DNA from: Thiomicrorhabdus sp. Kp2
GTDB lineage: Bacteria; Pseudomonadota; Gammaproteobacteria; Thiomicrospirales; Thiomicrospiraceae
Direction of reading: 5' to 3'
Assembly (NCBI RefSeq): GCF_000478585.1
Contig: NZ_ARWI01000001.1
Coordinates: 2,108,001 to 2,172,000, forward strand
DNA: 64,000 nucleotides
Shown here: positions 1 through 64,000 of the stretch, in pieces
Numbering within the stretch: the stretch's first letter is position 1
How the letters are laid out: each line of letters starts with the position of its first letter
The notes under the pieces: generated by a model
The model's input: only the letters and a program-made list of their open reading frames with translations
The model's database searches: none
Told to the model about the DNA's origin: nothing
Made by a program: the position numbers and the translations under genes

Positions 1-828
1 CACTTTAGAAACCGTCAAGGTACTGATGCGGTAGCCATCCTCGCCTATACCTCTTTGGTTGGGATTGTGCCCATGCTTGCGGTGATGCTGGGTCTGTTTT
101 CTGTCTCAAGTTATTTTGATTCATTTGAAGCTTTGGTGATGGATCAGGTTGTACGTAATTTAATGCCCAACTCTCAACCTGTTATTGAAGAGTATTTGTT
201 TAAGTTTTCATTAGCGGCAGCCAGTTTAAAAGGGCCAGGCCTGGTGGTGATGCTGTTTACCACTTTGATGTTGTTATGGAAAGTAGATCAAAAGCTCAAT
301 GGGTTATGGTCTCACCGTTTAAAACGTAAGTGGTGGGTGAATATTTTGCAATATTTAGGGGTGAGTTTACTTGGGCCTTTGCTTTTAGGTTTGAGTTTGG
401 TGATTAGTTCGTCACTACTTGCTTTACCGTTATTTGTAGAAACCACACCTTTTATTGATAGGCTCACGTCGGGCATGAAAATTGTGCCACTGATATTAGC
501 TTGGTTAGGGTTTACCGCACTCTATAAATTGGTTCCTGTTGTTAAGGTACCTTTTAAAATGGCCTTAATTAGCGGACTGTTTGCCATGATAGAGCTTGAA
601 TTTTTAAAATCAGGTTTTGCGATGTATGTTGAATGGTTTCCAACTTATGCTGTGGTTTATGGCGCTTTTGCTGCAATCCCTTTGTTTTTACTTTGGTTAT
701 ATTCAATCTGGTTTATTGTCATTTGGAATGGTGCTGTGGTTGCTACCTTAATGAATATGAATTCGCATAAACCCAGTACAAGCAACTCAAATAAAACAAA
801 CTCTCAAAAAGAGGTTTTTAGTGAGTAA
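1..828 (+). CDS. YihY/BrkB-family inner membrane protein, 5' truncated
   Basis: The reading frame is open from the first base (HFRNRQGTDAVAILAYTS...), so the true start lies upstream of the window; about 275 residues are visible. The AYTSLVGIVPMLAVMLGLF segment matches the start of the first membrane helix of the YihY (UPF0761, once called BrkB) family, and five or six hydrophobic helices follow, ending in WLYSIWFIVIWNGAVVATL. The last 25 residues are polar and rich in Ser/Asn. The family is a polytopic inner-membrane protein of unknown function; the older ribonuclease BN label is not supported. The stop codon overlaps the start of the next gene by 8 bases, suggesting coupling to the ABC importer, although no functional link is known. 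Confidence 0.85.
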   Translation, partial: HFRNRQGTDAVAILAYTSLVGIVPMLAVMLGLFSVSSYFDSFEALVMDQVVRNLMPNSQPVIEEYLFKFSLAAASLKGPGLVVMLFTTLMLLWKVDQKLNGLWSHRLKRKWWVNILQYLGVSLLGPLLLGLSLVISSSLLALPLFVETTPFIDRLTSGMKIVPLILAWLGFTALYKLVPVVKVPFKMALISGLFAMIELEFLKSGFAMYVEWFPTYAVVYGAFAAIPLFLLWLYSIWFIVIWNGAVVATLMNMNSHKPSTSNSNKTNSQKEVFSE

Positions 829-1843
829 CGTCACTCTTAAAGCGGCAGTTCCACGCTTGTCTATAACCTTAACGATGCTTCTAATCACACTACTGATAGG
901 GGTGGTTTTACATCTTGGTTCGGGGAGTGTGAATATTGATGTGGACTCAATTCAACAAGGGTTGAATGCACAACAATCTTTGGTATTGTGGGAGCTTCGT
1001 GTTCCCCGTTTATTGTTAGTGATGGTCGTTGGCGCTGGCTTAGCGGTTTCTGGTGTCGTTTTACAAGCGATGTTTCGTAATCCCTTAGCCGAACCAGGTC
1101 TGATAGGTGTTTCCAGTAGCGCCGCTTTAGGGGCGGTATTTGTTATTGTCCTGGGCTCGTTTTTTTGGCAAGAGATTCAATTTTGGCAATTGGGGATTGT
1201 GGCTTTTATGAGTGCAGGCCTGGCAACCCTGTTTATTTATAGTATTGCTACTCGCTTTGGTAAAACAGATGTTGCTTTGATGTTGTTAGCGGGGGTGGCT
1301 ATCAATGCTGTTGCAGGTGCGGCTACCCAGCTTTTAATCAGTGTTTCTGATGATAGTCAGCTACGTAGCGTTACTTTTTGGATGATGGGCTCCTTTGCCA
1401 ATGTGGATTGGTACGCCGTGATGGTTGTGACCATGTTAACCTTGATAATCAGTTTGCTATTTTGGCGTTTAGCTAAACCTCTGAATGCGTTTATGCTGGG
1501 TGAAAATATCTGTATGCATATGGGGTATGACCCTGCAAAAATTAAATGGCAAGTGATGTGGGGCAGTGCGCTCATGGTAGGAGTTGCCGTTGCCACGGTG
1601 GGTGTCATCGGTTTTGTTGGCTTGGTTGTTCCTCATATTGTTCGTCTAGCCACGGGTTCTGACCACAGGCGTTTAATTCCGTTAAGTGCTCTTGCAGGTG
1701 CGGTTTTATTGGTGTTTGCTGATTGGGTTGCCAAAACGCTTATTGCTCCTTCTGAACTCCCCATTGGGCTTCTGATGGCTCTGCTCGGTGGCCCATTCTT
1801 TTTAATCATGTTGCTGCAACAGCGTAAAGGTTGGGTGAGCTGA
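821..1843 (+). CDS. FecCD/BtuC-type ABC transporter permease
   Basis: A 340-residue polytopic protein with about ten hydrophobic helices and the signatures of the FecCD permease family: an early RVPRLLLVMVVGAGLAVSG block followed by LQAMFRNPLAEPGLIGVSS, and a late GFVGLVVPHIVRLATGSDHR block, which in this family contains the coupling helix contacting the ATPase. The family forms the homodimeric inner-membrane channel for siderophore, heme or cobalamin import. The GTG start at 821 overlaps the end of the YihY gene, and the stop overlaps the ATG of the ATPase gene in a TGATG arrangement, so the permease and ATPase are almost certainly co-translated. The substrate-binding protein is not in the window, so the substrate cannot be fixed. 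Confidence 0.93.
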   Translation: MSNVTLKAAVPRLSITLTMLLITLLIGVVLHLGSGSVNIDVDSIQQGLNAQQSLVLWELRVPRLLLVMVVGAGLAVSGVVLQAMFRNPLAEPGLIGVSSSAALGAVFVIVLGSFFWQEIQFWQLGIVAFMSAGLATLFIYSIATRFGKTDVALMLLAGVAINAVAGAATQLLISVSDDSQLRSVTFWMMGSFANVDWYAVMVVTMLTLIISLLFWRLAKPLNAFMLGENICMHMGYDPAKIKWQVMWGSALMVGVAVATVGVIGFVGLVVPHIVRLATGSDHRRLIPLSALAGAVLLVFADWVAKTLIAPSELPIGLLMALLGGPFFLIMLLQQRKGWVS

Positions 1844-2676
1844 TGATTGAAAATCCGTTGCAAAGCATAAAACTTCAGAAGATTGATTATCAGTTAAAAA
1901 ATAAAAGCTTAATTGAAAACATTGATACTGAATTCAATACTAGCCAAATCAATGTGATTTTGGGAAAAAACGGTGCAGGTAAATCAACGCTACTGGCTTT
2001 ACTCAGCAAAGAGCTTATGCCATCTAGTGGCGTTATTACTTGGCAAGATATACCGTTAAACCAACTGAGCTATTCACAACTTGCGCAACAACGTGCCGTG
2101 TTGCCACAGCTACAATCCTTAGTGTTTTCTTTTACTGTTAAGCAGTTGGTTGAGTTGGGTGTTGAGGTACAACAACACAATTGTCGTGATGATATGAATC
2201 AGATCACCCATAAGGTAATGCAAGTTTGTGATGTACTGCATTTGGCTAACCGCGATGTGGTAACGCTTTCAGGTGGTGAACAAAAACGCGCACAACTGGC
2301 TAGAGTCTTGGCGCAGATTTGGCCTAATGATTATTTTAATGAAGCCGTTAAACAGCCATTTTTAGGTCGCTGGTTATTGCTTGATGAGTGGACCAATAAT
2401 TTGGATTTACATCACCAACAAAAATTAGTAAAACACTTTAAAAGTTGGGCAAAAAAAGGTTTAGGGATTGTCATGGTGTTGCATGATTTAAATTTATCCG
2501 TACAAATTGCCGATAAAGTGGTGCTTCTTAATAATGCTAAACTCGTTAAGCAAGGTACGGTTTCTGAAGTGCTAAATGTGGCAACGATTCAGGAAGAGCT
2601 TGGCCTCAAGGTAAAAGTTGTTACGATTGAAGGCATCCAACACCCCGTTATTTTACCAGCCGAAATGACAAGCTAA
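1843..2676 (+). CDS. ABC transporter ATP-binding protein, HmuV/FecE type
   Basis: A 277-residue ATPase when started at the ATG at 1843, which overlaps the permease stop; a longer TTG start at 1831 is possible but less likely. Walker A is GKNGAGKST (residues 41-49), the signature is LSGGEQKRAQLARVLA, Walker B reads WLLLDEWTNNLD and the switch His lies in VLHDLNLS. The insert between signature and Walker B (IWPNDYFNEAVKQP) is typical of HmuV-like hemin importers. The usual Pro of the DEPT motif is Trp here (DEWT). With the permease it would energise import of heme, an iron siderophore or cobalamin; heme is my guess from the HmuV-like insert, not a proof. Confidence 0.9.
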   Translation: MIENPLQSIKLQKIDYQLKNKSLIENIDTEFNTSQINVILGKNGAGKSTLLALLSKELMPSSGVITWQDIPLNQLSYSQLAQQRAVLPQLQSLVFSFTVKQLVELGVEVQQHNCRDDMNQITHKVMQVCDVLHLANRDVVTLSGGEQKRAQLARVLAQIWPNDYFNEAVKQPFLGRWLLLDEWTNNLDLHHQQKLVKHFKSWAKKGLGIVMVLHDLNLSVQIADKVVLLNNAKLVKQGTVSEVLNVATIQEELGLKVKVVTIEGIQHPVILPAEMTS

Positions 2677-2796
2677 TTTACCGTTCTTTTGCTTGAAAGA
2701 TTTTTTATAGCTTCTGGTCTTATAGGTTAATAAGCCATTGAGATAATCCGTTTTATGTTTTATCAACATTGCCACACCCTCAAATGAGAAACCATT

Positions 2797-3330
2797 ATGG
2801 AAAATAAACATCGTTTTTTTGAACAGTTGGTTTCTGCCTATGCAAACGATTTATACCGTTACGCTTATTGGTTATGCAAACAAAAACCGTTGGCTGAAGA
2901 CTTAGTGCAAGAGACCTTTTCTCGTGCCTGGAAATCAATCGAAAGTTTAAAAGATGAAAAAGCCGCTAAGGCTTGGCTAATCACTATTTTAAGACGAGAA
3001 AATGCCCGCCTTTATGAAAAATATCAACCGCAATTACTTGAAATTGAAGAGAGCTTGGTGGCCGATGATTATCGTAATGAACCAAGCCATAAACTGGAAA
3101 AAGAGCAGCTACATCAGATGATTTTAAAGTTACCTAATGAGTATAAAGAACCACTTCTTTTACAAATTATGTGGGGATTTAGTGGTGATGAGATTGCCGA
3201 AGAATTGAATTTGAAATTGGCCACCGTCAATACCCGATTATTTAGGGCTAGGCAGCAATTAAAACAGATGATGAATAACGAAATTAGCGAATTTAATTTA
3301 TATCCTGCTAACGAGGGGGTAAACAAATGA
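2797..3330 (+). CDS. ECF-type RNA polymerase sigma factor
   Basis: A 177-residue protein with only sigma regions 2 and 4, as in extracytoplasmic-function sigma factors. Region 2 includes YAYWLCKQKPLAEDLVQETF followed by RAWKSIESL (core binding and -10 recognition). Region 4 has the helix-turn-helix GFSGDEIAEELNLKLATVNT followed by RLFRARQQLK. The next gene starts inside its 3' end (ATGA overlap) and encodes a DUF3379 membrane protein, the usual partner position for an anti-sigma factor. It probably controls a small envelope or stress regulon and its own operon; the inducing signal cannot be read from the sequence. Confidence 0.93.
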   Translation: MENKHRFFEQLVSAYANDLYRYAYWLCKQKPLAEDLVQETFSRAWKSIESLKDEKAAKAWLITILRRENARLYEKYQPQLLEIEESLVADDYRNEPSHKLEKEQLHQMILKLPNEYKEPLLLQIMWGFSGDEIAEELNLKLATVNTRLFRARQQLKQMMNNEISEFNLYPANEGVNK

Positions 3331-4160
3331 ATGACATGACATTTCGTACAAAACTGCTTACAAACCCTCAGCTCTTAGATGAAGAGATGTTGCAATTTTT
3401 AGCCAAAAATCCTGAGAAAAAACAGACTATTCAACAGGCAAGAGAGTTTGATGAAAAAATTTCAGATGTTTTCGATATTGAAATTCCTGAAGGGTTACAT
3501 GCCAAAATTTTACTGAATCAAAGTTATCAACAGAACCGTAAAAATACGTTAACAAATGTCGAAACGCCAGAGATTCGCTTAGCGGTGAATTCGGACAAGC
3601 TAGAGAGTATTGAAACCATTTCCAATCAATCGACAAAGCGCTCCACTAGCGCATGGTTAACCAACTATTTTACGGGATGGGCAGGTGGAATTGCCGCAAG
3701 TCTTATCGCTTTTGTGGTCATGTTTAGCTTGTTGCAAACCACTCATGTGCATAAAGCCATTTCTGGAGAAGCGATGGTAGAGCATATTCTTGCGCATATT
3801 GCTGAAGATCCAAGTTTGATGACAGCGGTAAAACTACCAAATTCAGAAGAAGAGATGCAACAACTGTTTGCCAGCGTAGGTGCGCAGCTTAATAAGCCCG
3901 TTGAAGGGATGAGTTATGCGGGTATCTGTGAAGTAGAGGGGCAAAAAGGGTTGCATATAGTGATTCAAGAGAGTGGTGAACCCATTACGATTATTGTAAT
4001 GCCAGGTCAACAAGTTGCGGCTATGCAAGCGTTTGAAAAAAGTGGTTATCACGGGGAGTTAATGCCCGTAAAAGGCGGTGTGGTTGCCATCGTGGCCAAC
4101 AGTATGGAACAAGTGGCTTTAGCGCAAATCCGTTTCTTTAAGTCGGTTAAGTTCAGCTGA
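3327..4160 (+). CDS. DUF3379-family membrane protein, putative anti-sigma factor
   Basis: A 277-residue protein whose N-terminal region (FRTKLLTNPQLLDEEMLQFL and onward) and single hydrophobic segment near residues 118-138 (WAGGIAASLIAFVVMFSLL) match my recollection of the DUF3379 family. The topology suggests a cytoplasmic N-terminus and a periplasmic domain of about 135 residues. The ATG overlaps the sigma factor stop by four bases. Families placed this way usually act as membrane-bound anti-sigma factors that sequester the ECF sigma until a signal triggers release. That role is inferred from position and topology; no direct evidence is visible. Confidence 0.78.
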   Translation: MNDMTFRTKLLTNPQLLDEEMLQFLAKNPEKKQTIQQAREFDEKISDVFDIEIPEGLHAKILLNQSYQQNRKNTLTNVETPEIRLAVNSDKLESIETISNQSTKRSTSAWLTNYFTGWAGGIAASLIAFVVMFSLLQTTHVHKAISGEAMVEHILAHIAEDPSLMTAVKLPNSEEEMQQLFASVGAQLNKPVEGMSYAGICEVEGQKGLHIVIQESGEPITIIVMPGQQVAAMQAFEKSGYHGELMPVKGGVVAIVANSMEQVALAQIRFFKSVKFS

Positions 4161-4191
4161 TTTTGATTTCTGTTTGCACTCTATGCAAAGC

Positions 4192-4249
4192 GAAGTTACC
4201 AGGCCTGGTAACTTCTTTTGCTTGTACTAACTCATGTAAGTACAAGCAA
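4192..4249. terminator. Two adjacent hairpins between convergent genes
   Basis: Positions 4192-4215 form a perfect 24-bp palindrome built on ACCAGGCCTGGT with flanks GAAGTT/AACTTC, followed by TTTTG. Positions 4218-4228 and 4239-4249 form a second 11-bp stem (TTGCTTGTACT / AGTACAAGCAA). Both lie between the convergent DUF3379 and acyl-CoA synthetase genes, so they plausibly end transcription from both sides. The U-tract is short, so strength is uncertain. Confidence 0.6.
4198..4209. repeat. ACCAGGCCTGGT palindrome, exact copy (intergenic, convergent)
   Basis: Exact 12-mer at the centre of a 24-bp perfect palindrome between two convergent genes. First of 16 exact copies in the window. Confidence 0.95.
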
Positions 4250-4286
4250 TACAGCGATTTCTTAGTGTATTTAAATTAAAGACTCT

Positions 4287-6971
4287 CTATAAGTTCAGTT
4301 CAATTTGAATGACATTGCGATCTTCTGCCATGGTTTTTAATTTGAAATTAAACTGCCTTAATAGTGAAAGCATTGAGCTGTTTTCACTTAAGACTTCGCC
4401 TTCCATTTTGCGTATTCCTTTTGATTTAGCATGTTGAATTAAGCTATTTAACAGGGCGCTTGCTACCCCTTTATGTTGATAGTCATCACGTACGACAATC
4501 GCCATTTCGCAAGATTTACCATCTGGGTTGGTGGTGTAGCGCGTTACCCCAATTTCAATGGTTTTATCTTGAGCATCTTGGGTGGTTGCAATAAAAGCCA
4601 TCTCTCGGTCATAGTCAATTTGGGTAAAGCGAGATAACATTTTGGGGGTCAGTGTTTGCATGCTATTCATAAAACGTAAAAAACGACTGCGTTCAGACAG
4701 GTTTCTAACAAAATCGAGTTCAAGTTCGGCATCTTCTGGACGAATCGGACGAATTAGGATATTTAACCCCTTCGGTGTTTCTACCGATTGAACAAGTTCA
4801 TTGGGATAAGGGTGTATGGCCATGTGTTGATAAGGTTTATGATTGGCGGGTAATGACTTAACCGTAATGCGCGCATCAACCGCCATTACCCCTGTTTCAT
4901 CGGCAAAAAGAGGGTTAATGTCGAGTTCTTGTATTTCAGGGAGTTGTGCAACCATATCGGATATACGCAATAGGGTATTTACAATCGCCTCATGATTAAC
5001 GGCAGGCAATCCTCTAAATGCTTTAAGCATTTTGGAAACTTTAGTGCCTTGAATCATTTTATTGGCTAAAAAATGGTTGAGCGGTGGCAGGGCAATGGCG
5101 CGATCCTGAATTACCTCTACGGCGGTTCCGCCACTGCCAAAGGTAATCGCAGGACCAAAGACGGGATCACGCATTACGCCCACTAATAATTCACGCGCGT
5201 GGGGGCGCTTAAACATAGGCTCAACAGTCACGCCATGAATTGTGGCATTAGGTTGTTCTTTAGTGATTTTTTCAATCATTTTAGTAAACTCAGAACGTAC
5301 TTCTTGCACACTATGAATATTGAGTTTAACGCCGCCGACATCTGACTTATGGGTTAAGTCAGGTGAATTGATTTTTAAACTCACAGGAAAGCCCATGGAT
5401 TCGGCCGCCACCATTGCTTGAGTGGCACTGTTGACTTCTACCGCAGGGGTAATCGGTACACCAAAGGCATGCATAATCGCCCGAGTTTCAGCACTGCTAA
5501 GCAAGGTGCGATTTTCTGCCAAAACCGAATCAATAATAATACGTGCGCCAGCGGTATCGGTTGGTTGACAACACTGGTCAGCTGTCGCAGGTGTTTGCAT
5601 TAACAACGCCTGGTTTTGATGATAGGTTGAAATAAAACTAAAGGCTTCTACAGCCGCTTCGGGTGTACGGAAAGTGGGTATTTTGGCTTCACTAAATAAA
5701 TTACGTGCTTCACTGACTAAGGATTCACCAAGCCAAGCGGTAAAGATCGGTTTATCGTTTTCGGATTGTTTTTGGTACTCAATAATCGACTGTGCGATGC
5801 CAGTTGGATCACTCATCGCTTGGGGCGTTAAAATAATCAGAGTGCCATCAAACTGTTCATCTTCTTGACAAATTTTAAGTGCTTGAGTGTAACGCTCTCC
5901 AGTGGCATCTCCTAAAATATCAATAGGGTTTCCATGCGACCAATGCTCTGGTAACAAATCGTTTAATTTTTTGATGCTCTCAGCACTTAATTCAGGTAGC
6001 TTTAACCCCAGTTCAGCCGCGCGGTCGGTGGCCATTACACCAGGCCCACCACCATTGGTTAGAATCGCTAAACGGTTACTGGTAATTTGAATGTTATGAG
6101 ATAGAGATTTGGCTGCGGCAAACAGTTGAGAAATGGACTGCGCGCGCACCGCACCAGAACGTTCAATGGCCGCGCTAAAAACATCATCACCACCCACTAA
6201 AGCACCTGTGTGCGATACTGCAGCTTTTGAACCTTCTGGCATACGACCTGATTTTAATAGAATCACTGGTTTCATACGTGCTGCCGCTTTGAGTCCACTC
6301 ATAAAACGGCGCGATTCTGAAATCCCTTCAATATAAAGCAAGATGCTTTTGGTTTTAGAGTCGAGTGCTAAGAAGTCTAAAATTTCACCAAAATCAATAT
6401 CGGCGGCATCACCTGTTGAAACCACTTGTGAAAAACCAACGCCGTTGGCTTCCGCCCAATCTAATACAGCGGTACAGATAGCGCCTGATTGAGAGACTAG
6501 AGCTAAACTACCTTCCAATGCTTGGTTTTTGCTAAAGGTCGCATTTAAGCCAATTTCGGGTCTAATAATGCCTAAGCAGTTAGGGCCAATTAAACGCATG
6601 CCATAAGTGCGAGCGGTCTCAGTCATTTTTTGCTGGAGCACTTTACCCGCTTTATCTTCAAAGCCAGCTGATAAAATAACCGCATTAGCCACGCCTTGTT
6701 CACCACAAGCCTGAATAATGGCAGGAATCGTTTTGGCTGGTGTGGCAATAATCGCTAAGTCTGGCACCTTAGGCAAGGATTCAATGTTTACATAACAGAC
6801 TTGATTTTGTACCTGCTCATGCTTAGGATTAATAGGATAAATATCCCCCTTAAAGCCAGCGGTTAATAAATTATGCAAAGCGTTGCCACCAACCGATTCT
6901 GGTCGTTCGCTAGCACCAAATACCGCAATACTATTTGGCTTAAACAAGTTGGTAAGATAATGTGGACCCAT
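4287..6971 (-). CDS. Acyl-CoA synthetase (ADP-forming)-like / GNAT acetyltransferase fusion, Pat type
   Basis: An 894-residue multidomain protein. Residues about 10-130 are a CoA-binding Rossmann domain (SIAVFGASERPESVGGNALH), then succinyl-CoA-ligase-like domains (LVSQSGAICTAVLDW, AVSHTGALVGG), an ATP-grasp domain around 490-700, and a C-terminal GNAT domain with the acetyl-CoA loop DDYQHKGVASALL. This architecture is that of Pat/YfiQ protein lysine acetyltransferases and of bifunctional acetate-CoA ligases. Whether the ligase half is active cannot be told by eye. Its start is only 26 bases from the divergent histone-deacetylase-like gene, so the two could write and erase lysine acetylation; that pairing is inference. 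Confidence 0.9.
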   Translation of the reverse strand: MGPHYLTNLFKPNSIAVFGASERPESVGGNALHNLLTAGFKGDIYPINPKHEQVQNQVCYVNIESLPKVPDLAIIATPAKTIPAIIQACGEQGVANAVILSAGFEDKAGKVLQQKMTETARTYGMRLIGPNCLGIIRPEIGLNATFSKNQALEGSLALVSQSGAICTAVLDWAEANGVGFSQVVSTGDAADIDFGEILDFLALDSKTKSILLYIEGISESRRFMSGLKAAARMKPVILLKSGRMPEGSKAAVSHTGALVGGDDVFSAAIERSGAVRAQSISQLFAAAKSLSHNIQITSNRLAILTNGGGPGVMATDRAAELGLKLPELSAESIKKLNDLLPEHWSHGNPIDILGDATGERYTQALKICQEDEQFDGTLIILTPQAMSDPTGIAQSIIEYQKQSENDKPIFTAWLGESLVSEARNLFSEAKIPTFRTPEAAVEAFSFISTYHQNQALLMQTPATADQCCQPTDTAGARIIIDSVLAENRTLLSSAETRAIMHAFGVPITPAVEVNSATQAMVAAESMGFPVSLKINSPDLTHKSDVGGVKLNIHSVQEVRSEFTKMIEKITKEQPNATIHGVTVEPMFKRPHARELLVGVMRDPVFGPAITFGSGGTAVEVIQDRAIALPPLNHFLANKMIQGTKVSKMLKAFRGLPAVNHEAIVNTLLRISDMVAQLPEIQELDINPLFADETGVMAVDARITVKSLPANHKPYQHMAIHPYPNELVQSVETPKGLNILIRPIRPEDAELELDFVRNLSERSRFLRFMNSMQTLTPKMLSRFTQIDYDREMAFIATTQDAQDKTIEIGVTRYTTNPDGKSCEMAIVVRDDYQHKGVASALLNSLIQHAKSKGIRKMEGEVLSENSSMLSLLRQFNFKLKTMAEDRNVIQIELNL

Positions 6972-6997
6972 AAAAAAACCTTAAAGAGATGTGACGA

Positions 6998-7924
6998 GTG
7001 AATTTATATATTACTAGTGGAAAATGTATCTTACATGACAATGGTGTTTATCATCCAGAAATGGGTGAACGTCTTAAGCGAATTCAAGATTATCTTATTA
7101 GTAGTCAACTTTATGACTGGTTTTTGCATGCGGATTCACGTGCGGCTACGAATGAAGAAATTGCGCTATTTCATCACCCTGAATTAATTACCTTGCTTGA
7201 ACAGAGTACGCCTGAACAAGGGGTGGTTGAGGTGGCTGAAGATATTCACCTCTGTAAAGACTCTGTGAATGCGGCTCGCCATGCGGTGGGAGCGGTGCTT
7301 GATGCGGTTGATGCGGTACAAACGGGTAAAGCAAAACGTGTGTTTTGTAATGTAAGACCGCCAGGACATCATGCAGAATACAATGAATCTAAAGGGTTTT
7401 GTTTATTCAATAATGTGGCGGTTGGGGCGGCTTATGCGTTAGCAAAGTATGGATTAAAGCGGGTTGCGATTGTGGATTTTGATGTCCATCACGGTAATGG
7501 CACAGAAGATTTTGTAAGAAGAGAGCCTAGGGCGTTTTTAGCGTCCAGTTTTGAGCATCCGTTATACCCTTTTAGCGAACCGAGCTCTGATATTGAGAAT
7601 ATGGTGACAATGCCACTTATCAAATTTTCTAAATCAGAGGAATTTAAGCAGGCCTGGTCAGAAAAAGGTTTGCCTGCCTTAGACCTATTTGCGCCCGAGT
7701 TAATCATTATCTCTGCAGGTTTTGATGGCCATGCATTAGATCCATTGGGGAATTTACAACTGCATGAGAGTGATTATGTTTGGATTACCCAAGAATTGAT
7801 TAAGTTAGCCAATAAACACTGCGAAGGTAAAATGATTTCTGTTCTAGAAGGCGGTTATGACTTAGGTGCTTTAAGGGTTTCGGCAACTGAACATATTAAA
7901 AGCCTGTTTGAACTGGGCTTTTAA
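6998..7924 (+). CDS. Histone deacetylase-family (AcuC/HdaH-like) deacetylase
   Basis: A 308-residue arginase/deacetylase-fold protein with the family's core intact: the charge-relay segment RPPGHHAEYNESKGFCLFNN, the zinc-binding IVDFDVHHGNGTEDF, the third zinc-site segment SAGFDGHALDPLG and the C-terminal LEGGYDLGAL. All expected zinc ligands and the paired His are present, so it is probably active. Bacterial members deacetylate acetyl-lysine, acetylpolyamines or other small amides; the sequence alone does not choose. GTG at 6998 is the start that fits the N-terminus. It is divergent from the Pat-type acetyltransferase gene, which favours a protein deacetylation role. Confidence 0.92.
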   Translation: MNLYITSGKCILHDNGVYHPEMGERLKRIQDYLISSQLYDWFLHADSRAATNEEIALFHHPELITLLEQSTPEQGVVEVAEDIHLCKDSVNAARHAVGAVLDAVDAVQTGKAKRVFCNVRPPGHHAEYNESKGFCLFNNVAVGAAYALAKYGLKRVAIVDFDVHHGNGTEDFVRREPRAFLASSFEHPLYPFSEPSSDIENMVTMPLIKFSKSEEFKQAWSEKGLPALDLFAPELIIISAGFDGHALDPLGNLQLHESDYVWITQELIKLANKHCEGKMISVLEGGYDLGALRVSATEHIKSLFELGF

Positions 7925-7961
7925 ATACCAAGCTGTTTGTTGCAAAGCTAGGATTGGTTTA

Positions 7962-7973
7962 ACCAGGCCTGGT
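7962..7973. repeat. ACCAGGCCTGGT palindrome, exact copy (intergenic, convergent)
   Basis: Exact 12-mer between the convergent deacetylase and nrdB genes, 26 bases before the nrdB terminator hairpin. Confidence 0.95.
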
Positions 7974-7998
7974 AAGTTAATAGCGAGTAGAAACAAAA

Positions 7999-8029
7999 AA
8001 GCCATGCATAAATAATGTGCATGGCTTCT
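7999..8029 (-). terminator. Rho-independent terminator of nrdB
   Basis: Read on the minus strand, AAGCCATGCAC pairs with the later GCATGGCTT around an AT-rich loop and is followed by a T-run, just 3' of the nrdB stop. Confidence 0.8.
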
Positions 8030-8049
8030 TATGGGATTGCTGTGAAAAA

Positions 8050-9183
8050 TTACAAAGAGAAATCGCTAAAGTCGTCTGTTTCTACTTTTGAGTCAACTTG
8101 GCCAACAAGATAAGAACTGATTTCAGACTCTTGAGGTGCTACCTGAACATTATCACTCACTAACCAGTTATTCATCCAAGGCAGTGGATTACTGGTATTG
8201 GCAAAAATAGGCTCAAGTTGAATTGCTCTCAAACGGACATTAGTGATGTACTCAACATAGTCTTTTAAGATGCTCGCATTCAAACCAATCATTGAACCAT
8301 CTTTAAATAGATATTCGGCCCACTGTTTTTCTTGCTCAGCGGCTTCTCTAAAAATCTCGTAAGTCGCTTCACGTTGTTCTAAAGCAATCTCAGCCATTTC
8401 AGGGTCATCTTTACCTTCTGCCATCATCTGAATCATGTTTTGCGTTCCAGACAAGTGAAGGGCTTCATCACGGGCAATCAGCTTAATGACTTTGGCATTA
8501 CCTTCCATTAACGAGCGTTCTGCAAACGAGAAACTGCAAGCAAAAGAGACGTAAAAACGAATCGCTTCTAAAACATTTACCGAAACCACGGTTAAATAGA
8601 GCATGGTTTTAATCTTTTTACGGAATTCATCGTCCTGAGCAATGTCGATTTGATTGGCATACATGTGATTCGTCAGGGCGATTAATTCATCGTAATACTG
8701 AGTGACACTTTCTGCACGTTTTACAATCTCTTCATTGGTGACAATATCATCAAACACAATCGATGGGTCAGCCACGATATTACGAATAATATGGGTGTAA
8801 GAGCGGCTGTGAATCGTTTCTGAAAACGCCCAAGTCTCAATCCAGGTTTCTAATTCAGGTAATGAAACCAAAGGCAATAGTGCCACATTTGGTGAACGAC
8901 CTTGTACTGAATCCAAAAGGGTTTGGTATTTTAAGTTACTAATAAATATGTGTTTTTCATTATCGGGTAAATCAGAATATTCAGTACGGTCACTTGATAA
9001 ATCCACCTCTTCTGGACGCCAAAAGAAGCTTAATTGTTTCTCAATAAGTTTTTCAAAGAAGGGATACTTTTGTTGATCATAACGCGCTACGTTGACGTTT
9101 TGCCCAAAGAACATTGGCTCTTTCAAGGCATTGTTGGTTGAACGACAAAAAGTAGAGTAAGTATGCTTATCTTGGCAGCTCAT
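8050..9183 (-). CDS. nrdB: Ribonucleoside-diphosphate reductase class Ia, beta subunit
   Basis: A 377-residue protein, close to the 376 of E. coli NrdB and strongly similar along its length. It keeps the diiron ligand and radical-tyrosine segment SETIHSRSY (Glu, His, Tyr) and the second ligand segment [14 protein letters not shown]. The C-terminus ends in acidic/Phe residues (TDDFSDFSL), as needed to dock on the alpha subunit. It supplies the tyrosyl radical for reduction of ribonucleotides to deoxyribonucleotides. Unlike E. coli, it is not next to nrdA, which lies about 8 kb away on the same strand, so it must have its own promoter; none was clear in 9184-9300. Confidence 0.97.
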
Positions 9184-9295
9184 AGACTGTTTTCCTAAAA
9201 GGGGTAACTAAAGGGACTGAAAATATTGAGCTATTTTAGTCTAAAAACTGTGTGAAGTGTAAACCGATTATTCTATCTATTGAGAGGTGTATTTT

Positions 9296-9412
9296 ATGGC
9301 CAGTTTTACACAGATAAAAAAGATTCAGCTTGGCAGAGAGGCTTCTATTTTAGATAATGAACTTTACATTTTAGCCTTAGCTAGAGGGCTAAGACACACT
9401 AAAAATCATTGA
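9296..9412 (+). CDS. Possible small protein of 38 residues
   Basis: A short open frame (starting MASFTQIKKIQLGREASILD) lies in the gap between nrdB and the receiver-like gene. It has a good ribosome-binding site (GAGAGG seven bases before ATG) and stops 27 bases before the next start, as if leading that operon. The composition looks protein-like, with a basic N-terminal half and a hydrophobic patch (LYILALARGLRH). I do not recognise a family, and no function is offered. It could be a leader peptide or chance. Confidence 0.4.
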   Translation: MASFTQIKKIQLGREASILDNELYILALARGLRHTKNH

Positions 9413-9439
9413 GTGTGAAAATAGCAACGAGGAAGTTGA

Positions 9440-9904
9440 GTGACCATTAAAGAGAAGTTAATTTGGCTAAAGGGTAAAAAAATTGCGCTGTGTGAAACCA
9501 ATAAGCAACGTTTTATGCAGGTTAAGAGCTTTTTACAGCGTTATGACATTGAGGTTATTGGTTTGCAAAGTGCGCAAGAGATGTTGGCAGACTTAGAGTC
9601 TCGGCGATATTCAACTCATAGAGTTTTTGTGGCCGTGTTTATTTCAGCCGACCTTGCGATAGCCTTAGAAGCCGCATGGCAGGAGATTACTGCGGTAAAC
9701 CCCAGTATTGCCCAAACACCTTTGATTTTAACGTCAACAATGGAAGAGAGTGAACAAATCAAACCGTTAATCAATAAAGGATATTTCCGTTTCTGTTTAA
9801 GACAACCAATTAGCCCCAAAGCGATGTTAACGGTTTTACGAAAGTTAAACCGCTGGAAAGCCCTGCGAGGGGATATCACACCGGCAGTGACCTTAAACAA
9901 TTAA
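9440..9904 (+). CDS. Receiver-like protein lacking clear phosphorylation residues
   Basis: A 154-residue protein with the alternating pattern of a CheY-like fold: strand KKIALCETN, RFMQVKSFLQRYDIEVIG, a central hydrophobic strand RVFVAVFISAD, then TPLILTSTMEE and a late LRQPISPKAMLTVLRKL where a receiver has its conserved Lys-Pro. The acidic pocket is poor (CET instead of Asp-Asp) and the Lys is replaced by Arg-Gln, so it may be a pseudo-receiver used in protein contacts. Start is GTG at 9440 with GGAAG upstream. There is no kinase beside it. Family assignment rests on fold pattern only. Confidence 0.6.
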   Translation: MTIKEKLIWLKGKKIALCETNKQRFMQVKSFLQRYDIEVIGLQSAQEMLADLESRRYSTHRVFVAVFISADLAIALEAAWQEITAVNPSIAQTPLILTSTMEESEQIKPLINKGYFRFCLRQPISPKAMLTVLRKLNRWKALRGDITPAVTLNN

Positions 9905-9912
9905 AAAAAGTG

Positions 9913-10087
9913 AACCACGAAGACACGAAGGCACGAAGGTTTAAAAAATACTTAAAAATATGAAACGGCCAGATTAAGTCTAAACTTCTACAAATAATTC
10001 CTTCAAATGAAACAGGAGTTAAATTCTAGAATTCTTCGTGCCTTCTCGGCTCTTCAGCCGAGTTCTTTGTTTCGTGTCTTCGTGGTT
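9913..10087. repeat. Mosaic element with CACGAAG inverted ends
   Basis: The segment starts with AACCACGAAGACACGAAG and ends with CGTGTCTTCGTGGTT, its near-complement, and contains a hairpin CTCGGCT/AGCCGAG at 10045-10062. Related elements occur at 16636, 31496, 32432, 47431 and 50581. No reading frame of its own; an open frame at 10007-10228 is a product of the repeat. Confidence 0.8.
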
Positions 10088-10139
10088 AAAACTGTTGTTT
10101 TATCAATCATAAAATGCGCTTACCAATTAATTGTAAAAA

Positions 10140-12095
10140 TTACTCTTCGCCCATTATCATCGCTTCTAAAATTTCCCAGCGCTCAAAGGCGTGTTCTAAC
10201 TCTGTCTCTTTATCACTTAGGGTTTTAAGGGTGGCTTGTACTTTCTCTTCACCTTGCTGGTAAAAATCGGCTTGCGCCATCTGCTCATTTAAGGTTTCTA
10301 ATTCTGCTTCTAAGGTTTCTAATAACTCAGGCAACGCATCGTATTCACGTTGGTCTTTATAGCTGAGTTTTTTAGGTTTTTTAACGTTGTTTGATGCGTT
10401 TGTTTCAAAACTACCAGGCCTGGTAGCTTGTTCAGTTTCAATGGTTGTTGCAGACGTTTTTTGTTCTTTTGGAATAGGTTTGTGTAACGTAGTATATTGC
10501 TCAGGGCGTTGACGTAACCAATCATCATAACCACCCACATATTCATTGACCACGCCAGGGGCGTCAAACACTAAACTGCTGGTACAGACGTTGTTTAAGA
10601 AAGCACGGTCGTGACTTACGATTAACACGGTACCTTGATAGTTCATCAATAACTCTTCAAGCAGTTCTAAAGTTTCAACATCCAGGTCATTGGTTGGTTC
10701 ATCCAAAATCAGGAGGTTAGATGGTTTTGAGAAAACACGAGCCAGCAATAAACGGTTACGCTCTCCACCCGATAGTGATTTGACTTGTTGTCTAGCACGT
10801 TCTGGCGAGAATAAAAAATCGGCCAAATAACTCATCACGTGTTTACGTTGGCCGTTAATTTCGACATGGTCGCTCTCTTCTAACACACTCTCAACTACGG
10901 GTTTGTTTTCATCGAGTTGCGCACGATGTTGGTCAAAATAAGCGATATCGATATTTGTACCGAGTTTTACTGTACCTGAATCGGGTTGTAATTTGCCTAA
11001 AAGCAAAGCCAATAAGGTCGATTTACCACAACCGTTTTCACCAATAATCCCGACTTTATCGCCACGAATAATCAGAGCGCTAAGGTGGCTAACAATCGGC
11101 TTTTTAGGAAAGTTAAAGGTTAAATCTTCAATCTCAAAGACTTGTTTACCCGAATTGGCAGCACGGTTCACTTGTAAGTTGGCCGTACCTTGTTGCGAAC
11201 GGCGAGCTTGATGGGTTTCACGCAGTTTTTCTAAAGCACGTACTCGGCCTTCATTACGGGTACGGCGCGCTTTTATACCTTGACGAATCCACACCTCTTC
11301 TTGCGCGAGTTTTTTATCAAACAGAGCGTTTTGTTTGGCTTCGGCCTCAAGCACTTCGGCTTTGCGTTCTAAGTAGGTGTGGTAATCACACTGCCAGTTG
11401 CTTAAATTACCACGGTCCAGTTCAATAATACGGGTGGCTAGGGCTTGTAAAAAAGCACGGTCGTGGGTAATAAAAATCAGAGAACAGCGAATGTTTTTCA
11501 AAAAGCCTTCTAACCATTGAATGGAGGGAATATCCAAATGGTTAGTTGGCTCATCAAGCAATAACACATCAGGCTCTTGCACTAAGGCCTGGGCTAATAA
11601 TACACGGCGTTTCATCCCGCCCGAAAGCGTAGAAAATTCGCTGTCTTCTGGCAGACCGAGTTTCGAGATAATGGTATCCACTTTTTGTTTAAGCTCCCAA
11701 CCATTTTGCGACTCAATCGCTTGTTGGGTTTTTGTGAATTGTTCTAAAATCTCGTCGCTGTAATTTTGTTCAAGTTGCAGGCTTAATTGATGAAATTGAT
11801 CCAGTAAATGCCCAATATTGCCCATACCATCGGCAATCACGTGAAACACGCTACCTGTGGTGTCGTGCGGTACTTCTTGTTGAAGTTTGGCAATTTTTAC
11901 ACCGTCTTGCACAATGCGTGTGCCGCCATCGGGCAGAATTAAACCTTCAATCACTTTTAATAAGCTCGATTTCCCTTCACCATTACGGCCAACAATACAG
12001 ACACGCTCATTCGGTTCAAGTTGAAAAGAGATTTTATCGAGCAGAGGCGCGGCACCAAAGCTGAGTGAGATATCGCGTAAAAATAGAAGGGCCAT
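10140..12095 (-). CDS. uup: ABC-F ATPase Uup
   Basis: A 651-residue soluble protein with two ABC domains and no membrane segment. The first has GRNGEGKSS, LSGGMKRRVLLAQAL and LLLDEPTNHLD; the second has GENGCGKST, LSGGERNRLLLARVF and LILDEPTNDLD. Between them lies the charged ABC-F linker, and the C-terminus is a coiled coil (about residues 570-645) rich in Glu/Leu/Gln, typical of Uup. Known Uup acts on ribosomes and affects precise transposon excision. An ACCAGGCCTGGT palindrome falls at about residue 558, in the loose linker before the coiled coil, encoding RPG. Confidence 0.93.
   Translation of the reverse strand: MALLFLRDISLSFGAAPLLDKISFQLEPNERVCIVGRNGEGKSSLLKVIEGLILPDGGTRIVQDGVKIAKLQQEVPHDTTGSVFHVIADGMGNIGHLLDQFHQLSLQLEQNYSDEILEQFTKTQQAIESQNGWELKQKVDTIISKLGLPEDSEFSTLSGGMKRRVLLAQALVQEPDVLLLDEPTNHLDIPSIQWLEGFLKNIRCSLIFITHDRAFLQALATRIIELDRGNLSNWQCDYHTYLERKAEVLEAEAKQNALFDKKLAQEEVWIRQGIKARRTRNEGRVRALEKLRETHQARRSQQGTANLQVNRAANSGKQVFEIEDLTFNFPKKPIVSHLSALIIRGDKVGIIGENGCGKSTLLALLLGKLQPDSGTVKLGTNIDIAYFDQHRAQLDENKPVVESVLEESDHVEINGQRKHVMSYLADFLFSPERARQQVKSLSGGERNRLLLARVFSKPSNLLILDEPTNDLDVETLELLEELLMNYQGTVLIVSHDRAFLNNVCTSSLVFDAPGVVNEYVGGYDDWLRQRPEQYTTLHKPIPKEQKTSATTIETEQATRPGSFETNASNNVKKPKKLSYKDQREYDALPELLETLEAELETLNEQMAQADFYQQGEEKVQATLKTLSDKETELEHAFERWEILEAMIMGEE
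10413..10424. repeat. ACCAGGCCTGGT palindrome, exact copy (inside uup)
   Basis: Exact 12-mer, extended to 16 bp (10411-10426, CTACC...GGTAG), inside the linker before the Uup coiled coil; read as RPG. Confidence 0.95.
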
Positions 12096-12161
12096 AGGTG
12101 TATCGCTTTCGTTTGTAAAAGGTTAAGTTGAAGGAAATTAGACTAAATTAGACTAATTTTT

Positions 12162-12899
12162 TTAATTTTTTAAAATTTCAGCAATCAAGTTTTGACTGGA
12201 CTGGATATTATAGCGGTTAAGTGTGCAGTCGGTGTTTTCAATCGTACTGTTCTGCCAAAAATTGATGACTTGTTGGGTTTCTGCAGTGGGAACGGGTTTG
12301 CCATTACTGTGCGTTTGATTCCATTGATACCACAAATTAAAAATTACCAGGCCTGGTGAATTGATATTTTGCCAAAGGTTTTCTTGAAGCTGTTTATCAC
12401 TCAGCTCAGAAGGCAAACCGTTGGCATCAAAAATATCCACAATAATCACATCATAGTGCTGGGCGTTGTCTTTAAGGTTTTCCAAATTATTTTCAGCCAT
12501 AAAAGTAATCGCATCTTCACACACGACCTCAATTTCTGGCTCATTAGGCAAATGAAAATAGTTGTAAGCGCAGTCAATCACCGCTTGGCGAAGTTCGACC
12601 ACAGTCAGTTGAATATTGGGTAGCGTATGAAACAGATGGTGCGCCATAGAACCGCCACCCATACCAAGCATTAACACTCGCAAGTTCTGTTCTTTTTTAT
12701 GCTGATTGGCAAAGGCCAATACCCGCTCAATTATTTTTTCTTGATATTCAAAGTTAAGTGTCATTGGCGCATTTAAATACAAACAGCTTTGTTCAATCGG
12801 TGAGTCAAAATACAGTTTACGAGTAGAACGATTTTGTACCACTTCAATTAGGCCGTATTCGTCACGCACGCTATGAATGGTCATACCGTCATATTTCAT
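12162..12899 (-). CDS. Spermidine-synthase-like methyltransferase-fold protein
   Basis: A 245-residue protein of the spermidine synthase superfamily. It has the nucleotide-binding loop LRVLMLGMGGGSMAHHL, the acidic strand end VVELRQAVIDCA, and the DVIIVDIFDANGLPSEL segment where the catalytic Asp sits in aminopropyltransferases. It is shorter than true SpeE and such proteins are often unassigned. It overlaps the upstream thioredoxin-like gene by four bases, so the two are one unit. An exact ACCAGGCCTGGT encodes PGLV in the strand NSPGLVIFNL. I would not claim spermidine synthesis without the polyamine-site residues being checked. Confidence 0.75.
   Translation of the reverse strand: MKYDGMTIHSVRDEYGLIEVVQNRSTRKLYFDSPIEQSCLYLNAPMTLNFEYQEKIIERVLAFANQHKKEQNLRVLMLGMGGGSMAHHLFHTLPNIQLTVVELRQAVIDCAYNYFHLPNEPEIEVVCEDAITFMAENNLENLKDNAQHYDVIIVDIFDANGLPSELSDKQLQENLWQNINSPGLVIFNLWYQWNQTHSNGKPVPTAETQQVINFWQNSTIENTDCTLNRYNIQSSQNLIAEILKN
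12346..12357. repeat. ACCAGGCCTGGT palindrome, exact copy (inside CDS)
   Basis: Exact 12-mer in the spermidine-synthase-like gene, read in frame as PGLV within a hydrophobic strand. Confidence 0.95.
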
Positions 12900-13492
12900 T
12901 GTGCGCTCTCTTGGTTTTTATTTAAACCTGCCCACCAAAGGCGCAAACGTAAGCCCCAAGCGGTAGTAAAGCCGACTTCTACAAAGGCGATATTGCCTTG
13001 TGGGTCAATAATGAAATCGGCAGGCACCGCTTTAGCACCGAATGTTTTTAACCACTTACCCTCTAAATCGTTGACAATAAAATTGGGGTTCATCTCATTC
13101 TCTGATGCATAAGTCAGCAACTGTTCGTCATCGGCTGATTGGGTGGCAATATTGATTACCGCAAAATCTTTGGCAATCTCTTCAACACCGCCTTTGCTCA
13201 CGCTGCAAATTGGGCACCAGGTTGCCCAAATATGCACTAAAACAGGTTTGCCTTGTTGGTTAAACGCCTGTAAATCTAAGGTCTTGCCTGTAATGGAGGT
13301 TACCTGCATTTTGGGGGCTTGACCATGAATCACATCACCTTGCATATAGGGACGAATCGTAAGAAAAACACCTGTAAAAATAACCGCCCATACTATGTTT
13401 TTAAACCAATTTTTTTGCCATAATTTTGGTTTTTTTGGTTTTTTTGGTTTTTGCTCTTTTGGTGTGTCGGTTTGGTTATTGGGAGATGGCAT
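12896..13492 (-). CDS. Membrane-anchored thioredoxin-like protein (ScsD/TlpA type)
   Basis: A 198-residue protein: a Lys/Pro-rich cytoplasmic N-terminus (QKPKKPKKPKLWQK, encoded by a repetitive T/G tract), one hydrophobic anchor near residues 32-48, then a periplasmic thioredoxin fold. The active site is WATWCPIC, the CPIC form seen in ScsD-like proteins, and the cis-Pro region is KAVPADFIIDPQG. It would act in periplasmic thiol reduction or oxidation, for example of cytochrome c apoproteins or metal-stress proteins. It leads a two-gene unit with the spermidine-synthase-like gene (four-base overlap). Confidence 0.87.
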   Translation of the reverse strand: MPSPNNQTDTPKEQKPKKPKKPKLWQKNWFKNIVWAVIFTGVFLTIRPYMQGDVIHGQAPKMQVTSITGKTLDLQAFNQQGKPVLVHIWATWCPICSVSKGGVEEIAKDFAVINIATQSADDEQLLTYASENEMNPNFIVNDLEGKWLKTFGAKAVPADFIIDPQGNIAFVEVGFTTAWGLRLRLWWAGLNKNQESAQ

Positions 13493-13605
13493 GCCTATAT
13501 CCTGTTTGTTTTTTATAAAATGCGGTTTGATTTCATCCGTGTAAATGAAATATTCGGGTTAAGATATCGCACATTATAAAGGCTAAGTTGTAAAGGAATA
13601 ATCTA

Positions 13606-14235
13606 ATGGAAGCAAATTTTTGGCACGATATGTGGGCTAGCGGTGTAGTGGGTTTTCAACAGCCTGATGTAAATGGTTATTTAAAAAATCATTGGTCAAA
13701 ATTAAAGCTTAATGGCAGCGAAAATGTACTGGTTCCATTGTGCGGGAAATCACTTGATATGATTTGGCTAGCGCAACAAGGCCATTCTGTTTTGGGTATT
13801 GAATTGAGTCCTAAAGCGTTGGCTGAGTTTTTGGCTGAAAACAAATTGAATGCAGAGGCAATTGAACAGGGCAATCATTGCGGATACAAAATGCCAGATA
13901 TGACGCTGTTATGTGGCGATTTTTTTCATTTAACTGCTGAGCAGTGTGCGGATATTCATGTGGTGTATGACCGAGCGGCCTTAGTCGCTCTTCCTCCCAA
14001 AATGCGTGAACAATACGTTGCCCATTTACAGGCGATTTTACCTAAAGGCAGCCAGTTTTTATTGGTGACCATGGAGTATGACCAAAACAAAATGCCAGGG
14101 CCACCATTTTCAGTTTCAGAGTCAGAAGTGATGGAGTTGTTTAGCCCTTTTGCTAGTGTGAACAAAGTGGAAGAGGTGGCTTTTAGTCGTAAAGGAATCA
14201 ATGCGTTAGAGAAGGTATTTATTATTCAAGCGTAG
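13606..14235 (+). CDS. tpm: Thiopurine S-methyltransferase family protein
   Basis: A 209-residue protein matching bacterial TPMT: N-terminus FWHDMWASGVVGFQQPDVN, SAM-binding VLVPLCGKSLDMIWLAQQGH, then VLGIELSPKALAEFL, and later YDRAALVALPPKMR. Bacterial members methylate thiopurines and also selenium or tellurium compounds to volatile products. The start follows AAAGGAATAATCT. It is convergent with yrfG, with an ACCAGGCCTGGT palindrome in the gap. The natural substrate is not known. Confidence 0.95.
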   Translation: MEANFWHDMWASGVVGFQQPDVNGYLKNHWSKLKLNGSENVLVPLCGKSLDMIWLAQQGHSVLGIELSPKALAEFLAENKLNAEAIEQGNHCGYKMPDMTLLCGDFFHLTAEQCADIHVVYDRAALVALPPKMREQYVAHLQAILPKGSQFLLVTMEYDQNKMPGPPFSVSESEVMELFSPFASVNKVEEVAFSRKGINALEKVFIIQA

Positions 14236-14252
14236 TGGATTATTTTGAATCT

Positions 14253-14264
14253 ACCAGGCCTGGT
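14253..14264. repeat. ACCAGGCCTGGT palindrome, exact copy (intergenic, convergent)
   Basis: Exact 12-mer within an 18-bp palindrome (14250-14267) between convergent tpm and yrfG, where it could fold as a bidirectional terminator hairpin. Confidence 0.95.
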
Positions 14265-14300
14265 AGAATGTTTTGTTCAGGATGGTAAAGTCAAAAAAAA

Positions 14301-14981
14301 CTACGGCATAATTTCAGAATAACGTTCAAAACTCGGGAAGTCTTTTGGGTCAATCGCATCCAGTTTTGGGCTAACAAAAGTGGCACAGAGTAGGTGTCTA
14401 ATACCGTAATTTTGTGCCGTGGTTAATGCGTGGATATTGTCATCAATTAATAGCGTGGTTTTTGGATTGTAAGGTTTCACTTTTTGAATCTCAGACCAGA
14501 TAGTAATGTCTTCTTTAGGCATGCCAAAATCGTGTGCAGAAATCAGTTTATCAAAATAAGCACCGATTTCTGTCATCTCTAGCTTAATGGCTAAGCTATC
14601 TCGGTGGGCATTGGTAACCATAATGACGGTTTTATTTTGTTTTTTTAGAAACGCTAAAAAGTCCATGACTTCTGGGTGCACTTTAATTTGATGGCGAAGT
14701 TCGCGTTTTAATTCAGCAATCGGTAAATCCAGGGTTTCTGTCCAATAATCTAAGCAGTACCAATTAAGCGTGCCTGTTTGCGAATGAATTTTGTTATGAA
14801 TCAGCTCTTTGGCATGTTCAACAGAAACCGTATTTTTATCCGCATACGCTTGTGGAATGACATCCATCCAAAAGTGCCAGTCAAAGTGTAAATCGAGCAG
14901 CGTGCCGTCCATATCAAGCAGTACGGTTTCAATATTTGACCAGTCAATTAAAGTGTTTGTTGGCGTTTGCTGCATTGGCAA
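14301..14981 (-). CDS. yrfG: HAD-family GMP/IMP nucleotidase
   Basis: A 226-residue haloacid-dehalogenase hydrolase close in length to E. coli YrfG (222). Motif I is LLDMDGTLLDLHFDWHFW, motif II VIMVTNAH, motif III Lys lies near MPKEDITIW and motif IV is TLLIDDN. The LHFDWHFWMDVIPQAYA stretch is diagnostic of YrfG, which removes phosphate from GMP and IMP. A start two codons later (ATG at 14975) is equally possible. It is convergent with tpm and divergent from nudE, a common YrfG neighbour in gammaproteobacteria. Confidence 0.93.
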   Translation of the reverse strand: MPMQQTPTNTLIDWSNIETVLLDMDGTLLDLHFDWHFWMDVIPQAYADKNTVSVEHAKELIHNKIHSQTGTLNWYCLDYWTETLDLPIAELKRELRHQIKVHPEVMDFLAFLKKQNKTVIMVTNAHRDSLAIKLEMTEIGAYFDKLISAHDFGMPKEDITIWSEIQKVKPYNPKTTLLIDDNIHALTTAQNYGIRHLLCATFVSPKLDAIDPKDFPSFERYSEIMP

Positions 14982-15106
14982 TGTTTATCCCTTAGCGTAT
15001 GATGAATGAGTATCAGAGTGTACAAAATTATTTTAATTATTTAAACAGTTACGTTTTAATTTAGTGTGTGTTGTTGCGCCATTTATCAAACGTCAGGTTA
15101 ATACGA

Positions 15107-15667
15107 ATGTCTAAAAAATCGTCTAAAAAAACACCTACCATTCTAGCGGAAAACATTGCAATACAATCGCGGATTTTTACTGTGCAATCGCAAGAAATTG
15201 AGTTTTCAAATGGCACACAAGTTATTTATGAACGTCTGTTAGGCAGTGAAGACGGTGCGGTGTTGATTATACCGTTATTAGAAGATGACCATATTTTACT
15301 GATTCGCGAATATGGTGCGGGGGTTGGGCGTTATGAACTGGGGTTTCCAAAGGGTAAAATCGACCCAGGTGAGAGCTGGAAAGAGGCGAGTATTCGAGAA
15401 AGCCAAGAAGAGATTGGCCATTTGCCTGCAGAAGTAAAACTGCTCGATTCAGTCAGCTTGGCAGCGGGTTATATGACGCATGTTACTCATATTGTGTTGG
15501 CAACTGGGCTTTCGCTTCAAGACGCAGAAGGCGATGAACCCGAACCGCTTGAGGTGGTGAAATGGCACCTGTCTGACTGGCATGCTTTACTAGAACATCC
15601 CGACTTTAGTGAAGGGCGCGCTTATGCCGCTTTAATGCTTTTACTGAAAGAACGTAATTACATCTAA
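15107..15667 (+). CDS. nudE: ADP compounds hydrolase NudE (NUDIX)
   Basis: A 186-residue protein from the ATG at 15107, the same length as E. coli NudE; a GTG at 15068 would add 13 unlikely residues. The NUDIX box is complete: GKIDPGESWKEASI followed by RESQEEIG. Upstream, LLIREYGAGVGRYELGFPKG and downstream AAGYMTHVTHIVLATGL fit NudE, which hydrolyses ADP-ribose, NADH and Ap3A-type compounds. It is followed after 29 bases by cysQ, a common pairing, so they are probably one operon clearing nucleotide by-products. Confidence 0.94.
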   Translation: MSKKSSKKTPTILAENIAIQSRIFTVQSQEIEFSNGTQVIYERLLGSEDGAVLIIPLLEDDHILLIREYGAGVGRYELGFPKGKIDPGESWKEASIRESQEEIGHLPAEVKLLDSVSLAAGYMTHVTHIVLATGLSLQDAEGDEPEPLEVVKWHLSDWHALLEHPDFSEGRAYAALMLLLKERNYI

Positions 15668-15696
15668 TCATCCAAATAAATAAATGTAGGAATATC

Positions 15697-16602
15697 ATGT
15701 CGGACTCCTCTTTACCGTTAGAAAAATGGTTACCGCAAGTTTGCGAGATTGCGTACAACGCAGGCCAATTGATTTCTGAATATTATCACCAAGACGAAGA
15801 GGTGGATATTGAATCAAAAGCGGATGGCTCACCAGTCACAGAGGCCGATAAAGCGGCAGATGATTTAATTTGTTATGCCCTGCAAAAGCTGACGCCAAAT
15901 ATTCCCTTGGTAACCGAAGAGAGTGTTGAGCGAGTGCCATTTGAAGAACGCCAGGCCTGGTCAACCTATTGGTTGGTTGATCCATTAGATGGTACGAAAG
16001 AGTTTATTGCTAATACAGGGGAATACAGTGTGAATATTGCATTGATTCATAACCACCACCCTGTATTAGGGGTGGTTTATGGTACTGAGTTGGGGAATAT
16101 GTATTTTGCAATTCAACAACCAGAGAGACTGAATAACGGAATGCAACAAGCGAGTCGGGTGGCTAAGTTAGAAAACTTAATGCCAAGCAACCTTAAGCTA
16201 AAACTCGATTGGCCTGCTGTGCTTGAACAAGCGATAAGCATACAAGTGAAGCCTTTGCCTGACGAGGGCTCTGCTTGTAAAGTGGCCGTGAGCCGAAGAC
16301 ACGGCGGCGCTTTGCAACGATTTATGGGGCAGCTAGGTCACTGCACAACCGTTAAAATGGGCTCTGCACTTAAAACCTGTTTAGTGGCTGAAGGTAAAGT
16401 AGATGTTTACCCTCGTTTTGGTCCAACCTCTTTATGGGATACTGCAGCAGCCCAATGTATTTTGGAAGCAGCAGGGGGCGCAGTCCTAAATGCCGCAGGC
16501 CACCCGTTAGAATATATACAAACAGAATCATTGCTTAACCCATTTTTTATTGCCGTAAACGACAAAAACTACAACTGGCCAGCTTTTCCAGAAGTAATGT
16601 AA
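15697..16602 (+). CDS. cysQ: 3'(2'),5'-bisphosphate nucleotidase CysQ
   Basis: A 301-residue inositol-monophosphatase-superfamily protein. Metal ligands are in SPVTEADKAADDLI, VTEESVERVP, WLVDPLDGTKEFI and SLWDTAAAQCILEAAGG. It is about 50 residues longer than E. coli CysQ, mainly through an insertion around residues 145-190 (ERLNNGMQQASRVAKLENL). CysQ removes 3'-phosphate from PAP and PAPS left by sulfate assimilation. A one-mismatch ACCAGGCCTGGT copy (15950-15961) encodes QAW in ERQAWSTYW. It forms a likely operon with nudE. Confidence 0.94.
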   Translation: MSDSSLPLEKWLPQVCEIAYNAGQLISEYYHQDEEVDIESKADGSPVTEADKAADDLICYALQKLTPNIPLVTEESVERVPFEERQAWSTYWLVDPLDGTKEFIANTGEYSVNIALIHNHHPVLGVVYGTELGNMYFAIQQPERLNNGMQQASRVAKLENLMPSNLKLKLDWPAVLEQAISIQVKPLPDEGSACKVAVSRRHGGALQRFMGQLGHCTTVKMGSALKTCLVAEGKVDVYPRFGPTSLWDTAAAQCILEAAGGAVLNAAGHPLEYIQTESLLNPFFIAVNDKNYNWPAFPEVM

Positions 16603-16635
16603 CAACTTACAGTACAAAAAATTACATAGAAAGTT

Positions 16636-16804
16636 AACCACGAAGACATGAAACAAAGAACTCGGCTGCAGAGCCGAGAAGGCACGAAGGTTTTTATATT
16701 AAATAAGCTCCATAACCAAATCGACATTGAGAGCAAAGCAGACTAGAAACCACCCACCAGGCCTGGAATGTTTAAAAAACTTCGTGTCTTAGTGCCTTCG
16801 TGGT
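16636..16804. repeat. Mosaic element with CACGAAG inverted ends
   Basis: Starts AACCACGAAGACATGAA, ends with CTTAGTGCCTTCGTGGT, and contains a CTCGGCTGCAGAGCCGAG hairpin. An 11-of-12 copy of the ACCAGGCCTGGT palindrome lies inside it at 16756. A short REP-like ATTGCGAGCAAAGCGAAGCA follows at 16831. The 16603-17107 gap holds no gene, only this element, the palindrome at 16930, the nrdA terminator and a hairpin element. Confidence 0.8.
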
Positions 16805-16929
16805 GAATTTATTTTTAAATAAAAATCGTCATTGCGAGCAAAGCGAAGCAATCTACAAAAAACACACGTTATTATCTGGCTTGACCCGATAATCTTCTTA
16901 AAAACTCAGCACAAATCAAATAGACATTT

Positions 16930-16941
16930 ACCAGGCCTGGT
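16930..16941. repeat. ACCAGGCCTGGT palindrome, exact copy (intergenic)
   Basis: Exact 12-mer, extended as TTACCAGGCCTGGTAA, 19 bases beyond the nrdA terminator. Confidence 0.95.
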
Positions 16942-16960
16942 AATTTTAAAAACCCAATAA

Positions 16961-16990
16961 AAAAGCGATTGAAGTTAAACCAATCGCTTT
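16961..16990 (-). terminator. Rho-independent terminator of nrdA
   Basis: On the minus strand AAAGCGATTG pairs with CAATCGCTTTT around a nine-base loop, followed by TTTTATTG. Confidence 0.8.
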
Positions 16991-17020
16991 CTTAAAATTT
17001 ATCACTTTAAACAGAGTATT

Positions 17021-17100
17021 TTTGCTCAAAATCAAGGCGGTTACCAGCGAAGTTTACATGTGTAAACGAGCTGTTAACCAACGCTGAGTTTGGGCAAAAA
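17021..17100. repeat. Large imperfect hairpin element after nrdA
   Basis: A roughly 80-base imperfect palindrome centred on GTTTACATGTGTAAAC, with boxes CAAGGCGG on one side and CAACGCTG on the other and ends TTTTTGC/GCAAAAA. It has the same plan as elements after rlmH (58398) and rpsT (61859), although the arm sequences differ. Confidence 0.7.
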
Positions 17101-17107
17101 GGCCTGT

Positions 17108-19375
17108 TTAAAGTTTGCAAGCGCCGCCTGCGCAGCCATCATCTTCTTGATTGTCATCCGCTCCATCACGTGTATTGTGGTAATACAACGTTTTAAGCCC
17201 CATTTTATAAGCGTAGAGCAAATCTTGAAGCACGAGTTTAATGGGCACTTTATCTTCATTAAAGCGTGCTGGGTCGTAGTTAGTGTTTGAAGAGATTGCC
17301 TGGTCGACAAATTTCTGCATAATCCCTACAAGTTGTAAGTAGCCTTTATTATCAGGAATATGCCACAGCAACTCATAGTCATTACGGTGCTCTTTAAAGC
17401 CTGGAACCACTTGCTTTAAAATACCGTCCTTAGAGGCTTTAACCGAGACATAACCACGAGGTGGTTCAATCCCATTGGTTGAGTTGGTGATTTGTGATGA
17501 CGTTTCACAAGGCATTAAAGCGGTGAGTGTTGAGTTTCTTAAGCCGTGCTCTTTAATCTCTGTACGCAAGGTTTCCCAATCTAAATGCAGGGGTTCATTA
17601 CAAACTTCATCTAGGTCTTTTTTGTAGGTATCAATCGGTAGAATACCTTGCGAATAGGTTGTATCTGCAAAGTAATCACAAGCACCTTGTTCTTTAGCCA
17701 GTTCATTAGAAGCTTTTAATAGATTGTATTGAATGGCTTCAAAGGTACGGTGCATTAAGTTATTGGCTGACCCGTCTGAATATTTGGTTTTGTTTTTCGC
17801 CAGGTAGTAAGCCATATTGGTTACACCCACACCTAATGTACGACGACCCATGCTGGCACGACGAGCGGCTTCTACAGGGTAATCTTGGTAGTCTAATAAG
17901 CTATCTAAAGCACGCACAATTAAATTAGAAAGAGATTCAAGTTCTTCTAAATTTTCTAAGGCGCCTAAGTTAAAGGCTGAAAGTGTGCATAAAGCAATTT
18001 CGCCATTTGGGTCTTCTACTGAGTTAAGAGGAGCTGTTGGTAAAGCTATCTCTAAACATAGGTTAGATTGATGTACTGGCGCTTTACTTGGATCAAATGG
18101 GCTGTGGGTATTACAGTGGTCAACGTTTTGAATATAGATACGGCCAGTTTGTGCACGCTCTTGTGCCACTTGAGTGAATAAATCAATCGCTTTGACTTTC
18201 TTCTTACGAATGCTTTCATCCGCTTCATAGATTTTATATAGGCGTTCAAACTCATCTTGGTCTTCAAAAAACGCATCATACAGGCCTGGTACATCCGACG
18301 GGCTAAATAGCGCAATTTCGCCACCTTGAATCATACGCTGGTACATGGTTCTATTGATTTGCACACCATAATCTAAGTGACGGGCACGGTTCTCTTCAAC
18401 ACCACGGTTGTTTTTCAAAACAATTAACGATTCAACTTCTAAATGCCAAATAGGATAAAACAGAGTGGCCGCACCACCACGAACCCCACCTTGCGAACAA
18501 GATTTAACTGCGGTTTGGAAGTGTTTAATAAATGGAATCATGCCCGTGTGATAAGCTTCACCGCCACGAATCTCACTGCCTAACGCACGAATGCGTCCTA
18601 CGTTTACACCTATCCCAGCACGTTGTGAGACGTATTTCACAATAGAGGATGAAGTGGCATTGATTGAATCTAACGAATCACCACATTCAATTAAGACACA
18701 AGAACTGAACTGACGTGTTGGGGTACGTACACCCGACATAATTGGTGTAGGCAATGAGAGTTTAAACAGTGATGATGCATCGTAAAAATCTTTAATGTAC
18801 TGCAGACGTGTTTCGCTAGGATAATGTGCAAATAGGCACATTGGTATTAGCATGTAAATAAACTGCGGGCTTTCGTAAATCTTGCCTGTAACACGGTTCT
18901 GAACGAGGTATTTACCTTCAAGTTGTTTAACCGCCGCATAACTGAAAGTTAAATCACGAGAATGATCAATATACTGATCCAATTCATCGACTTCAGCTTT
19001 CGTAAAGTCTTCTAGGATTTGTTTGTCATAGTGGCCGCTGCGCACCATTTTATTGATGTGTTCAAATAAGGCAGGAGGTGTAAAGCGGTCAAACGCTTTT
19101 TTACGCAGGTGAAAAATTGCGAGTCGAGCTGAAAGATGCTGATAATCAGGTGCATTTTCAGAAATCAAGTCAGCTGCAGATTTTACAATCGTTTCATGGA
19201 TGTCAGATGTGGTGATACCATCATAAAACTGAATATGAGAACGCAGCTCAACTTCAGAAACAGAGACATTTTCTAAACCTTCTGCTGCCCATGAAATTAC
19301 TCTATGAATTTTTTCCAAGTCAATCGATTCTTGGGTTCCATTGCGTTTGGTAACTTTAATATTTTGACTAGTCAT
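17108..19375 (-). CDS. nrdA: Ribonucleoside-diphosphate reductase class Ia, alpha subunit
   Basis: A 755-residue protein (E. coli NrdA 761). The N-terminal ATP cone (IKVTKRNGTQESIDLEKIHR) is present, so activity should be regulated by ATP/dATP. Catalytic residues are visible: the cysteine in TRQFSSCVLIECGD, the thiyl-radical cysteine in QSNLCLEIALPT, and the partner cysteine in EIALCTLSAFNLG. The tail GCAGGACKL carries the swinging cysteine pair. It reduces ribonucleoside diphosphates with NrdB, encoded 8 kb downstream. Its 528-base upstream region has a DnaA box and a NrdR-like site, and then a long tandem repeat array. Confidence 0.97.
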   Translation of the reverse strand: MTSQNIKVTKRNGTQESIDLEKIHRVISWAAEGLENVSVSEVELRSHIQFYDGITTSDIHETIVKSAADLISENAPDYQHLSARLAIFHLRKKAFDRFTPPALFEHINKMVRSGHYDKQILEDFTKAEVDELDQYIDHSRDLTFSYAAVKQLEGKYLVQNRVTGKIYESPQFIYMLIPMCLFAHYPSETRLQYIKDFYDASSLFKLSLPTPIMSGVRTPTRQFSSCVLIECGDSLDSINATSSSIVKYVSQRAGIGVNVGRIRALGSEIRGGEAYHTGMIPFIKHFQTAVKSCSQGGVRGGAATLFYPIWHLEVESLIVLKNNRGVEENRARHLDYGVQINRTMYQRMIQGGEIALFSPSDVPGLYDAFFEDQDEFERLYKIYEADESIRKKKVKAIDLFTQVAQERAQTGRIYIQNVDHCNTHSPFDPSKAPVHQSNLCLEIALPTAPLNSVEDPNGEIALCTLSAFNLGALENLEELESLSNLIVRALDSLLDYQDYPVEAARRASMGRRTLGVGVTNMAYYLAKNKTKYSDGSANNLMHRTFEAIQYNLLKASNELAKEQGACDYFADTTYSQGILPIDTYKKDLDEVCNEPLHLDWETLRTEIKEHGLRNSTLTALMPCETSSQITNSTNGIEPPRGYVSVKASKDGILKQVVPGFKEHRNDYELLWHIPDNKGYLQLVGIMQKFVDQAISSNTNYDPARFNEDKVPIKLVLQDLLYAYKMGLKTLYYHNTRDGADDNQEDDGCAGGACKL
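18281..18290. repeat. Partial palindrome CAGGCCTGGT inside nrdA
   Basis: Ten of twelve palindrome bases, in a conserved enzyme; may be coincidental or a decayed copy. Confidence 0.45.
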
Positions 19376-19493
19376 GGGCGTATTTTTTTAACCTGTGTAT
19401 AAAGCATAAGAAGTAAATATGAGGTAAAAAAATGAATTATTAGTAAATTCATTAGCTTAGCGTCACAATAGAAAACTCAATATAGTTTTGTGA

Positions 19494-19540
19494 ATTAATT
19501 GCCTAGTGTGTTTTATTAAGCAGTACACAATATATGGTTT
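19494..19540 (-). promoter_or_regulatory. Candidate NrdR box pair upstream of nrdA
   Basis: ACACAATATATGGTTT at 19525-19540 resembles the NrdR consensus (about ACACWATATATWGTGT) well in its left half. Exactly 31 bases away, 19494-19509 ends in CTAGTGT, a good right half with a poor left half. NrdR normally binds two boxes about 31 bases apart. The rest of 19376-19903 shows no gene. Matched by eye only. Confidence 0.42.
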
Positions 19541-19680
19541 TAATTGTAAAACGATAACGCAAAATATAGTAGATTTTCTAAAAACACGCAAGCCCTTAAT
19601 TTTAGAGTTTATCTGTGAGTACTTACTCTAAACTCTGTGGAAAAAAGAGCAAAATCCGCTAAAAAACAAGCTTTATAGCC

Positions 19681-19689
19681 TGTGGATAA
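19681..19689 (-). promoter_or_regulatory. DnaA box upstream of nrdA
   Basis: TGTGGATAA is the exact complement of the consensus DnaA box TTATCCACA, about 305 bases upstream of nrdA. In E. coli DnaA boxes regulate nrdAB, so a similar role is plausible. A single box does not indicate a replication origin. Confidence 0.5.
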
Positions 19690-19903
19690 CTCTGTGGGGC
19701 GTTTTAAAGAATGAAAGAAAAAAAATTCTATTTATGGTAAAAAAAATCTATTGGAAAAACGTCAAATAATACTTGCATTTTAAGAAGGGCGGAAAATCGC
19801 TGTTTACGTTTTCTTACGCATAAAAATGCTTCAAAATGGAAAGCCTATTGCACTGCTTTGAACGGGTGAGTTTTGGTCTGTATTTTAATGACAGATTAAA
19901 GGT

Positions 19904-21880
19904 TAACCACGAAGTCACGAAGTCACGAAGATGTTAAAACCTTGGTTATTGCGAGTCACGAAGTGGCGCGGCAATCCATGGTTAACGTTTAAGCTCAGTA
20001 TTTAGACTTTAGTTATGGTTTGCTTCGCTTCGCTTTGCTCGCAAAGACATTGGTGTTTTTTATCATTGAACAACGAAGTCACGAAGATGTTAAAACCTTG
20101 GTCATTGCGAGTCACGAAGTGGCGTGGCAATCCATGGTTAACGTTTAAGCTCAGTATTTAGGCTTTAGTTATGGTTTGCTTCGCTTCGCTCGCAAAGACA
20201 TTGGTGTTTTTTATCATTGAACAACGAAGACACGAAGATGTTAAAACCTTGGTCATTGCGAGTCACGAAGTGGCGTGGCAATCCATGGTTAACGTTTAAG
20301 CTTAGTATTTAGACTTTAGTTATGGTTTGCTTCGCTTTGCTCGCAAAGACATTGTTGTTTTTTATCATTGAACAACTAAGACACGAAGATTTGAAAATCT
20401 TGGTCATTGCGAGTCACGAAGTGGCGTGGCAATCCATGGTTAACGTTTAAGCTCAGTATTTAGACTTTAGTTATGGTTTGCTTCGCTTTGCTCGCAAAGA
20501 CATTGGTGTTTTTTATCATTGAACAACGAAGTCACGAAGATTTGAAAATCTTGGTCATTGCGAGTCACGAAGTGGCGTGGCAATCCATGGTTAACGTTTA
20601 AGCTCAGTATTTAGACTTTAGTTATGGTTTGCTTCGCTTTGCTCGAAAAGACATTGGTGTTTTTTATCATTGAACAACGAAGACACGAAGATGTTAAAAT
20701 CTTGGTCATTGCGAGTCACGAAGTGGCGCGGCAATCCATGGTTAACGTTTAAGCTCAGTATTTAGACTTTAGTTATGGTTTGCTTCGCTTCGCTTTGCTC
20801 GCAAAGACATTGGTGTTTTTTATCATTGAACAACGAAGTCACGAAGATGTTAAAACCTTGGTCATTGCGAGTCACGAAGTGGCGTGGCAATCCATGGTTA
20901 ACGTTTAAGCTCAGTATTTAGGCTTTAGTTATGGTTTGCTTCGCTTCGCTCGCAAAGACATTGGTGTTTTTTATCATTGAACAACGAAGTCACGAAGATT
21001 TGAAAATCTTGGTTATTGCGAGTCACGAAGTGGCGTGGCAATCCATGGTTAACGTTTAAGCTTAGTATTTAGACTTTAGTTATGGTTTGCTTCGCTTTGC
21101 TCGCAAAGACATTGTTGTTTTTTATCATTGAACAACTAAGACACGAAGATTTGAAAATCTTGGTCATTGCGAGTCACGAAGTGGCGTGGCAATCCATGGT
21201 TAACGTTTAAGCTCAGTATTTAGACTTTAGTTATGGTTTGCTTCGCTTTGCTCGCAAAGACATTGGTGTTTTTTATCATTGAACAACGAAGTCACGAAGA
21301 TTTGAAAATCTTGGTCATTGCGAGTCACGAAGTGGCGTGGCAATCCATGGTTAACGTTTAAGCTCAGTATTTAGACTTTAGTTATGGTTTGCTTCGCTTT
21401 GCTCGAAAAGACATTGGTGTTTTTTATCATTGAACAACGAAGACACGAAGATGTTAAAATCTTGGTCATTGCGAGTCACGAAGTGGCGCGGCAATCCATG
21501 GTTAACGTTTAAGCTCAGTATTTAGACTTTAGTTATGGTTTGCTTCGCTTCGCTTTGCTCGCAAAGACATTGGTGTTTTTTATCATTGAACAACGAAGAC
21601 ACGAAGATGTTAAAACCTTGGTCATTGCGAGTCACGAAGTGGCGTGGCAATCCATGGTTAACGTTTAAGCTCAGTATTTAGGCTTTAGTTATGGTTTGCT
21701 TCGCTTCGCTCGCAAAGACATTGGTGTTTTTTATCATTGAACAACGAAGTCACGAAGATTTGAAAATCTTGGTTATTGCGAGTCACGAAGTGGCGTGGCA
21801 ATCCATGGTTAACGTTTAAGCTTAGTATTTAGACTTTAGTTATGGTTTGCTTCGCTTTGCTCGCAAAGAGATTGGTGGTT
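19904..21880. repeat. Tandem array of 13 units (151/156 bp) with 760-bp higher-order period
   Basis: The motif GCAATCCATG recurs at 19971, 20127, 20278, 20429, 20580, 20731, 20887, 21038, 21189, 21340, 21491, 21647 and 21798. Spacings are 156, 151, 151, 151, 151 and then the same pattern again, so five units make a 760-bp super-repeat. Diagnostic variants recur every fifth unit: an extra CTTCG plus GGCGCGG (units 1, 6, 11), TTTAGGCTTTAG (2, 7, 12), AAGCTTAGT (3, 8, 13) and GCTCGAAAAG (5, 10). The left border is AACCACGAAGTCACGAAG and the right border ends in GGTGGTT, so the array seems to sit inside one CACGAAG element. No open frame of note crosses it. Confidence 0.95.
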
Positions 21881-21893
21881 CAAAAAATTAATG

Positions 21894-22958
21894 TTAGTCA
21901 GATTTGATGCAATTTTTAAGCAAAACTTCAAATTTCTCTATATTAAAAAGGCTGTTTTCGGGTAGTAATAACTCGATTCGGCTATCACTGCGGTAGGCTA
22001 TGTACTCTCTTGAGGGGTGGTCACTCACCCATTGAAACAGCATCCAAGGTTTACCTACTCTAAAAACACCTTTAACACGCATCGGTTTTGATTTAGGGTT
22101 TAATGCATTAAAGGACTTAAAAAGTGTTTGTACTGCAGCCCAATCAAAAATGATGGACGCCTCAAATACCCAGCCTATTGAACGGGTCGATATTTGGCTT
22201 TGTATTTGCCGAGTTACCAGGCCTGGTAACTCAATGTTTGAATTGAGTTCAACACTCTTTTGAGTAGGAGAGCATTTTTGAATAGCGTGTTCGCTTTGTT
22301 GTTTTATTAGATTATGTCTTACGGGTTTGTTTGCAGAGGGTTTATTAAGTAACTCTATAGAAATATCTCCATGATTGGTTGTCACAATAGACATCTTCTC
22401 TGGGAAAAGGCTTTCTGCATAGTTTTGTAGTTCAGAAAGGTTGCTTGGCTCCGCAATATCAGATTTATTCAGTACGATAACATCCGCCATGGTAAAGAGG
22501 TTTTGCAGTATCGTATATTGTTGTATTTCCCCAATTGTCATGGTTGCACTGTCAATAACGGCAAATATGCTTTGAATATGGAACTGTTCTTGAAAGAGTT
22601 GGCTTTGCAATAAATCAACTAGAGTATCTGGTTCTCCTAAGCCCGTTGGCTCAATGAATAGTCGATCGACCTTGTTATTTTTAATGATGTGTTGAATAGA
22701 CTCTTTCAGTTCATTTTGTGCGGTACAGCAGATACATCCACCAGGTATTTGTTCAATTTGAAGTTGATTGTTACCTGTTTGTTCACTTTCAAAAATACTG
22801 CCATCTATGCCGATTGCGCCAAATTCATTAACCAGTATGGTCCAGTTTTCTTCTGGCGTTTTTTTTGCAATAAGCTGGCGCAGTAAAGTGGTTTTGCCTG
22901 AGCCAAGCGAGCCTGTAATTAAATTAACCGCTATTTTTTTTTGAAAAAGTTTAAACAT
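21894..22958 (-). CDS. CobW/COG0523-family GTPase, putative metallochaperone
   Basis: A 354-residue G3E GTPase. Walker A is GSLGSGKTTLLRQL, the metal-binding GGCICC motif is present, the GEPD segment follows (EPTGLGEPDTLVDLL) and the base-specificity motif is LNKSD. The C-terminal domain (about 235-354) is the CobW_C type. The family delivers or senses Zn, Co or Ni under limitation. There is no His-rich stretch to suggest a metal. The gene starts 12 bases after the EAL-protein stop, so it is probably in that operon. A 22-bp perfect palindrome at 22211-22232 encodes ELPGLVT in the linker between domains. Confidence 0.9.
   Translation of the reverse strand: MFKLFQKKIAVNLITGSLGSGKTTLLRQLIAKKTPEENWTILVNEFGAIGIDGSIFESEQTGNNQLQIEQIPGGCICCTAQNELKESIQHIIKNNKVDRLFIEPTGLGEPDTLVDLLQSQLFQEQFHIQSIFAVIDSATMTIGEIQQYTILQNLFTMADVIVLNKSDIAEPSNLSELQNYAESLFPEKMSIVTTNHGDISIELLNKPSANKPVRHNLIKQQSEHAIQKCSPTQKSVELNSNIELPGLVTRQIQSQISTRSIGWVFEASIIFDWAAVQTLFKSFNALNPKSKPMRVKGVFRVGKPWMLFQWVSDHPSREYIAYRSDSRIELLLPENSLFNIEKFEVLLKNCIKSD
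22216..22227. repeat. ACCAGGCCTGGT palindrome, exact copy (inside CobW gene)
   Basis: Exact 12-mer within a 22-bp perfect palindrome (22211-22232, GAGTT...AACTC), read as ELPGLVT between the GTPase and C-terminal domains. Confidence 0.95.
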
Positions 22959-22970
22959 AAAAGAGTGTTA

Positions 22971-25900
22971 CTATTTACTTGTTTGTTTGAGGGGGTCGGA
23001 AGCCTGCTTTTGAATATATTTATGTAATTCAGGCAAGGGTAGTGGTTTGCTGTATAAATATCCTTGAACTTCATCACAGCCTAATGCATTAAGTAGGGAC
23101 AGTTGGTTTTGCGTCTCTACGCCTTCCGCAATGGTAGTTATATGTAAAGCACTCGCCATTTGTATAGTGGCTTTTACAATGGCTAAATCCGCATTATCAG
23201 GTAGAGTGATGTCATCAATAAATGACTTGTCAATTTTTAAGCGATTAACAGGGAACTGTTTTAAATATGCGAGTGATGAGTAGCCTGTACCAAAGTCATC
23301 AATGGCAATTTTAATCCCCAGTTCAGCAAGACTATTCAGTTTAAGAATGGTTTCTTCTATATCTGTCATAAGTAAACTTTCGGTGATTTCAAACTCAAGC
23401 TTGTCCGCTGGGTAATCACTGTTTTCAAGTATATTCTTCACTTGAATCACTAAATTCGGATCATTGAATTGAACGGCTGATAAGTTAACCGACATGGTTA
23501 AATCGGGTGCATGTTTATGAAGAATGATAGCTTGAGTAATCGCCTCTTCGATAATCCATGTTCCAACTGAATTAATGATTCCAGTCTCCTCTAAGACAGG
23601 AATAAAGTCATTAGGAGGTATGAGCTCTTGTTGTTTATTTCGCCACCGTATTAGCGCCTCTAAACCAATAATTTTGTGAGTCACTAATGAGATTTGCGGT
23701 TGATAATGTAGCTCAAATTCTTTGTCTTTTAAGGCTGTTCTTAAATTGGTTTCAAGCGTTAAACGCTGTTGAGCTTGTAGCTGCATATTCGTTTCAAAGA
23801 ACTGTACAGATGATAAGGAGTTCTGTTTGGCTCTATGCAGAGCGGTGTTGGCTTCCTGAAGTAATGTTTCTGGGGTTTGTTTTTTTTGAGTGCGTTGATT
23901 CGGTGTGAATAAGGTCACGCCGATTGAGGTATCTATGACTACATTATTGTCTTGAATACTAAACCCTTGTGACAAATTATTTTGTATGTGAGAAGAAATA
24001 TGACCAGCTTCGAGAGTAGCTTCATCAAGTTCTTCAAACTCTGTTAGGCAAAGTACTGCAAACTCATCATTACCAATACGGGCGATTGTTGTGTTGAATA
24101 CATTATCCAAGACTAGGTTTTTTAAACGTTTAGCCACGTGAATTAATAAATTATCCCCCGCGGTATGCCCTAAAGACTCATTAAAAATCTTAAAACGATC
24201 GATATTGATTAAAAATAAAAAGCTATATTTAGGTGAGTGTTGGCCTAGTTGTTGATCGAGCCGATCTATAAGAAGGGTGCGATTAGGCAATTTTGTAAGG
24301 TTGTCATGGTTGTTTAAATAGTGAATTTCTCGTTGTGATTCTTTGTCTTTAGTTAAGTCCATAGCGTGAGAAATGTAATGGGTTACATTACCTTCTTCAT
24401 CAAAAAGGGTACTAATACTTTGCCAAGCAGGGTAGAGAGTACCATCTTTTTTTCGGTTCCATATCTCACCTTGCCACTTTCCTGTTTTATGGATGTGTTT
24501 CCACAAACTTTCATAAAATGAAGCTTCATGTAAGCCAGATTTTAAAATGCTAGGTGTTTTACCAATACACTCTGCCAGGTTATACCCCGACATGTTTGTG
24601 AAAGCTTTATTTGCCCGGATTATTTTTTTATTGGCATCGGTAATAATAATCGCTTCATGGCTTTCAAATGCAATAGCAGAAACGGCAAGGTCTTGTTGAC
24701 GTTGTTTTTGCTCTGATTCAAGCTGTATTTTTTTGAGCGCAACACCCAAGTCACTAATGAGTTGCTCAAGTAGCAGGTTGATTTTTTGCGTAAAAAAATG
24801 GTTTTTTCTGGTATAGCAAACAAAAAAACCAATAATTTTATTATCCAGTTTAATGGGAATGGTTGCACTCGCACGGATACCCCACTCTTGAACGAGCTTG
24901 GCCCACGGGGTGTGCTCCATTCGTTTTTGGTGGTTATTGCTAATAACGGAGCGTTGGGTTCTGTAGGATTCCGCAATTGTGCCTGTGCCGTTTTCTTCGT
25001 TACTATTGATTGATGGCCGTATTTTCATAATAACGGCTTTTCCAATGCCAGACGCGACCAGTGGCTGTACAGTGTCAGATTCATCAATAAACCCAATCCA
25101 GCAATGGTCTAATAGTGCTTCTTCTGTGGTGATGTTACACACTTCCTGCAAGAGCTTTTTTTTATTATGCGTGTTAGCAATGGCCGTATTGACTTTAATG
25201 AGAGTAGTAAATAGCCCTTGTTGTTCAGAGAGCTGAGAGAGTGTGTTTGATAAATGATTGTTTATTTTATAGAGAGAGTTTAGGGTAAAACCTACATAAG
25301 CGATGAGGAGCAGAGCAAGCAAAGACAGAATAATATAGTAGGTATTATTTTGTGCAATCGCTGATGAAGTATGTTTTTCAATATTGATATAAAACTGATG
25401 AATGGCTTGGTTTAAGCCAATGTTGTAGAGCTGTGTATATACATTCTCTTCTTTTGATACATAATCAATCAAGATTTGATTGTGCCTAATAAAATTTTTG
25501 CATAAATTATTTAGGCTACTTTTGGCTAATTGGGCGTTCATACTTTTTAAATGGTAAAAACCATCGTTATGAGTCTGTTTATGGATGGTTAGAGCCTGAA
25601 CAAAAATCTCTTGAATGAGTTTTGTTTGTGTTGAAAGTGTTGGTGATGATTCGTTTTGATTAAGGTTGTTAGAACACTCTTTGAATGCAGAGGGTAAATA
25701 GTTATATGAGTTTTGTATGACGGCATGAAAGGTCTTGAAATGCTCTAAAGACGTTTCTTGTTGCCTGGATTTCTGGAGTAAATTTTGAGCTTGAGCGTAC
25801 AGTTCTGGCGTGTTTTTTATGCCTGGGGCTGTTGATAGTTTTTCTAAAACAGTTCTTAAAGAACTCGCTTGCGTATTGAGGTTGTCAAAATGTTGTATAC

Positions 25901-26144
25901 GTTGTTTTTGACTTAATGTGACGGTTTCAAGAATGGTATTTTGTAATTCATTTATATAATAAGCATCCTGCAAAATTTGCGTGCGATGTTCTATAAGAGG
26001 GTTCAAGGTTTTTTGGTAAATATAACCAATGAATAAAATGCTGAGTGCTAAAAAAAACCATTTACTCAAGTTCGCCATTTTAAGCTTACGGGTACTTTGA
26101 CGAGTAAGATTCTGTTTGTTTGAAGCGGTGATGGCTTGATTCAT
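22971..26144 (-). CDS. Membrane GAF-PAS-GGDEF-EAL cyclic-di-GMP protein
   Basis: A 1057-residue protein. A helix near residues 28-46 and another near 270-290 bracket a mostly helical periplasmic sensor; then a GAF domain (about 315-470), a PAS domain (about 485-600, MSGYNLAECIGKTPSIL), GGDEF (about 610-785) and EAL (about 800-1045). The GGDEF signature is RIGNDEF, with Asn for the second Gly, so cyclase activity is doubtful. The EAL domain keeps EALIRW, the catalytic-loop motif DDFGTGYSSLAYL and AEGVET, so it is probably an active phosphodiesterase. It sits between a CobW gene and a di-heme peroxidase gene on the same strand. Confidence 0.93.
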   Translation of the reverse strand: MNQAITASNKQNLTRQSTRKLKMANLSKWFFLALSILFIGYIYQKTLNPLIEHRTQILQDAYYINELQNTILETVTLSQKQRIQHFDNLNTQASSLRTVLEKLSTAPGIKNTPELYAQAQNLLQKSRQQETSLEHFKTFHAVIQNSYNYLPSAFKECSNNLNQNESSPTLSTQTKLIQEIFVQALTIHKQTHNDGFYHLKSMNAQLAKSSLNNLCKNFIRHNQILIDYVSKEENVYTQLYNIGLNQAIHQFYINIEKHTSSAIAQNNTYYIILSLLALLLIAYVGFTLNSLYKINNHLSNTLSQLSEQQGLFTTLIKVNTAIANTHNKKKLLQEVCNITTEEALLDHCWIGFIDESDTVQPLVASGIGKAVIMKIRPSINSNEENGTGTIAESYRTQRSVISNNHQKRMEHTPWAKLVQEWGIRASATIPIKLDNKIIGFFVCYTRKNHFFTQKINLLLEQLISDLGVALKKIQLESEQKQRQQDLAVSAIAFESHEAIIITDANKKIIRANKAFTNMSGYNLAECIGKTPSILKSGLHEASFYESLWKHIHKTGKWQGEIWNRKKDGTLYPAWQSISTLFDEEGNVTHYISHAMDLTKDKESQREIHYLNNHDNLTKLPNRTLLIDRLDQQLGQHSPKYSFLFLINIDRFKIFNESLGHTAGDNLLIHVAKRLKNLVLDNVFNTTIARIGNDEFAVLCLTEFEELDEATLEAGHISSHIQNNLSQGFSIQDNNVVIDTSIGVTLFTPNQRTQKKQTPETLLQEANTALHRAKQNSLSSVQFFETNMQLQAQQRLTLETNLRTALKDKEFELHYQPQISLVTHKIIGLEALIRWRNKQQELIPPNDFIPVLEETGIINSVGTWIIEEAITQAIILHKHAPDLTMSVNLSAVQFNDPNLVIQVKNILENSDYPADKLEFEITESLLMTDIEETILKLNSLAELGIKIAIDDFGTGYSSLAYLKQFPVNRLKIDKSFIDDITLPDNADLAIVKATIQMASALHITTIAEGVETQNQLSLLNALGCDEVQGYLYSKPLPLPELHKYIQKQASDPLKQTSK

Positions 26145-26204
26145 TGACTATGAATACCTGATATATTTATGTTTAGTTTGTTAGATGTTTAGTGTATTTG
26201 AACT

Positions 26205-27239
26205 TTAAAGAGGTTGTTGTTTATATTCACCTGTTAAGGTTTTTAAAAAGGCGACGATTTTATTCACTTCTTCTGTCGTTAATTCAGTGCCAAGTTGGGC
26301 TCTGCCCATAACAGTAACACTGTCTTCTAATGTCTCTGCGGTGCCGTCATGAAAGTAAGGAGCCGTTAAAGCTATGTTGCGTAGTGTTGGTACTTTAAAA
26401 AGCCCTTTATCGTTTTCATTTTGGGTGATTGTGAAACGACCCTCCCAAGAACCCAGTTCGCCTTCGGAGATTGCTTCAAATATGCCCGCCTTTTGAAACA
26501 TGTTTCCGCCCATATTAATGCCTTGATGGCATGAAATGCAGCCTTGGTTTTTAAAGAGCTGATACCCCTCAAGCTCAAGCGTATTTAATGCAAAACTATC
26601 GCCTTTTAAATACTTATCAAATCGTGAGTTGGGGGTGGTTAAAGATTTGCCAAATTCTGAAAGGGCATCCAAAAAGGATTCTTGAGTGATGGGGTGTGGA
26701 TACAGCTCTTTAAACATTAAGCGGTATTCCTTAGAGTTATTTAGGTAGCTAAGGATGCTATTCCAGTTGGTATTGCCCATTTCGTGGTGGGCAAATAAAG
26801 GCCCAACCGCTTGGGTTTTTAAATCGCTAGCTCGTCCGTCCCAAAACTGTTTAAAGTTAAAGACCGCATTAAACACGGTAGGGGTGTTGATGCTACCTTT
26901 ACGATTATTTACACCGATAGAAAGTTTTCTTTGATCCGTTCCACCTTTGTTTAGGTCGTGGCACGACGCACAAGAAATGGTGCCATCACTCGATAAGTTG
27001 GGGTCATGAAATAATTTCTCACCGATTAATACCTTAGTTGGGTTGGTAGTGCTTTCTTCAGGTATCGGCTGAATGGCCTCTTGATTTAACTTGCTTTCAA
27101 CCAGCTGAAAGGCATTGCTTTCAGTAACACTGGCTAAGTTGTTTGATGGGGTGGACGTTTTGAAATAGACAATAGCCGAAACCAGGCTAAATAGAATAAA
27201 AAGAATAATCATAAATCTTGAGTTAAAAGGCATTGTCAC
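26205..27239 (-). CDS. Di-heme cytochrome c peroxidase family protein
   Basis: A 344-residue periplasmic protein with an N-terminal hydrophobic segment (FMIILFILFSLVSAIVYF) that may be a signal or an anchor. Two heme c sites are visible: CASCH (followed by DLNKGGTDQRKLS) and CISCH (followed by QGINMGGNMF). The LRNIALTAPYFHDG stretch near the end is typical of the CcpA/MauG superfamily. It probably reduces hydrogen peroxide with electrons from a small cytochrome, though MauG-like roles exist. It lies between two cyclic-di-GMP genes on the same strand, with short gaps (48 and 60 bases). Confidence 0.92.
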   Translation of the reverse strand: MTMPFNSRFMIILFILFSLVSAIVYFKTSTPSNNLASVTESNAFQLVESKLNQEAIQPIPEESTTNPTKVLIGEKLFHDPNLSSDGTISCASCHDLNKGGTDQRKLSIGVNNRKGSINTPTVFNAVFNFKQFWDGRASDLKTQAVGPLFAHHEMGNTNWNSILSYLNNSKEYRLMFKELYPHPITQESFLDALSEFGKSLTTPNSRFDKYLKGDSFALNTLELEGYQLFKNQGCISCHQGINMGGNMFQKAGIFEAISEGELGSWEGRFTITQNENDKGLFKVPTLRNIALTAPYFHDGTAETLEDSVTVMGRAQLGTELTTEEVNKIVAFLKTLTGEYKQQPL

Positions 27240-27287
27240 TTCACGCGATTGAAATAAAGTTGGCAGTAAGCCAATTGGGTTTATTTG

Positions 27288-28325
27288 TTAACAAACTTTA
27301 TTACGTCCGCTGTGTTTAGCTTGGTAAAGTGCTTTATCAGCACGTTCAATGAGTTTTTCAATATCTTCACCTATTTGATAGGTGGCTACCCCAGCAGATA
27401 TGGTCAACTTTAATGGCTTGTCTTGCCCCTTTACTTTTAAAGTAAACGACGCTACTTTTTGTCTAAGAGTATCGGCCAGTTTTAAAGCGTTTTGATATTC
27501 TGTTTGTGGTAACAGTATCACAAACTCTTCACCACCAATTCTGGCGATGGAGTCTTTTCCTTTGGTTTCTGAATCGAGTTGTTTTGCTAAGTAACGTAAG
27601 ACACTGTCGCCAATTAAATGGCCAAACTTATCATTTATTGATTTAAAGAAATCAATGTCTATCAAAATAAGCGCAAAAGGCGTGTTCTCTTCTTGAGCGG
27701 TTTCAGATAGTTTTTTGATAATGGTATTAAAACCACGGCGATTAGGAACACCTGTTAACTCATCGGTGTTAGCGACCATTTTGGCTCTTTCAAGCTCGTT
27801 TTTTAATTGGGTAATTTCCGTTGCAGAACTATTAACCTGGTTTTTTAATTTACCTGTGTCTTCAAGAATGCTATGTATAGTAGGCAGTAAACTCTCTTTA
27901 AGTCGATTTTGGATTTCTAAAGGCTGTTCAAGTTCTGAAAACTCTTTAATTTCAGAAACGATAATTTGTTCACTTTTTTTACTGGCCACTAACCAATTTT
28001 CAATCTCTTTTAATAAGTCAATTAATAGGTTTTGAACTTGTTCTGTTGGTAAGTACTGATACAGAAGGTGAGAAATCAATTCAATATAGAGGCTTTCAGC
28101 CGATTGACTGTAAGTCTTGTTGGCTATTTCTTTTTGAATTTTTTTCGAAAATTCTGGATCCATTTCGTGCATCGCTTCATAGATAAGCGTGAAATGAACG
28201 GGGTTAGGAGGAAGCTCAAGGTTCTCTATTTTAGCCAGAGTGTTCCAAGCAGGTTCGCTGTTAGACACATGATTGTTATGTGTATTGTAACGCTGGACTA
28301 AGTTTTTAACGGCTTTATAAGGCAT
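27288..28325 (-). CDS. Diguanylate cyclase (GGDEF)
   Basis: A 345-residue soluble protein. The C-terminal GGDEF domain (about 175-345) has an intact RIGGEEFVIL active site and the LTGVPNRRGF start typical of cyclases, so it should make cyclic di-GMP. The upstream inhibitory site reads KGKD rather than RxxD, so product inhibition may be weak. The N-terminal 165 residues (ending in a coiled coil, NSSATEITQLKNELERAK) are a helical sensor I do not recognise, with a LPPNPVHFTLIYEAMH motif seen in some proteobacterial cyclases. It is the first gene of the minus-strand group ending with CobW. Confidence 0.92.
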   Translation of the reverse strand: MPYKAVKNLVQRYNTHNNHVSNSEPAWNTLAKIENLELPPNPVHFTLIYEAMHEMDPEFSKKIQKEIANKTYSQSAESLYIELISHLLYQYLPTEQVQNLLIDLLKEIENWLVASKKSEQIIVSEIKEFSELEQPLEIQNRLKESLLPTIHSILEDTGKLKNQVNSSATEITQLKNELERAKMVANTDELTGVPNRRGFNTIIKKLSETAQEENTPFALILIDIDFFKSINDKFGHLIGDSVLRYLAKQLDSETKGKDSIARIGGEEFVILLPQTEYQNALKLADTLRQKVASFTLKVKGQDKPLKLTISAGVATYQIGEDIEKLIERADKALYQAKHSGRNKVC

Positions 28326-28540
28326 GAACCAATCTTTAAATTATGATTTGAAGTGACAACAAATAAGGTATTTTTAAGTTTTTCTCCTTTAAAAGCAAGT
28401 AATTTCCATACTTATACTAAGTAGAATCTAATTAAATTTAGTAAAAGTTTTGAGGTTTAAAGGTTTGTTAACACGACACTCCGTTTGTAGAATCAGTTGA
28501 ATCTAAAATCTTTGAATGACGTGTTAAAAAGGTAAAGTGC

Positions 28541-28741
28541 CTAGTCGCGCTTAACGGTTTCGTGTAATGGACAGGTTTGAACACCTAATAAGGTGTATAA
28601 CGGGCACCATCTTAATAAGCCCGTTGCCAAAGGAATAATCCCAATATATCCCCATGCGCCAACTACCTCAGTATAAGCAAGTGCAATTAATGCAATTCCT
28701 ATAATAATGCGAATCAATCTATCAATCGTTCCTACGTTCAT
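28541..28741 (-). CDS. DUF2892 (YgaP-like) small membrane protein
   Basis: A 66-residue protein with an N-terminal NVGTIDRLIRIIIGIALI and two hydrophobic helices, ending in the cysteine-containing RWCPLYTLLGVQTCPL. This matches the DUF2892 family, the membrane part of YgaP-type rhodanese proteins, here without a rhodanese domain. A ribosome-binding site (AGGAGC) lies before the start. The function of stand-alone members is unknown. The 274 bases upstream, to the ModE gene, show nothing I can name. Confidence 0.9.
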   Translation of the reverse strand: MNVGTIDRLIRIIIGIALIALAYTEVVGAWGYIGIIPLATGLLRWCPLYTLLGVQTCPLHETVKRD

Positions 28742-29015
28742 AGTGAGCTCCTAAAAAATAAGTAAGTATGTAAACTCTATTTAAAAAATTGGTGTTTATC
28801 AGCAAAGACCTCTTACACGATTATTTTAAATGAATTTACTTCTATGGGTGAAACAAGATGCGTAACTAGTACATAATATCTACAGAGATTAAATAAGGTA
28901 ATGAATAGCTGTTTTAATCATACGCTTCAATAGTTACCTTGAATTGAGTCACTATTATGGATTATAAACTTAGAGCGCATTACATAGGTTTATAGGATAG
29001 GTTTATAGGAAAAAC

Positions 29016-29381
29016 ATGTCACAAGACAACGAAAAACTACCAGGTGAACCCTACTCAAAAAACATACGTGCACGCTTCTGGATTACAGGAGATCAATCAG
29101 GGTATATCGGAATAGGGCGCATACAGTTACTTGAAAAGATAGAGCAGCATGGCTCTATGAGCCAAGCAGCCAAAAGTATGGGCATGTCTTATAAAAAAGC
29201 CTGGAAGCTTATTGAGGAGCTTAATGCGATGTATGACGAACCTATGATAATGAAGCTGAAAGGTGGAAAATCAGGCGGAGGGAGTGTTCTAACCCCAAGG
29301 GGTAAAAAAATAATTGAGGATTATAAGCTGGTTGAACAGGAGATTGAGCAGCTCCTAAAAAAATTAAGCAACAGGTTGTAG
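29016..29381 (+). CDS. ModE-type winged-helix regulator, DNA-binding domain only
   Basis: A 121-residue protein matching the N-terminal domain of ModE: RIQLLEKIEQHGSMSQAAKS, MGMSYKKAWKLIEELNAM and the wing GGKSGGGSVLTPRGKKIIE. Full ModE (about 262 residues in E. coli) also has two molybdate-binding MOP domains, absent here. Single-domain forms are common in other bacteria and are usually still named ModE-like. Without the MOP part it may sense through another protein or may not respond to molybdate. No mod transporter genes are nearby. Confidence 0.9.
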   Translation: MSQDNEKLPGEPYSKNIRARFWITGDQSGYIGIGRIQLLEKIEQHGSMSQAAKSMGMSYKKAWKLIEELNAMYDEPMIMKLKGGKSGGGSVLTPRGKKIIEDYKLVEQEIEQLLKKLSNRL

Positions 29382-29557
29382 TATTTTGGGTCGCTTCTTT
29401 TTCCATTTTGGTGCTAAAGTTTTTTGCTGTAGTCAGGTTGCCTGGTTTGTTGTCTAGTTAATGTATTGATATATAAGCAAAAATTAATTTATGGCATGTA
29501 TATCGTTAAAGAAGAGTCGAAAACAACGATTTTTTTACTATTTCTTTGGAGAGAAAA

Positions 29558-30232
29558 ATGACAAAAACATTCAAATTAAAATCACTAGCACTATCTTTAG
29601 CCGTTGCAGGCGCAGCATCAGTAGCGATGGTTCCAGCTACGTCACAAGCGGGTGTTTCAGCTAATATTGGTATGGTTTCTAACTATGTTTTCCGTGGTGT
29701 AGAGCAAACTGAAAGTGCTTCAGCTTCTGCAGGTTTGGATTTTGAAAGTGATTCTGGGTTCTATATTGGTACTTGGGCTGCAGATGTTGAAAGTGGTCTT
29801 GAGTATGATTTGTATGCTGGTTGGGGTGGAGAGTTTGAAGGTATTTCTCTAGGTCTAGGTGCATCTGGGTATTATTACACTGACACGGCGTTTGACTCGG
29901 CTTATGAAGAAGTAAATGCATCTATTGGTTACGGTATGTTTACGCTGGGTTATGATAAAGGTGTTTATAAACCTTCTGCAGGAGATGTAGATTATGATCA
30001 TAAATATGTTTCGGTTGCTTACAATGATTTTTCAGCTACATTGGGCTTAAATGATGGTGATATTGATACTTCAGATGACGCTCTTACTTATATAGATTTA
30101 GGTTATTCAACGGAGCTTGCTGCAGGGTTTGATGGTTCTATCAATTTAATCGCAACTTCATCTGAAGATAGTGCAACTAAAGATCAAAGTTATTTGGTTC
30201 TTGGTGTATCTAAGTCTTTTGACCTAATGTAA
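29558..30232 (+). CDS. TorF-family putative porin
   Basis: A 224-residue outer-membrane protein from the ATG at 29558, preceded by GGAGAG (a TTG at 29546 is not needed). The signal peptide ends near ATSQA, and the mature start GVSANIGMVSNYVFRGVEQT is the hallmark of the TorF/TIGR02001 family. Alternating aromatic beta-strand pattern continues to a C-terminal Phe-rich end (VLGVSKSFDLM). Members are predicted to be small beta-barrels of unknown substrate, often in chemolithotrophs. A strong terminator follows at 30271. Confidence 0.9.
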   Translation: MTKTFKLKSLALSLAVAGAASVAMVPATSQAGVSANIGMVSNYVFRGVEQTESASASAGLDFESDSGFYIGTWAADVESGLEYDLYAGWGGEFEGISLGLGASGYYYTDTAFDSAYEEVNASIGYGMFTLGYDKGVYKPSAGDVDYDHKYVSVAYNDFSATLGLNDGDIDTSDDALTYIDLGYSTELAAGFDGSINLIATSSEDSATKDQSYLVLGVSKSFDLM

Positions 30233-30270
30233 TAAAGTTAATCTAAACAACTTAAATTAGTTAAAGCCTT

Positions 30271-30309
30271 AAAAGCCAGTTGTATGTTAAGTCATCAACT
30301 GGCTTTTTT
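30271..30309 (+). terminator. Rho-independent terminator after TorF porin
   Basis: AAAAGCCAGTTG and CAACTGGCTTTTTT form a 12-bp stem with a T-run. Confidence 0.9.
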
Positions 30310-30329
30310 GCTTTTAAAAAAGGTAAGTT

Positions 30330-30341
30330 ACCAGGCCTGGT
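30330..30341. repeat. ACCAGGCCTGGT palindrome, exact copy (intergenic)
   Basis: Exact 12-mer 41 bases before the -35 of the rplM promoter; the only exact copy between 22.3 and 41.1 kb. Confidence 0.95.
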
Positions 30342-30381
30342 AGATTTGCAAAAATAACGTAAAATATATTTGGAAATATAT

Positions 30382-30410
30382 TTGATAATGTAAAGGTTTT
30401 TTACTATAAT
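30382..30410 (+). promoter_or_regulatory. Sigma-70 promoter of rplM-rpsI
   Basis: TTGATA, a 17-base spacer and TATAAT, a near-consensus promoter, with transcription expected to start around 30417, giving a leader of about 135 bases before rplM. Confidence 0.8.
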
Positions 30411-30458
30411 CACGCGTCTTGTTAATCCTTCCCCCTTATTGCCCGTTAAACAGTAAGT

Positions 30459-30494
30459 GATTTGGTTTAACAATAGTATTTGTTAAACCAAATC
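30459..30494 (+). promoter_or_regulatory. 14-bp hairpin in the rplM leader
   Basis: GATTTGGTTTAACA (30459-30472) and TGTTAAACCAAATC (30481-30494) pair perfectly around an eight-base loop. No T-run follows, so it is not a normal terminator. Autogenous control of rplM-rpsI by L13 is known in E. coli; this hairpin is a candidate site, which is inference. Confidence 0.65.
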
Positions 30495-30551
30495 TTGGAT
30501 TTGGATTATTAAAGGTCAAGTATTGGCCTTATGAACTATTAGGAACAAATT

Positions 30552-30980
30552 ATGAAAACATTTGTTGCAAAACCAGCTGAAATCAAACGCGACTGGTATG
30601 TTGTAGATGCAGAAAATAAGACTTTAGGTCGTTTAGCTGCTGAAATCGCTCTACGTTTACGTGGTAAGCATAAGCCTGAATATACGCCACACGCTGACTG
30701 TGGTGACTATATTGTTGTTGTTAACGCCGAAAAAGTTGCTGTAACTGGTAATAAGCGTAAAGACAAAATGTACCATCACCATACTGGTTTTATTGGTCAC
30801 TTAAAATCAACTAACTTTGAAAAGTTAATTGATAAAGCGCCAAACCGTCCGCTTGAATTCGCGGTAAAAGGGATGTTGCCAAAAGGTCCATTAGGACGCG
30901 CAATGTTTAAAAAGCTAAAAGTATATGCTGGAACTGATCATCCACATACTGCTCAGCAGCCAAAAACTCTAGACGTGTAA
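30552..30980 (+). CDS. rplM: 50S ribosomal protein L13
   Basis: A 142-residue protein, the usual length, with the L13 start [19 protein letters not shown] and the signature [20 protein letters not shown]. It binds early to 23S rRNA and is essential for 50S assembly. The start follows AGGAACAAATT. It has a consensus promoter and a structured leader, and rpsI follows after 15 bases, the standard L13-S9 operon. Codon use is biased as in highly expressed genes (CGT, GGT). Confidence 0.99.
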
Positions 30981-30995
30981 TAAAGGAATATTAAA

Positions 30996-31388
30996 ATGGC
31001 AACAGAACAATACTACGGAACAGGTCGTCGTAAAAGCTCAGTAGCTCGCGTATTCTTAAAAGCGGGTTCAGGCAAAATGACAGTAAACGGTCGTGACATC
31101 ACAGAGTACTTTGCTCGTGAAACAGACTTAATGGTAATTAACCAATCTTTAGAAGCAACAGAAAACGTAGATAAATTTGATGCGTTTATCACCGTTGCTG
31201 GTGGAGGAACAACTGGTCAAGCTGGTGCAGTACGTCACGGTCTAGCTCGTGCACTTGTTGCATACGAAGAAGGTAACCGCCCAGCACTACGTGCGCGTGG
31301 TCTTCTAACTCGTGATGCTCGTCAAGTTGAGCGTAAAAAGGTCGGTCTACGTAAAGCACGTCGTCGCCCTCAGTTCTCAAAACGTTAA
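30996..31388 (+). CDS. rpsI: 30S ribosomal protein S9
   Basis: A 130-residue protein with the canonical [19 protein letters not shown] start, the [19 protein letters not shown] core and the basic C-terminal tail ending RRRPQFSKR, which reaches the P-site tRNA. A Shine-Dalgarno AAAGGAATA precedes it. Second gene of the rplM operon, ended by a strong UUCG-capped terminator. Confidence 0.99.
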
Positions 31389-31440
31389 TATATACAAACT
31401 ATTTATATATATTTATATATATTACATTTTGGTTCAAAAA

Positions 31441-31473
31441 AAACCCGCCTGGTTCGCCAGAGCGGGTTTTTTT
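31441..31473 (+). terminator. Rho-independent terminator of rplM-rpsI
   Basis: AAACCCGCCTGG, loop TTCG, CCAGAGCGGGTTTTTTT: a 12-bp stem with one bulged A, a UUCG tetraloop and a T-run. Confidence 0.95.
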
Positions 31474-31495
31474 ATGTCTGGGTTAAATTAAAGTT

Positions 31496-31742
31496 AACCA
31501 CAAAGACACGAAGGCACGAAGATTTAAAAAAATAAAGTTAACCACGAAGACACGAAGACACGAAGTCACGAAGATTTTAATAGTGAATAACACGAATGAA
31601 TTCAGAATGTCATTGTGAAACGTAGAACTCGGCTGCAGAGTCGAGAACAAAGCGAAGCAATCCACAAAAATGCCGAGCCTGTAAAATGGCTTTGTAGAAC
31701 TCTTAATAATCTTTTCCTTTGTGTCTTTGTGGCTTCGTGGTT
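31496..31742. repeat. Mosaic element with CACGAAG inverted ends
   Basis: Starts AACCACAAAGACACGAAGG, has a second internal AACCACGAAGACACGAAG, a CTCGGCTGCAGAGTCGAG hairpin and a REP-like core, and ends CTTTGTGGCTTCGTGGTT. Occupies most of the 31389-31816 gap. Confidence 0.8.
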
Positions 31743-31769
31743 CAACAAAATTAGGGCGCTGTTTTTTTA

Positions 31770-31788
31770 AGTGATACAATAGTGATAC
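31770..31788 (+). promoter_or_regulatory. Direct-repeat operator/promoter of the Phd-ParE pair
   Basis: AGTGATAC occurs at 31770-31777 and 31781-31788, and GATACAAT could serve as a -10 box. Its position 28 bases before the antitoxin start fits an autorepression site. By-eye evidence only. Confidence 0.5.
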
Positions 31789-31816
31789 TTTTAATTCAGT
31801 ACAAAAGGAGCTACCA

Positions 31817-32074
31817 GTGCGTTCTGAAATGGTAACCACGTTAAAAAGGCAGGCAACTCGTATTTTGGCCGATTTAAATACAAGTCATGAGCCAGTATTA
31901 ATTACAGAGCAAGGTAAGCCTGCTGCTTATCTCATTAATGTTCAAGATTATGAGGCAATACAAAGCCGAATGAATATTCTTGAGGCTGTCGCCAAAGGTG
32001 AGCAAGACTTAACAAATGAAAGATTGAGTACTCATCAGCAAGTAAAAGAAAAAATGTCTAAATGGTTAAAATAA
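31817..32074 (+). CDS. Phd/YefM-family antitoxin
   Basis: An 85-residue protein with the Phd/YefM fold pattern: an N-terminal operator-binding region (TLKRQATRILADLNTSHEPV), then LITEQGKPAAYLINVQDYEAI, the family's most conserved stretch, and a long charged helical tail (about residues 50-85) that would wrap the toxin. Start is GTG at 31817 after AAGGAG. It overlaps the toxin gene by 13 bases. It should neutralise the partner and, with it, repress the operon. Confidence 0.9.
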   Translation: MRSEMVTTLKRQATRILADLNTSHEPVLITEQGKPAAYLINVQDYEAIQSRMNILEAVAKGEQDLTNERLSTHQQVKEKMSKWLK

Positions 32075-32370
32075 TCTGGACAGATTCTGCACTTAATTCG
32101 CTCGATGATATTGCTGAATTTATTGCGCTAGACAATTCTAGTGCTGCCAGCAAGTTAGTGTGTAGAGTAATGAGTGTGGTGGATAGACTTCAAGATTTTC
32201 CAGAAAGTGGTAGATTAATACCAGAAATAGCTGATTTACCTTATAAAGAAATCATTGTTAACCCATGCAGAGTGCTTTATCGTTATGACAGAAAAATGCA
32301 AACGGTATTTATTCTTGCAGTTATACGCCAAGAGATGGATTTGCTTCGTTATATCAATCAAGGTCACTAA
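32062..32370 (+). CDS. RelE/ParE-family toxin
   Basis: A 102-residue protein with the ParE-like pattern: IIWTDSALNSLDDIAEFIAL, then FPESGRLIPEI, IIVNPCRVLYRYD and a C-terminal AVIRQEMDLLRY. Family members are either mRNA-cleaving RelE types or gyrase-inhibiting ParE types; the long alpha-hairpin and lack of obvious RelE catalytic residues favour ParE. It starts inside the antitoxin 3' end, giving coupled translation. A hairpin follows at 32393. Confidence 0.88.
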   Translation: MVKIIWTDSALNSLDDIAEFIALDNSSAASKLVCRVMSVVDRLQDFPESGRLIPEIADLPYKEIIVNPCRVLYRYDRKMQTVFILAVIRQEMDLLRYINQGH

Positions 32371-32392
32371 CCAAAGTATTTAGGGGTGTTTA

Positions 32393-32420
32393 GGACGGTA
32401 CCCCTAGGTACCGTCCTTTA
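32393..32420. terminator. Hairpin after the toxin gene
   Basis: GGACGGTACC and GGTACCGTCC form a perfect 10-bp stem with loop CCTA, followed by TTTA. A near-identical hairpin occurs at 58642-58667, so it is also a small repeat family. Confidence 0.65.
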
Positions 32421-32431
32421 TGTCAAAAATA

Positions 32432-32806
32432 TTCACCACGAAGGCACGAAGTCACGAAGATAAAGACTTAAAACAAAAGATAATTAATACCGTTATTGCA
32501 AGCTCCATCTCGTGTCAGAGTGAATAGAAGAACTTGGCTGCAGAGCCGAGAACAAAGCGAAGAAATCCATAAAAAATCGGGCTGGCATAAATTCTTTATA
32601 ACGCCCTTAAAAATGTTTTTTTCGTGACTTCTAGGTTCAAAAAACACCAGTCATTGCGAGCAAAGCGAAGCAATCCATGGTTAACGTCTAACTGCTGTAC
32701 TTTGCCGAAAGGCATGTGTTGCCACGTCACTACGTTCCTCGCAATGACAAAACAACCTGGCCTGGTAATATTTTAAAAAACTTTGTGTCTTCGTGGCTTT
32801 GTGGTT
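32432..32806. repeat. Mosaic element with CACGAAG inverted ends
   Basis: Starts CACCACGAAGGCACGAAG, contains a CTCGGCTCTGCAGCCAAG-type hairpin on its complement and a REP-like ATTGCGAGCAAAGCGAAGCA, and ends GTGTCTTCGTGGCTTTGTGG. A degenerate palindrome ACCTGGCCTGGT is inside at 32755. The 32371-32966 gap holds no gene. Confidence 0.8.
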
Positions 32807-32966
32807 ACAAAATGTATTGATGTTTAAGCGGTGTTGTAAAAAAACAACACAAAAAATCTTTGTGGTTTTTTTTATAAAACATAGTTGCACCGCATGGTCT
32901 TATTCAATATAGTGCATCTCAAGCCTGCAAAGCGCAGGCAGTTTTAACTAATTTAAGGATTTTCAA

Positions 32967-34031
32967 ATGAAAAAGAATATTATCGCTCTAGCAGTTGCTT
33001 CTGCTATCGCTGCTCCAGTTGCTATGGCTGATGCACCAGTTGTTTATGGTCAAGTAAATATGGCTGTTGAACAGTTTGATGTTGATACAGCTGCAGGAAC
33101 AAACAAGGCTGCTTCAGGTACGCAAGTAAACAACGTAGCTTCACGTCTAGGTGTTAAAGGTTCTGAAGATTTAGGTAACGGGCTTAAAGCAATCTATAAA
33201 ATTGAGTTTGGTCTAAATATTGATAACTCTGGTAAATCTGATTTGACAAAAGATGTTAACGGTGAAGCACTTTCTAACCGTAACCAGTACGTTGGTTTAG
33301 CGGGTGGTTTTGGTACAGTATTAATGGGTCGTCATGACACTCCTACTAAAATGATTCAAGCAAAAGATCTTTTCAACGATGGTGTTGCGGATAACGGTCC
33401 TATGGCTGGTGGTTTAGGTGCTTTCGGTAAAGGTATGGAAAACCGTGTATCTAACGTTCTTGCATACGTTTCTCCTTCTTTCTCTGGTGTTAAGTTGATT
33501 GCAGCGATGGTTCCTCAAGAAGGTTCTAAAATGACTCCAACTACTGACGATAAAGAGTCTTCATTATCTGATTTGTATTCTGTTGCATTAACTTACGGTT
33601 CAGCTAAAAAAGGTCTTTATTTAGCGGCTGGTATGGATAGTGCGTCTGACCAGACAGTTGGTACTAAAGGTTTAGAAGCTAACCATACTCGTTTAGTTGC
33701 TCAGTACGCGACTGGTGGTTTAATTGCTAACGCTATGTACCAAGACTTCTCTGGTGATGCTATCGAAGATACCTCTCAAGGTGGTACTAACATCCAAGCT
33801 AACCTAGGTTACAAAATGGGTAAATTCATGCCAAAAGCTAAAGTTTCTGTTGTTGATATCGATAAGAAAGCAACTAACAACGAAGATGCTACTAACTATG
33901 CAATCGGTCTTGACTATTCATTAGGTAAGAAGACAACTGGTTATGTAACTTACACTATGCTTGAAAACAGCAAAGGTGTTAAAGATGCTGACACGACTGT
34001 TATGTCTGTAGGTCTTTTACACAAGTTCTAA
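32967..34031 (+). CDS. General outer-membrane porin (gram-negative trimeric type)
   Basis: A 354-residue protein with a clear signal peptide cleaved after VAMA and the mature start DAPVVYGQVNMAVEQFD typical of 16-strand porins. The segments NVASRLGVKGSEDLGNGLKA and NRNQYVGLAGGFGTVLMGRH are signatures of this family, and the C-terminus ends in Phe (VGLLHKF), the barrel-assembly signal. It forms passive channels for small solutes in the outer membrane. Codon use is strongly biased, implying high expression. Strong terminator at 34072. Confidence 0.95.
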   Translation: MKKNIIALAVASAIAAPVAMADAPVVYGQVNMAVEQFDVDTAAGTNKAASGTQVNNVASRLGVKGSEDLGNGLKAIYKIEFGLNIDNSGKSDLTKDVNGEALSNRNQYVGLAGGFGTVLMGRHDTPTKMIQAKDLFNDGVADNGPMAGGLGAFGKGMENRVSNVLAYVSPSFSGVKLIAAMVPQEGSKMTPTTDDKESSLSDLYSVALTYGSAKKGLYLAAGMDSASDQTVGTKGLEANHTRLVAQYATGGLIANAMYQDFSGDAIEDTSQGGTNIQANLGYKMGKFMPKAKVSVVDIDKKATNNEDATNYAIGLDYSLGKKTTGYVTYTMLENSKGVKDADTTVMSVGLLHKF

Positions 34032-34071
34032 TCAATTGCTGTCGTAAGACAGTTTGATTAAACTTTGTATC

Positions 34072-34103
34072 AAAAGCCCCGTCTATTTATAGCCGGGGCT
34101 TTT
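34072..34103 (+). terminator. Rho-independent terminator of the porin gene
   Basis: AAAAGCCCC pairs with GGGGCTTTT around a 14-base loop, then T-rich sequence. Confidence 0.9.
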
Positions 34104-34112
34104 CTACCTTCT

Positions 34113-34924
34113 AAAAGGGGTCAAAGCCCTTTTATGTGAATATCTTTTTTGTAATTCACTCGTATTTTTGCTAATCTTGTTTTATGCCTAGAAAACCAAG
34201 ATTCTTTTTGTCTAATGTCCCTAATCATGTTGTTCAACGTGGTCGTAATCGTGACCCTGTGTTTTATGAAACGGCTGACTATCTTTATTATTTAACCAAA
34301 CTTAAAGATGCCTTAATTAAGTATGATGTTAAATTGCACGCTTATGTATTGATGACTAATCATGTTCACTTATTAATGAGTGCAAAAGAGGTGAATGGCG
34401 TTAGTCTGGTTATGCAGTATGTTGGGCGTTTTTATGTGTCTTATATTAATCATAAGTATGGTTTTAGTGGTAGTTTGTGGGAAGGTCGTTTTAAAAGTAA
34501 TTTAATTGATAGTGATAGGTATTTGTTTGCTTGTATGCGATATATTGAGCTTAACCCTGTAAGAGCGGGGATGGTATTGAGACCTGATGAGTATGTTTAT
34601 TCTAGTTATCACTGCAATGCTTTGAATTTGGCTGATGAGCTAATCACACCGCATACAGAGTTTGTTAAGTTAAGTGATAAACCAGATTTGCGTAGTGTTT
34701 TCTATGCTAATTTGTTTGAACAAGTGATTCCAAATGATGTCTTGGCTGAATTAAAAGCTGGGTATCAGTCGGGTACGCCTGCAGGTTCTGGGCAATTTAA
34801 AGAGTCTATTGAAAAGGTTTTACAGCGTAAATTGGGTTATTCAGTAAGAGGTAGGCCAAAAAAGAATGTTGTTGAGTAGTTGTTGCAAGTTAGTTATTCA
34901 CAAAAAAGGGCTTTGACCCCTTTA
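34113..34924. mobile_element. RAYT element with about 30-bp inverted ends
   Basis: The left end (34113-34142) contains AAAGGGGTCAAAGCCCTTTT then GTGAATA; the right end (34894-34924) carries the complement, TTATTCAC ... AAGGGCTTTGACCCCTTT. They enclose a single transposase gene, about 812 bases in all. Each end is itself hairpin-forming (GGGTCAAAGCCC). The pattern suggests a discrete mobilisable unit, although RAYT genes usually act on separate REP hairpins. Confidence 0.75.
34184..34879 (+). CDS. REP-associated tyrosine transposase (RAYT, Y1_Tnp)
   Basis: A 231-residue single-strand transposase of the IS200-like Y1 class. It starts MPRKPRFFLSNVPNHVVQRG, typical of RAYTs, has the metal-binding HUH-type LHAYVLMTNHVHLLM, the WEGRFKSNLI segment and a Tyr-rich helix (FYVSYINHKYGF) where the nucleophile is expected. 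The catalytic elements look intact. RAYTs mobilise REP/BIME palindromes; the window has several REP-like families that could be its substrates. It is set within matching inverted ends. Confidence 0.92.
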   Translation: MPRKPRFFLSNVPNHVVQRGRNRDPVFYETADYLYYLTKLKDALIKYDVKLHAYVLMTNHVHLLMSAKEVNGVSLVMQYVGRFYVSYINHKYGFSGSLWEGRFKSNLIDSDRYLFACMRYIELNPVRAGMVLRPDEYVYSSYHCNALNLADELITPHTEFVKLSDKPDLRSVFYANLFEQVIPNDVLAELKAGYQSGTPAGSGQFKESIEKVLQRKLGYSVRGRPKKNVVE

Positions 34925-34934
34925 AGGAAGTTTG

Positions 34935-35417
34935 ATGAAAGTTAGGGAGTGTCAGCCTTGTACGGCGTGTTGTGATGGTTGGGTGCAGATAACGGTAAAA
35001 GGGTGTGAGGCTTATCCTGGTAAGCCTTGCCCGCATAGTACGGGAACAGGTTGTGATGACTATTTGAACAGGCCTGTAAATCCTTGCCAAACGTTTGAGT
35101 GTGCTTGGGTTAAAAAAGGTTCTAAATTGCCAGGTAATTTTAGACCTGATAAAAGTGGTGCTTTGGTAATAGATTCCGCTTTTAATTGGCAGGGTGTTGC
35201 TGTTGATGTGGCTGTTCCAGTGGGTCGTGAGATTCCGCAAAAAACCTTAAAGTGGTTAATGAATTATGCTGAAAAAAATATGCGCCCTTTGGTTTATCAG
35301 CAGCAAGATCCGCAATCTAAAGGAATAGAGAAGTCGCCGTTAACTTTAGCGTATGGTCCGCCTGCTTTTCAGCAGTGGGTTTTGGAGCAACAAAAGTTAG
35401 GTGTGCCTTTATGGTGA
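34935..35417 (+). CDS. YkgJ-like cysteine cluster protein
   Basis: A 160-residue protein from the ATG at 34935 (AAGGAAG upstream). The N-terminus RECQPCTACCDGWVQI has the CxxCxxCC cluster of the YkgJ/UPF0153 family, with further cysteines (KPCPHSTGTGCDDY, NPCQTFECAW), which may bind Zn or an Fe-S cluster. The C-terminal half has no motif I recognise. Its start is only 10 bases beyond the right end of the RAYT element, so the element may have inserted in its promoter. Confidence 0.8.
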   Translation: MKVRECQPCTACCDGWVQITVKGCEAYPGKPCPHSTGTGCDDYLNRPVNPCQTFECAWVKKGSKLPGNFRPDKSGALVIDSAFNWQGVAVDVAVPVGREIPQKTLKWLMNYAEKNMRPLVYQQQDPQSKGIEKSPLTLAYGPPAFQQWVLEQQKLGVPLW

Positions 35418-35535
35418 ACGGGTTTATAAAAAAATGTAGTGTTAAGTAAAAATTATATTAATTAGTTGGTTACGCTTTTATCGCCTATACTAAATATATG
35501 AATATTGGTTTTTTATTGCATTTTTGAAGAGTGTC

Positions 35536-36501
35536 ATGAGTAAGCGGAAAGAGAAACAATCTGGTTTTATTATTCTAATGGGAATGCTTGCCTTAGTTTT
35601 GGGTGCGGCGGTTTGGTTTGGTACCGTTTCGTCGGTGCGCTCTGAATCGATGCGAATTGCAATAGAGAATGAAAACGTTAATGCGCTGTATCGTGTAAAA
35701 GATAAAATGCTGACTTATGCAATGTTTCAACCAGAAATTTTTAGAACAACTTCTGGCAGTACAATACCGCTTTCTCAGGAGGATATTCCTGGACCTGGGT
35801 ATTTTCCGTGCCCAGATACCATTAATAATGATGGTGTTTCAGACTCTCCTTGTGGGGGGAGTGGGGTCACTTTTGTAACGGGTGTGGTTCCAACAGGTAT
35901 TAGTTCTAGAGTTTTTTCTTTTATTGATCAGCCCTTAGAGTCGGGTAACTTTTGGTATGCGGTTGATTCGCGGTTTTTGACCCAAAACCCAGATTATTAT
36001 TATGACTCTGCTTTTAAACGATTTGTACCACTAAATACTGCTTCACCTGCGACAGCGAGTTTAACGTTAGATGGTGTGACTGATATTGTGATGGTGTTAA
36101 TCTATTCTGGTGACCCGCTCTCTGGTCAAACTCAAACCGCAGCAACCTTAGCCAATATTTCTGATTATTTAGAATTAGAAAATGCCGATGGCGATGCTGA
36201 TTTTATTTCTAATTTTAATGACCCAACACCTGTTGCCAATAACCCTAAGTTTAATGATTATGTGATTCCTATCACTCGTGCTGAGTGGAATGCGGCCATG
36301 TTAAGCCGTGTTAGTATGGATGCAGATGGGAATAATGTGCCTGATCTATGTGTCGATCCAGCTTCTGCAGCCGGGAATCTTCATTGGTTTAATGATTGTT
36401 TTAGCGCGGGTACAAACTTTCTCACTTGTGATTTAAATACGCTGTCAACAGACGAGAACTTGTATGGACAGGGTTGGCGAACCGTTTTAGGTTGCCCGTA
36501 A
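35536..36501 (+). CDS. PilX/pseudopilin-like protein, first of prepilin cluster
   Basis: A 321-residue protein with a short basic start, then GFIILMGMLALVLGAAVWFG, an N-terminal hydrophobic helix preceded by Gly as in PilX-like minor pilins, but lacking the usual Glu5. The exported part has GYFPCPDT, the CPD motif shared with the next three genes, and many Cys pairs. ATG at 35536 after GAAGAG. The stop overlaps the ATG of the next gene (TAATG). Probably a minor pilin or pilus-tip component; the precise role is unknown. Confidence 0.72.
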   Translation: MSKRKEKQSGFIILMGMLALVLGAAVWFGTVSSVRSESMRIAIENENVNALYRVKDKMLTYAMFQPEIFRTTSGSTIPLSQEDIPGPGYFPCPDTINNDGVSDSPCGGSGVTFVTGVVPTGISSRVFSFIDQPLESGNFWYAVDSRFLTQNPDYYYDSAFKRFVPLNTASPATASLTLDGVTDIVMVLIYSGDPLSGQTQTAATLANISDYLELENADGDADFISNFNDPTPVANNPKFNDYVIPITRAEWNAAMLSRVSMDADGNNVPDLCVDPASAAGNLHWFNDCFSAGTNFLTCDLNTLSTDENLYGQGWRTVLGCP

Positions 36502-37292
36502 TGAATAGGTTTGAAATGGCTAACTTAAAAATAAATAATTTTCAAAATGGCTTTTCACTGCTAGAGTTGAGTATTGCTTTAACGATTATTGCCATTCTGT
36601 CGTTTGGTCTTTCAGGCGCGCTTAATAAGGTTGGTGACTTTGATAAATATACTGAGAATAGAGTAATTTTGCAGAAAAACTATCAAGCATTTCTAACTTT
36701 TGCACAGGTTAATGGATATTTACCTTGCCCAGATACAGATGGCGATGGTTTGGAGAATAGAGAAGGTACTTTTGAGTGTACTGATAAGAACGGGACGGTA
36801 CCATTTCAAGATTTGGGTGTTGCTTTTGGTGACGTTTGGAATGAACCGTTGCATTACTCTGTTAATAATCAAGCAGATAACAGTACTGGTGAGATTTTAG
36901 ACCCATTAGAGTCGGCTAGCTATTTTAGTAATCAGCCTGGTGCATTACATTTTGATATTGATACGCCGCCATTTGGTTCAAGCACAGGGGCGGGTAATTA
37001 TACGGTTTGTAATGAATTGGCGGTTGCGGCTTGTAATGCGGCTACGCCATCAGCAGGCATAGCTGGTTTTTCTGTGATTGCGGTGGTTGTGAGTTTTGGC
37101 AAAAATGGCGCGCAAACCTGGGCGGGCAATGCGGTGAGTGCAGCTGAGATTGAGAACTCAGATAATGATAATTATTTTTGGCAGGCTGTGGGGTCAAATG
37201 TGCAAAATCAGGATTTTGATGATCAACTGTTTTGGATAACAGGTTATGACATAAAGTATGTTTCACTTAAATCAGGCAGAGCTATTCAGTAA
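36501..37292 (+). CDS. Type IV prepilin-like protein with CPD motif
   Basis: A 263-residue protein with a classic prepilin leader: G/FSLLELSIALTIIAILSF, with Glu5 and a hydrophobic helix. The exported domain has YLPCPDTDGDGLENREG, a likely Ca-binding acidic loop, then VPFQDLGVAFGDVWNEPLHY. Both blocks recur in the next two genes, so these arose by duplication. It overlaps the previous stop by one base. Assembly ATPase, platform and secretin genes are not nearby, so the proteins must use machinery from elsewhere. Confidence 0.85.
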   Translation: MNRFEMANLKINNFQNGFSLLELSIALTIIAILSFGLSGALNKVGDFDKYTENRVILQKNYQAFLTFAQVNGYLPCPDTDGDGLENREGTFECTDKNGTVPFQDLGVAFGDVWNEPLHYSVNNQADNSTGEILDPLESASYFSNQPGALHFDIDTPPFGSSTGAGNYTVCNELAVAACNAATPSAGIAGFSVIAVVVSFGKNGAQTWAGNAVSAAEIENSDNDNYFWQAVGSNVQNQDFDDQLFWITGYDIKYVSLKSGRAIQ

Positions 37293-37382
37293 TATCACTA
37301 TTTTGGGTGTTAGTAAAAAGCTAAATATTACAGTAAGATAAATAGAATAAAACTGTTTTTAGCCAAAGAGAGGGCTAATAAT

Positions 37383-38786
37383 ATGAAAGATGTATTACCA
37401 ACGAGTAAAGTGATGTTGGCGTTGAACTCAATTAAACAGAGTGGATTCTCTTTGCTTGAATTAGCTGTTGTCTTAGGAGTGGTCGGCATTCTAATGGCGG
37501 GTTCACTCTCAATGTATTCTGAGCAGCGCATTCATGTTAAATGGCAAGAGGGTAACTCTAAGTTACAACTGGCCAAATCTTCATTATTACAGTTTGCTAA
37601 ACAAAATAAATTTTTATTGTGTCCCGATTCGGATGGTGATGGTTTTGAAAACAGAACGGGGGTAGCTTGTACTGCATTTACGGGTGGCGTGCCTTTTAAT
37701 GATTTGGGTTTGTCTGTAAAAGATGTGCAGGACAGTTGGGACAATAATCTTATTTATGCGATAAACCAAAGTGCTGTTAGTGCAGCGAGTATTACGGATT
37801 GCCCTCTAAATGCGGCTTGTTATTTTAATAATACTTCACCACCAATGTTTAATTTGACCACACTTCCCGTAATGGGGAATCCTGGGGTAAATAATTTAAG
37901 GGTTTGTAATACGGCTAACTGTAATGCGGGTACGGCTGGTGCTGCAATTTATGGTGACGCTTTAGTTGCCGTGTTGGTTGCTGTTAATGAAAATGGCCAA
38001 GTAACCGCAGGGTTGGATGTGGCTGAACAAGAGAATCGTGATGGTGACTTGTTTTTTGTACAGGCGGGTTATTCTGAAAACCCGTATTACGATGACTTGA
38101 TTCAAACTATCTCTGCCAATGAGTTAAAAAACCGTTATGAAGCAGAAGTTATTGCTTTAGTTAATGACTCAACACCAACTTCTATTACAGGTGGTTCGAT
38201 CGCTACATTAGGTCAAAATAAAGAGACAGGTGGTTCAGGTGATAATGTTCAATCCAACCCGATTGAGGCCTGGGATTACAACAGTCAAAATTTTGATTTT
38301 GGAACGGATAACGCCAATAAAACCGTTACCATTTCTTTCAAGGCTGAAATTGTTGGAGGATGGGAGAGTGGTTTTTACGAAAACGGCTCTGAGTCTGGGC
38401 ATACTCGTGACTCTTTTGTGGTTGGTATAAACGGCAACACTCCAGGTGCTAGTGGGGCAATGACAAATGATGCCTATGAAGGTATTGACCAAACGGTATT
38501 AGGGGATTACTCATATTATGATCCAACCAATAATAACACTACGGGTTATAGAGATTATGATGCTTGGTATGAATACTTAGAATACAACGTTACTCTAGAT
38601 GAAAATGGTCAAGTTGATTTAAACTTTATTGTAGGTTCAACGCACGAAGATGAAGTTGTGAGTGTCAGTGATTTAGAGGTTGTGCTTTACGATTCGCCTG
38701 CATCGGCTCCAGATATGCCAACAGTTAATACAGCAGGTATTGAGTTAGGCGATGACAGTGATAAATTGGATGTATTTAATGAATAG
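37383..38786 (+). CDS. Prepilin-like protein with C-terminal adhesin-type beta domain
   Basis: A 467-residue protein. Residues 20-45 are a prepilin helix (GFSLLELAVVLGVVGILMAG), then the cluster motif FLLCPDSDGDGFENRTG and VPFNDLGLSVKDVQDSW. From about residue 285 a second domain follows: AWDYNSQNFDFGTDNANKTV, TISFKAEIVGGW, DSFVVGINGNT and VTLDENGQVDLNFIV ... VVSVSDLEVVLYD. This pattern resembles, from memory, a beta domain repeated in giant RTX adhesins. If so, this is an adhesin-tipped pilin. The last eight bases overlap the next gene. Confidence 0.8.
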   Translation: MKDVLPTSKVMLALNSIKQSGFSLLELAVVLGVVGILMAGSLSMYSEQRIHVKWQEGNSKLQLAKSSLLQFAKQNKFLLCPDSDGDGFENRTGVACTAFTGGVPFNDLGLSVKDVQDSWDNNLIYAINQSAVSAASITDCPLNAACYFNNTSPPMFNLTTLPVMGNPGVNNLRVCNTANCNAGTAGAAIYGDALVAVLVAVNENGQVTAGLDVAEQENRDGDLFFVQAGYSENPYYDDLIQTISANELKNRYEAEVIALVNDSTPTSITGGSIATLGQNKETGGSGDNVQSNPIEAWDYNSQNFDFGTDNANKTVTISFKAEIVGGWESGFYENGSESGHTRDSFVVGINGNTPGASGAMTNDAYEGIDQTVLGDYSYYDPTNNNTTGYRDYDAWYEYLEYNVTLDENGQVDLNFIVGSTHEDEVVSVSDLEVVLYDSPASAPDMPTVNTAGIELGDDSDKLDVFNE

Positions 38787-40455
38787 TCGCAAGTTAAAAG
38801 GGTTTTCAATCGTTGAGCTTGGTGTGGTCTTGGCCATATTAGGAATCGTTTTTGTTGGGGTTTTCTCTGGTACAGGTGAGATTCGTAGTGTTACTAAACA
38901 GCTTGAATCTGAAGCAACTCAAAAAGATATTAAAAAACAGCTTATGAAATTTGCCATGGTAAATAAGTATTTACCCTGCCCAGACTCTGATGCAAATCCT
39001 GATGGAATGGAAAATCGAACTGCGGTTGCCGTTGGAACGGATGTTTTTAATGTGTGTAACGCTGACTTTGGAGCGGTTCCCTATTTAGATATTGGAATGA
39101 AGCGTGCTGATGTTCAAGACGCTTATGGTAATTTTATTCGTTATGCGGTCAACCGTAATGCAGATGATCAGGCCACCGTTGTTATTTGTGATGATACGTC
39201 ATCGGCCAGCTTTTTTTGTAACGCTACGCCAGGTGAAGCGGTGTTTAATTTAAGAAATACACCACCGATTGCGGGCGATAATGGTTTAGGTAATTATAGT
39301 GTTTGTAATGAAAATACCGCTCCTGGTGCTTGTGGGGCAGGCGCTACTTTTGAAACGGCTACCGCAGCAGTTGTTTTAGTGGCCTATAATGAGGATGGCG
39401 CAACCACCTTGTCCTCCTGTGGGACGGCCAATGGAGCAAGCCAAGAAAACTGTATTGTGGATGAGTTTTATCATCAAGCACAAAAGACATCTGTGGCAGC
39501 CAATTTTTTTGACGATACGATTGTTACCATAACGGGTTATGAAATAAAGTCTGAAATTCTCTCACCAGTTGTTGTTTGGAATAACACAGCGGCAAATACA
39601 CCTTTAACACCCACCTACAATGCCTATGACTTGAACGATGGGGATTATGTGCCACTTGATGATGCCTCAAATCCAGATGTCATTACCGTTAACAGAAATA
39701 TTACAACTGCATTAGATTTAGGGCAGGGTAATGATTATGTGGTGATTGGTAATGATCTCTCTTCTGAGGTTGAATACAATAATTTGACTGGGGAAATTAC
39801 CAGTAATGGCGACCAAGCTGAATTAAACACAGGAGCAGGGGATGATACTGTCTATATTGTGAATGCCGCTAATTCTGCTGTGTATTTAGGTGACGGGGAT
39901 GATCGTTTTATTTTAGGTAAGGACTTAACAAGCAATCTTTCTGCTGAATCAGGCAATGATAAGGTTTGGGTTCAAGGAAATATTGTTGATGCAAGCACGA
40001 CAACTTCTGAAGCGACCGAAACAAGTTCTTCAAATGCTTACTATACATATAGCCCTCCTGCAGAAGGAACGGTGACTACAGAAACTCAAACTGTTAGCGG
40101 TAATGTGGTAACAACCGTTGTAACAACCGTTGAAACGGATGTTCGATACCGTAGAGGACCAGAATTAGTAACTGAGACGACCACTATAACAACAACTACA
40201 GAGACAACAATACCTGGCCCCGTACTTGATTTAGGTGCCGATGACGATGTTTTGTGGTTAGGAGATAGTTCTAACGCTGATTCAGGTGGTTTGGCTGTTG
40301 GAGTTAACGGAGGGGATGGCTACGATATTTTAGTGCTAGAAAACATGACTAAAGATGAATGGGATGCTGATTCTGGTTTTCAAAATAATGTTAATGGTTT
40401 TGAGCTGGTAATCTTCAAATCTAATGGTAGTAGTCGAGAGTATGTGGTTCTTTAA
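38779..40455 (+). CDS. Prepilin-like protein with C-terminal RTX-like Gly/Asp repeats
   Basis: A 558-residue protein from the ATG at 38779. Residues 8-30 are a prepilin helix (GFSIVELGVVLAILGIVFVG), followed by YLPCPDSDANPDGMENRT and VPYLDIGMKRADVQDAYG. From about residue 310 come repeats such as LGQGNDYVVIG, TGAGDDTVYIV, LGDGDDRFILG, ESGNDKVWV and LGADDDVLWLG, then GGDGYDILVL: degenerate RTX (GGxGxD) type, which bind Ca in beta-rolls. A Thr/Glu-rich stretch interrupts them at about 407-477. Pilin plus RTX repeats is an unusual fusion. Pilin and repeat calls are separately strong; the joint role is inferred. Confidence 0.82.
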   Translation: MNSRKLKGFSIVELGVVLAILGIVFVGVFSGTGEIRSVTKQLESEATQKDIKKQLMKFAMVNKYLPCPDSDANPDGMENRTAVAVGTDVFNVCNADFGAVPYLDIGMKRADVQDAYGNFIRYAVNRNADDQATVVICDDTSSASFFCNATPGEAVFNLRNTPPIAGDNGLGNYSVCNENTAPGACGAGATFETATAAVVLVAYNEDGATTLSSCGTANGASQENCIVDEFYHQAQKTSVAANFFDDTIVTITGYEIKSEILSPVVVWNNTAANTPLTPTYNAYDLNDGDYVPLDDASNPDVITVNRNITTALDLGQGNDYVVIGNDLSSEVEYNNLTGEITSNGDQAELNTGAGDDTVYIVNAANSAVYLGDGDDRFILGKDLTSNLSAESGNDKVWVQGNIVDASTTTSEATETSSSNAYYTYSPPAEGTVTTETQTVSGNVVTTVVTTVETDVRYRRGPELVTETTTITTTTETTIPGPVLDLGADDDVLWLGDSSNADSGGLAVGVNGGDGYDILVLENMTKDEWDADSGFQNNVNGFELVIFKSNGSSREYVVL

Positions 40456-40491
40456 TGAATTTAGTTGAATGGATAAAAGGTATCTTTACCA

Positions 40492-41100
40492 TTGAATCAT
40501 AAAAACATTTTACTTATTGATGATGACCCAGCACTGCGTGGCATGCTGGGTTTTTCTTTGGAGTCTGCAGGTTATTCTGTTACTGAGGCCAGCTCCCAAA
40601 AAGAAGCAATTGGCTGTTTAAATCAAAATATCTTTCCTGTTATCCTTTTAGATATGGGAATGCCCCCTCACGAGCATACACCGCAAGAAGGTGTTGCGGT
40701 TCTTGAATGGTTACAGGTCAATCAGCCGCAAGTGAAAACATTAGTATTAACTGGCCAAAACGCGGAATCCACATCTTATATTGCATTAAAACATGGTGCA
40801 TTTGATTTTCTAGAAAAACCGATTTCTTCAGAATCCGTGCTTGCCGCTATAAAGCGGGCAATTATGTTCTATGAACAAGAAGAAAAGCTGCGTGAACAAG
40901 AGGGGCTACATAAAGTAAAAATTGATGCCAGCCTAGGTGAAGGGGTTAAACAGATTCGTAATCAGGCTGAGGAAAAACTGGTTAGACAGGTGTTAAGTGA
41001 TACAGCGTTTAATGTCCATGAAGCGGCCAGGCGTTTAGGTTTAAAGCGCGAGAACGTTTATTACTTAATAAAAAAATATCATCTACAGAGAGATGAATAG
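40492..41100 (+). CDS. ActR/PrsR-like response regulator (receiver + Fis-type HTH)
   Basis: A 202-residue protein. The receiver (1-125) has the acidic pocket LLIDDDP, the phosphorylation site VILLDMGMPP and the FLEKP lysine. The C-terminal Fis-type helix-turn-helix is VHEAARRLGLKRENVYYLIK. There is no AAA+ domain. This plan matches ActR/RegA and the PrsR regulator of PEP-CTERM systems; no PEP-CTERM signal was seen here. The start is TTG at 40492. It follows the fourth prepilin by 36 bases and probably controls that cluster with the kinase encoded at 41641. Confidence 0.88.
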   Translation: MNHKNILLIDDDPALRGMLGFSLESAGYSVTEASSQKEAIGCLNQNIFPVILLDMGMPPHEHTPQEGVAVLEWLQVNQPQVKTLVLTGQNAESTSYIALKHGAFDFLEKPISSESVLAAIKRAIMFYEQEEKLREQEGLHKVKIDASLGEGVKQIRNQAEEKLVRQVLSDTAFNVHEAARRLGLKRENVYYLIKKYHLQRDE

Positions 41101-41637
41101 TTTCTACCAGGCCTGGTAACTCAAACCGAAAAATAATCATTATTCATAAATCCTCTCTGCAGAAACGAGACATAAAGAATTCGTTTAAAAAAACAATGTC
41201 ATTCCCGTGCTTGAGACGGGAATCTAGGATGGTTAAATAAGACTATCCAGTTAAGCTGAATAATGACGGTTGGGGCACGCAAATGTTTAACCACATACCC
41301 CTGCCGTAAGCCAAGGATTGCCACGCCCTAAAGGGCTCGCAATGACCAAGATTTTAAAAACTTCGTGCCTTCGTGGTTCAAAAAACGTCATTACGAAACG
41401 AAGAACTCGGCTGTAGAGCCGAGAACAAAGTGAAGTAATTCATGGTTAACGTCTGACCACAGTGCTTTGCCGTAAGCCATGGATTATTCGCTTTGCTCAC
41501 CCTAAAGGGTCGCCTTGCAGGCGTTCTACGCGCCAAGGCGCTAGTGCCACGCCCTAAAGGGCTCGCAATGACAAAAAGCACCGTTATTGCCTGTGTACAA
41601 AACACTCGTATGATTTCTTAATTAAGGGTTTTTAAGT
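41101..41637. repeat. Repeat-filled gap between response regulator and kinase
   Basis: No gene. It holds the palindrome at 41106, a lone CTTCGTGCCTTCGTGGTT end at 41360-41377, a CTCGGCTGTAGAGCCGAG hairpin, and at 41465-41573 an inverted copy of the 148-bp unit duplicated at 47464 and 47725. It looks like insertion or expansion between two genes that were once adjacent. Confidence 0.75.
41106..41117. repeat. ACCAGGCCTGGT palindrome, exact copy (intergenic)
   Basis: Exact 12-mer five bases after the response-regulator stop codon. Confidence 0.95.
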
Positions 41638-41640
41638 TTG

Positions 41641-42738
41641 ATGGAGCATTTTTCAGAAAGTTTGATTCAATGGCTTTGGCTAGCACTTATCGTTATTGGT
41701 TTTTCACTGTTTTTTACGGCTTATTATTTTAGGCGTCAATCAAAGCGATTAAATAGAGCTTTATCTAGCTTGTATGAGCTTAATCAAAATTGTCATCAAG
41801 ACGCATTAGATTTTTTTAACCAGGCCTGGTCAATACTCAACTCGGTAGGTTGTGCCAAAATTAACGCCAATATTGAATGGTTTGGTGAACGTAAAACGGT
41901 GGTTAAAGGAAGTGAAGAGCGCTTAAGACTCGTTAAGCAAGTGCATTCTGTTTCACGTGAAGACATGCGTTTTGAAATTGTGTTATTTGTTACCAAAGAC
42001 GCGAATCAACTTGAAAGTATGGCTGGCCTGGTTATCAAAACGTTTTTGAACATATTGGAACAAAACCTCGTTCTAAAACAAACCGAAATTCTCACATCTC
42101 AAAAGCGTCTTGAACGTTATCAACTGTTTGTACAGCATGAAATTAAAAACATTGCCCAATTTATTCAGCTCCTTTCTGAACAGCTTCAAACAGTAGGTAA
42201 TGAAGAGGCCAAGTTAAAATTGGTTGAAAGACTGGTAAACACCTTGCCGCCAATGGCGTTACGAGCCAGAAAAACAGTAGAGCATATGCAACAACCACTT
42301 TCAGAGTTTTACGAGGGGAATGTTTATACCCTTAAAGACCTCATTGATGATGTGGTTCAAATGTATAGTCTAAATGTGCTTTTAGAGGGCAATGTCTCAA
42401 CCAAATTGCCACGCCAGGTTTTACTCGAGGTGTTTAAAAATATCTTAGGTAATTTTAGAGATCATCCATCGTCGGAAGAACCGATACATATCTCAATCAA
42501 TCATAATGGCTTAGAGCAAAAAGTTAATATCAGAATTGCCAGTCATAAAATTAATGATCAAGAGTTTCTTTCAGAAAGAATGTTTGAGCCGTTTTGGACA
42601 ACCAGTGAAAGCGGAATGGGATTAGGGCTTTTCCTGTCTAGAGAGCTGCTCAAACAGCTAGAAGGACAAATAGAGTTTTACCAGAATGATAGGGCTGAAT
42701 TTGGTTTTATTATTGAATTACCAGGCCTGGTAACTTAA
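41641..42738 (+). CDS. Membrane histidine kinase, partner of the upstream regulator
   Basis: A 365-residue protein: one N-terminal helix (LWLALIVIGFSLFFTAYYF), a GAF-like sensor (about 60-150), an H-box FVQHEIKNIAQFIQLL in the HxxKN form of PrsK/NtrB-like kinases, an N-box VFKNILGNFRDH and a G-box SGMGLGLFLSRELL. The nearby DFxG region is weak, so kinase strength is uncertain. Two exact palindromes lie in it: one encodes QAW at about residue 60, and the other supplies the last residues, ELPGLVT, ending the protein. Probably signals to the regulator at 40492. Confidence 0.87.
   Translation: MEHFSESLIQWLWLALIVIGFSLFFTAYYFRRQSKRLNRALSSLYELNQNCHQDALDFFNQAWSILNSVGCAKINANIEWFGERKTVVKGSEERLRLVKQVHSVSREDMRFEIVLFVTKDANQLESMAGLVIKTFLNILEQNLVLKQTEILTSQKRLERYQLFVQHEIKNIAQFIQLLSEQLQTVGNEEAKLKLVERLVNTLPPMALRARKTVEHMQQPLSEFYEGNVYTLKDLIDDVVQMYSLNVLLEGNVSTKLPRQVLLEVFKNILGNFRDHPSSEEPIHISINHNGLEQKVNIRIASHKINDQEFLSERMFEPFWTTSESGMGLGLFLSRELLKQLEGQIEFYQNDRAEFGFIIELPGLVT
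41819..41830. repeat. ACCAGGCCTGGT palindrome, exact copy (inside kinase)
   Basis: Exact 12-mer read as NQAWS near residue 61 of the kinase; a degenerate copy (TGGCCTGGTT) follows at 42024. Confidence 0.95.
42720..42731. repeat. ACCAGGCCTGGT palindrome, exact copy (kinase C-terminus)
   Basis: Exact 12-mer extended as TTACCAGGCCTGGTAA; encodes PGLVT directly before the stop codon, so the repeat defines the protein end. Confidence 0.95.
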
Positions 42739-42867
42739 AGCATTGCATTAAACTCAAAAAAAACGAGGAGTAAAAAAAATTTACTCTTTTTTTCTATATC
42801 AAAGCCTGTAATATGTGAACTACACAAAACGTGTAAATGTTTTATACATTAAAAAAGGAAGATATTC

Positions 42868-43452
42868 ATGGAAGTTAAAAACTTACAAAATCAAAAAGGT
42901 TTCACATTAGTTGAGATTGCAATCGTATTAGTTATCATCGGTTTACTTTTAGGTGGTGTTCTTAAAGGTCAAGAGATGATTAATTCTGCAAAAATTAAAT
43001 CAGATACTGATGCTCTTGTTTCATTACAGGCCTCTTCATATGCATATAGTGATAGGATTGGTAGATATCCAGGTGATTCAGCAACTGCCGCCGCTTCTAA
43101 TGGTGAAATCGTACCTACAGTAGTGGCAGCAGCAGATGCAGCCGCTGGTGATTTTTTTGAAGATTTATTTGTCCAAGGTTTCTTAAAAACAGAAGACCCG
43201 CAGCCACAATGGGATGAGGGTGCGGTATTTGGTGCAGGTTTTGGTAGTGCTGCTTCTATTGCAGCGGGCACGACATTGATTCCGAATAGAAATCAAGTCT
43301 GTATTTTTGGTATTACTGATGTTCAAGCGGTTGATGTCGTGACGGGTATAGATGTTAAGTTGGATGATGGTGTTGGCACTACGGGGGTTGTGTTCTTTGT
43401 TAATAATGGTACTGCTGCAGCCCCAGATATGGACATCTGTTTAGAGCTTTAA
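42868..43452 (+). CDS. Type IV prepilin-like protein (fifth of cluster)
   Basis: A 194-residue protein with a textbook prepilin start: GFTLVEIAIVLVIIGLLLGG after a short basic leader, then KGQEMINSAKIKSDTDALVS and a RYPGDSATA segment common in PilA/pseudopilin-like proteins. It lacks the CPD motif of the other four. Ala/Gly-rich, with a Cys pair near the end (VCIFGI ... DICLEL) that could form a pilin disulfide loop. A good ribosome-binding site (AAGGAAG) precedes it and a terminator follows, so it may be a separately transcribed major subunit. Confidence 0.9.
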   Translation: MEVKNLQNQKGFTLVEIAIVLVIIGLLLGGVLKGQEMINSAKIKSDTDALVSLQASSYAYSDRIGRYPGDSATAAASNGEIVPTVVAAADAAAGDFFEDLFVQGFLKTEDPQPQWDEGAVFGAGFGSAASIAAGTTLIPNRNQVCIFGITDVQAVDVVTGIDVKLDDGVGTTGVVFFVNNGTAAAPDMDICLEL

Positions 43453-43477
43453 AGCTTTAACTCAAGATAGTCATTTA

Positions 43478-43497
43478 CCCGCCAATTGGCGGGTTTT
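43478..43497 (+). terminator. Rho-independent terminator after fifth prepilin
   Basis: CCCGCCAATTGGCGGG followed by TTTT. Confidence 0.85.
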
Positions 43498-43640
43498 CTG
43501 TTTTTAGGGTTTTTAAAATAGTTTGTGTTAGAATACGCGACCCGATTTGTTTCTGTTTGAATGTTTTAAAAACTTTTAATATTCAGCTAGATAGATTCAA
43601 ATATACAGTTTATTTACCTTTTAATTTTTACGGAATTTAT

Positions 43641-45053
43641 ATGTCTCAAACCACTCCATTTACCGGCGGACTTTATGTGATTACTTATGGTTGTCAGATG
43701 AATGAGTATGATTCTGACAAGATGGCGAGTCTGCTTGAGAAGACTCATGGTTTAAAGCTTGTTACTGAGCCTGAAGAGGCGGATGTGGTGTTGATGAATA
43801 CGTGTTCTGTTCGTGAAAAAGCGCAAGAGAAGGTGTTTTCTGAATTGGGCCGTTGGTCTAAGTGGAAAGCCAGAAAGCCAAACCGTGTAATTGGTGTGGG
43901 TGGTTGTGTAGCTTCACAAGAGGGTAAAGTGATTCGTCAGCGTGCGCCTAGTGTGGATGTGATTTTTGGCCCGCAAACATTGCACCGATTACCGGCGATG
44001 ATTGATGAAGCGTTACGTATGCGTGGCGATGATTCAGTCAAAAAGAAAAAAGCGATCATTGATATTACTTTCCCCGAAATTGAGAAGTTTGATAATTTGC
44101 CAGAACCTGAGGTGAGTGGCGTTTCGGCCATGGTTTCGATTATGGAAGGCTGTTCTAAATATTGTACCTTCTGTGTTGTGCCTTATACCCGTGGTGAAGA
44201 GGTTAGCCGACCATTTGAAGATGTGATGCATGAAATTCGTGTTTTAGCAGAGCAAGGTGTTCGCGAGGTTAATTTGCTTGGGCAAAACGTCAATGCTTAT
44301 CGCGGGTTAATGGCCGATGGTGAAATTGCTGATTTAGCGATTTTAATGCACGCCATTAGAACGATTGATGGTATTGACCGTATTCGTTTTACGACCTCTC
44401 ATCCAAATGAAATGACGCAAAGTATTATTGATTGTTACGCGGAGATTCCCGAGTTGGTTTCTCATCTGCATTTACCTATTCAGTCGGGTTCAGACAAAGT
44501 TTTGGCGATGATGAAGCGTAACCATATGGTGTTGGAATATAAGTCTACGATTCGTAAAGTGCGTGCATTACGTCCTAACTTGAGTTTGTCAGGTGATTTT
44601 ATTATTGGTTTTCCAGGTGAAACCTGTGATGACTTTAAAGAAACCTTGGCGCTTGTTGAAGAGTTAAATTACGACCGTTCATTCAGCTTTATTTACAGTG
44701 AACGCCCTGGTACACCTGCGGCTGGTTTTCCTGATGATGAGCCAATGGAAAAGAAAAAGCGTCGCCTTTTTGTATTGCAAGAACAGCTTAATAAACAAAC
44801 CCAAGCAATCAGTGATGGCATGATTGGTACAGTGCAAAAAGTGTTGGTTGAGCGTTTATCTCGTAACTCTTTTTCTCAAGTAGCAGGGCGTACAGAGAAC
44901 AACCGTGTGGTGAATTTTGAAGGTTCACCAGAGTTAATTGGTCAATTTGTGGATGTTAAAATTACCGAAGCTTTAACTAACTCTTTACGTGGTGAATTAG
45001 TCGCGACACCTGAAGCAGATAGACATACAGCACCGCAGTACCATGCTTTATAG
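43641..45053 (+). CDS. miaB: tRNA-2-methylthio-N6-dimethylallyladenosine synthase MiaB
   Basis: A 470-residue radical-SAM methylthiotransferase. The N-terminal domain binds one 4Fe-4S cluster through Cys in [19 protein letters not shown] and GGCVASQEG; the radical-SAM cluster is [16 protein letters not shown]; the C-terminal TRAM domain ends the protein. It adds a methylthio group to i6A37 of tRNAs reading U-initial codons. ATG at 43641 matches family starts; an upstream in-frame ATG at 43557 adds 28 residues and is unlikely. phoH, ybeY, corC and lnt follow, with VapBC inserted between miaB and phoH. Confidence 0.98.
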
Positions 45054-45131
45054 CGGATATTTTTTAATTTGTTATCATGTTCTAGTAGTAATTATTCACT
45101 AATATTTAGATTAGTTCTCTGTTTTAAAATG

Positions 45132-45152
45132 CTATATACTATTGGTATATAG
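45132..45152 (+). promoter_or_regulatory. Operator of the VapBC pair
   Basis: CTATATAC and GTATATAG form an inverted repeat with a five-base spacer just before the VapB ribosome-binding site, as expected for autorepression. Confidence 0.6.
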
Positions 45153-45169
45153 TGTTATGGAGGCCTGTT

Positions 45170-45412
45170 ATGATTACAGCAACTGTTTTTGAAAACAATA
45201 AAACTCAAGCAGTACGTTTACCTGTTGATGTACGTTTTGATGCATCTATCAAAAAAGTCATTATTCGCACACTGGGAAAAGATCGCATTATTAGCCCGTT
45301 TGAAAATGCATGGGATAGTTTTTTCTTAGCGGATGAGTTAGCGGTTTCTGATGATTTTATGAATAGCCGTGCAGAGCAAACAGAAACATCAAGAGAGTCT
45401 TTTGATGATTAA
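45170..45412 (+). CDS. vapB: VapB-type antitoxin (AbrB/SpoVT-like)
   Basis: An 80-residue protein from the ATG at 45170 (GGAGG upstream). The N-terminal swapped-hairpin DNA-binding region is ATVFENNKTQAVRLPVDVRF, diagnostic of VapB/AbrB antitoxins. The acidic C-terminal tail (NSRAEQTETSRESFDD) would bind VapC. The operator inverted repeat lies 18 bases upstream. The stop overlaps the vapC start by eight bases. Confidence 0.93.
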   Translation: MITATVFENNKTQAVRLPVDVRFDASIKKVIIRTLGKDRIISPFENAWDSFFLADELAVSDDFMNSRAEQTETSRESFDD

Positions 45413-45815
45413 ATTTCTGTTGGACACTAATATTTGTATCTATGTGATTAAACGTCGCCCTATAGAGATGTTAGATAAGTTTAATCAGGCGGCAGGTCAT
45501 TTGGCGATATCTTCTGTGACTTTGGCAGAACTGATTCATGGCGTTGAAAAAAGTCAGTTTGTGAGTAAAAATTTAAGAGTCGTTGAAGATTTTTGCAGTC
45601 GTTTAGATATTCTTGAATATGATGCAACGGCGGCCTATCATTATGGCGATATTCGAGCGCAACTTGAAAAGCAGGGTAGTATCATAGGTGTTAATGATAT
45701 TCATATTGCCGCTCATGCAAGAAGTTTAGGTGCTGTACTGGTTACTAATAACTTAAAAGAGTTTGAAAGAGTTGAGGGTTTAAGGATACAAAACTGGATT
45801 AGCAACACACTTTAA
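45405..45815 (+). CDS. vapC: VapC-type PIN-domain ribonuclease toxin
   Basis: A 136-residue PIN-domain protein with the acidic active site: Asp in FLLDTNICIYVIK, Glu in TLAELIHGVEKS, Asp in GVNDIHIAAHARS and Asn/Asp in LVTNNLKEFERV. All expected residues are in place. VapC toxins cleave tRNA or rRNA when freed from VapB. The ATG at 45405 overlaps vapB. The pair splits the miaB-phoH linkage seen in relatives, which suggests later insertion. Confidence 0.93.
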   Translation: MIKFLLDTNICIYVIKRRPIEMLDKFNQAAGHLAISSVTLAELIHGVEKSQFVSKNLRVVEDFCSRLDILEYDATAAYHYGDIRAQLEKQGSIIGVNDIHIAAHARSLGAVLVTNNLKEFERVEGLRIQNWISNTL

Positions 45816-45912
45816 GTTTTGAACCGTGTTAAGGCTATCTTGTGTCCCGATACTACAGCTGAGTTCTTTGTGTTGAAATTGATTTTTTTAAAACGTACTT
45901 TTGAGGCTTAAT

Positions 45913-46887
45913 TTGCCAGCATTACATACCATTCAGTTTTCACTGTTTCCAGAAGATAATGAACGTTTGCAAAACCTGTTAGGTTGGCATAACGAGCATT
46001 TTGACCAAATCGAACTTCGCCTTGGTGTAGAGGTGAATTCACGCGGTTTTAAGCTTTCGGTAACAGGCCTGTCAGATAGAATCGTTAAAGCTGAGCAGCT
46101 TATTCGTGATTTGTATGAATCGACCGCTAAAGAGACCTTAACCCCAGAGGCAATTCACTTACATTTACATGGACTAGGGTTGGATACAGACCGAGCTTTA
46201 GATGCCGAGCAGGTTCTAATCAAAACTCGTCGCAAAACCATTAAAACGCGTAATCCTAACCAGGCCAGTTATATTGAAGCGATTCAAAAATATGATGTGA
46301 ACTTTGGCATTGGCCCAGCTGGAACGGGAAAAACCTATTTGGCTGTGGCGTGTGCAGTAGAAGCTCTAGAAAATGAGAAAGTAAGAAGAATTATACTGAC
46401 TCGACCTGCGGTTGAAGCAGGTGAAAAGCTGGGCTTTTTACCTGGTGATTTAAGCCAAAAAGTAGACCCTTACTTACGACCGTTGTTTGATGCTCTATTT
46501 GAAATGATGGGCTTTGAAACGGTTGAGCGTTTAATGGAAAAAAATGTGATTGAAGTCGCTCCACTGGCATTTATGCGTGGCCGTACGTTAAATGATTCGT
46601 TTATTATTTTGGATGAAGCGCAAAATACCACCACAGAACAGATGAAAATGTTTTTGACCCGTATTGGTTTTGGTTCAACTGCCGTAATTACGGGGGACAT
46701 TACCCAGTGTGATTTGCCGAGGCATCAAAAGTCTGGTTTACGCCATGTGATTGAAGTACTGGATGGGGTTGAAGGCATTGGCTTTAGTTTTTACCAAGCG
46801 CAAGATGTGGTGCGACACTCAATGGTGCAAAAAATCGTCACCGCTTACGATAAATACGATCGCAAACAGCAGAAGCTTAAAGAGTAA
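45913..46887 (+). CDS. ybeZ: PhoH-like ATPase (YbeZ)
   Basis: A 324-residue P-loop protein when started at the TTG at 45913, which has GAGG six bases upstream; an ORF start at 45901 includes that site and is less likely. Walker A is FGIGPAGTGKTYLAV, Walker B ends SFIILDEAQN, and TGDITQCDLP is characteristic of PhoH. YbeZ works with YbeY in RNA/ribosome quality control. It precedes ybeY by 60 bases in the conserved ybeZ-ybeY-corC-lnt order. Confidence 0.96.
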   Translation: MPALHTIQFSLFPEDNERLQNLLGWHNEHFDQIELRLGVEVNSRGFKLSVTGLSDRIVKAEQLIRDLYESTAKETLTPEAIHLHLHGLGLDTDRALDAEQVLIKTRRKTIKTRNPNQASYIEAIQKYDVNFGIGPAGTGKTYLAVACAVEALENEKVRRIILTRPAVEAGEKLGFLPGDLSQKVDPYLRPLFDALFEMMGFETVERLMEKNVIEVAPLAFMRGRTLNDSFIILDEAQNTTTEQMKMFLTRIGFGSTAVITGDITQCDLPRHQKSGLRHVIEVLDGVEGIGFSFYQAQDVVRHSMVQKIVTAYDKYDRKQQKLKE

Positions 46888-46947
46888 GCCGCTTGTTTTC
46901 GTGGTTAAATCTATTAGTGTAATTCATTTTTACTAAGGGGCAATAAC

Positions 46948-47421
46948 ATGTTAGATCTTGATTTGCAGTGGGCGATTGAAGAACAATCTATTCCGACCCT
47001 TGAGCAGTGTCAAAAATGGGTGCATTTGGCTTTGCAAGAGCCACGCTCTTTTGAGCCTGTTGAAATGACTATTCGTATTGTAAATGAGGATGAGAGCCAA
47101 ACTCTTAATTACGAATATCGTGGTAAAAATACGCCAACCAATGTGTTATCGTTTGAGTTTGAACAACCACCAGGCCTGGTAGATTTAGGTGAAGAATTGC
47201 CTTATTTGGGCGATTTAGTGATTTGCGCTGATGTGGTGGCCAAAGAAGCTAAAGAACAAAACAAATCGTTAGAATCGCATTGGGCGCATATGATTGTGCA
47301 TGGCACCTTGCATTTGCAAGGCTATGACCATATAGATGAAGACGAAGCAGAAGAGATGGAAGCGCTTGAAATTGAGATTATGCAATCGCTTGGGTATAAA
47401 AACCCTTATCAAGAAAATTAA
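46948..47421 (+). CDS. ybeY: Endoribonuclease YbeY
   Basis: A 157-residue metalloprotein with the YbeY zinc motif in [20 protein letters not shown] and the conserved [18 protein letters not shown]-type region. It is a single-strand RNase needed for 16S 3' end maturation and 70S quality control. A palindrome copy at 47169 encodes PGLV right after VLSFEFEQP, in a variable loop. It is probably coupled to ybeZ. Confidence 0.97.
47169..47180. repeat. ACCAGGCCTGGT palindrome, exact copy (inside ybeY)
   Basis: Exact 12-mer read as PGLV in the variable loop after the VLSF motif of YbeY. Confidence 0.95.
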
Positions 47422-47430
47422 GCAGAAGAT

Positions 47431-48015
47431 TAAACACGAAGGCATAAAGGTTTTAAAGGGTATTGTCATTGCGAGGCCGCAGGCCGTGGCACTAGTGCCT
47501 TGGCGCGCAGAACGCCTGCAAGGCGACCCTTTAGGGTGAAGTGTAACGAATAATCCATGACTCACGGCAGATTACTGTATTTAGACAAGAGTTATGGATT
47601 ACTTCACTTTGTTCTCGGCTCTACAGCCGAGTTCTTCGTTTCGTAATGACGGAACTTTCGTTTTTATTATGTCTTTTCAGCTGTAGAGTCTACAAGGCAC
47701 GAAGATACAAAGATTAAAAGATTTTGTCATTGCGAGGCCGAAGGTCGTGGCACTAGCGCCTTGGCGCGCAGAACGCCTGCAAGGCGACCCTTTAGGGTGA
47801 AGTGTAACGAATAATCCATGACTCACGGCAGGTTACTGTGTTTAGACAAGGGTCATGGGTTACTTCACTTTGCTTGTAATGACGGTAGAGTTTGTATGAT
47901 GATTATGATTTAGAGTTACCAGGCCTGGTTGTTTTCCAATAACCTTGTATAAAATCTTGGTTTTTCAAAACAAAAATTAATTTGAAACTTCGTGGCTTTG
48001 TGTTTTCGTGGTTAA
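47431..48015. repeat. Large mosaic element with CACGAAG ends and a duplicated 148-bp core
   Basis: Begins TTAAACACGAAGGCATAAAG and ends GTGTTTTCGTGGTTAAA. Inside, 47464-47611 and 47725-47872 are 148-bp direct copies (both start TGTCATTGCGAGGCCG and contain GCGCAGAACGCCTGCAAGG). An inverted copy is at 41465-41573. A palindrome lies at 47918. This fills the 47422-48049 gap between ybeY and corC; no gene is seen. Confidence 0.88.
47918..47929. repeat. ACCAGGCCTGGT palindrome, exact copy (intergenic)
   Basis: Exact 12-mer inside the large mosaic element between ybeY and corC. Confidence 0.95.
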
Positions 48016-48049
48016 AATCAGATATGTAAATAAAGGATGATAAATAGAA

Positions 48050-48928
48050 ATGAGTGACAGTAGTAGCGGCTCTTCGTGGTTAGAGCGTCTTGGAAAAGTA
48101 TTTTCAGATGAGCCGGAGAGTCGAGAAGAACTTGTAACCGTTTTAAAAGAAGCGCAATCTCAAGGTGTGCTTGATTCGGACGCATTATTAATGATTGAAG
48201 GTGTTTTAGATGTTTCTGAAGCACGTGTGCGAGACATTATGATTCCTCGCCCGCAAATTGAGATTATTGATGCCAATGACTCCTTAGAAACTATTTTAGA
48301 AACCATGCTCGAAAGCTCGCACTCACGTTACCCTGTGATGTTGGATAAAGAAATTGTGGGGATATTGTTAGCCAAGGATGTTTTACGTGCTGTGGTTAAG
48401 GGTGAGTTGAATGAAAAAGATGATTTACAAAAAATCTATCGTGAAGCGAACTTTATTCCCGAAAGTAAGCGTTTAAATGTTCTGTTACGCGAATTTAAAT
48501 CGAGCCGAAATCACTTAGCGTTAGTGGTAGATGAGTATGCCGAGTTAGCAGGCCTGGTCACCATTGAAGATGTCTTAGAACAGATTGTGGGTGATATTGA
48601 AGATGAGCATGATGTGGATGAAGATGAATGCATTCAAAAGCGTGCGGGGGGAGCTTATTCAGTTCAGGCTTTAACGACGATTGAAGAGTTTAACCAGTTT
48701 TTTGGTACAGAAATCGAAACAGAAAACACCGAAACAATGGGCGGCTTTTTAAGCTTTGAGTTAGGGCATGTTCCTGTGATTGGTGAAGAAATTGAAACGA
48801 ATGGTATTTGTTTTAGAGTTTTAAAAGCCACTGAACGACGAGCAGAACTGTTTGAAGCCAAACCAATCAGTCAAGAATCGATTGAGCAAAGTGATGAGCA
48901 AAGCGAGCTGCAATCTCAAACAACGTAA
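48050..48928 (+). CDS. corC: CBS-domain Mg/Co-efflux-type protein CorC (YbeX)
   Basis: A 292-residue soluble protein: two CBS domains (about 65-190; VRDIMIPRPQIEIID, SHSRYPVMLDKE, VDEYAELAGLVTIEDVLEQ) and a C-terminal CorC/HlyC domain (about 205-285). It matches YbeX, linked to magnesium/cobalt efflux and ribosome maturation. The CAGGCCTGGT inside GLVT at 48549 may be coincidental because this motif is conserved in the family. The C-terminal tail is Ser/Gln-rich. Confidence 0.95.
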   Translation: MSDSSSGSSWLERLGKVFSDEPESREELVTVLKEAQSQGVLDSDALLMIEGVLDVSEARVRDIMIPRPQIEIIDANDSLETILETMLESSHSRYPVMLDKEIVGILLAKDVLRAVVKGELNEKDDLQKIYREANFIPESKRLNVLLREFKSSRNHLALVVDEYAELAGLVTIEDVLEQIVGDIEDEHDVDEDECIQKRAGGAYSVQALTTIEEFNQFFGTEIETENTETMGGFLSFELGHVPVIGEEIETNGICFRVLKATERRAELFEAKPISQESIEQSDEQSELQSQTT

Positions 48929-48992
48929 GATTGATAGTTGTTTGTTTAAGACCTGTTCCAATCCAACCCATAAGGACTAAAGGATAGCCGTT

Positions 48993-50516
48993 TTGAAATC
49001 CGCCTTCACCTTTCTTAAAAAAGTATTTTCTCCTCAAAAAACACACTTAATCGCTCTTTTATTAGGGGGGTTAAGTGTGTTTGCTTTTGCTCCGTTTAAT
49101 ATCTCACCGATTATGCTCGCAGCCATTGCGGGCTTGTTTATGCTTTGGCTAGAGGCAGAAACCCGTTTTGAAGCCGCTAAAATTGGTTTATGGTTTGGCT
49201 TGGGTCAGTTTGGTTTAGGAGTCAGCTGGTTATTTTCCAGTATGTACTTCTACTCTGGTGTTGCCTTGCCTTTTGCGGTTATTTTGACAATGGGGTTTGT
49301 GCTCTTTTTAGCACTATCAACGGCATTAGGTGGCTGGATTGCGTTGTTTTTTAAAAACGCTAAACAGCCAGGCCTGGTACTTACACTGCTCTTTCCCGCA
49401 GTTTGGGTGCTGATTGAGTTAGTGCGTTCTACCATCTTTGGTGGGTTTCCTTTCTTATTAAGTGGCACGACACACTTAGATACCTGGCTTGATGGTTATG
49501 CTCCTCTTTTGGGTGTGTGGGGTGTGAGCTGGGCTATTGCGATGTCTGCCGGTCTATTGTTGTGGTTATTTAAAGAAAAAAGCTGGGTGAGAGCCAGTGT
49601 TACCCTGTGTTTAATATGGTCTATTGGTGGTTTATTACAAAATGTGCAATGGGTCAAACCAGTTGATAAACCCATTGATGTGGCGTTGATTCAGGGGAAT
49701 ATCGCTCAAGAGAAAAAGTGGTTGCCTGATGAATTTTATCCAACCTTAAAAACCTATATTGATTTAACCAAAAAGAACATGGATGCCGATGTGATTGTAT
49801 GGCCTGAAACAGCGATTCCAGCCTATTACGATGTGGTTGAGAAAGGGGCTTTACAAGGCTTTATTAAAGACGCCAAGTTACTGAATACCGATATTTTAGT
49901 GGGTGTGATTGCAGGGGGTAAAAATTCAGAAAACTACTATAACGCCTTGATTAACGTCCATAATCCCGAGGATCGCTATTACAAGCAGCATCTAGTGCCT
50001 TTTAGTGAGTTTTTTCCGTTCAGTAGTGCATTTGCTTTTGTGAGTGGTCTCTTTAATATTCCATTTGCAGAGTTTTCACATGGTGATTCATCTCAACAGC
50101 CCATCAAATTGGGTGGGCACGATGCTGGTTTAAGTATTTGCTACGAAATGGCGTTTGGTGAAGAGTTAGCGAATTCTTTACCGCAAGCAAAATATTTAAT
50201 TACTGTGAGTAATGATGCCTGGTTTGCAGATACTTTTGAACCCGCACAGCAATTGCAAGAAGTGCAGATGAGGGCGTTGGAGCTGGGTAGAGAAATTGCT
50301 CGAAGCACCAATACAGGCTATACCGCCATTGTGGATATCAAAGGCAATATTAGAGCGCAAATTCCGCCTTATGAAGAGGGTGTGTTGCGTGGCCAAGTTC
50401 AGCCCTACGACGGCCTAACATTCTATGCAGAATGGAAAACCTTGCCAATTCTGTTTTTGCTCTTTACCTATTTTGGGTTTCTAATCGCCAAGCGATATCT
50501 ACTACGTAGAGCTTAG
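48993..50516 (+). CDS. lnt: Apolipoprotein N-acyltransferase
   Basis: A 507-residue protein: six to seven N-terminal membrane helices (about 10-210) then a nitrilase-type domain. The catalytic triad is visible: Glu in VWPETAIPAYY, Lys in YYKQHLVPFSEFFPF and Cys in LSICYEMAFGE. It adds the third acyl chain to lipoproteins in the periplasmic face of the inner membrane. Start is TTG at 48993 after AAGGA. A one-mismatch palindrome at 49367-49378 encodes PGLV in KQPGLVLTLLF. Confidence 0.97.
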   Translation: MKSAFTFLKKVFSPQKTHLIALLLGGLSVFAFAPFNISPIMLAAIAGLFMLWLEAETRFEAAKIGLWFGLGQFGLGVSWLFSSMYFYSGVALPFAVILTMGFVLFLALSTALGGWIALFFKNAKQPGLVLTLLFPAVWVLIELVRSTIFGGFPFLLSGTTHLDTWLDGYAPLLGVWGVSWAIAMSAGLLLWLFKEKSWVRASVTLCLIWSIGGLLQNVQWVKPVDKPIDVALIQGNIAQEKKWLPDEFYPTLKTYIDLTKKNMDADVIVWPETAIPAYYDVVEKGALQGFIKDAKLLNTDILVGVIAGGKNSENYYNALINVHNPEDRYYKQHLVPFSEFFPFSSAFAFVSGLFNIPFAEFSHGDSSQQPIKLGGHDAGLSICYEMAFGEELANSLPQAKYLITVSNDAWFADTFEPAQQLQEVQMRALELGREIARSTNTGYTAIVDIKGNIRAQIPPYEEGVLRGQVQPYDGLTFYAEWKTLPILFLLFTYFGFLIAKRYLLRRA

Positions 50517-50553
50517 TTCATGCAAAGTTCATCAATGTGGCAATCCGTGGATT

Positions 50554-50565
50554 ACCAGGCCTGGT
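50554..50565. repeat. ACCAGGCCTGGT palindrome, exact copy (intergenic)
   Basis: Exact 12-mer 38 bases after the lnt stop, just before a CACGAAG element. Confidence 0.95.
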
Positions 50566-50580
50566 GAATACAGAAAGATT

Positions 50581-50922
50581 AACCACGAAGACACGAAGAC
50601 ACAAAGACTTAAAGTGTTGAAGGCTTAAAGAGTGTTTGTTTTGTTGTTGTGGTGAATAAATTCAATTTTATTAGTCATTGCGAGGAGCGAAGCGACGTGG
50701 CAATCCATAATTGACGGCAGAGTATGGCGTTAGACGTTAACCATGGATTATTCGTTACACTCAATCTAAAGGGGTGCCTTGCAGGCGTTCTACTCGTAAA
50801 GGCACTTGTCCACGGTACTACTTAACTCGTAATGAGTGAGTTACCAGGCCTGGTTAAAAGTATTTTGGTTTTAAAAACTTCGTGCCTTCTCGGCTCTAAG
50901 CCGAGTTCTTCGTTTCGTGGTT
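50581..50922. repeat. Mosaic element with CACGAAG inverted ends
   Basis: Starts AACCACGAAGACACGAAG, ends CTTCGTTTCGTGGTT, has the CTCGGCTCTAAGCCGAG hairpin near its right end, a REP-like core (ATTGCGAGGAGCGAAGCGAC) and a palindrome at 50843. It fills the gap between the convergent lnt and ybeL-like genes. Confidence 0.8.
50843..50854. repeat. ACCAGGCCTGGT palindrome, exact copy (intergenic, convergent)
   Basis: Exact 12-mer within the mosaic element, between the convergent lnt and ybeL-like genes. Confidence 0.95.
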
Positions 50923-50967
50923 AAAATTAATTTTCATTGACCATAAAATATGGATACCCTATTTTAA

Positions 50968-51357
50968 TTAATGCGGTTTTGAAAAGACGGGGTGGTTTTC
51001 ATCCATCGCTGCCGCTAAACGGTAACGCAATAGTGTGATATTGGTGGGGTCAGCCAGTGTTAAAGCTTTTTCAGTTAAAAACTGTTCTAGAACGGGCAGT
51101 TCCATCTCAATAAATTCTTCAACACCTTGTTCCACTTCAGACAAATATTCTGCTGTTTGTTTAATATCAGCCTGCAAATCTTCTTGTACACGCTTAAATT
51201 CCTCTGCGCTTAACTCGGCTAAAGCATGATCGGCTTGTTCGGCTTTTTCAATTCCCTCACCTAAAGTCTCCCAGGTTTTGTTTTCTGCCTTTATTGCAAA
51301 CTCTTTGGCATGATTTAAAAGTGCACGGTACGCTTTTAGCATTTTATTTTCGCTCAT
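50968..51357 (-). CDS. YbeL-like (DUF1451) helical protein without zinc ribbon
   Basis: A 129-residue, highly charged, helical protein (AYRALLNHAKEFAIKAENKT, then VQEDLQADIKQTAEYLSEVE). The N-terminal region resembles YbeL, which sits near leuS in E. coli too. Typical YbeL proteins are about 160 residues and end in a zinc ribbon; this one has no cysteine at all, so the ribbon is missing. Divergent from leuS, 113 bases apart. The function is unknown. Confidence 0.7.
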   Translation of the reverse strand: MSENKMLKAYRALLNHAKEFAIKAENKTWETLGEGIEKAEQADHALAELSAEEFKRVQEDLQADIKQTAEYLSEVEQGVEEFIEMELPVLEQFLTEKALTLADPTNITLLRYRLAAAMDENHPVFSKPH

Positions 51358-51413
51358 TATTTTCTCCTGTTTGAACCTTAGTTAAACTATAATATTGAAC
51401 TTATTTAATTTAA

Positions 51414-53948
<2,535 letters not shown>

Positions 53949-53960
53949 TTGGGTTTGTTA

Positions 53961-54509
53961 ATGTTGAAAAAGATAGGGCTGAATAGTTTTCTTGCTTTGC
54001 TTGTTGCTTCGTTAGTTGGGTGCGGATTTCATTTACGTGGCATCGATTCGAATGGTGTTTTGCCATTTCAAACCGCTCAGTTAGAAATGGCAGGGGGTGT
54101 AAGAGAAGATATTCAAATGGCGATGCAACGCCAGTTGAACCAAGCGTCGGTTAAGGTTTTGGATAGCCAGGCGGCTGAAGTTCAAATTCAGCTGATGCCA
54201 ACTCAGTACAAGTCATCCAGAACCAGTTCTCGATTAGGCGATGCCACCTCTGAGCTGATTAAAATGACGCAACGCTTTAGCGTAATCAACTTAGATTCAG
54301 GAGAAAAAGTCGTTAGTGGTGAAAGTACCGTTTATCGAGATCGCCAAATCAACACTTCGGTTGCCTTGTCTTCTAATAGTGAATTACGCAGTATTCAAAA
54401 ATCGATGAGTGAAGAGATTGCACGACAAATATTAGATAGAATTCGTCGTGCCTCATTGGTTAGTACGGAGAGTCAGTCAAATGCTGTTAGCAATCAAACA
54501 AGCCAATAA
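53961..54509 (+). CDS. lptE: LPS-assembly lipoprotein LptE
   Basis: A 182-residue lipoprotein: signal LNSFLALLVASLVGC with the lipobox ending in Cys, then GFHLRG, the diagnostic start of mature LptE. It plugs the LptD barrel and helps insert LPS at the outer membrane. Immediately follows leuS and precedes holA, the standard gammaproteobacterial order. ATG at 53961 is chosen because it puts the signal peptide at a normal length. Confidence 0.95.
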   Translation: MLKKIGLNSFLALLVASLVGCGFHLRGIDSNGVLPFQTAQLEMAGGVREDIQMAMQRQLNQASVKVLDSQAAEVQIQLMPTQYKSSRTSSRLGDATSELIKMTQRFSVINLDSGEKVVSGESTVYRDRQINTSVALSSNSELRSIQKSMSEEIARQILDRIRRASLVSTESQSNAVSNQTSQ

Positions 54510-54521
54510 AAGAGTTTTATT

Positions 54522-55550
54522 TTGATTTTAGCCAGTGCGTTTTTAAATCAGCTTAATAGTGGTAACTTTGATATTAAGCCTATTTATTTACTGTATGGTG
54601 AAGAACCACTGTTTTTGCGCGATAGTTTAGATGGCCTAAAAAAGCAGCTGTTATCGCAAGGCTATATGGCTAGTGAAACCTATGATGTAGATGCTAATTT
54701 TGATTGGCAAAGCCTACAAATGGACACGCAAGCGGGTTCATTGTTTGCTGAATCACGCATGATTTTGATTAATATGCCAAAAGGTTCGCCAGGCCGTGAG
54801 GGGGGTAAGTTCTTTCAGGACTGGTGTCAGTATGTGCAAGCTTTACCCCCAGAGATTGTATTGGTGGTCTTATGTGAAAAGTTAGATAGCCGTCAAATCA
54901 AAGGCAAATGGGTAACCTCAATAGAATCAGCAGGCCTGGTCGTTCAAGCCAAACCTGTACCTGCCAATGCGTTACCTGGTTGGTGTCAGAATCAAGCTCA
55001 ACTACACGGGTTAACTTTGGAGCGTGAAGCGGCTAATTTATTAGCCGATAGAGTTGAAGGGAATTTGTTGGCGGCAGACCAAGAAATCACTAAGCTCTCT
55101 TTAAGTTTGCCTGCAAACTCCACCATTACCGCAGAGCATATTTTAGAGCATGTGGTTGATCAGGCACACTATCAGCTCTTTGCGCTAGCCACCGCGATGT
55201 TAAATGGCAAGGTAGCTTATAGTGTGCAAATGCTTGCTAGGCTGCAGCAAGAAGGCGTTGAAGCGCCAGTGATTCTTTGGCTGTTATCTAAAGAGATTAG
55301 ACAGTTAATTGAGTTGGCGCAATTGACTCAGCAAGTTTCGCTCAATCAAGCATTTAATCAATGCCGTATTTGGCAATCAAGGCAGGGCGAGTATTCCCAG
55401 GCGATGCAGCGTCACGGCTTACAAGAGTGGCAAAACCTTTTAAAGCAGGCATTGCAAATAGATAGGATGATAAAAGGCATACAGCCCACATTAAACGACA
55501 GAGAAGTGTGGTTTGGTTTATCGGATTTAGTGGCAAAGATTGCTCGCTAG
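54522..55550 (+). CDS. holA: DNA polymerase III delta subunit
   Basis: A 342-residue protein like E. coli HolA (343): PIYLLYGEEPLFLRDSLDGL at the start, EIVLVVLCEKLDSRQIKGKW in the middle and a helical C-terminal domain. It opens the beta clamp within the clamp loader. Start TTG at 54522. A CAGGCCTGGT at 54931 encodes AGLV. It is followed by proA after 48 bases. Confidence 0.95.
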   Translation: MILASAFLNQLNSGNFDIKPIYLLYGEEPLFLRDSLDGLKKQLLSQGYMASETYDVDANFDWQSLQMDTQAGSLFAESRMILINMPKGSPGREGGKFFQDWCQYVQALPPEIVLVVLCEKLDSRQIKGKWVTSIESAGLVVQAKPVPANALPGWCQNQAQLHGLTLEREAANLLADRVEGNLLAADQEITKLSLSLPANSTITAEHILEHVVDQAHYQLFALATAMLNGKVAYSVQMLARLQQEGVEAPVILWLLSKEIRQLIELAQLTQQVSLNQAFNQCRIWQSRQGEYSQAMQRHGLQEWQNLLKQALQIDRMIKGIQPTLNDREVWFGLSDLVAKIAR

Positions 55551-55598
55551 GTTTGAAAATAAGTTAGCCACGAAACAAAGAAAAAGAGAGTTTGTTGA

Positions 55599-56852
55599 AT
55601 GAATGTAAAAGAGTATATGACACAGTTAGGTCAGCAAGCGCGTAAAGCGTCACGTGCTTTAGTGCGAGCTTCTACCAAACAAAAGAATGCGGCGTTAATT
55701 GCGATGGCGGAAGCCATAGAAAATTCAGCGGAAACTCTAAAAGCGGAAAATGCCAAAGATTTAGAAAATGGTAAAGCCAATGGTTTGGATGCGGCGATGC
55801 TGGATCGTCTGGCGATTACTGACGCAGGAATTGCGGGTATGGCAGAAGGATTACGCCAAATTGCCGCACTGCAAGACCCCATTGGTGAAATCAGTGATAT
55901 GAGTTACCGTCCATCAGGCATTCAAATTGGTAAAATGCGCGTGCCTTTAGGGGTGGTGGGAATCATCTATGAATCTCGTCCAAATGTCACCGTAGATGCC
56001 GCGGCGCTATGTTTAAAATCGGGCAATGCAGCGATTTTACGTGGCGGTTCAGAGGCGGCTTTTTCTAACCAGGCCTTGGCAAATTGTATTCAACAAGGTC
56101 TAGACAAAGCCGATTTACCACAGACGTCAGTGCAAGTGGTTGCCACAACTGACCGTGCGGCGGTGGGTGAATTAATTGCCATGCCAGAATTTGTGGATGT
56201 GATTATTCCCCGTGGTGGTAAAGGGTTGATTGAGCGCATTAGCCAAGGTGCTCGAGTCCCTGTTATTAAACATTTAGATGGGATTTGTCATGTTTATATA
56301 GACGATGATGCCGACCAAGAAAAAGCGATAAAAGTGGCTTACAATGCTAAAACACACCGTTATGGCGTATGTAATGCAATGGAAACCTTATTAGTTGCCG
56401 AGTCGCAAGCTCAAGCGGTTTTACCTGAGTTAGCTAAAATGTACGCTGAAAAAGGGGTTGAACTTCGTGGTTGTGCAAAAACCTGCGCCATAATTAACGC
56501 AAATGTTGCTACTGAAGAAGATTGGGCAACGGAGTATTTAGCGCCGATTTTATCGATTAAAGTGGTTGCCAATGTGGATGAAGCGATGGATCATATTGCC
56601 CAATTTAGCTCAGGACATACAGAGTCGATTATTACTGAAAACTTCACTACTTCTCGTCGCTTTTTGGCTGAGGTAGACTCAAGCTCGGTAATGGTGAATG
56701 CATCCACTCGTTTTGCGGATGGTTTTGAATATGGCTTGGGAGCCGAGATTGGTATTAGTACCGATAAATTTCACGCTCGTGGCCCCGTTGGATTAGAAGG
56801 GTTAACCTCACAAAAATACATTGTGCTGGGTGATGGAACTATTCGCGAATAA
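55599..56852 (+). CDS. proA: Glutamate-5-semialdehyde dehydrogenase
   Basis: A 417-residue aldehyde dehydrogenase-like enzyme of the usual ProA length. [20 protein letters not shown] and the catalytic Cys in [11 protein letters not shown] are diagnostic. It makes glutamate semialdehyde from glutamyl phosphate for proline. The TAATG junction overlaps nadD by one base, so the two genes are co-translated; proA-nadD is a known arrangement in other gammaproteobacteria. Confidence 0.97.
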
Positions 56853-57499
56853 TGAAATTTATTGGTATAAATGGCGGAACCTTTGACCCCGTTCATTATG
56901 GACATTTACGCCCAGCTTTAGAAGTGATGCAATGCTTAGGTTTGGAGCAAGTCCGTTTTGTGCCATGCTACCGTCCTGTGCATAAAGACAAGCCAAGTGT
57001 ATCGGCTTTACAGCGAAGTGAGATGATTCGTTTGGCGATCCAAAAACAGCCCAATTTTGTTTTGGATACCATTGAAATGGAGCAAGGAGGTCCCTCTTAT
57101 ACTGCAGATACTTTAGCCATTTTGAAAAAAAAGTTTCAGGATGTCAGTCTAGTTTTAATGATGGGAACGGATGCCTTTGCTAAGTTTCATACCTGGCATA
57201 AATGGCAACAAATCATGCAATTAGCTAATATTGTGGTTATGCACAGGCCTGGTGAACCTGTACCGCAGAGTGGCGAGTCGGGAGAAATTTACAAACAAAA
57301 TCATGTATCGGCCTTTACCGCTGAAGCGGGGCAAATTATGGATGTAGATGTTACCCAGTTGGATATTAGTTCGACCTTGGTAAGAAACCACTTACTCGCA
57401 GGCTTATCGGCAGAATATCTGCTACCACCTTGTGTTATGGAATATATAAAAGAACACGGCCTTTATAAGCCGACTAATCAATTAGAGATAAAGAAATAA
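56852..57499 (+). CDS. nadD: Nicotinate-nucleotide adenylyltransferase
   Basis: A 215-residue nucleotidyltransferase with the family motif GGTFDPVHYGHLR and the late ISSTLVRNHLLAG (ISSTxxR). It forms NaAD in NAD synthesis. The palindrome variant at 57244 encodes RPGEP. It is followed by rsfS and rlmH, the usual trio. Confidence 0.96.
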   Translation: MKFIGINGGTFDPVHYGHLRPALEVMQCLGLEQVRFVPCYRPVHKDKPSVSALQRSEMIRLAIQKQPNFVLDTIEMEQGGPSYTADTLAILKKKFQDVSLVLMMGTDAFAKFHTWHKWQQIMQLANIVVMHRPGEPVPQSGESGEIYKQNHVSAFTAEAGQIMDVDVTQLDISSTLVRNHLLAGLSAEYLLPPCVMEYIKEHGLYKPTNQLEIKK

Positions 57500-57529
57500 T
57501 CGATTTCGATTAAGGAGCAAACCAGTTCA

Positions 57530-57889
57530 ATGAGTATGAATATGAAAGAAGTTGAAGAACTAATTGTAAAAACATTAGAAGATTCAAAAGCCAGAGACAT
57601 TCAAGTAATGGATATTAAAGGCATTAGTAGTTTTGCAGATTTAATGATTGTAGCAACAGGTACATCAACCACACACGTTAAAGCATTAGGTTCTCACGTA
57701 GAACAAGCTTTTAAAGAAGCTGGTGAACCACCTCTAGGTGTTGAAGCTGGCCCACAACCTGACTGGGTTTTGGTTGATCTTGGCAATGCCATTGTGCACG
57801 TAATGACAGAAGGCGCTCGTGCTCACTATGCATTAGAAAAACTATGGGACATTAAAGCCCAAACAGCGGCAGAACAAGCAGCCGAGTAG
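57530..57889 (+). CDS. rsfS: Ribosomal silencing factor RsfS
   Basis: A 119-residue protein of the Iojap/RsfS family: KDIxxxDI-type RDIQVMDIKGISSFADLM, VATGTSTTHVKAL and WVLVDLGNAIVHVM. It binds L14 and blocks subunit joining in starvation. ATG after AAGGAGCAAACCAG. Forms an operon with nadD and rlmH. Confidence 0.96.
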   Translation: MSMNMKEVEELIVKTLEDSKARDIQVMDIKGISSFADLMIVATGTSTTHVKALGSHVEQAFKEAGEPPLGVEAGPQPDWVLVDLGNAIVHVMTEGARAHYALEKLWDIKAQTAAEQAAE

Positions 57890-57908
57890 TTTTTTACTCG
57901 TTATCAAT

Positions 57909-58379
57909 ATGATTATTCATTTCATTACTGTTGGCCAAAAAATGCCAAAGTGGGTGCAAGAAGGCTATGCAGAATATGCAAAACGTCTACCAAAATCTTG
58001 CACCTTAAACTTGATTGAACTGCCCATGGCTCAACGTGGAAAAACGGGGTCAGCTGATAAATATAAAGCCGAAGAAGCCAAAAAAATATTGGCTGCCATT
58101 CCTAAAGGCGCCCAGTTAATTGTATTAGACGAGCACGGTCAGCAAGTGACCACTAAAGGCTTGGCTGATAAGTTAGAAGAGTGGCTTGGTAGTGGACAAG
58201 ATGTGGCTCTCATTGTTGGTGGGCCAGATGGCTTAGAAAAAAGCCTTATTCAACAAGCCAAATGGAAATGGGGCTTGTCAAAATTGACCATGCCACACCC
58301 AATGGTCAGGATTTTAGTGGCCGAGCAAATTTATCGTGCATACTCAGTAATAAACAACCACCCATACCACCGCGAATAA
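57909..58379 (+). CDS. rlmH: 23S rRNA pseudouridine-1915 N3-methyltransferase
   Basis: A 156-residue SPOUT methyltransferase, one residue longer than E. coli RlmH. ALIVGGPDGLEKSLIQQAKW and the C-terminal RILVAEQIYRAYSVINNHPY with YHRE end are diagnostic. It methylates the already made pseudouridine in helix 69. Follows rsfS after 19 bases. Confidence 0.97.
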   Translation: MIIHFITVGQKMPKWVQEGYAEYAKRLPKSCTLNLIELPMAQRGKTGSADKYKAEEAKKILAAIPKGAQLIVLDEHGQQVTTKGLADKLEEWLGSGQDVALIVGGPDGLEKSLIQQAKWKWGLSKLTMPHPMVRILVAEQIYRAYSVINNHPYHRE

Positions 58380-58397
58380 CCAAAACGGTCTTTTTGT

Positions 58398-58567
58398 CCA
58401 ATCTCTGCGTTAAGTTTTAACTCGTGTACTAATTGTACACTTCGTCAAAACTTGCCTTGACCTTGAACAAAAATCCTCGCTTTGGGCTTGTTTAGCTAAT
58501 CTCTGCGTTACTAGATTACTCGTGTACTAATTGTACACTTCGTAATCGAGTGCCTTGAACTTAAGCA
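58398..58567. repeat. Two hairpin elements after rlmH
   Basis: Two copies (about 58401-58463 and 58498-58560) share ATCTCTGCGTTA, a centre GTGTACTAATTGTACAC and GCCTTGA/GCCTTGAAC, while the arms between differ yet pair within each copy. A third fragment is near 58620. Same plan as elements after nrdA and rpsT. The 58380-58808 gap has no gene. Confidence 0.75.
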
Positions 58568-58641
58568 AAACGCTCATTTTTTATCTGATGTTGAACAAAA
58601 ATCCTTGCTTTGGACTTGTTTAGCTAATCTCTACGCAAAAA

Positions 58642-58667
58642 GGGACGGAACCCAAAGGTACCGTCCC
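58642..58667. terminator. Hairpin of the GGTACCGTCC type
   Basis: GGGACGGAACC pairs with GGTACCGTCCC (one mismatch) around a four-base loop. Nearly the same hairpin lies at 32393-32416. No T-run follows, so it may be a repeat rather than a terminator. Confidence 0.5.
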
Positions 58668-58808
58668 TATCCCCCCAACCCAATTAGTCCCATATTTAAA
58701 AGACATTATGTTTTTTTATGAAGCTTGAGTAGGCTGTGTTATTCTTAATATTTATTAGGCAAACTTAGGTTTATGGTTCTTGTAACCGTTGTTTCTAGGA
58801 GGTTTACA

Positions 58809-60443
58809 GTGTTTGAGAGTGCATTTGTAGAGTTAAGCATGTTGCTGGCCATTTCAGCGTTATTTGGCGTGGCTGCCGTTCAGCTCAAACAACCTTTGAT
58901 TGTGGCTTTTATTGCCGTGGGTATTTTAGTTGGCCCCTCTGTTCTAGGGCTGGTCTCTTTGACCTCAGAAATTGACTTACTTGCTCACCTTGGTATCGCT
59001 ATCCTGCTTTTTGTTGTTGGTTTAAAGCTTGATTTGCATATTATTAGAACCATGGGAACTGTGGCGCTTTTCACTGGTTTGGGTCAAGTTGTTTTCACTT
59101 CTGTGGTTGGCTATTTTATCGCTATAGCGTTGGGCATGACATCGATTAGTGCCTTGTATGTTGCGGTTGCTTTGACTTTTTCAAGTACGATTATTATTGT
59201 TAAATTACTCTCCGATAAGCGTGAACTGGATGCTCTGCATGGTCGAATAGCCATTGGGTTTTTGATTGTTCAAGATATCGTGGTCATTATCGCGATGATT
59301 GTTCTAACCGCGATTGGAACTGCCAATGTTGAAACCAGTATCGGAACAGAAACGTTAGTTGTTCTGCTAAAAGGAGCGCTGATGTTGGCTGTGGTTGCTC
59401 TGTTGATGCGTTATGTAATACCGAAGATGCTAGGACGGTTAGCACATTCTGCAGAGTTATTGGTACTGTTTGCTATTGCTTGGGCAGTGCTCGGAGCTTC
59501 AACGGGCAAAATGCTTGGTTTTAGTCAGGAAGTTGGGGCTTTTTTAGCAGGTATCTCTCTCGCTTCTACACATTATCGTGAATTGATTGGCGCTAGGCTG
59601 GTCAGTTTGCGAGATTTTCTTTTACTGTTCTTTTTTATTAGCTTAGGCGCTAGCTTAGATTTGAGTTCATTAACAGACCAGTTGTTTGCAGCCGTTTTGT
59701 TCTCGGTGTTTGTTTTAATTGGAAATCCATTGATCGTTATGATTATTATGGGTTATATGGGGTTTAGAAAGAGAACAGGTTTTCTAGCAGGTTTAACGGT
59801 GGCCCAGATATCTGAGTTTTCTTTAATATTAGCCGCTTTAGGTTTTAGTTTAGGCCACCTAGATAAGGAAACTGTTGGGTTAATCACTTTAGTTGGCTTA
59901 ATTACTATTTCTGTCTCTACTTATATGATTTTATATTCGCACCCTATTTATGAGCGGTTAGCACCTTATTTATCGGTTTTTGAACGCCAAGTTCCTTATA
60001 GAGAGGCTGAACTTGATTGTGAAGATAAATCAACAACCACTGATGTTATTCAGTTTGGTCTAGGGCGTTTTGGTTCGGTGATAGCCAACAGCCTTAAAGA
60101 TAAGAACTACAAGGTACTCGGTATTGATTTTAATCCAGAGTTTGTGGAGAGCGTAGCAAAAGACCAACTCAACACTCGTTATGGTGATGCAGAAGATCCT
60201 GAGTTTATAACGCAATTACCATTGAAAGAAGCTAAATGGGTGGTGTCGACGATTCGGGATAAACACACTAATTTAGTTTTATTAAAAACACTGCATCAAG
60301 AAGGGTTTACTGGAAAAGTTGCCGTCGCTGCCGTTGATAAGGCAGAGGCCAGTTTTTATAAAAATCAAGGTGTTGATTTAGTGCTTATTCCTTATGAAGA
60401 TGCGGCTAATGAGGCGGCCTATAAAATTGCTAATTATGAATGA
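58809..60443 (+). CDS. CPA2-type cation/proton antiporter with TrkA-N (KefB/YbaL-like)
   Basis: A 544-residue protein from the GTG at 58809, chosen because a perfect AGGAGG lies six bases upstream. About twelve helices (10-385) form a Na/H-exchanger fold, with the QDIVVI segment of the CPA2 family; a cytoplasmic RCK/TrkA-N domain (about 420-540, FGLGRFGSVIANSLKDKNYK) binds NAD(H)-like ligands. It probably exchanges K or Na for protons, as in KefB/YbaL. The next gene is a Usp-type protein, perhaps a stress partner. Confidence 0.93.
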   Translation: MFESAFVELSMLLAISALFGVAAVQLKQPLIVAFIAVGILVGPSVLGLVSLTSEIDLLAHLGIAILLFVVGLKLDLHIIRTMGTVALFTGLGQVVFTSVVGYFIAIALGMTSISALYVAVALTFSSTIIIVKLLSDKRELDALHGRIAIGFLIVQDIVVIIAMIVLTAIGTANVETSIGTETLVVLLKGALMLAVVALLMRYVIPKMLGRLAHSAELLVLFAIAWAVLGASTGKMLGFSQEVGAFLAGISLASTHYRELIGARLVSLRDFLLLFFFISLGASLDLSSLTDQLFAAVLFSVFVLIGNPLIVMIIMGYMGFRKRTGFLAGLTVAQISEFSLILAALGFSLGHLDKETVGLITLVGLITISVSTYMILYSHPIYERLAPYLSVFERQVPYREAELDCEDKSTTTDVIQFGLGRFGSVIANSLKDKNYKVLGIDFNPEFVESVAKDQLNTRYGDAEDPEFITQLPLKEAKWVVSTIRDKHTNLVLLKTLHQEGFTGKVAVAAVDKAEASFYKNQGVDLVLIPYEDAANEAAYKIANYE

Positions 60444-60481
60444 ATTAAAAGCGTGATTTAAGGGTTTAATATTCTGTGTTG

Positions 60482-61435
60482 ATGGAGAAAAAGATTGTGG
60501 TTAATAGATGTTGGTTATTGGTTTCATCAAACCCTGAAAGGGAGCAGGCCTTATTTGATTGGGCGGTAGAGAGTTGTCTTGAACAGAACATTGATTTAAA
60601 TGTTATTGTTGTGTTGCCTAAAATCGCTCATCATATTTTTGAGTGGCTCGAAGAGCATCAGCATCAAGACATAATGCAAAAACAAATTGATTTTGAGTTA
60701 AGTAGGCGTAAACAGTGGGTCGATACAGCTAAGCAAAAAGAGGTCAGATTAACAATTGAGGTTCGCTTTGGAAAACTCTATTACGAGACAATACAGCAGG
60801 CTAATGAAAAAAAGGCTGAATTATTAATTAAGCAATCAGATGATTTAGAAGACAGGAAAAACTTCCTCTTTCAAAGTGATGATTGGCATTTATTAAGAAA
60901 ATCCCCTGTTCCATTATTGCTTTACAGAGCTCAAACGGCACTACCTTTTAAGAGTGTTATGGCAAGTCTGGATGTCGATATCGAAATTCAACCCTATCAG
61001 CCGTCAGTGTTTAATCAAAGTTTACTTGTTTGGGCCGATCGTTTTAAGGGTTCAAATTCTGTTAAGGTTGTACACGCCTGGCAGTCAGAAGTAGAAAACC
61101 TCGTTAAGCATTGGGATGCCGACTTAAATGAAAATGAATTAATAGAATTGAATGAACAGCTCTATTTTCAGCATAAAGAGGCATTAGACCTAGAGTTAAA
61201 AGCACATTCACCAGTGGGTGATAAAACAACTGTATTTTGGTGTAAAGGAGAACCTGCCGATTCTATATTTAACGCAACCTTAGAGCAAAAGGTTGATTTA
61301 CTTGTGTTAGGTACGCTTGGTAGAAGTGGGGTGCCAGGGATGTTAATAGGGAATACTGCTGAAGATTTATTGGAAAGAGTCAATTGCTCTGTGTTGGCGA
61401 TTAAACCAAATGCCTTTAAATCTCCAATAAGTTAA
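60482..61435 (+). CDS. Tandem universal stress protein (UspE-like)
   Basis: A 317-residue protein with two Usp domains. The N-terminal one (about 5-145) is diverged, while the C-terminal one (about 155-310) keeps LLVLGTLGRSGVPGMLIGNT and LERVNCSVLAIKP, the ATP-binding G-x2-G-x9-G pattern. UspE-like proteins help in stress and ion homeostasis. The start is uncertain (GTG 60476, TTG 60479, ATG 60482 or GTG 60497). It is 38 bases after the antiporter gene and probably in the same operon. Confidence 0.85.
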   Translation: MEKKIVVNRCWLLVSSNPEREQALFDWAVESCLEQNIDLNVIVVLPKIAHHIFEWLEEHQHQDIMQKQIDFELSRRKQWVDTAKQKEVRLTIEVRFGKLYYETIQQANEKKAELLIKQSDDLEDRKNFLFQSDDWHLLRKSPVPLLLYRAQTALPFKSVMASLDVDIEIQPYQPSVFNQSLLVWADRFKGSNSVKVVHAWQSEVENLVKHWDADLNENELIELNEQLYFQHKEALDLELKAHSPVGDKTTVFWCKGEPADSIFNATLEQKVDLLVLGTLGRSGVPGMLIGNTAEDLLERVNCSVLAIKPNAFKSPIS

Positions 61436-61595
61436 GGTTAAATGTTGACCAACTCTATGTAAATGTGGATAATCTCTCCTCTTATTACATCGTAGTCATT
61501 GTTTCTGTGTACGCATAGGGCAATGTTGTGTTAAATGTTAATGATAGGTCTACGGATCGTTAACACGTAAAAACAATATTTCGGGAGAAATAAAA

Positions 61596-61859
61596 ATGGC
61601 TAATTCAGCACAAGCAGCAAAACGCGCACGTCAAGCAGAAGCAAGTCGTATCAGAAACGTTGCACAACGTTCAGATATGCGTACAGCAGTTAAAAAAGTT
61701 CTAGCAGCAATCGAGGCTGGTGATAAAGAAGCAGCAAACGTTGCTTTCCGTTCTGCACAATCTAAATTAGATGGTATGGCTCGCAAAGGTATTATCGCTA
61801 AGAACAAAGCAGCGCGTTCAAAAAGCAGAATCAACGCACGTATCAAAGCGATGGCTTAA
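61596..61859 (+). CDS. rpsT: 30S ribosomal protein S20
   Basis: An 87-residue basic protein with the S20 signature: ANSAQAAKRARQAEASRIRN and the C-terminal KGIIAKNKAARSKSRINARI. It binds 16S rRNA early. Start after CGGGAGAAATAAAA. It is followed by a long hairpin element and a terminator. Confidence 0.98.
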   Translation: MANSAQAAKRARQAEASRIRNVAQRSDMRTAVKKVLAAIEAGDKEAANVAFRSAQSKLDGMARKGIIAKNKAARSKSRINARIKAMA

Positions 61860-61981
61860 TTTATAGCCATTTACGTCCCTAAGACACGCGTCTCCTGCGT
61901 TAGAAAAATGGACGTTTACACTTGTAAACTTACATTTTTCACCTTGAATACACGCACCTTAGAAACGTAAATAAACTATAA
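61859..61981. repeat. Long hairpin element after rpsT
   Basis: About 120 bases that fold back on themselves: TTATAGCCATTTACGT/ACGTAAATAAACTATAA at the ends, ATTTTTC arms, and a centre GTTTACACTTGTAAAC. Plan as in the elements after nrdA and rlmH. May protect the rpsT mRNA 3' end. Confidence 0.7.
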
Positions 61982-61992
61982 ATTTTAGTATT

Positions 61993-62018
61993 AAAAACCG
62001 GGTTTAGCCCGGTTTTTT
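61993..62018 (+). terminator. Rho-independent terminator of rpsT
   Basis: AAAAACCGGG pairs with CCCGGTTTTT around TTTAG, followed by T-rich sequence. Confidence 0.9.
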
Positions 62019-62056
62019 ATTGTCTGGAATAAATGGATTTTTGAGGGGGGGTGAGT

Positions 62057-62344
62057 ATGAAAATTTTACGTTTTATGGCGCTATTAGAGGGAACCTCTTT
62101 GCTGTTGCTATTGTTTGTAGCAATGCCGTTGAAGTATAGCTACGGTATGCCAGAGGTGGTGAGTTGGGTAGGCCGTGCACATGGTGGGCTGTTTATCGCC
62201 TTTAATATTGTGCTTTTTTACCATGTTTTTAAAGGGCATCTTTCTGAGGTCAAAGGCTTTTTAGGATTTTTAGCATCACTACTGCCGTTTGGTACTTTTT
62301 ATTACAAAGCAAAAGTACTTAATAAGTCATTTAGGAGTGAATAA
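62057..62344 (+). CDS. DUF3817 small membrane protein
   Basis: A 95-residue integral membrane protein from the ATG at 62057 (GAGGGGGG upstream; a GTG at 62051 is possible). The RFMALLEGTSLLLLLFVAMP start, the VGRAHGGLFIAF motif and the LGFLASLLPFGTFYY end match DUF3817 (YdzA-like). Function unknown. Convergent with the next gene. Confidence 0.9.
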   Translation: MKILRFMALLEGTSLLLLLFVAMPLKYSYGMPEVVSWVGRAHGGLFIAFNIVLFYHVFKGHLSEVKGFLGFLASLLPFGTFYYKAKVLNKSFRSE

Positions 62345-62347
62345 TCA

Positions 62348-62359
62348 ACCAGGCCTGGT
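62348..62359. repeat. ACCAGGCCTGGT palindrome, exact copy (intergenic, convergent)
   Basis: Exact 12-mer three bases after the DUF3817 stop and 24 before the end of the convergent Spy-like gene. Confidence 0.95.
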
Positions 62360-62383
62360 AGGTTTATATTTGCTAAGTTTGCC

Positions 62384-62815
62384 TCAGTTGCTTTGAAATT
62401 CTAGAGTTGAAACCACTTCTTGAAACTTTTCTGTTCCCAGCACTTTTTTAAGATTAAAAGCGCACTCAACCGTTAATGTTAGACGTTTTCTATCGAGTTC
62501 TGCAAGCTCTTTAACAATGCTTAACGCGCGGCTACGATCTTGGTTGTGTGTGTCTAGCAGTATCTCTTTAAGCTCCGTTTTAAGATTGTGGTATTCAGCA
62601 TTAATAAAGTCGATTTTAGGGGTGCTTGAACGAGAAATTTCTCTTATTTGGTTGAGTTGCTGTTTGCTTAGTCCTAGTACGTCTAAATTCTCTATTACGA
62701 TTGGCATTAAAGTCACTACTGGACTAGATGGCTTAAAGTCATCTGCCGCTTGTGAACTGAGTGTTAGGCTAAGTAGCAAGCTTGTAAATGCTGTTTTGAA
62801 TAAGGGTTTTATCAT
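62384..62815 (-). CDS. Spy/CpxP-like periplasmic protein
   Basis: A 143-residue exported protein: signal peptide FKTAFTSLLLSLTLSSQAAD, then a helical domain with LGLSKQQLNQIREISRSSTP, the LTxxQ-like motif of the Spy/CpxP family, and Lys/Glu-rich helices. The exact repeats are imperfect (one LSKQQ), so the assignment is moderate. Such proteins act as chaperones or metal-stress sensors in the periplasm. No cpx genes are nearby. Confidence 0.7.
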   Translation of the reverse strand: MIKPLFKTAFTSLLLSLTLSSQAADDFKPSSPVVTLMPIVIENLDVLGLSKQQLNQIREISRSSTPKIDFINAEYHNLKTELKEILLDTHNQDRSRALSIVKELAELDRKRLTLTVECAFNLKKVLGTEKFQEVVSTLEFQSN

Positions 62816-62847
62816 TTTATCTCGGCTCTTTTTATAATAATGGTACG

Positions 62848-64000
62848 TTAAGTTGGGCAGATCATTTCACCGAGTTCTTCAGTGAGTTTAAGGTTTTCAG
62901 AATAATCTACGGGGCAATCAATTAATACCACACAGTTGTCGGCTATGGCTTGTTTTAGGGTTGGCAGTAAGTCCTCGGTGTGCTCTATTTTATAGCCTTT
63001 TGCACCAAAGGCTTCGGCCAGTTTAATAAAGTCTGGATTGGTGAAGGCGATATTGCTTTCACGCCCAAACTGATTCATCTGTTTCCATTTTATTAACCCA
63101 TATTCTTGGTCATTCCAAATCAGCACAATAATGGGAATATTCAAACGTACTGCGGTTTCAATTTCTTGCACATTCATTAAAAAACCCGCATCGCCAGTTA
63201 CCGCCACACAGACCTGTTGTGGTTTGGCGAGTTTTGCGGCAATCGCCCCTGGTAATGCAATGCCCATTGAGGCAAAGCCATTGGAGATAATGCAACTATT
63301 AGGTGCTTGCGCTTGATACATTCGGGCAATCCACATTTTATGTGCGCCAACGTCAGAAATGACGATGTCTTCAGCTTGCAGTACTTTGCGTAAATCGGTC
63401 AAGATTTTTTGTGGTTTAACGGGGAAATCTTGGTTGTTATCGAGCTTGTGAAAGGTCTCTTCGATACGTTGTTTTAGGCCTTGATAGGGTGAACCAGTGT
63501 GGCGTTTGCTAATGGCGGCCACACTGGATAAAGCTTGCCCAATATCACCAATTAAACCTGCCGATACAATGTAAAATTCATCCACTTCTGCTGGTTGAGT
63601 GTCAATGTGAATGATTTTGGTTTCTGGATTTCGGTTCCAAAGGTGGGGGTGATATTCGACGATATCGTAACCTACGCAGACCACCACATCGGCTCGGTCA
63701 ATGCCACACGAGATATAGTCGTGCGCCTGTAAACCAATGGTTCCTAATGAGAGTTCATTACTGCATGGCAGAACACCTTTGGCCATAAAGGTCGTTGCCA
63801 CGGGGATATTGAGTTTTGTGGCAAATTCAAACAGCGCTTCACTCGCCTTTGAACGCACGACACCATTACCCGCAATAATAATAGGAAACTTGGCTTCAGA
63901 GATAATATCTGCGGCTTGCTGAACTTTGATTGGGTTTACGTAAGAGGGCAGCGGGCTCTGTTTTTTTAATGGAACTTTATCAAGCAATTTTTCGGCAATA
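62848..64000 (-). CDS. Thiamine-diphosphate-dependent acetolactate synthase-like large subunit, 5' truncated
   Basis: The frame is still open at the window edge (IAEKLLDKV upstream), so the pyrimidine-binding N-terminal domain is missing. The central domain (VQQAADIISEAKFPIIIAGN, YDIVEYHPHLW) and the C-terminal ThDP domain (GDAGFLMNVQEIETAVRL, then IVLIWNDQEYGL) match the AlsS/IlvB family. The GDG metal-binding motif reads GDA. It could be catabolic acetolactate synthase (acetoin route) or anabolic IlvB; no small-subunit gene is visible. Confidence 0.85.
   Translation of the reverse strand, partial: IAEKLLDKVPLKKQSPLPSYVNPIKVQQAADIISEAKFPIIIAGNGVVRSKASEALFEFATKLNIPVATTFMAKGVLPCSNELSLGTIGLQAHDYISCGIDRADVVVCVGYDIVEYHPHLWNRNPETKIIHIDTQPAEVDEFYIVSAGLIGDIGQALSSVAAISKRHTGSPYQGLKQRIEETFHKLDNNQDFPVKPQKILTDLRKVLQAEDIVISDVGAHKMWIARMYQAQAPNSCIISNGFASMGIALPGAIAAKLAKPQQVCVAVTGDAGFLMNVQEIETAVRLNIPIIVLIWNDQEYGLIKWKQMNQFGRESNIAFTNPDFIKLAEAFGAKGYKIEHTEDLLPTLKQAIADNCVVLIDCPVDYSENLKLTEELGEMICPT

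Follow-up and report, generated by a model that had tools for sequence, protein, structure and literature searches.

Why does one perfectly palindromic 12-mer, ACCAGGCCTGGT, recur throughout a short piece of a bacterial genome? The window (the whole stretch of DNA analysed: 64,000 nucleotides from Thiomicrorhabdus sp. Kp2) contains 16 exact copies, all of which sit where the initial annotation of the sequence had placed them, while 100 dinucleotide shuffles of the window gave 0. Allowing up to two mismatches brings the number of matches in the window to 31 (the 16 exact copies included), compared with 1.3 by chance. A scan of the window against Rfam at gathering thresholds returned 0 matches, and no tRNA was found in it.

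Abundance and structure of the palindrome

The initial annotation proposed that the palindrome is a genome-wide signal, and the counts bear this out: the whole 2.73-Mb genome holds 557 copies of the 12-mer, versus 0 in a reversed-sequence control. The 12-mer is neither rare elsewhere in the genome nor explained by local composition; a 464-kb sample, from which our k-mer and context figures for this genome are drawn, contains 184 occurrences (both strands counted) versus 0.113 expected under an order-3 Markov model.

At the centre of the motif is a strict core of 8 bp, CAGGCCTG, outside which certain bases are preferred (ACC...GGT). The core occurs 1,133 times genome-wide, or about once per 2.4 kb, and is nearly all-or-none: 181 cores were observed in the 464 kb versus 7.4 expected, with single-mismatch cores close to background (the exception is genome G035, where one single-mismatch form is present 12 times versus 2.2). 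For the 12-mer, the sample contains 92 perfect and 56 singly mismatched copies, and 52 of these 56 mismatches fall at the outer bases. Most genomes examined also show AT-rich flanks, which lie roughly one helical turn away from the dyad and accompany copies within genes too; the signal is weak in G019 and barely discernible in G035. In the Kp2 genome there is little conservation past ~22 bp. The two half-sites vary largely independently (in G035, mirror identity is 20 versus 19.7 expected), with mirror identity in excess at some positions.

Ten of the 16 exact copies in the window are intergenic by our gene calls, in agreement with the annotation. Those at 4198–4209, 7962–7973 (3' of a histone-deacetylase-family gene), 14253–14264, 16930–16941 and 62348–62359 lie between convergent genes. 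The others are found at 30330–30341, 41106–41117 (5 bp past the stop codon of a response-regulator gene), 47918–47929 (kept in strain Milos-T2), 50554–50565 (37 bp past the stop codon of an apolipoprotein N-acyltransferase-like gene) and 50843–50854. Genic copies lie within a gene with two ABC ATPase domains (10413–10424; gene 10140–12095), a gene at 12162–12899 (12346–12357), a cobW-family gene (22216–22227), ybeY (47169–47180), and a histidine-kinase-like gene that carries one copy internally (41819–41830) and another at its 3' end (42720–42731). The annotation also held that the palindrome arms often extend. The extension is real—the copy at 4198 lies inside a perfect 24-bp palindrome (4192–4215), that in the cobW-family gene is a perfect 22-bp palindrome, and TTACCAGGCCTGGTAA is present in 4 of the 16—yet half of the exact copies (8 of 16) are palindromic over 12 bp only.

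Further copies in the window carry the core with altered outer bases: GCCAGGCCTGGT at 234–245, 15950–15961 and 49367–49378 (the last core also in Milos-T2 and L_MaxBin.137); TGCAGGCCTGGC at 1213–1224; AGCAGGCCTGGT at 7647–7658, 48547–48558 (within a CorC-like gene, and kept in Milos-T2) and 54929–54940 (core also in Milos-T2, L_MaxBin.137 and Thiomicrospira Kmv17); ACCAGGCCTGGA at 16756–16767; TACAGGCCTGGT at 18279–18290, within a ribonucleotide reductase large-chain gene; AACAGGCCTGTA at 35067–35078; AACAGGCCTGTC at 46062–46073 (not retained in Milos-T2); CACAGGCCTGGT at 57242–57253 (kept in Milos-T2); and two copies in leuS, AACAGGCCTGCA at 52154–52165 and AGCAGGCCTGGT at 53393–53404. All seven near copies initially annotated exist, but those at 18279, 53393, 54929 and 57242 begin two bases before the positions first given.

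Placement along the chromosome and conservation among relatives

Coding and intergenic positions were assigned with our own simple gene caller. Exact copies in the sample are divided between non-coding DNA (51 of 92, in 14% of the sequence) and genes (41 of 92), and often lie within ~120 bp of gene ends. Density in the Kp2 genome is 0.23 per kb between divergent genes versus 1.75 per kb between convergent genes. Four genomes (G000, G019, G024 and G033) hold sufficient exact copies for the comparison; density peaks between convergent genes in each, only marginally so in G024, whereas rarity between divergent genes is unseen in G019 and G033.

A map of 864 kb of the chromosome shows 6.9 to 9.4 cores per 20 kb across six bins; the exact 12-mers stay uneven, at 2.7 to 5.5 per 20 kb. 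GC skew would place the origin near 1.56 Mb and the terminus near 0.2 Mb. Sites specific to origin or terminus were rejected as a candidate: an early hint of lower density at 816–1,788 kb, seen in 20 stretches, was gone once 20 more stretches and GC skew were taken into account. Simulations do not separate core spacing from random (CV 0.957 versus 1.015 simulated, sd 0.055), and the first 100 12-mers give a CV of 0.79 (KS p 0.15). One 20-kb stretch, rich in defence genes, contains zero cores. Among viral contigs, 36 stretches have a single TACCAGGCCTGGTA each, and none has two distinct copies within the sequence covered.

The family to which Thiomicrorhabdus and its kin belong (here taken to be Thiomicrospiraceae; NCBI taxonomy puts the genus in Piscirickettsiaceae) is represented by 37 genomes: the core is abundant in 18 of them, at 236–1,173 copies, and scarce in the other 19, at 3–74. 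One of the 19 core-poor genomes, G024, contains 1,025 copies of a different palindrome, ACCGGCCGGT. The family includes relaxed flank dialects and one replacement palindrome, and both dialects (the CAGGCCTG type and ACCGGCCGGT) are perfect palindromes. Presence of the core spans several genera, with losses. Outside the family, the 12-mer reaches a maximum of 5 copies in any of 365 Gammaproteobacteria.

A comparison of positional with sequence conservation, proposed at the outset, finds cores held in place: at aligned sites, motif-bearing relatives retain them in 37 of 72 cases (control 12%) and motif-poor relatives in 0 of 51, the rows being related rather than independent. These counts become 36 of 69 and 0 of 43 without loci L290, L292 and L293, which duplicate L034, L033 and L040 (identical LeuS), and L291, which probably duplicates L032 (12-mer count of 84 in both); excluded throughout are L286 (G016, already represented by L031) and, as outgroup loci, L298, L300 and L305. 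The accompanying LeuS tree is a quick tree from one gene. The ybeY 12-mer (47169) is identical in Milos-T2, Hydrogenovibrio SC-1, Thiomicrospira Kmv17 and MAG CG07, and is changed in all four motif-poor relatives aligned. In leuS, the core at 52154 is present in 8 of 39 aligned rows (Kp2 counted), and that at 53393 in 9 of 39 (Kp2 and two Thiomicrospira counted). Across the site alignments, 51 of 60 rows are ungapped at the site and nine of 60 are gapped in or near it; copies mostly originate by point substitution.

Candidate roles

The best reading of these sequence patterns is, we suggest, a self-DNA signal of the DNA-uptake-sequence type that would be palindromic, family-specific and read by a dimer; we judge its chances to be about even. 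Under this proposal, (i) the natural-transformation machinery would include a DNA receptor, either homodimeric or two-headed and perhaps a minor type IV pilin, that binds the palindrome on free DNA, (ii) DNA bound in this way would be favoured for uptake, and (iii) recombination of the favoured fragments would raise copy number wherever coding constraint permits. Altered receptor specificity would generate a new dialect, while loss of the receptor or of competence would leave copies to decay.

Support for uptake comes from the motif's abundance and restriction to the family, from the strict core with its near-background single-mismatch forms, and from AT-rich flanks that extend to genic copies. 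It comes also from the occurrence of coding and non-coding copies with non-coding enrichment, the ungapped sites and contrasting core retention, the relaxed dialects and replacement palindrome, and the coreless, defence-gene-rich stretch. Strong consensus is described as a puzzling trait common to USS and DUS, unlike the sites of regulatory proteins (Redfield et al. 2006, PMC1626085, in excerpt). ComEC is present in 17 of the 18 core-rich genomes, Kp2 included, and was counted for uptake; as a discriminator it is uninformative, being present also in 16 of the 19 core-poor genomes. Several points weigh on the other side. Passages of PMC1939737 and PMC13314781 describe the known uptake sequences as non-palindromic, and a table shows strong consensus for HIP1 as well (PMC1939737, in part). 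USS and DUS spacing is reported as somewhat regular (PMC1626085, in excerpt), whereas core spacing here is not distinguished from random; cores are sparser, at about one per 2.4 kb, than the reported figure of one per kb; and the AT-rich flank fades in G019 and G035. A simple pattern for prepilin-like genes, run over the 32% of the genome that was sampled, gave three matches, from which no receptor candidate was chosen, and a search of the open-access literature yielded no paper joining Thiomicrorhabdus, "type IV pil-" and competence.

The main rival, which we regard as unlikely though worth serious consideration, holds that the copies are sites of a putative dimeric chromosome-wide protein (for nucleoid organisation, segregation or repair), each kept by selection. 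Symmetry with largely independent half-sites is dimer-like, and the spread over several genera, with losses, and the scarcity between divergent genes in Kp2 are consistent with such a protein. However, mirror identity is excessive at some positions, the avoidance of divergent genes does not extend to G019 and G033, and the core is stricter than regulatory protein sites would be. Core density also lacks any exclusion from origin or terminus, and weak selection would be needed separately at ~1,100 sites, many of them genic. The roughly even core density around the chromosome gives no support to an organising signal of the macrodomain type.

An improbable alternative is a HIP1-type iterated palindrome tied, through methyl-directed repair or restriction-modification, to a methyltransferase that targets the inner GGCC, CCAGG or AGGCCT. 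Some cyanobacteria have alternate palindromes with specific methyltransferases (Elhai 2015, PMC4390886, in part); deviations mainly at outer bases and a replacement palindrome look alike in the two cases, and GGCC lies inside both palindromes of the present family. Yet GGCC is not over-represented in the Kp2 sample (O/E 0.82). We scanned 58 genomes, Kp2 included, for three Pfam families, a scan that could miss divergent enzymes: 7 of the 18 core-rich genomes (six of these with a completeness of 99% or more) lack a match to any of PF00145, PF01555 and PF02086, as does G024, the genome with ACCGGCCGGT, and PF00145 is present in 8 of the 19 core-poor genomes. With the three families showing no correlation with the motif, a methyltransferase or restriction origin was rejected. 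Usual methyltransferase targets are also shorter than the ~22 bp spanned by motif and flanks.

That the copies are transcription terminators or RNA hairpins is very improbable. Their peak density between convergent genes (in G000, G019 and G033, and marginally in G024) and their proximity to gene ends would fit, but the 41 of 92 sampled exact copies within genes make this unlikely as the main role; in addition, of four genomes, only G033 has a clear T-run 3' of the motif, the other three having a weak one, and the arms vary largely independently. A mobile or copied element of the REP/RAYT type is scarcely credible: RAYT-like transposases exist in the Kp2 genome, one of them in the window, but most aligned rows (51 of 60) are ungapped, little is conserved past ~22 bp, and Y1_Tnp, which shows no correlation with the motif, has no match in core-rich G002, G005, G018, G035 and G036 or in dialect genome G024 and is present in core-poor genomes. 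Among the functions first listed for the palindrome, then, the uptake type fits best, methylation or restriction is weakened, and neither a main role in termination nor macrodomain-type organisation gains support.

Implications and comparison with known systems

We tentatively propose, at a little under even chances, that the palindrome may represent a third independent DNA self-recognition code and the first palindromic one, hence with a two-fold symmetric receptor, combining a strict core, graded flanks, lineage dialects and full replacement within one genus. Our searches of the open-access literature gave no description of such a chromosome-wide palindrome. If the proposal is true, motif replacement would impede gene exchange among close relatives. 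A third, environmental chemolithoautotrophic family, with a palindromic motif that close relatives have lost or switched outright, would provide a natural experiment on how such codes originate, change and isolate lineages, and would help in finding receptors by co-variation. Even if uptake is not its role, the palindrome, chromosome-wide and with no evident methyltransferase, would still call for an explanation.

Among known systems, parS, Noc sites, matS and SlmA sites are palindromic dimer sites that number in the tens and are confined to chromosome domains. The present motif shares their palindromy, but its ~1,100 copies are spread over the sampled chromosome.

The Pasteurellaceae USS is, on the evidence of excerpts from PMC1626085, similar in several respects: it is family-specific, with a strong consensus and AT-rich flanks; it originates by substitution and has stable individual sites; and it has genic and non-coding copies, with non-coding DNA preferred, and two dialects. 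It differs in having an asymmetric core of 9 bases, with its AT-rich motifs 3' of the core, whereas here a palindrome is flanked on both sides; and uptake is demonstrated for USS and proposed for the present motif. The Neisseriaceae DUS likewise has lineage-following dialects, of which one carries a base insertion, and is missing from some members of its family (PMC3630211, in part). Unlike the motif here, DUS is described as non-palindromic (PMC13314781, in part), with copy numbers reported above those found here. The DUS receptor is ComP (PMC3630211, in part), and ComN is a predicted receptor in the USS/DUS class.

Cyanobacterial HIP1 and the alternate HIPs resemble the present motif in being GC-rich palindromes with hundreds to thousands of copies, in deviating at outer bases, and in giving way to other palindromes in some relatives (PMC4390886, in part). 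HIPs accompany cognate methyltransferases, whereas here the three methyltransferase families are together absent from 7 of 18 core-rich genomes. HIP1 is the closer parallel in form, and DUS and USS are closer in behaviour.

Abundance and anatomy of the palindrome

All 16 exact copies of the 12-bp palindrome ACCAGGCCTGGT that the initial annotation had located in the window, between positions 4198 and 62359, were recovered, and the inner 8-bp core, CAGGCCTG, occurs a further 14 times outside them. The suspected genome-wide signal is borne out: the single 2,725,706-bp contig of Thiomicrorhabdus sp. Kp2 carries 557 exact copies (0 of the reversed control) and 1,133 cores, and in a 464-kb sample, both strands counted, the 12-mer is observed 184 times versus 0.113 expected under an order-3 Markov model. 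Cores number 6.9 to 9.4 per 20 kb across the sampled chromosome, with spacing no different from random. One 20-kb stretch (L120, G000:C1:1224001-1244000) has zero core copies, as expected if it was recently acquired. Its genes include Wadjet JetA/JetD-type, fused BsuBI/PstI-type restriction-modification, GmrSD-like and helicase genes.

The core is nearly all-or-none. In the 464-kb sample, CAGGCCTG is observed 181 times versus 7.4 expected, and the twelve single-mismatch cores stay about at background (commonest, 29 versus 17.3). The same strictness is seen in G019, G024 and G026, with G035 an exception in which one single-mismatch form reaches 12 versus 2.2 expected. Singly mismatched 12-mers are enriched in the Kp2 sample (56 versus about 1.3 expected, listed values summed), and in 52 of 56 the mismatch affects one of an arm's two outermost bases. 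The Kp2 consensus from this sample is approximately AANYTACCAGG|CCTGGTARNTT; adenines are favoured at 6 to 8 bases beyond the core, roughly one helical turn from the dyad, at intragenic copies too. G033 shows this preference most strongly; it is weak in G019 and barely detectable in G035. The two arms mostly vary independently, as expected of a dimer reading two half-sites: in G035, which has C or G immediately before the core, mirror identity is 20 versus 19.7 expected. Independence is incomplete, because some positions (e.g., -3 and -1 in Kp2, -5 in G019) have excess mirror identity.

Exact copies in the sample (n = 92) comprise 51 in non-coding DNA, which makes up 14% of the sample, and 41 within genes, where the Thr-Arg-Pro-Gly reading frame is uncommon (4/41). 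Per kb of non-coding DNA, Kp2 has 1.75 copies where the neighbouring genes converge, 0.76 where they are co-directional and 0.23 where they diverge; this scarcity between divergent genes is absent from G019 (1.0 versus 1.09 co-directional) and G033 (1.06 versus 0.6).

Distribution among relatives and the fate of individual copies

Across a family set of 37 genomes, Kp2 included, core counts are 236 to 1,173 in 18 (core-rich) and 3 to 74 in 19 (core-poor). Exact copies number 498 in Thiomicrorhabdus sp. Milos-T2, of the same genus as Kp2 (LeuS 90% identical), a count that G016, assigned to that genus, shares; 660 and 400 in Thiomicrospira Kmv17 and WB1, 145 and 0 in Hydrogenovibrio SC-1 and JE_KL2, and 2 in T. 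cannonii. Outside the family, the maximum in any of 365 Gammaproteobacteria is 5. Five core-rich genomes (G002, G005, G008, G018, G026) share the core and have only 6 to 38 exact 12-mers; 65 sites in G026 and a small sample of 11 sites from G005 and G018 showed outer bases that are either relaxed or different. Core-poor G024 carries a replacement palindrome, ACCGGCCGGT, 1,025 times (at most 15 in each of the other 36) and sits in a five-genome LeuS clade whose other members have neither palindrome. The LeuS tree (39 rows) requires at least seven changes among the three motif states.

No comparable motif was found in the stretches read from G003 and G025. Stretches of G003 (L131, L171-L178), a genome without the palindrome, contain TATCGATA 21 times versus 4.5 expected, which could be another weak motif. 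G020 stretches are dominated by a repeat array, with a repeat containing GGCAGCTAAGAA present in about 96 copies, and G019 stretches hold 38 copies of a CRISPR-like repeat containing GTGGATTGAAAC.

Alignment of nine window cores (60 rows) revealed ungapped substitution or identity in 51 rows; the other 9 have a gap or insertion within or close to the site. The copy in ybeY (47169) has the same sequence in four motif-bearing relatives, which represent three or more genera, and differs in all four motif-poor relatives aligned. Over 36 aligned loci, four rows of which duplicate genomes already included, motif-bearing genomes retain window cores in 37/72 cases (versus 12% for GC-matched 8-mers), motif-poor genomes in 0/51 (versus 10%) and G024 in 0/2. 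These alignments suggest that copies persist as long as something active is there to maintain them, and are erased in its absence.

Methylation, mobility and termination

Methylation was examined because HIP1-type palindromes accompany methyltransferases (PMC4390886). Profile searches with PF00145, PF01555 and PF02086, which divergent enzymes could escape, gave no match in 7 of the 18 core-rich genomes (G010, G015, G018, G022, G026, G028, G033), nor in G024; hence no enzyme of these three families is needed. Mobility and transcription termination fit the evidence poorly.

Other features of Kp2 were recorded. CCGG is strongly avoided (O/E 0.15) and GATC reduced (0.46) in the 464-kb sample, suggesting restriction pressure. 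A RAYT-like gene lies at 34184-34879 (42.7 bits against Y1_Tnp; 66.2 bits against NCBIfam REP_Tyr_transpos, short of that model's cut-off of 80), and four Y1_Tnp matches were counted genome-wide. The sample is also enriched in GTCATTGCGA and in a second repeat family, with words such as CACGAAGA and AGACACGAAG; window sites lie near 16.78, 50.59 and 50.88 kb, and these repeats are possible RAYT substrates.

Comparison with uptake signals

What remains after methylation, mobility and termination is a sequence-specific reader. By analogy with known systems, we infer a candidate uptake receptor, which would read the palindrome and, because the motif is palindromic, would itself be symmetric. ComEC is found alike in core-rich (17/18) and core-poor (16/19) genomes. 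The window contains a prepilin-like gene cluster (35127-40455; N_methyl motif in two), flanked by the RAYT-like gene and a two-component system. Another prepilin-like gene lies apart from the cluster (42868-43452), and the 30.4-41.1 kb interval has only one core copy, at 35067.

The initial annotation knew of no description of the palindrome, and literature searches covering the genus, highly iterated palindromes and uptake sequences of palindromic form likewise found none among the matches listed. The 12-mer does not occur in the open-access literature searched, a corpus outside which most subscription journals fall. The single paper matched on palindromic DNA uptake in fact says 'Non-palindromic'. 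A 2025 paper (PMC12616744) lists no families other than Neisseriaceae and Pasteurellaceae as known carriers of such uptake motifs. Their sequences (DUS and USS, respectively) are described with strong consensus, AT-rich flanks, coding copies, origin by substitution, long-lived sites, dialects and family limits (PMC1626085; PMC3630211). The palindrome shows the same combination of features; a strong consensus is also seen for HIP1 (table in PMC1939737). Unlike uptake sequences, it lacks asymmetry. The Thiomicrorhabdus palindrome, its uptake function putative, behaves like an uptake sequence yet departs from the asymmetry of the known ones.
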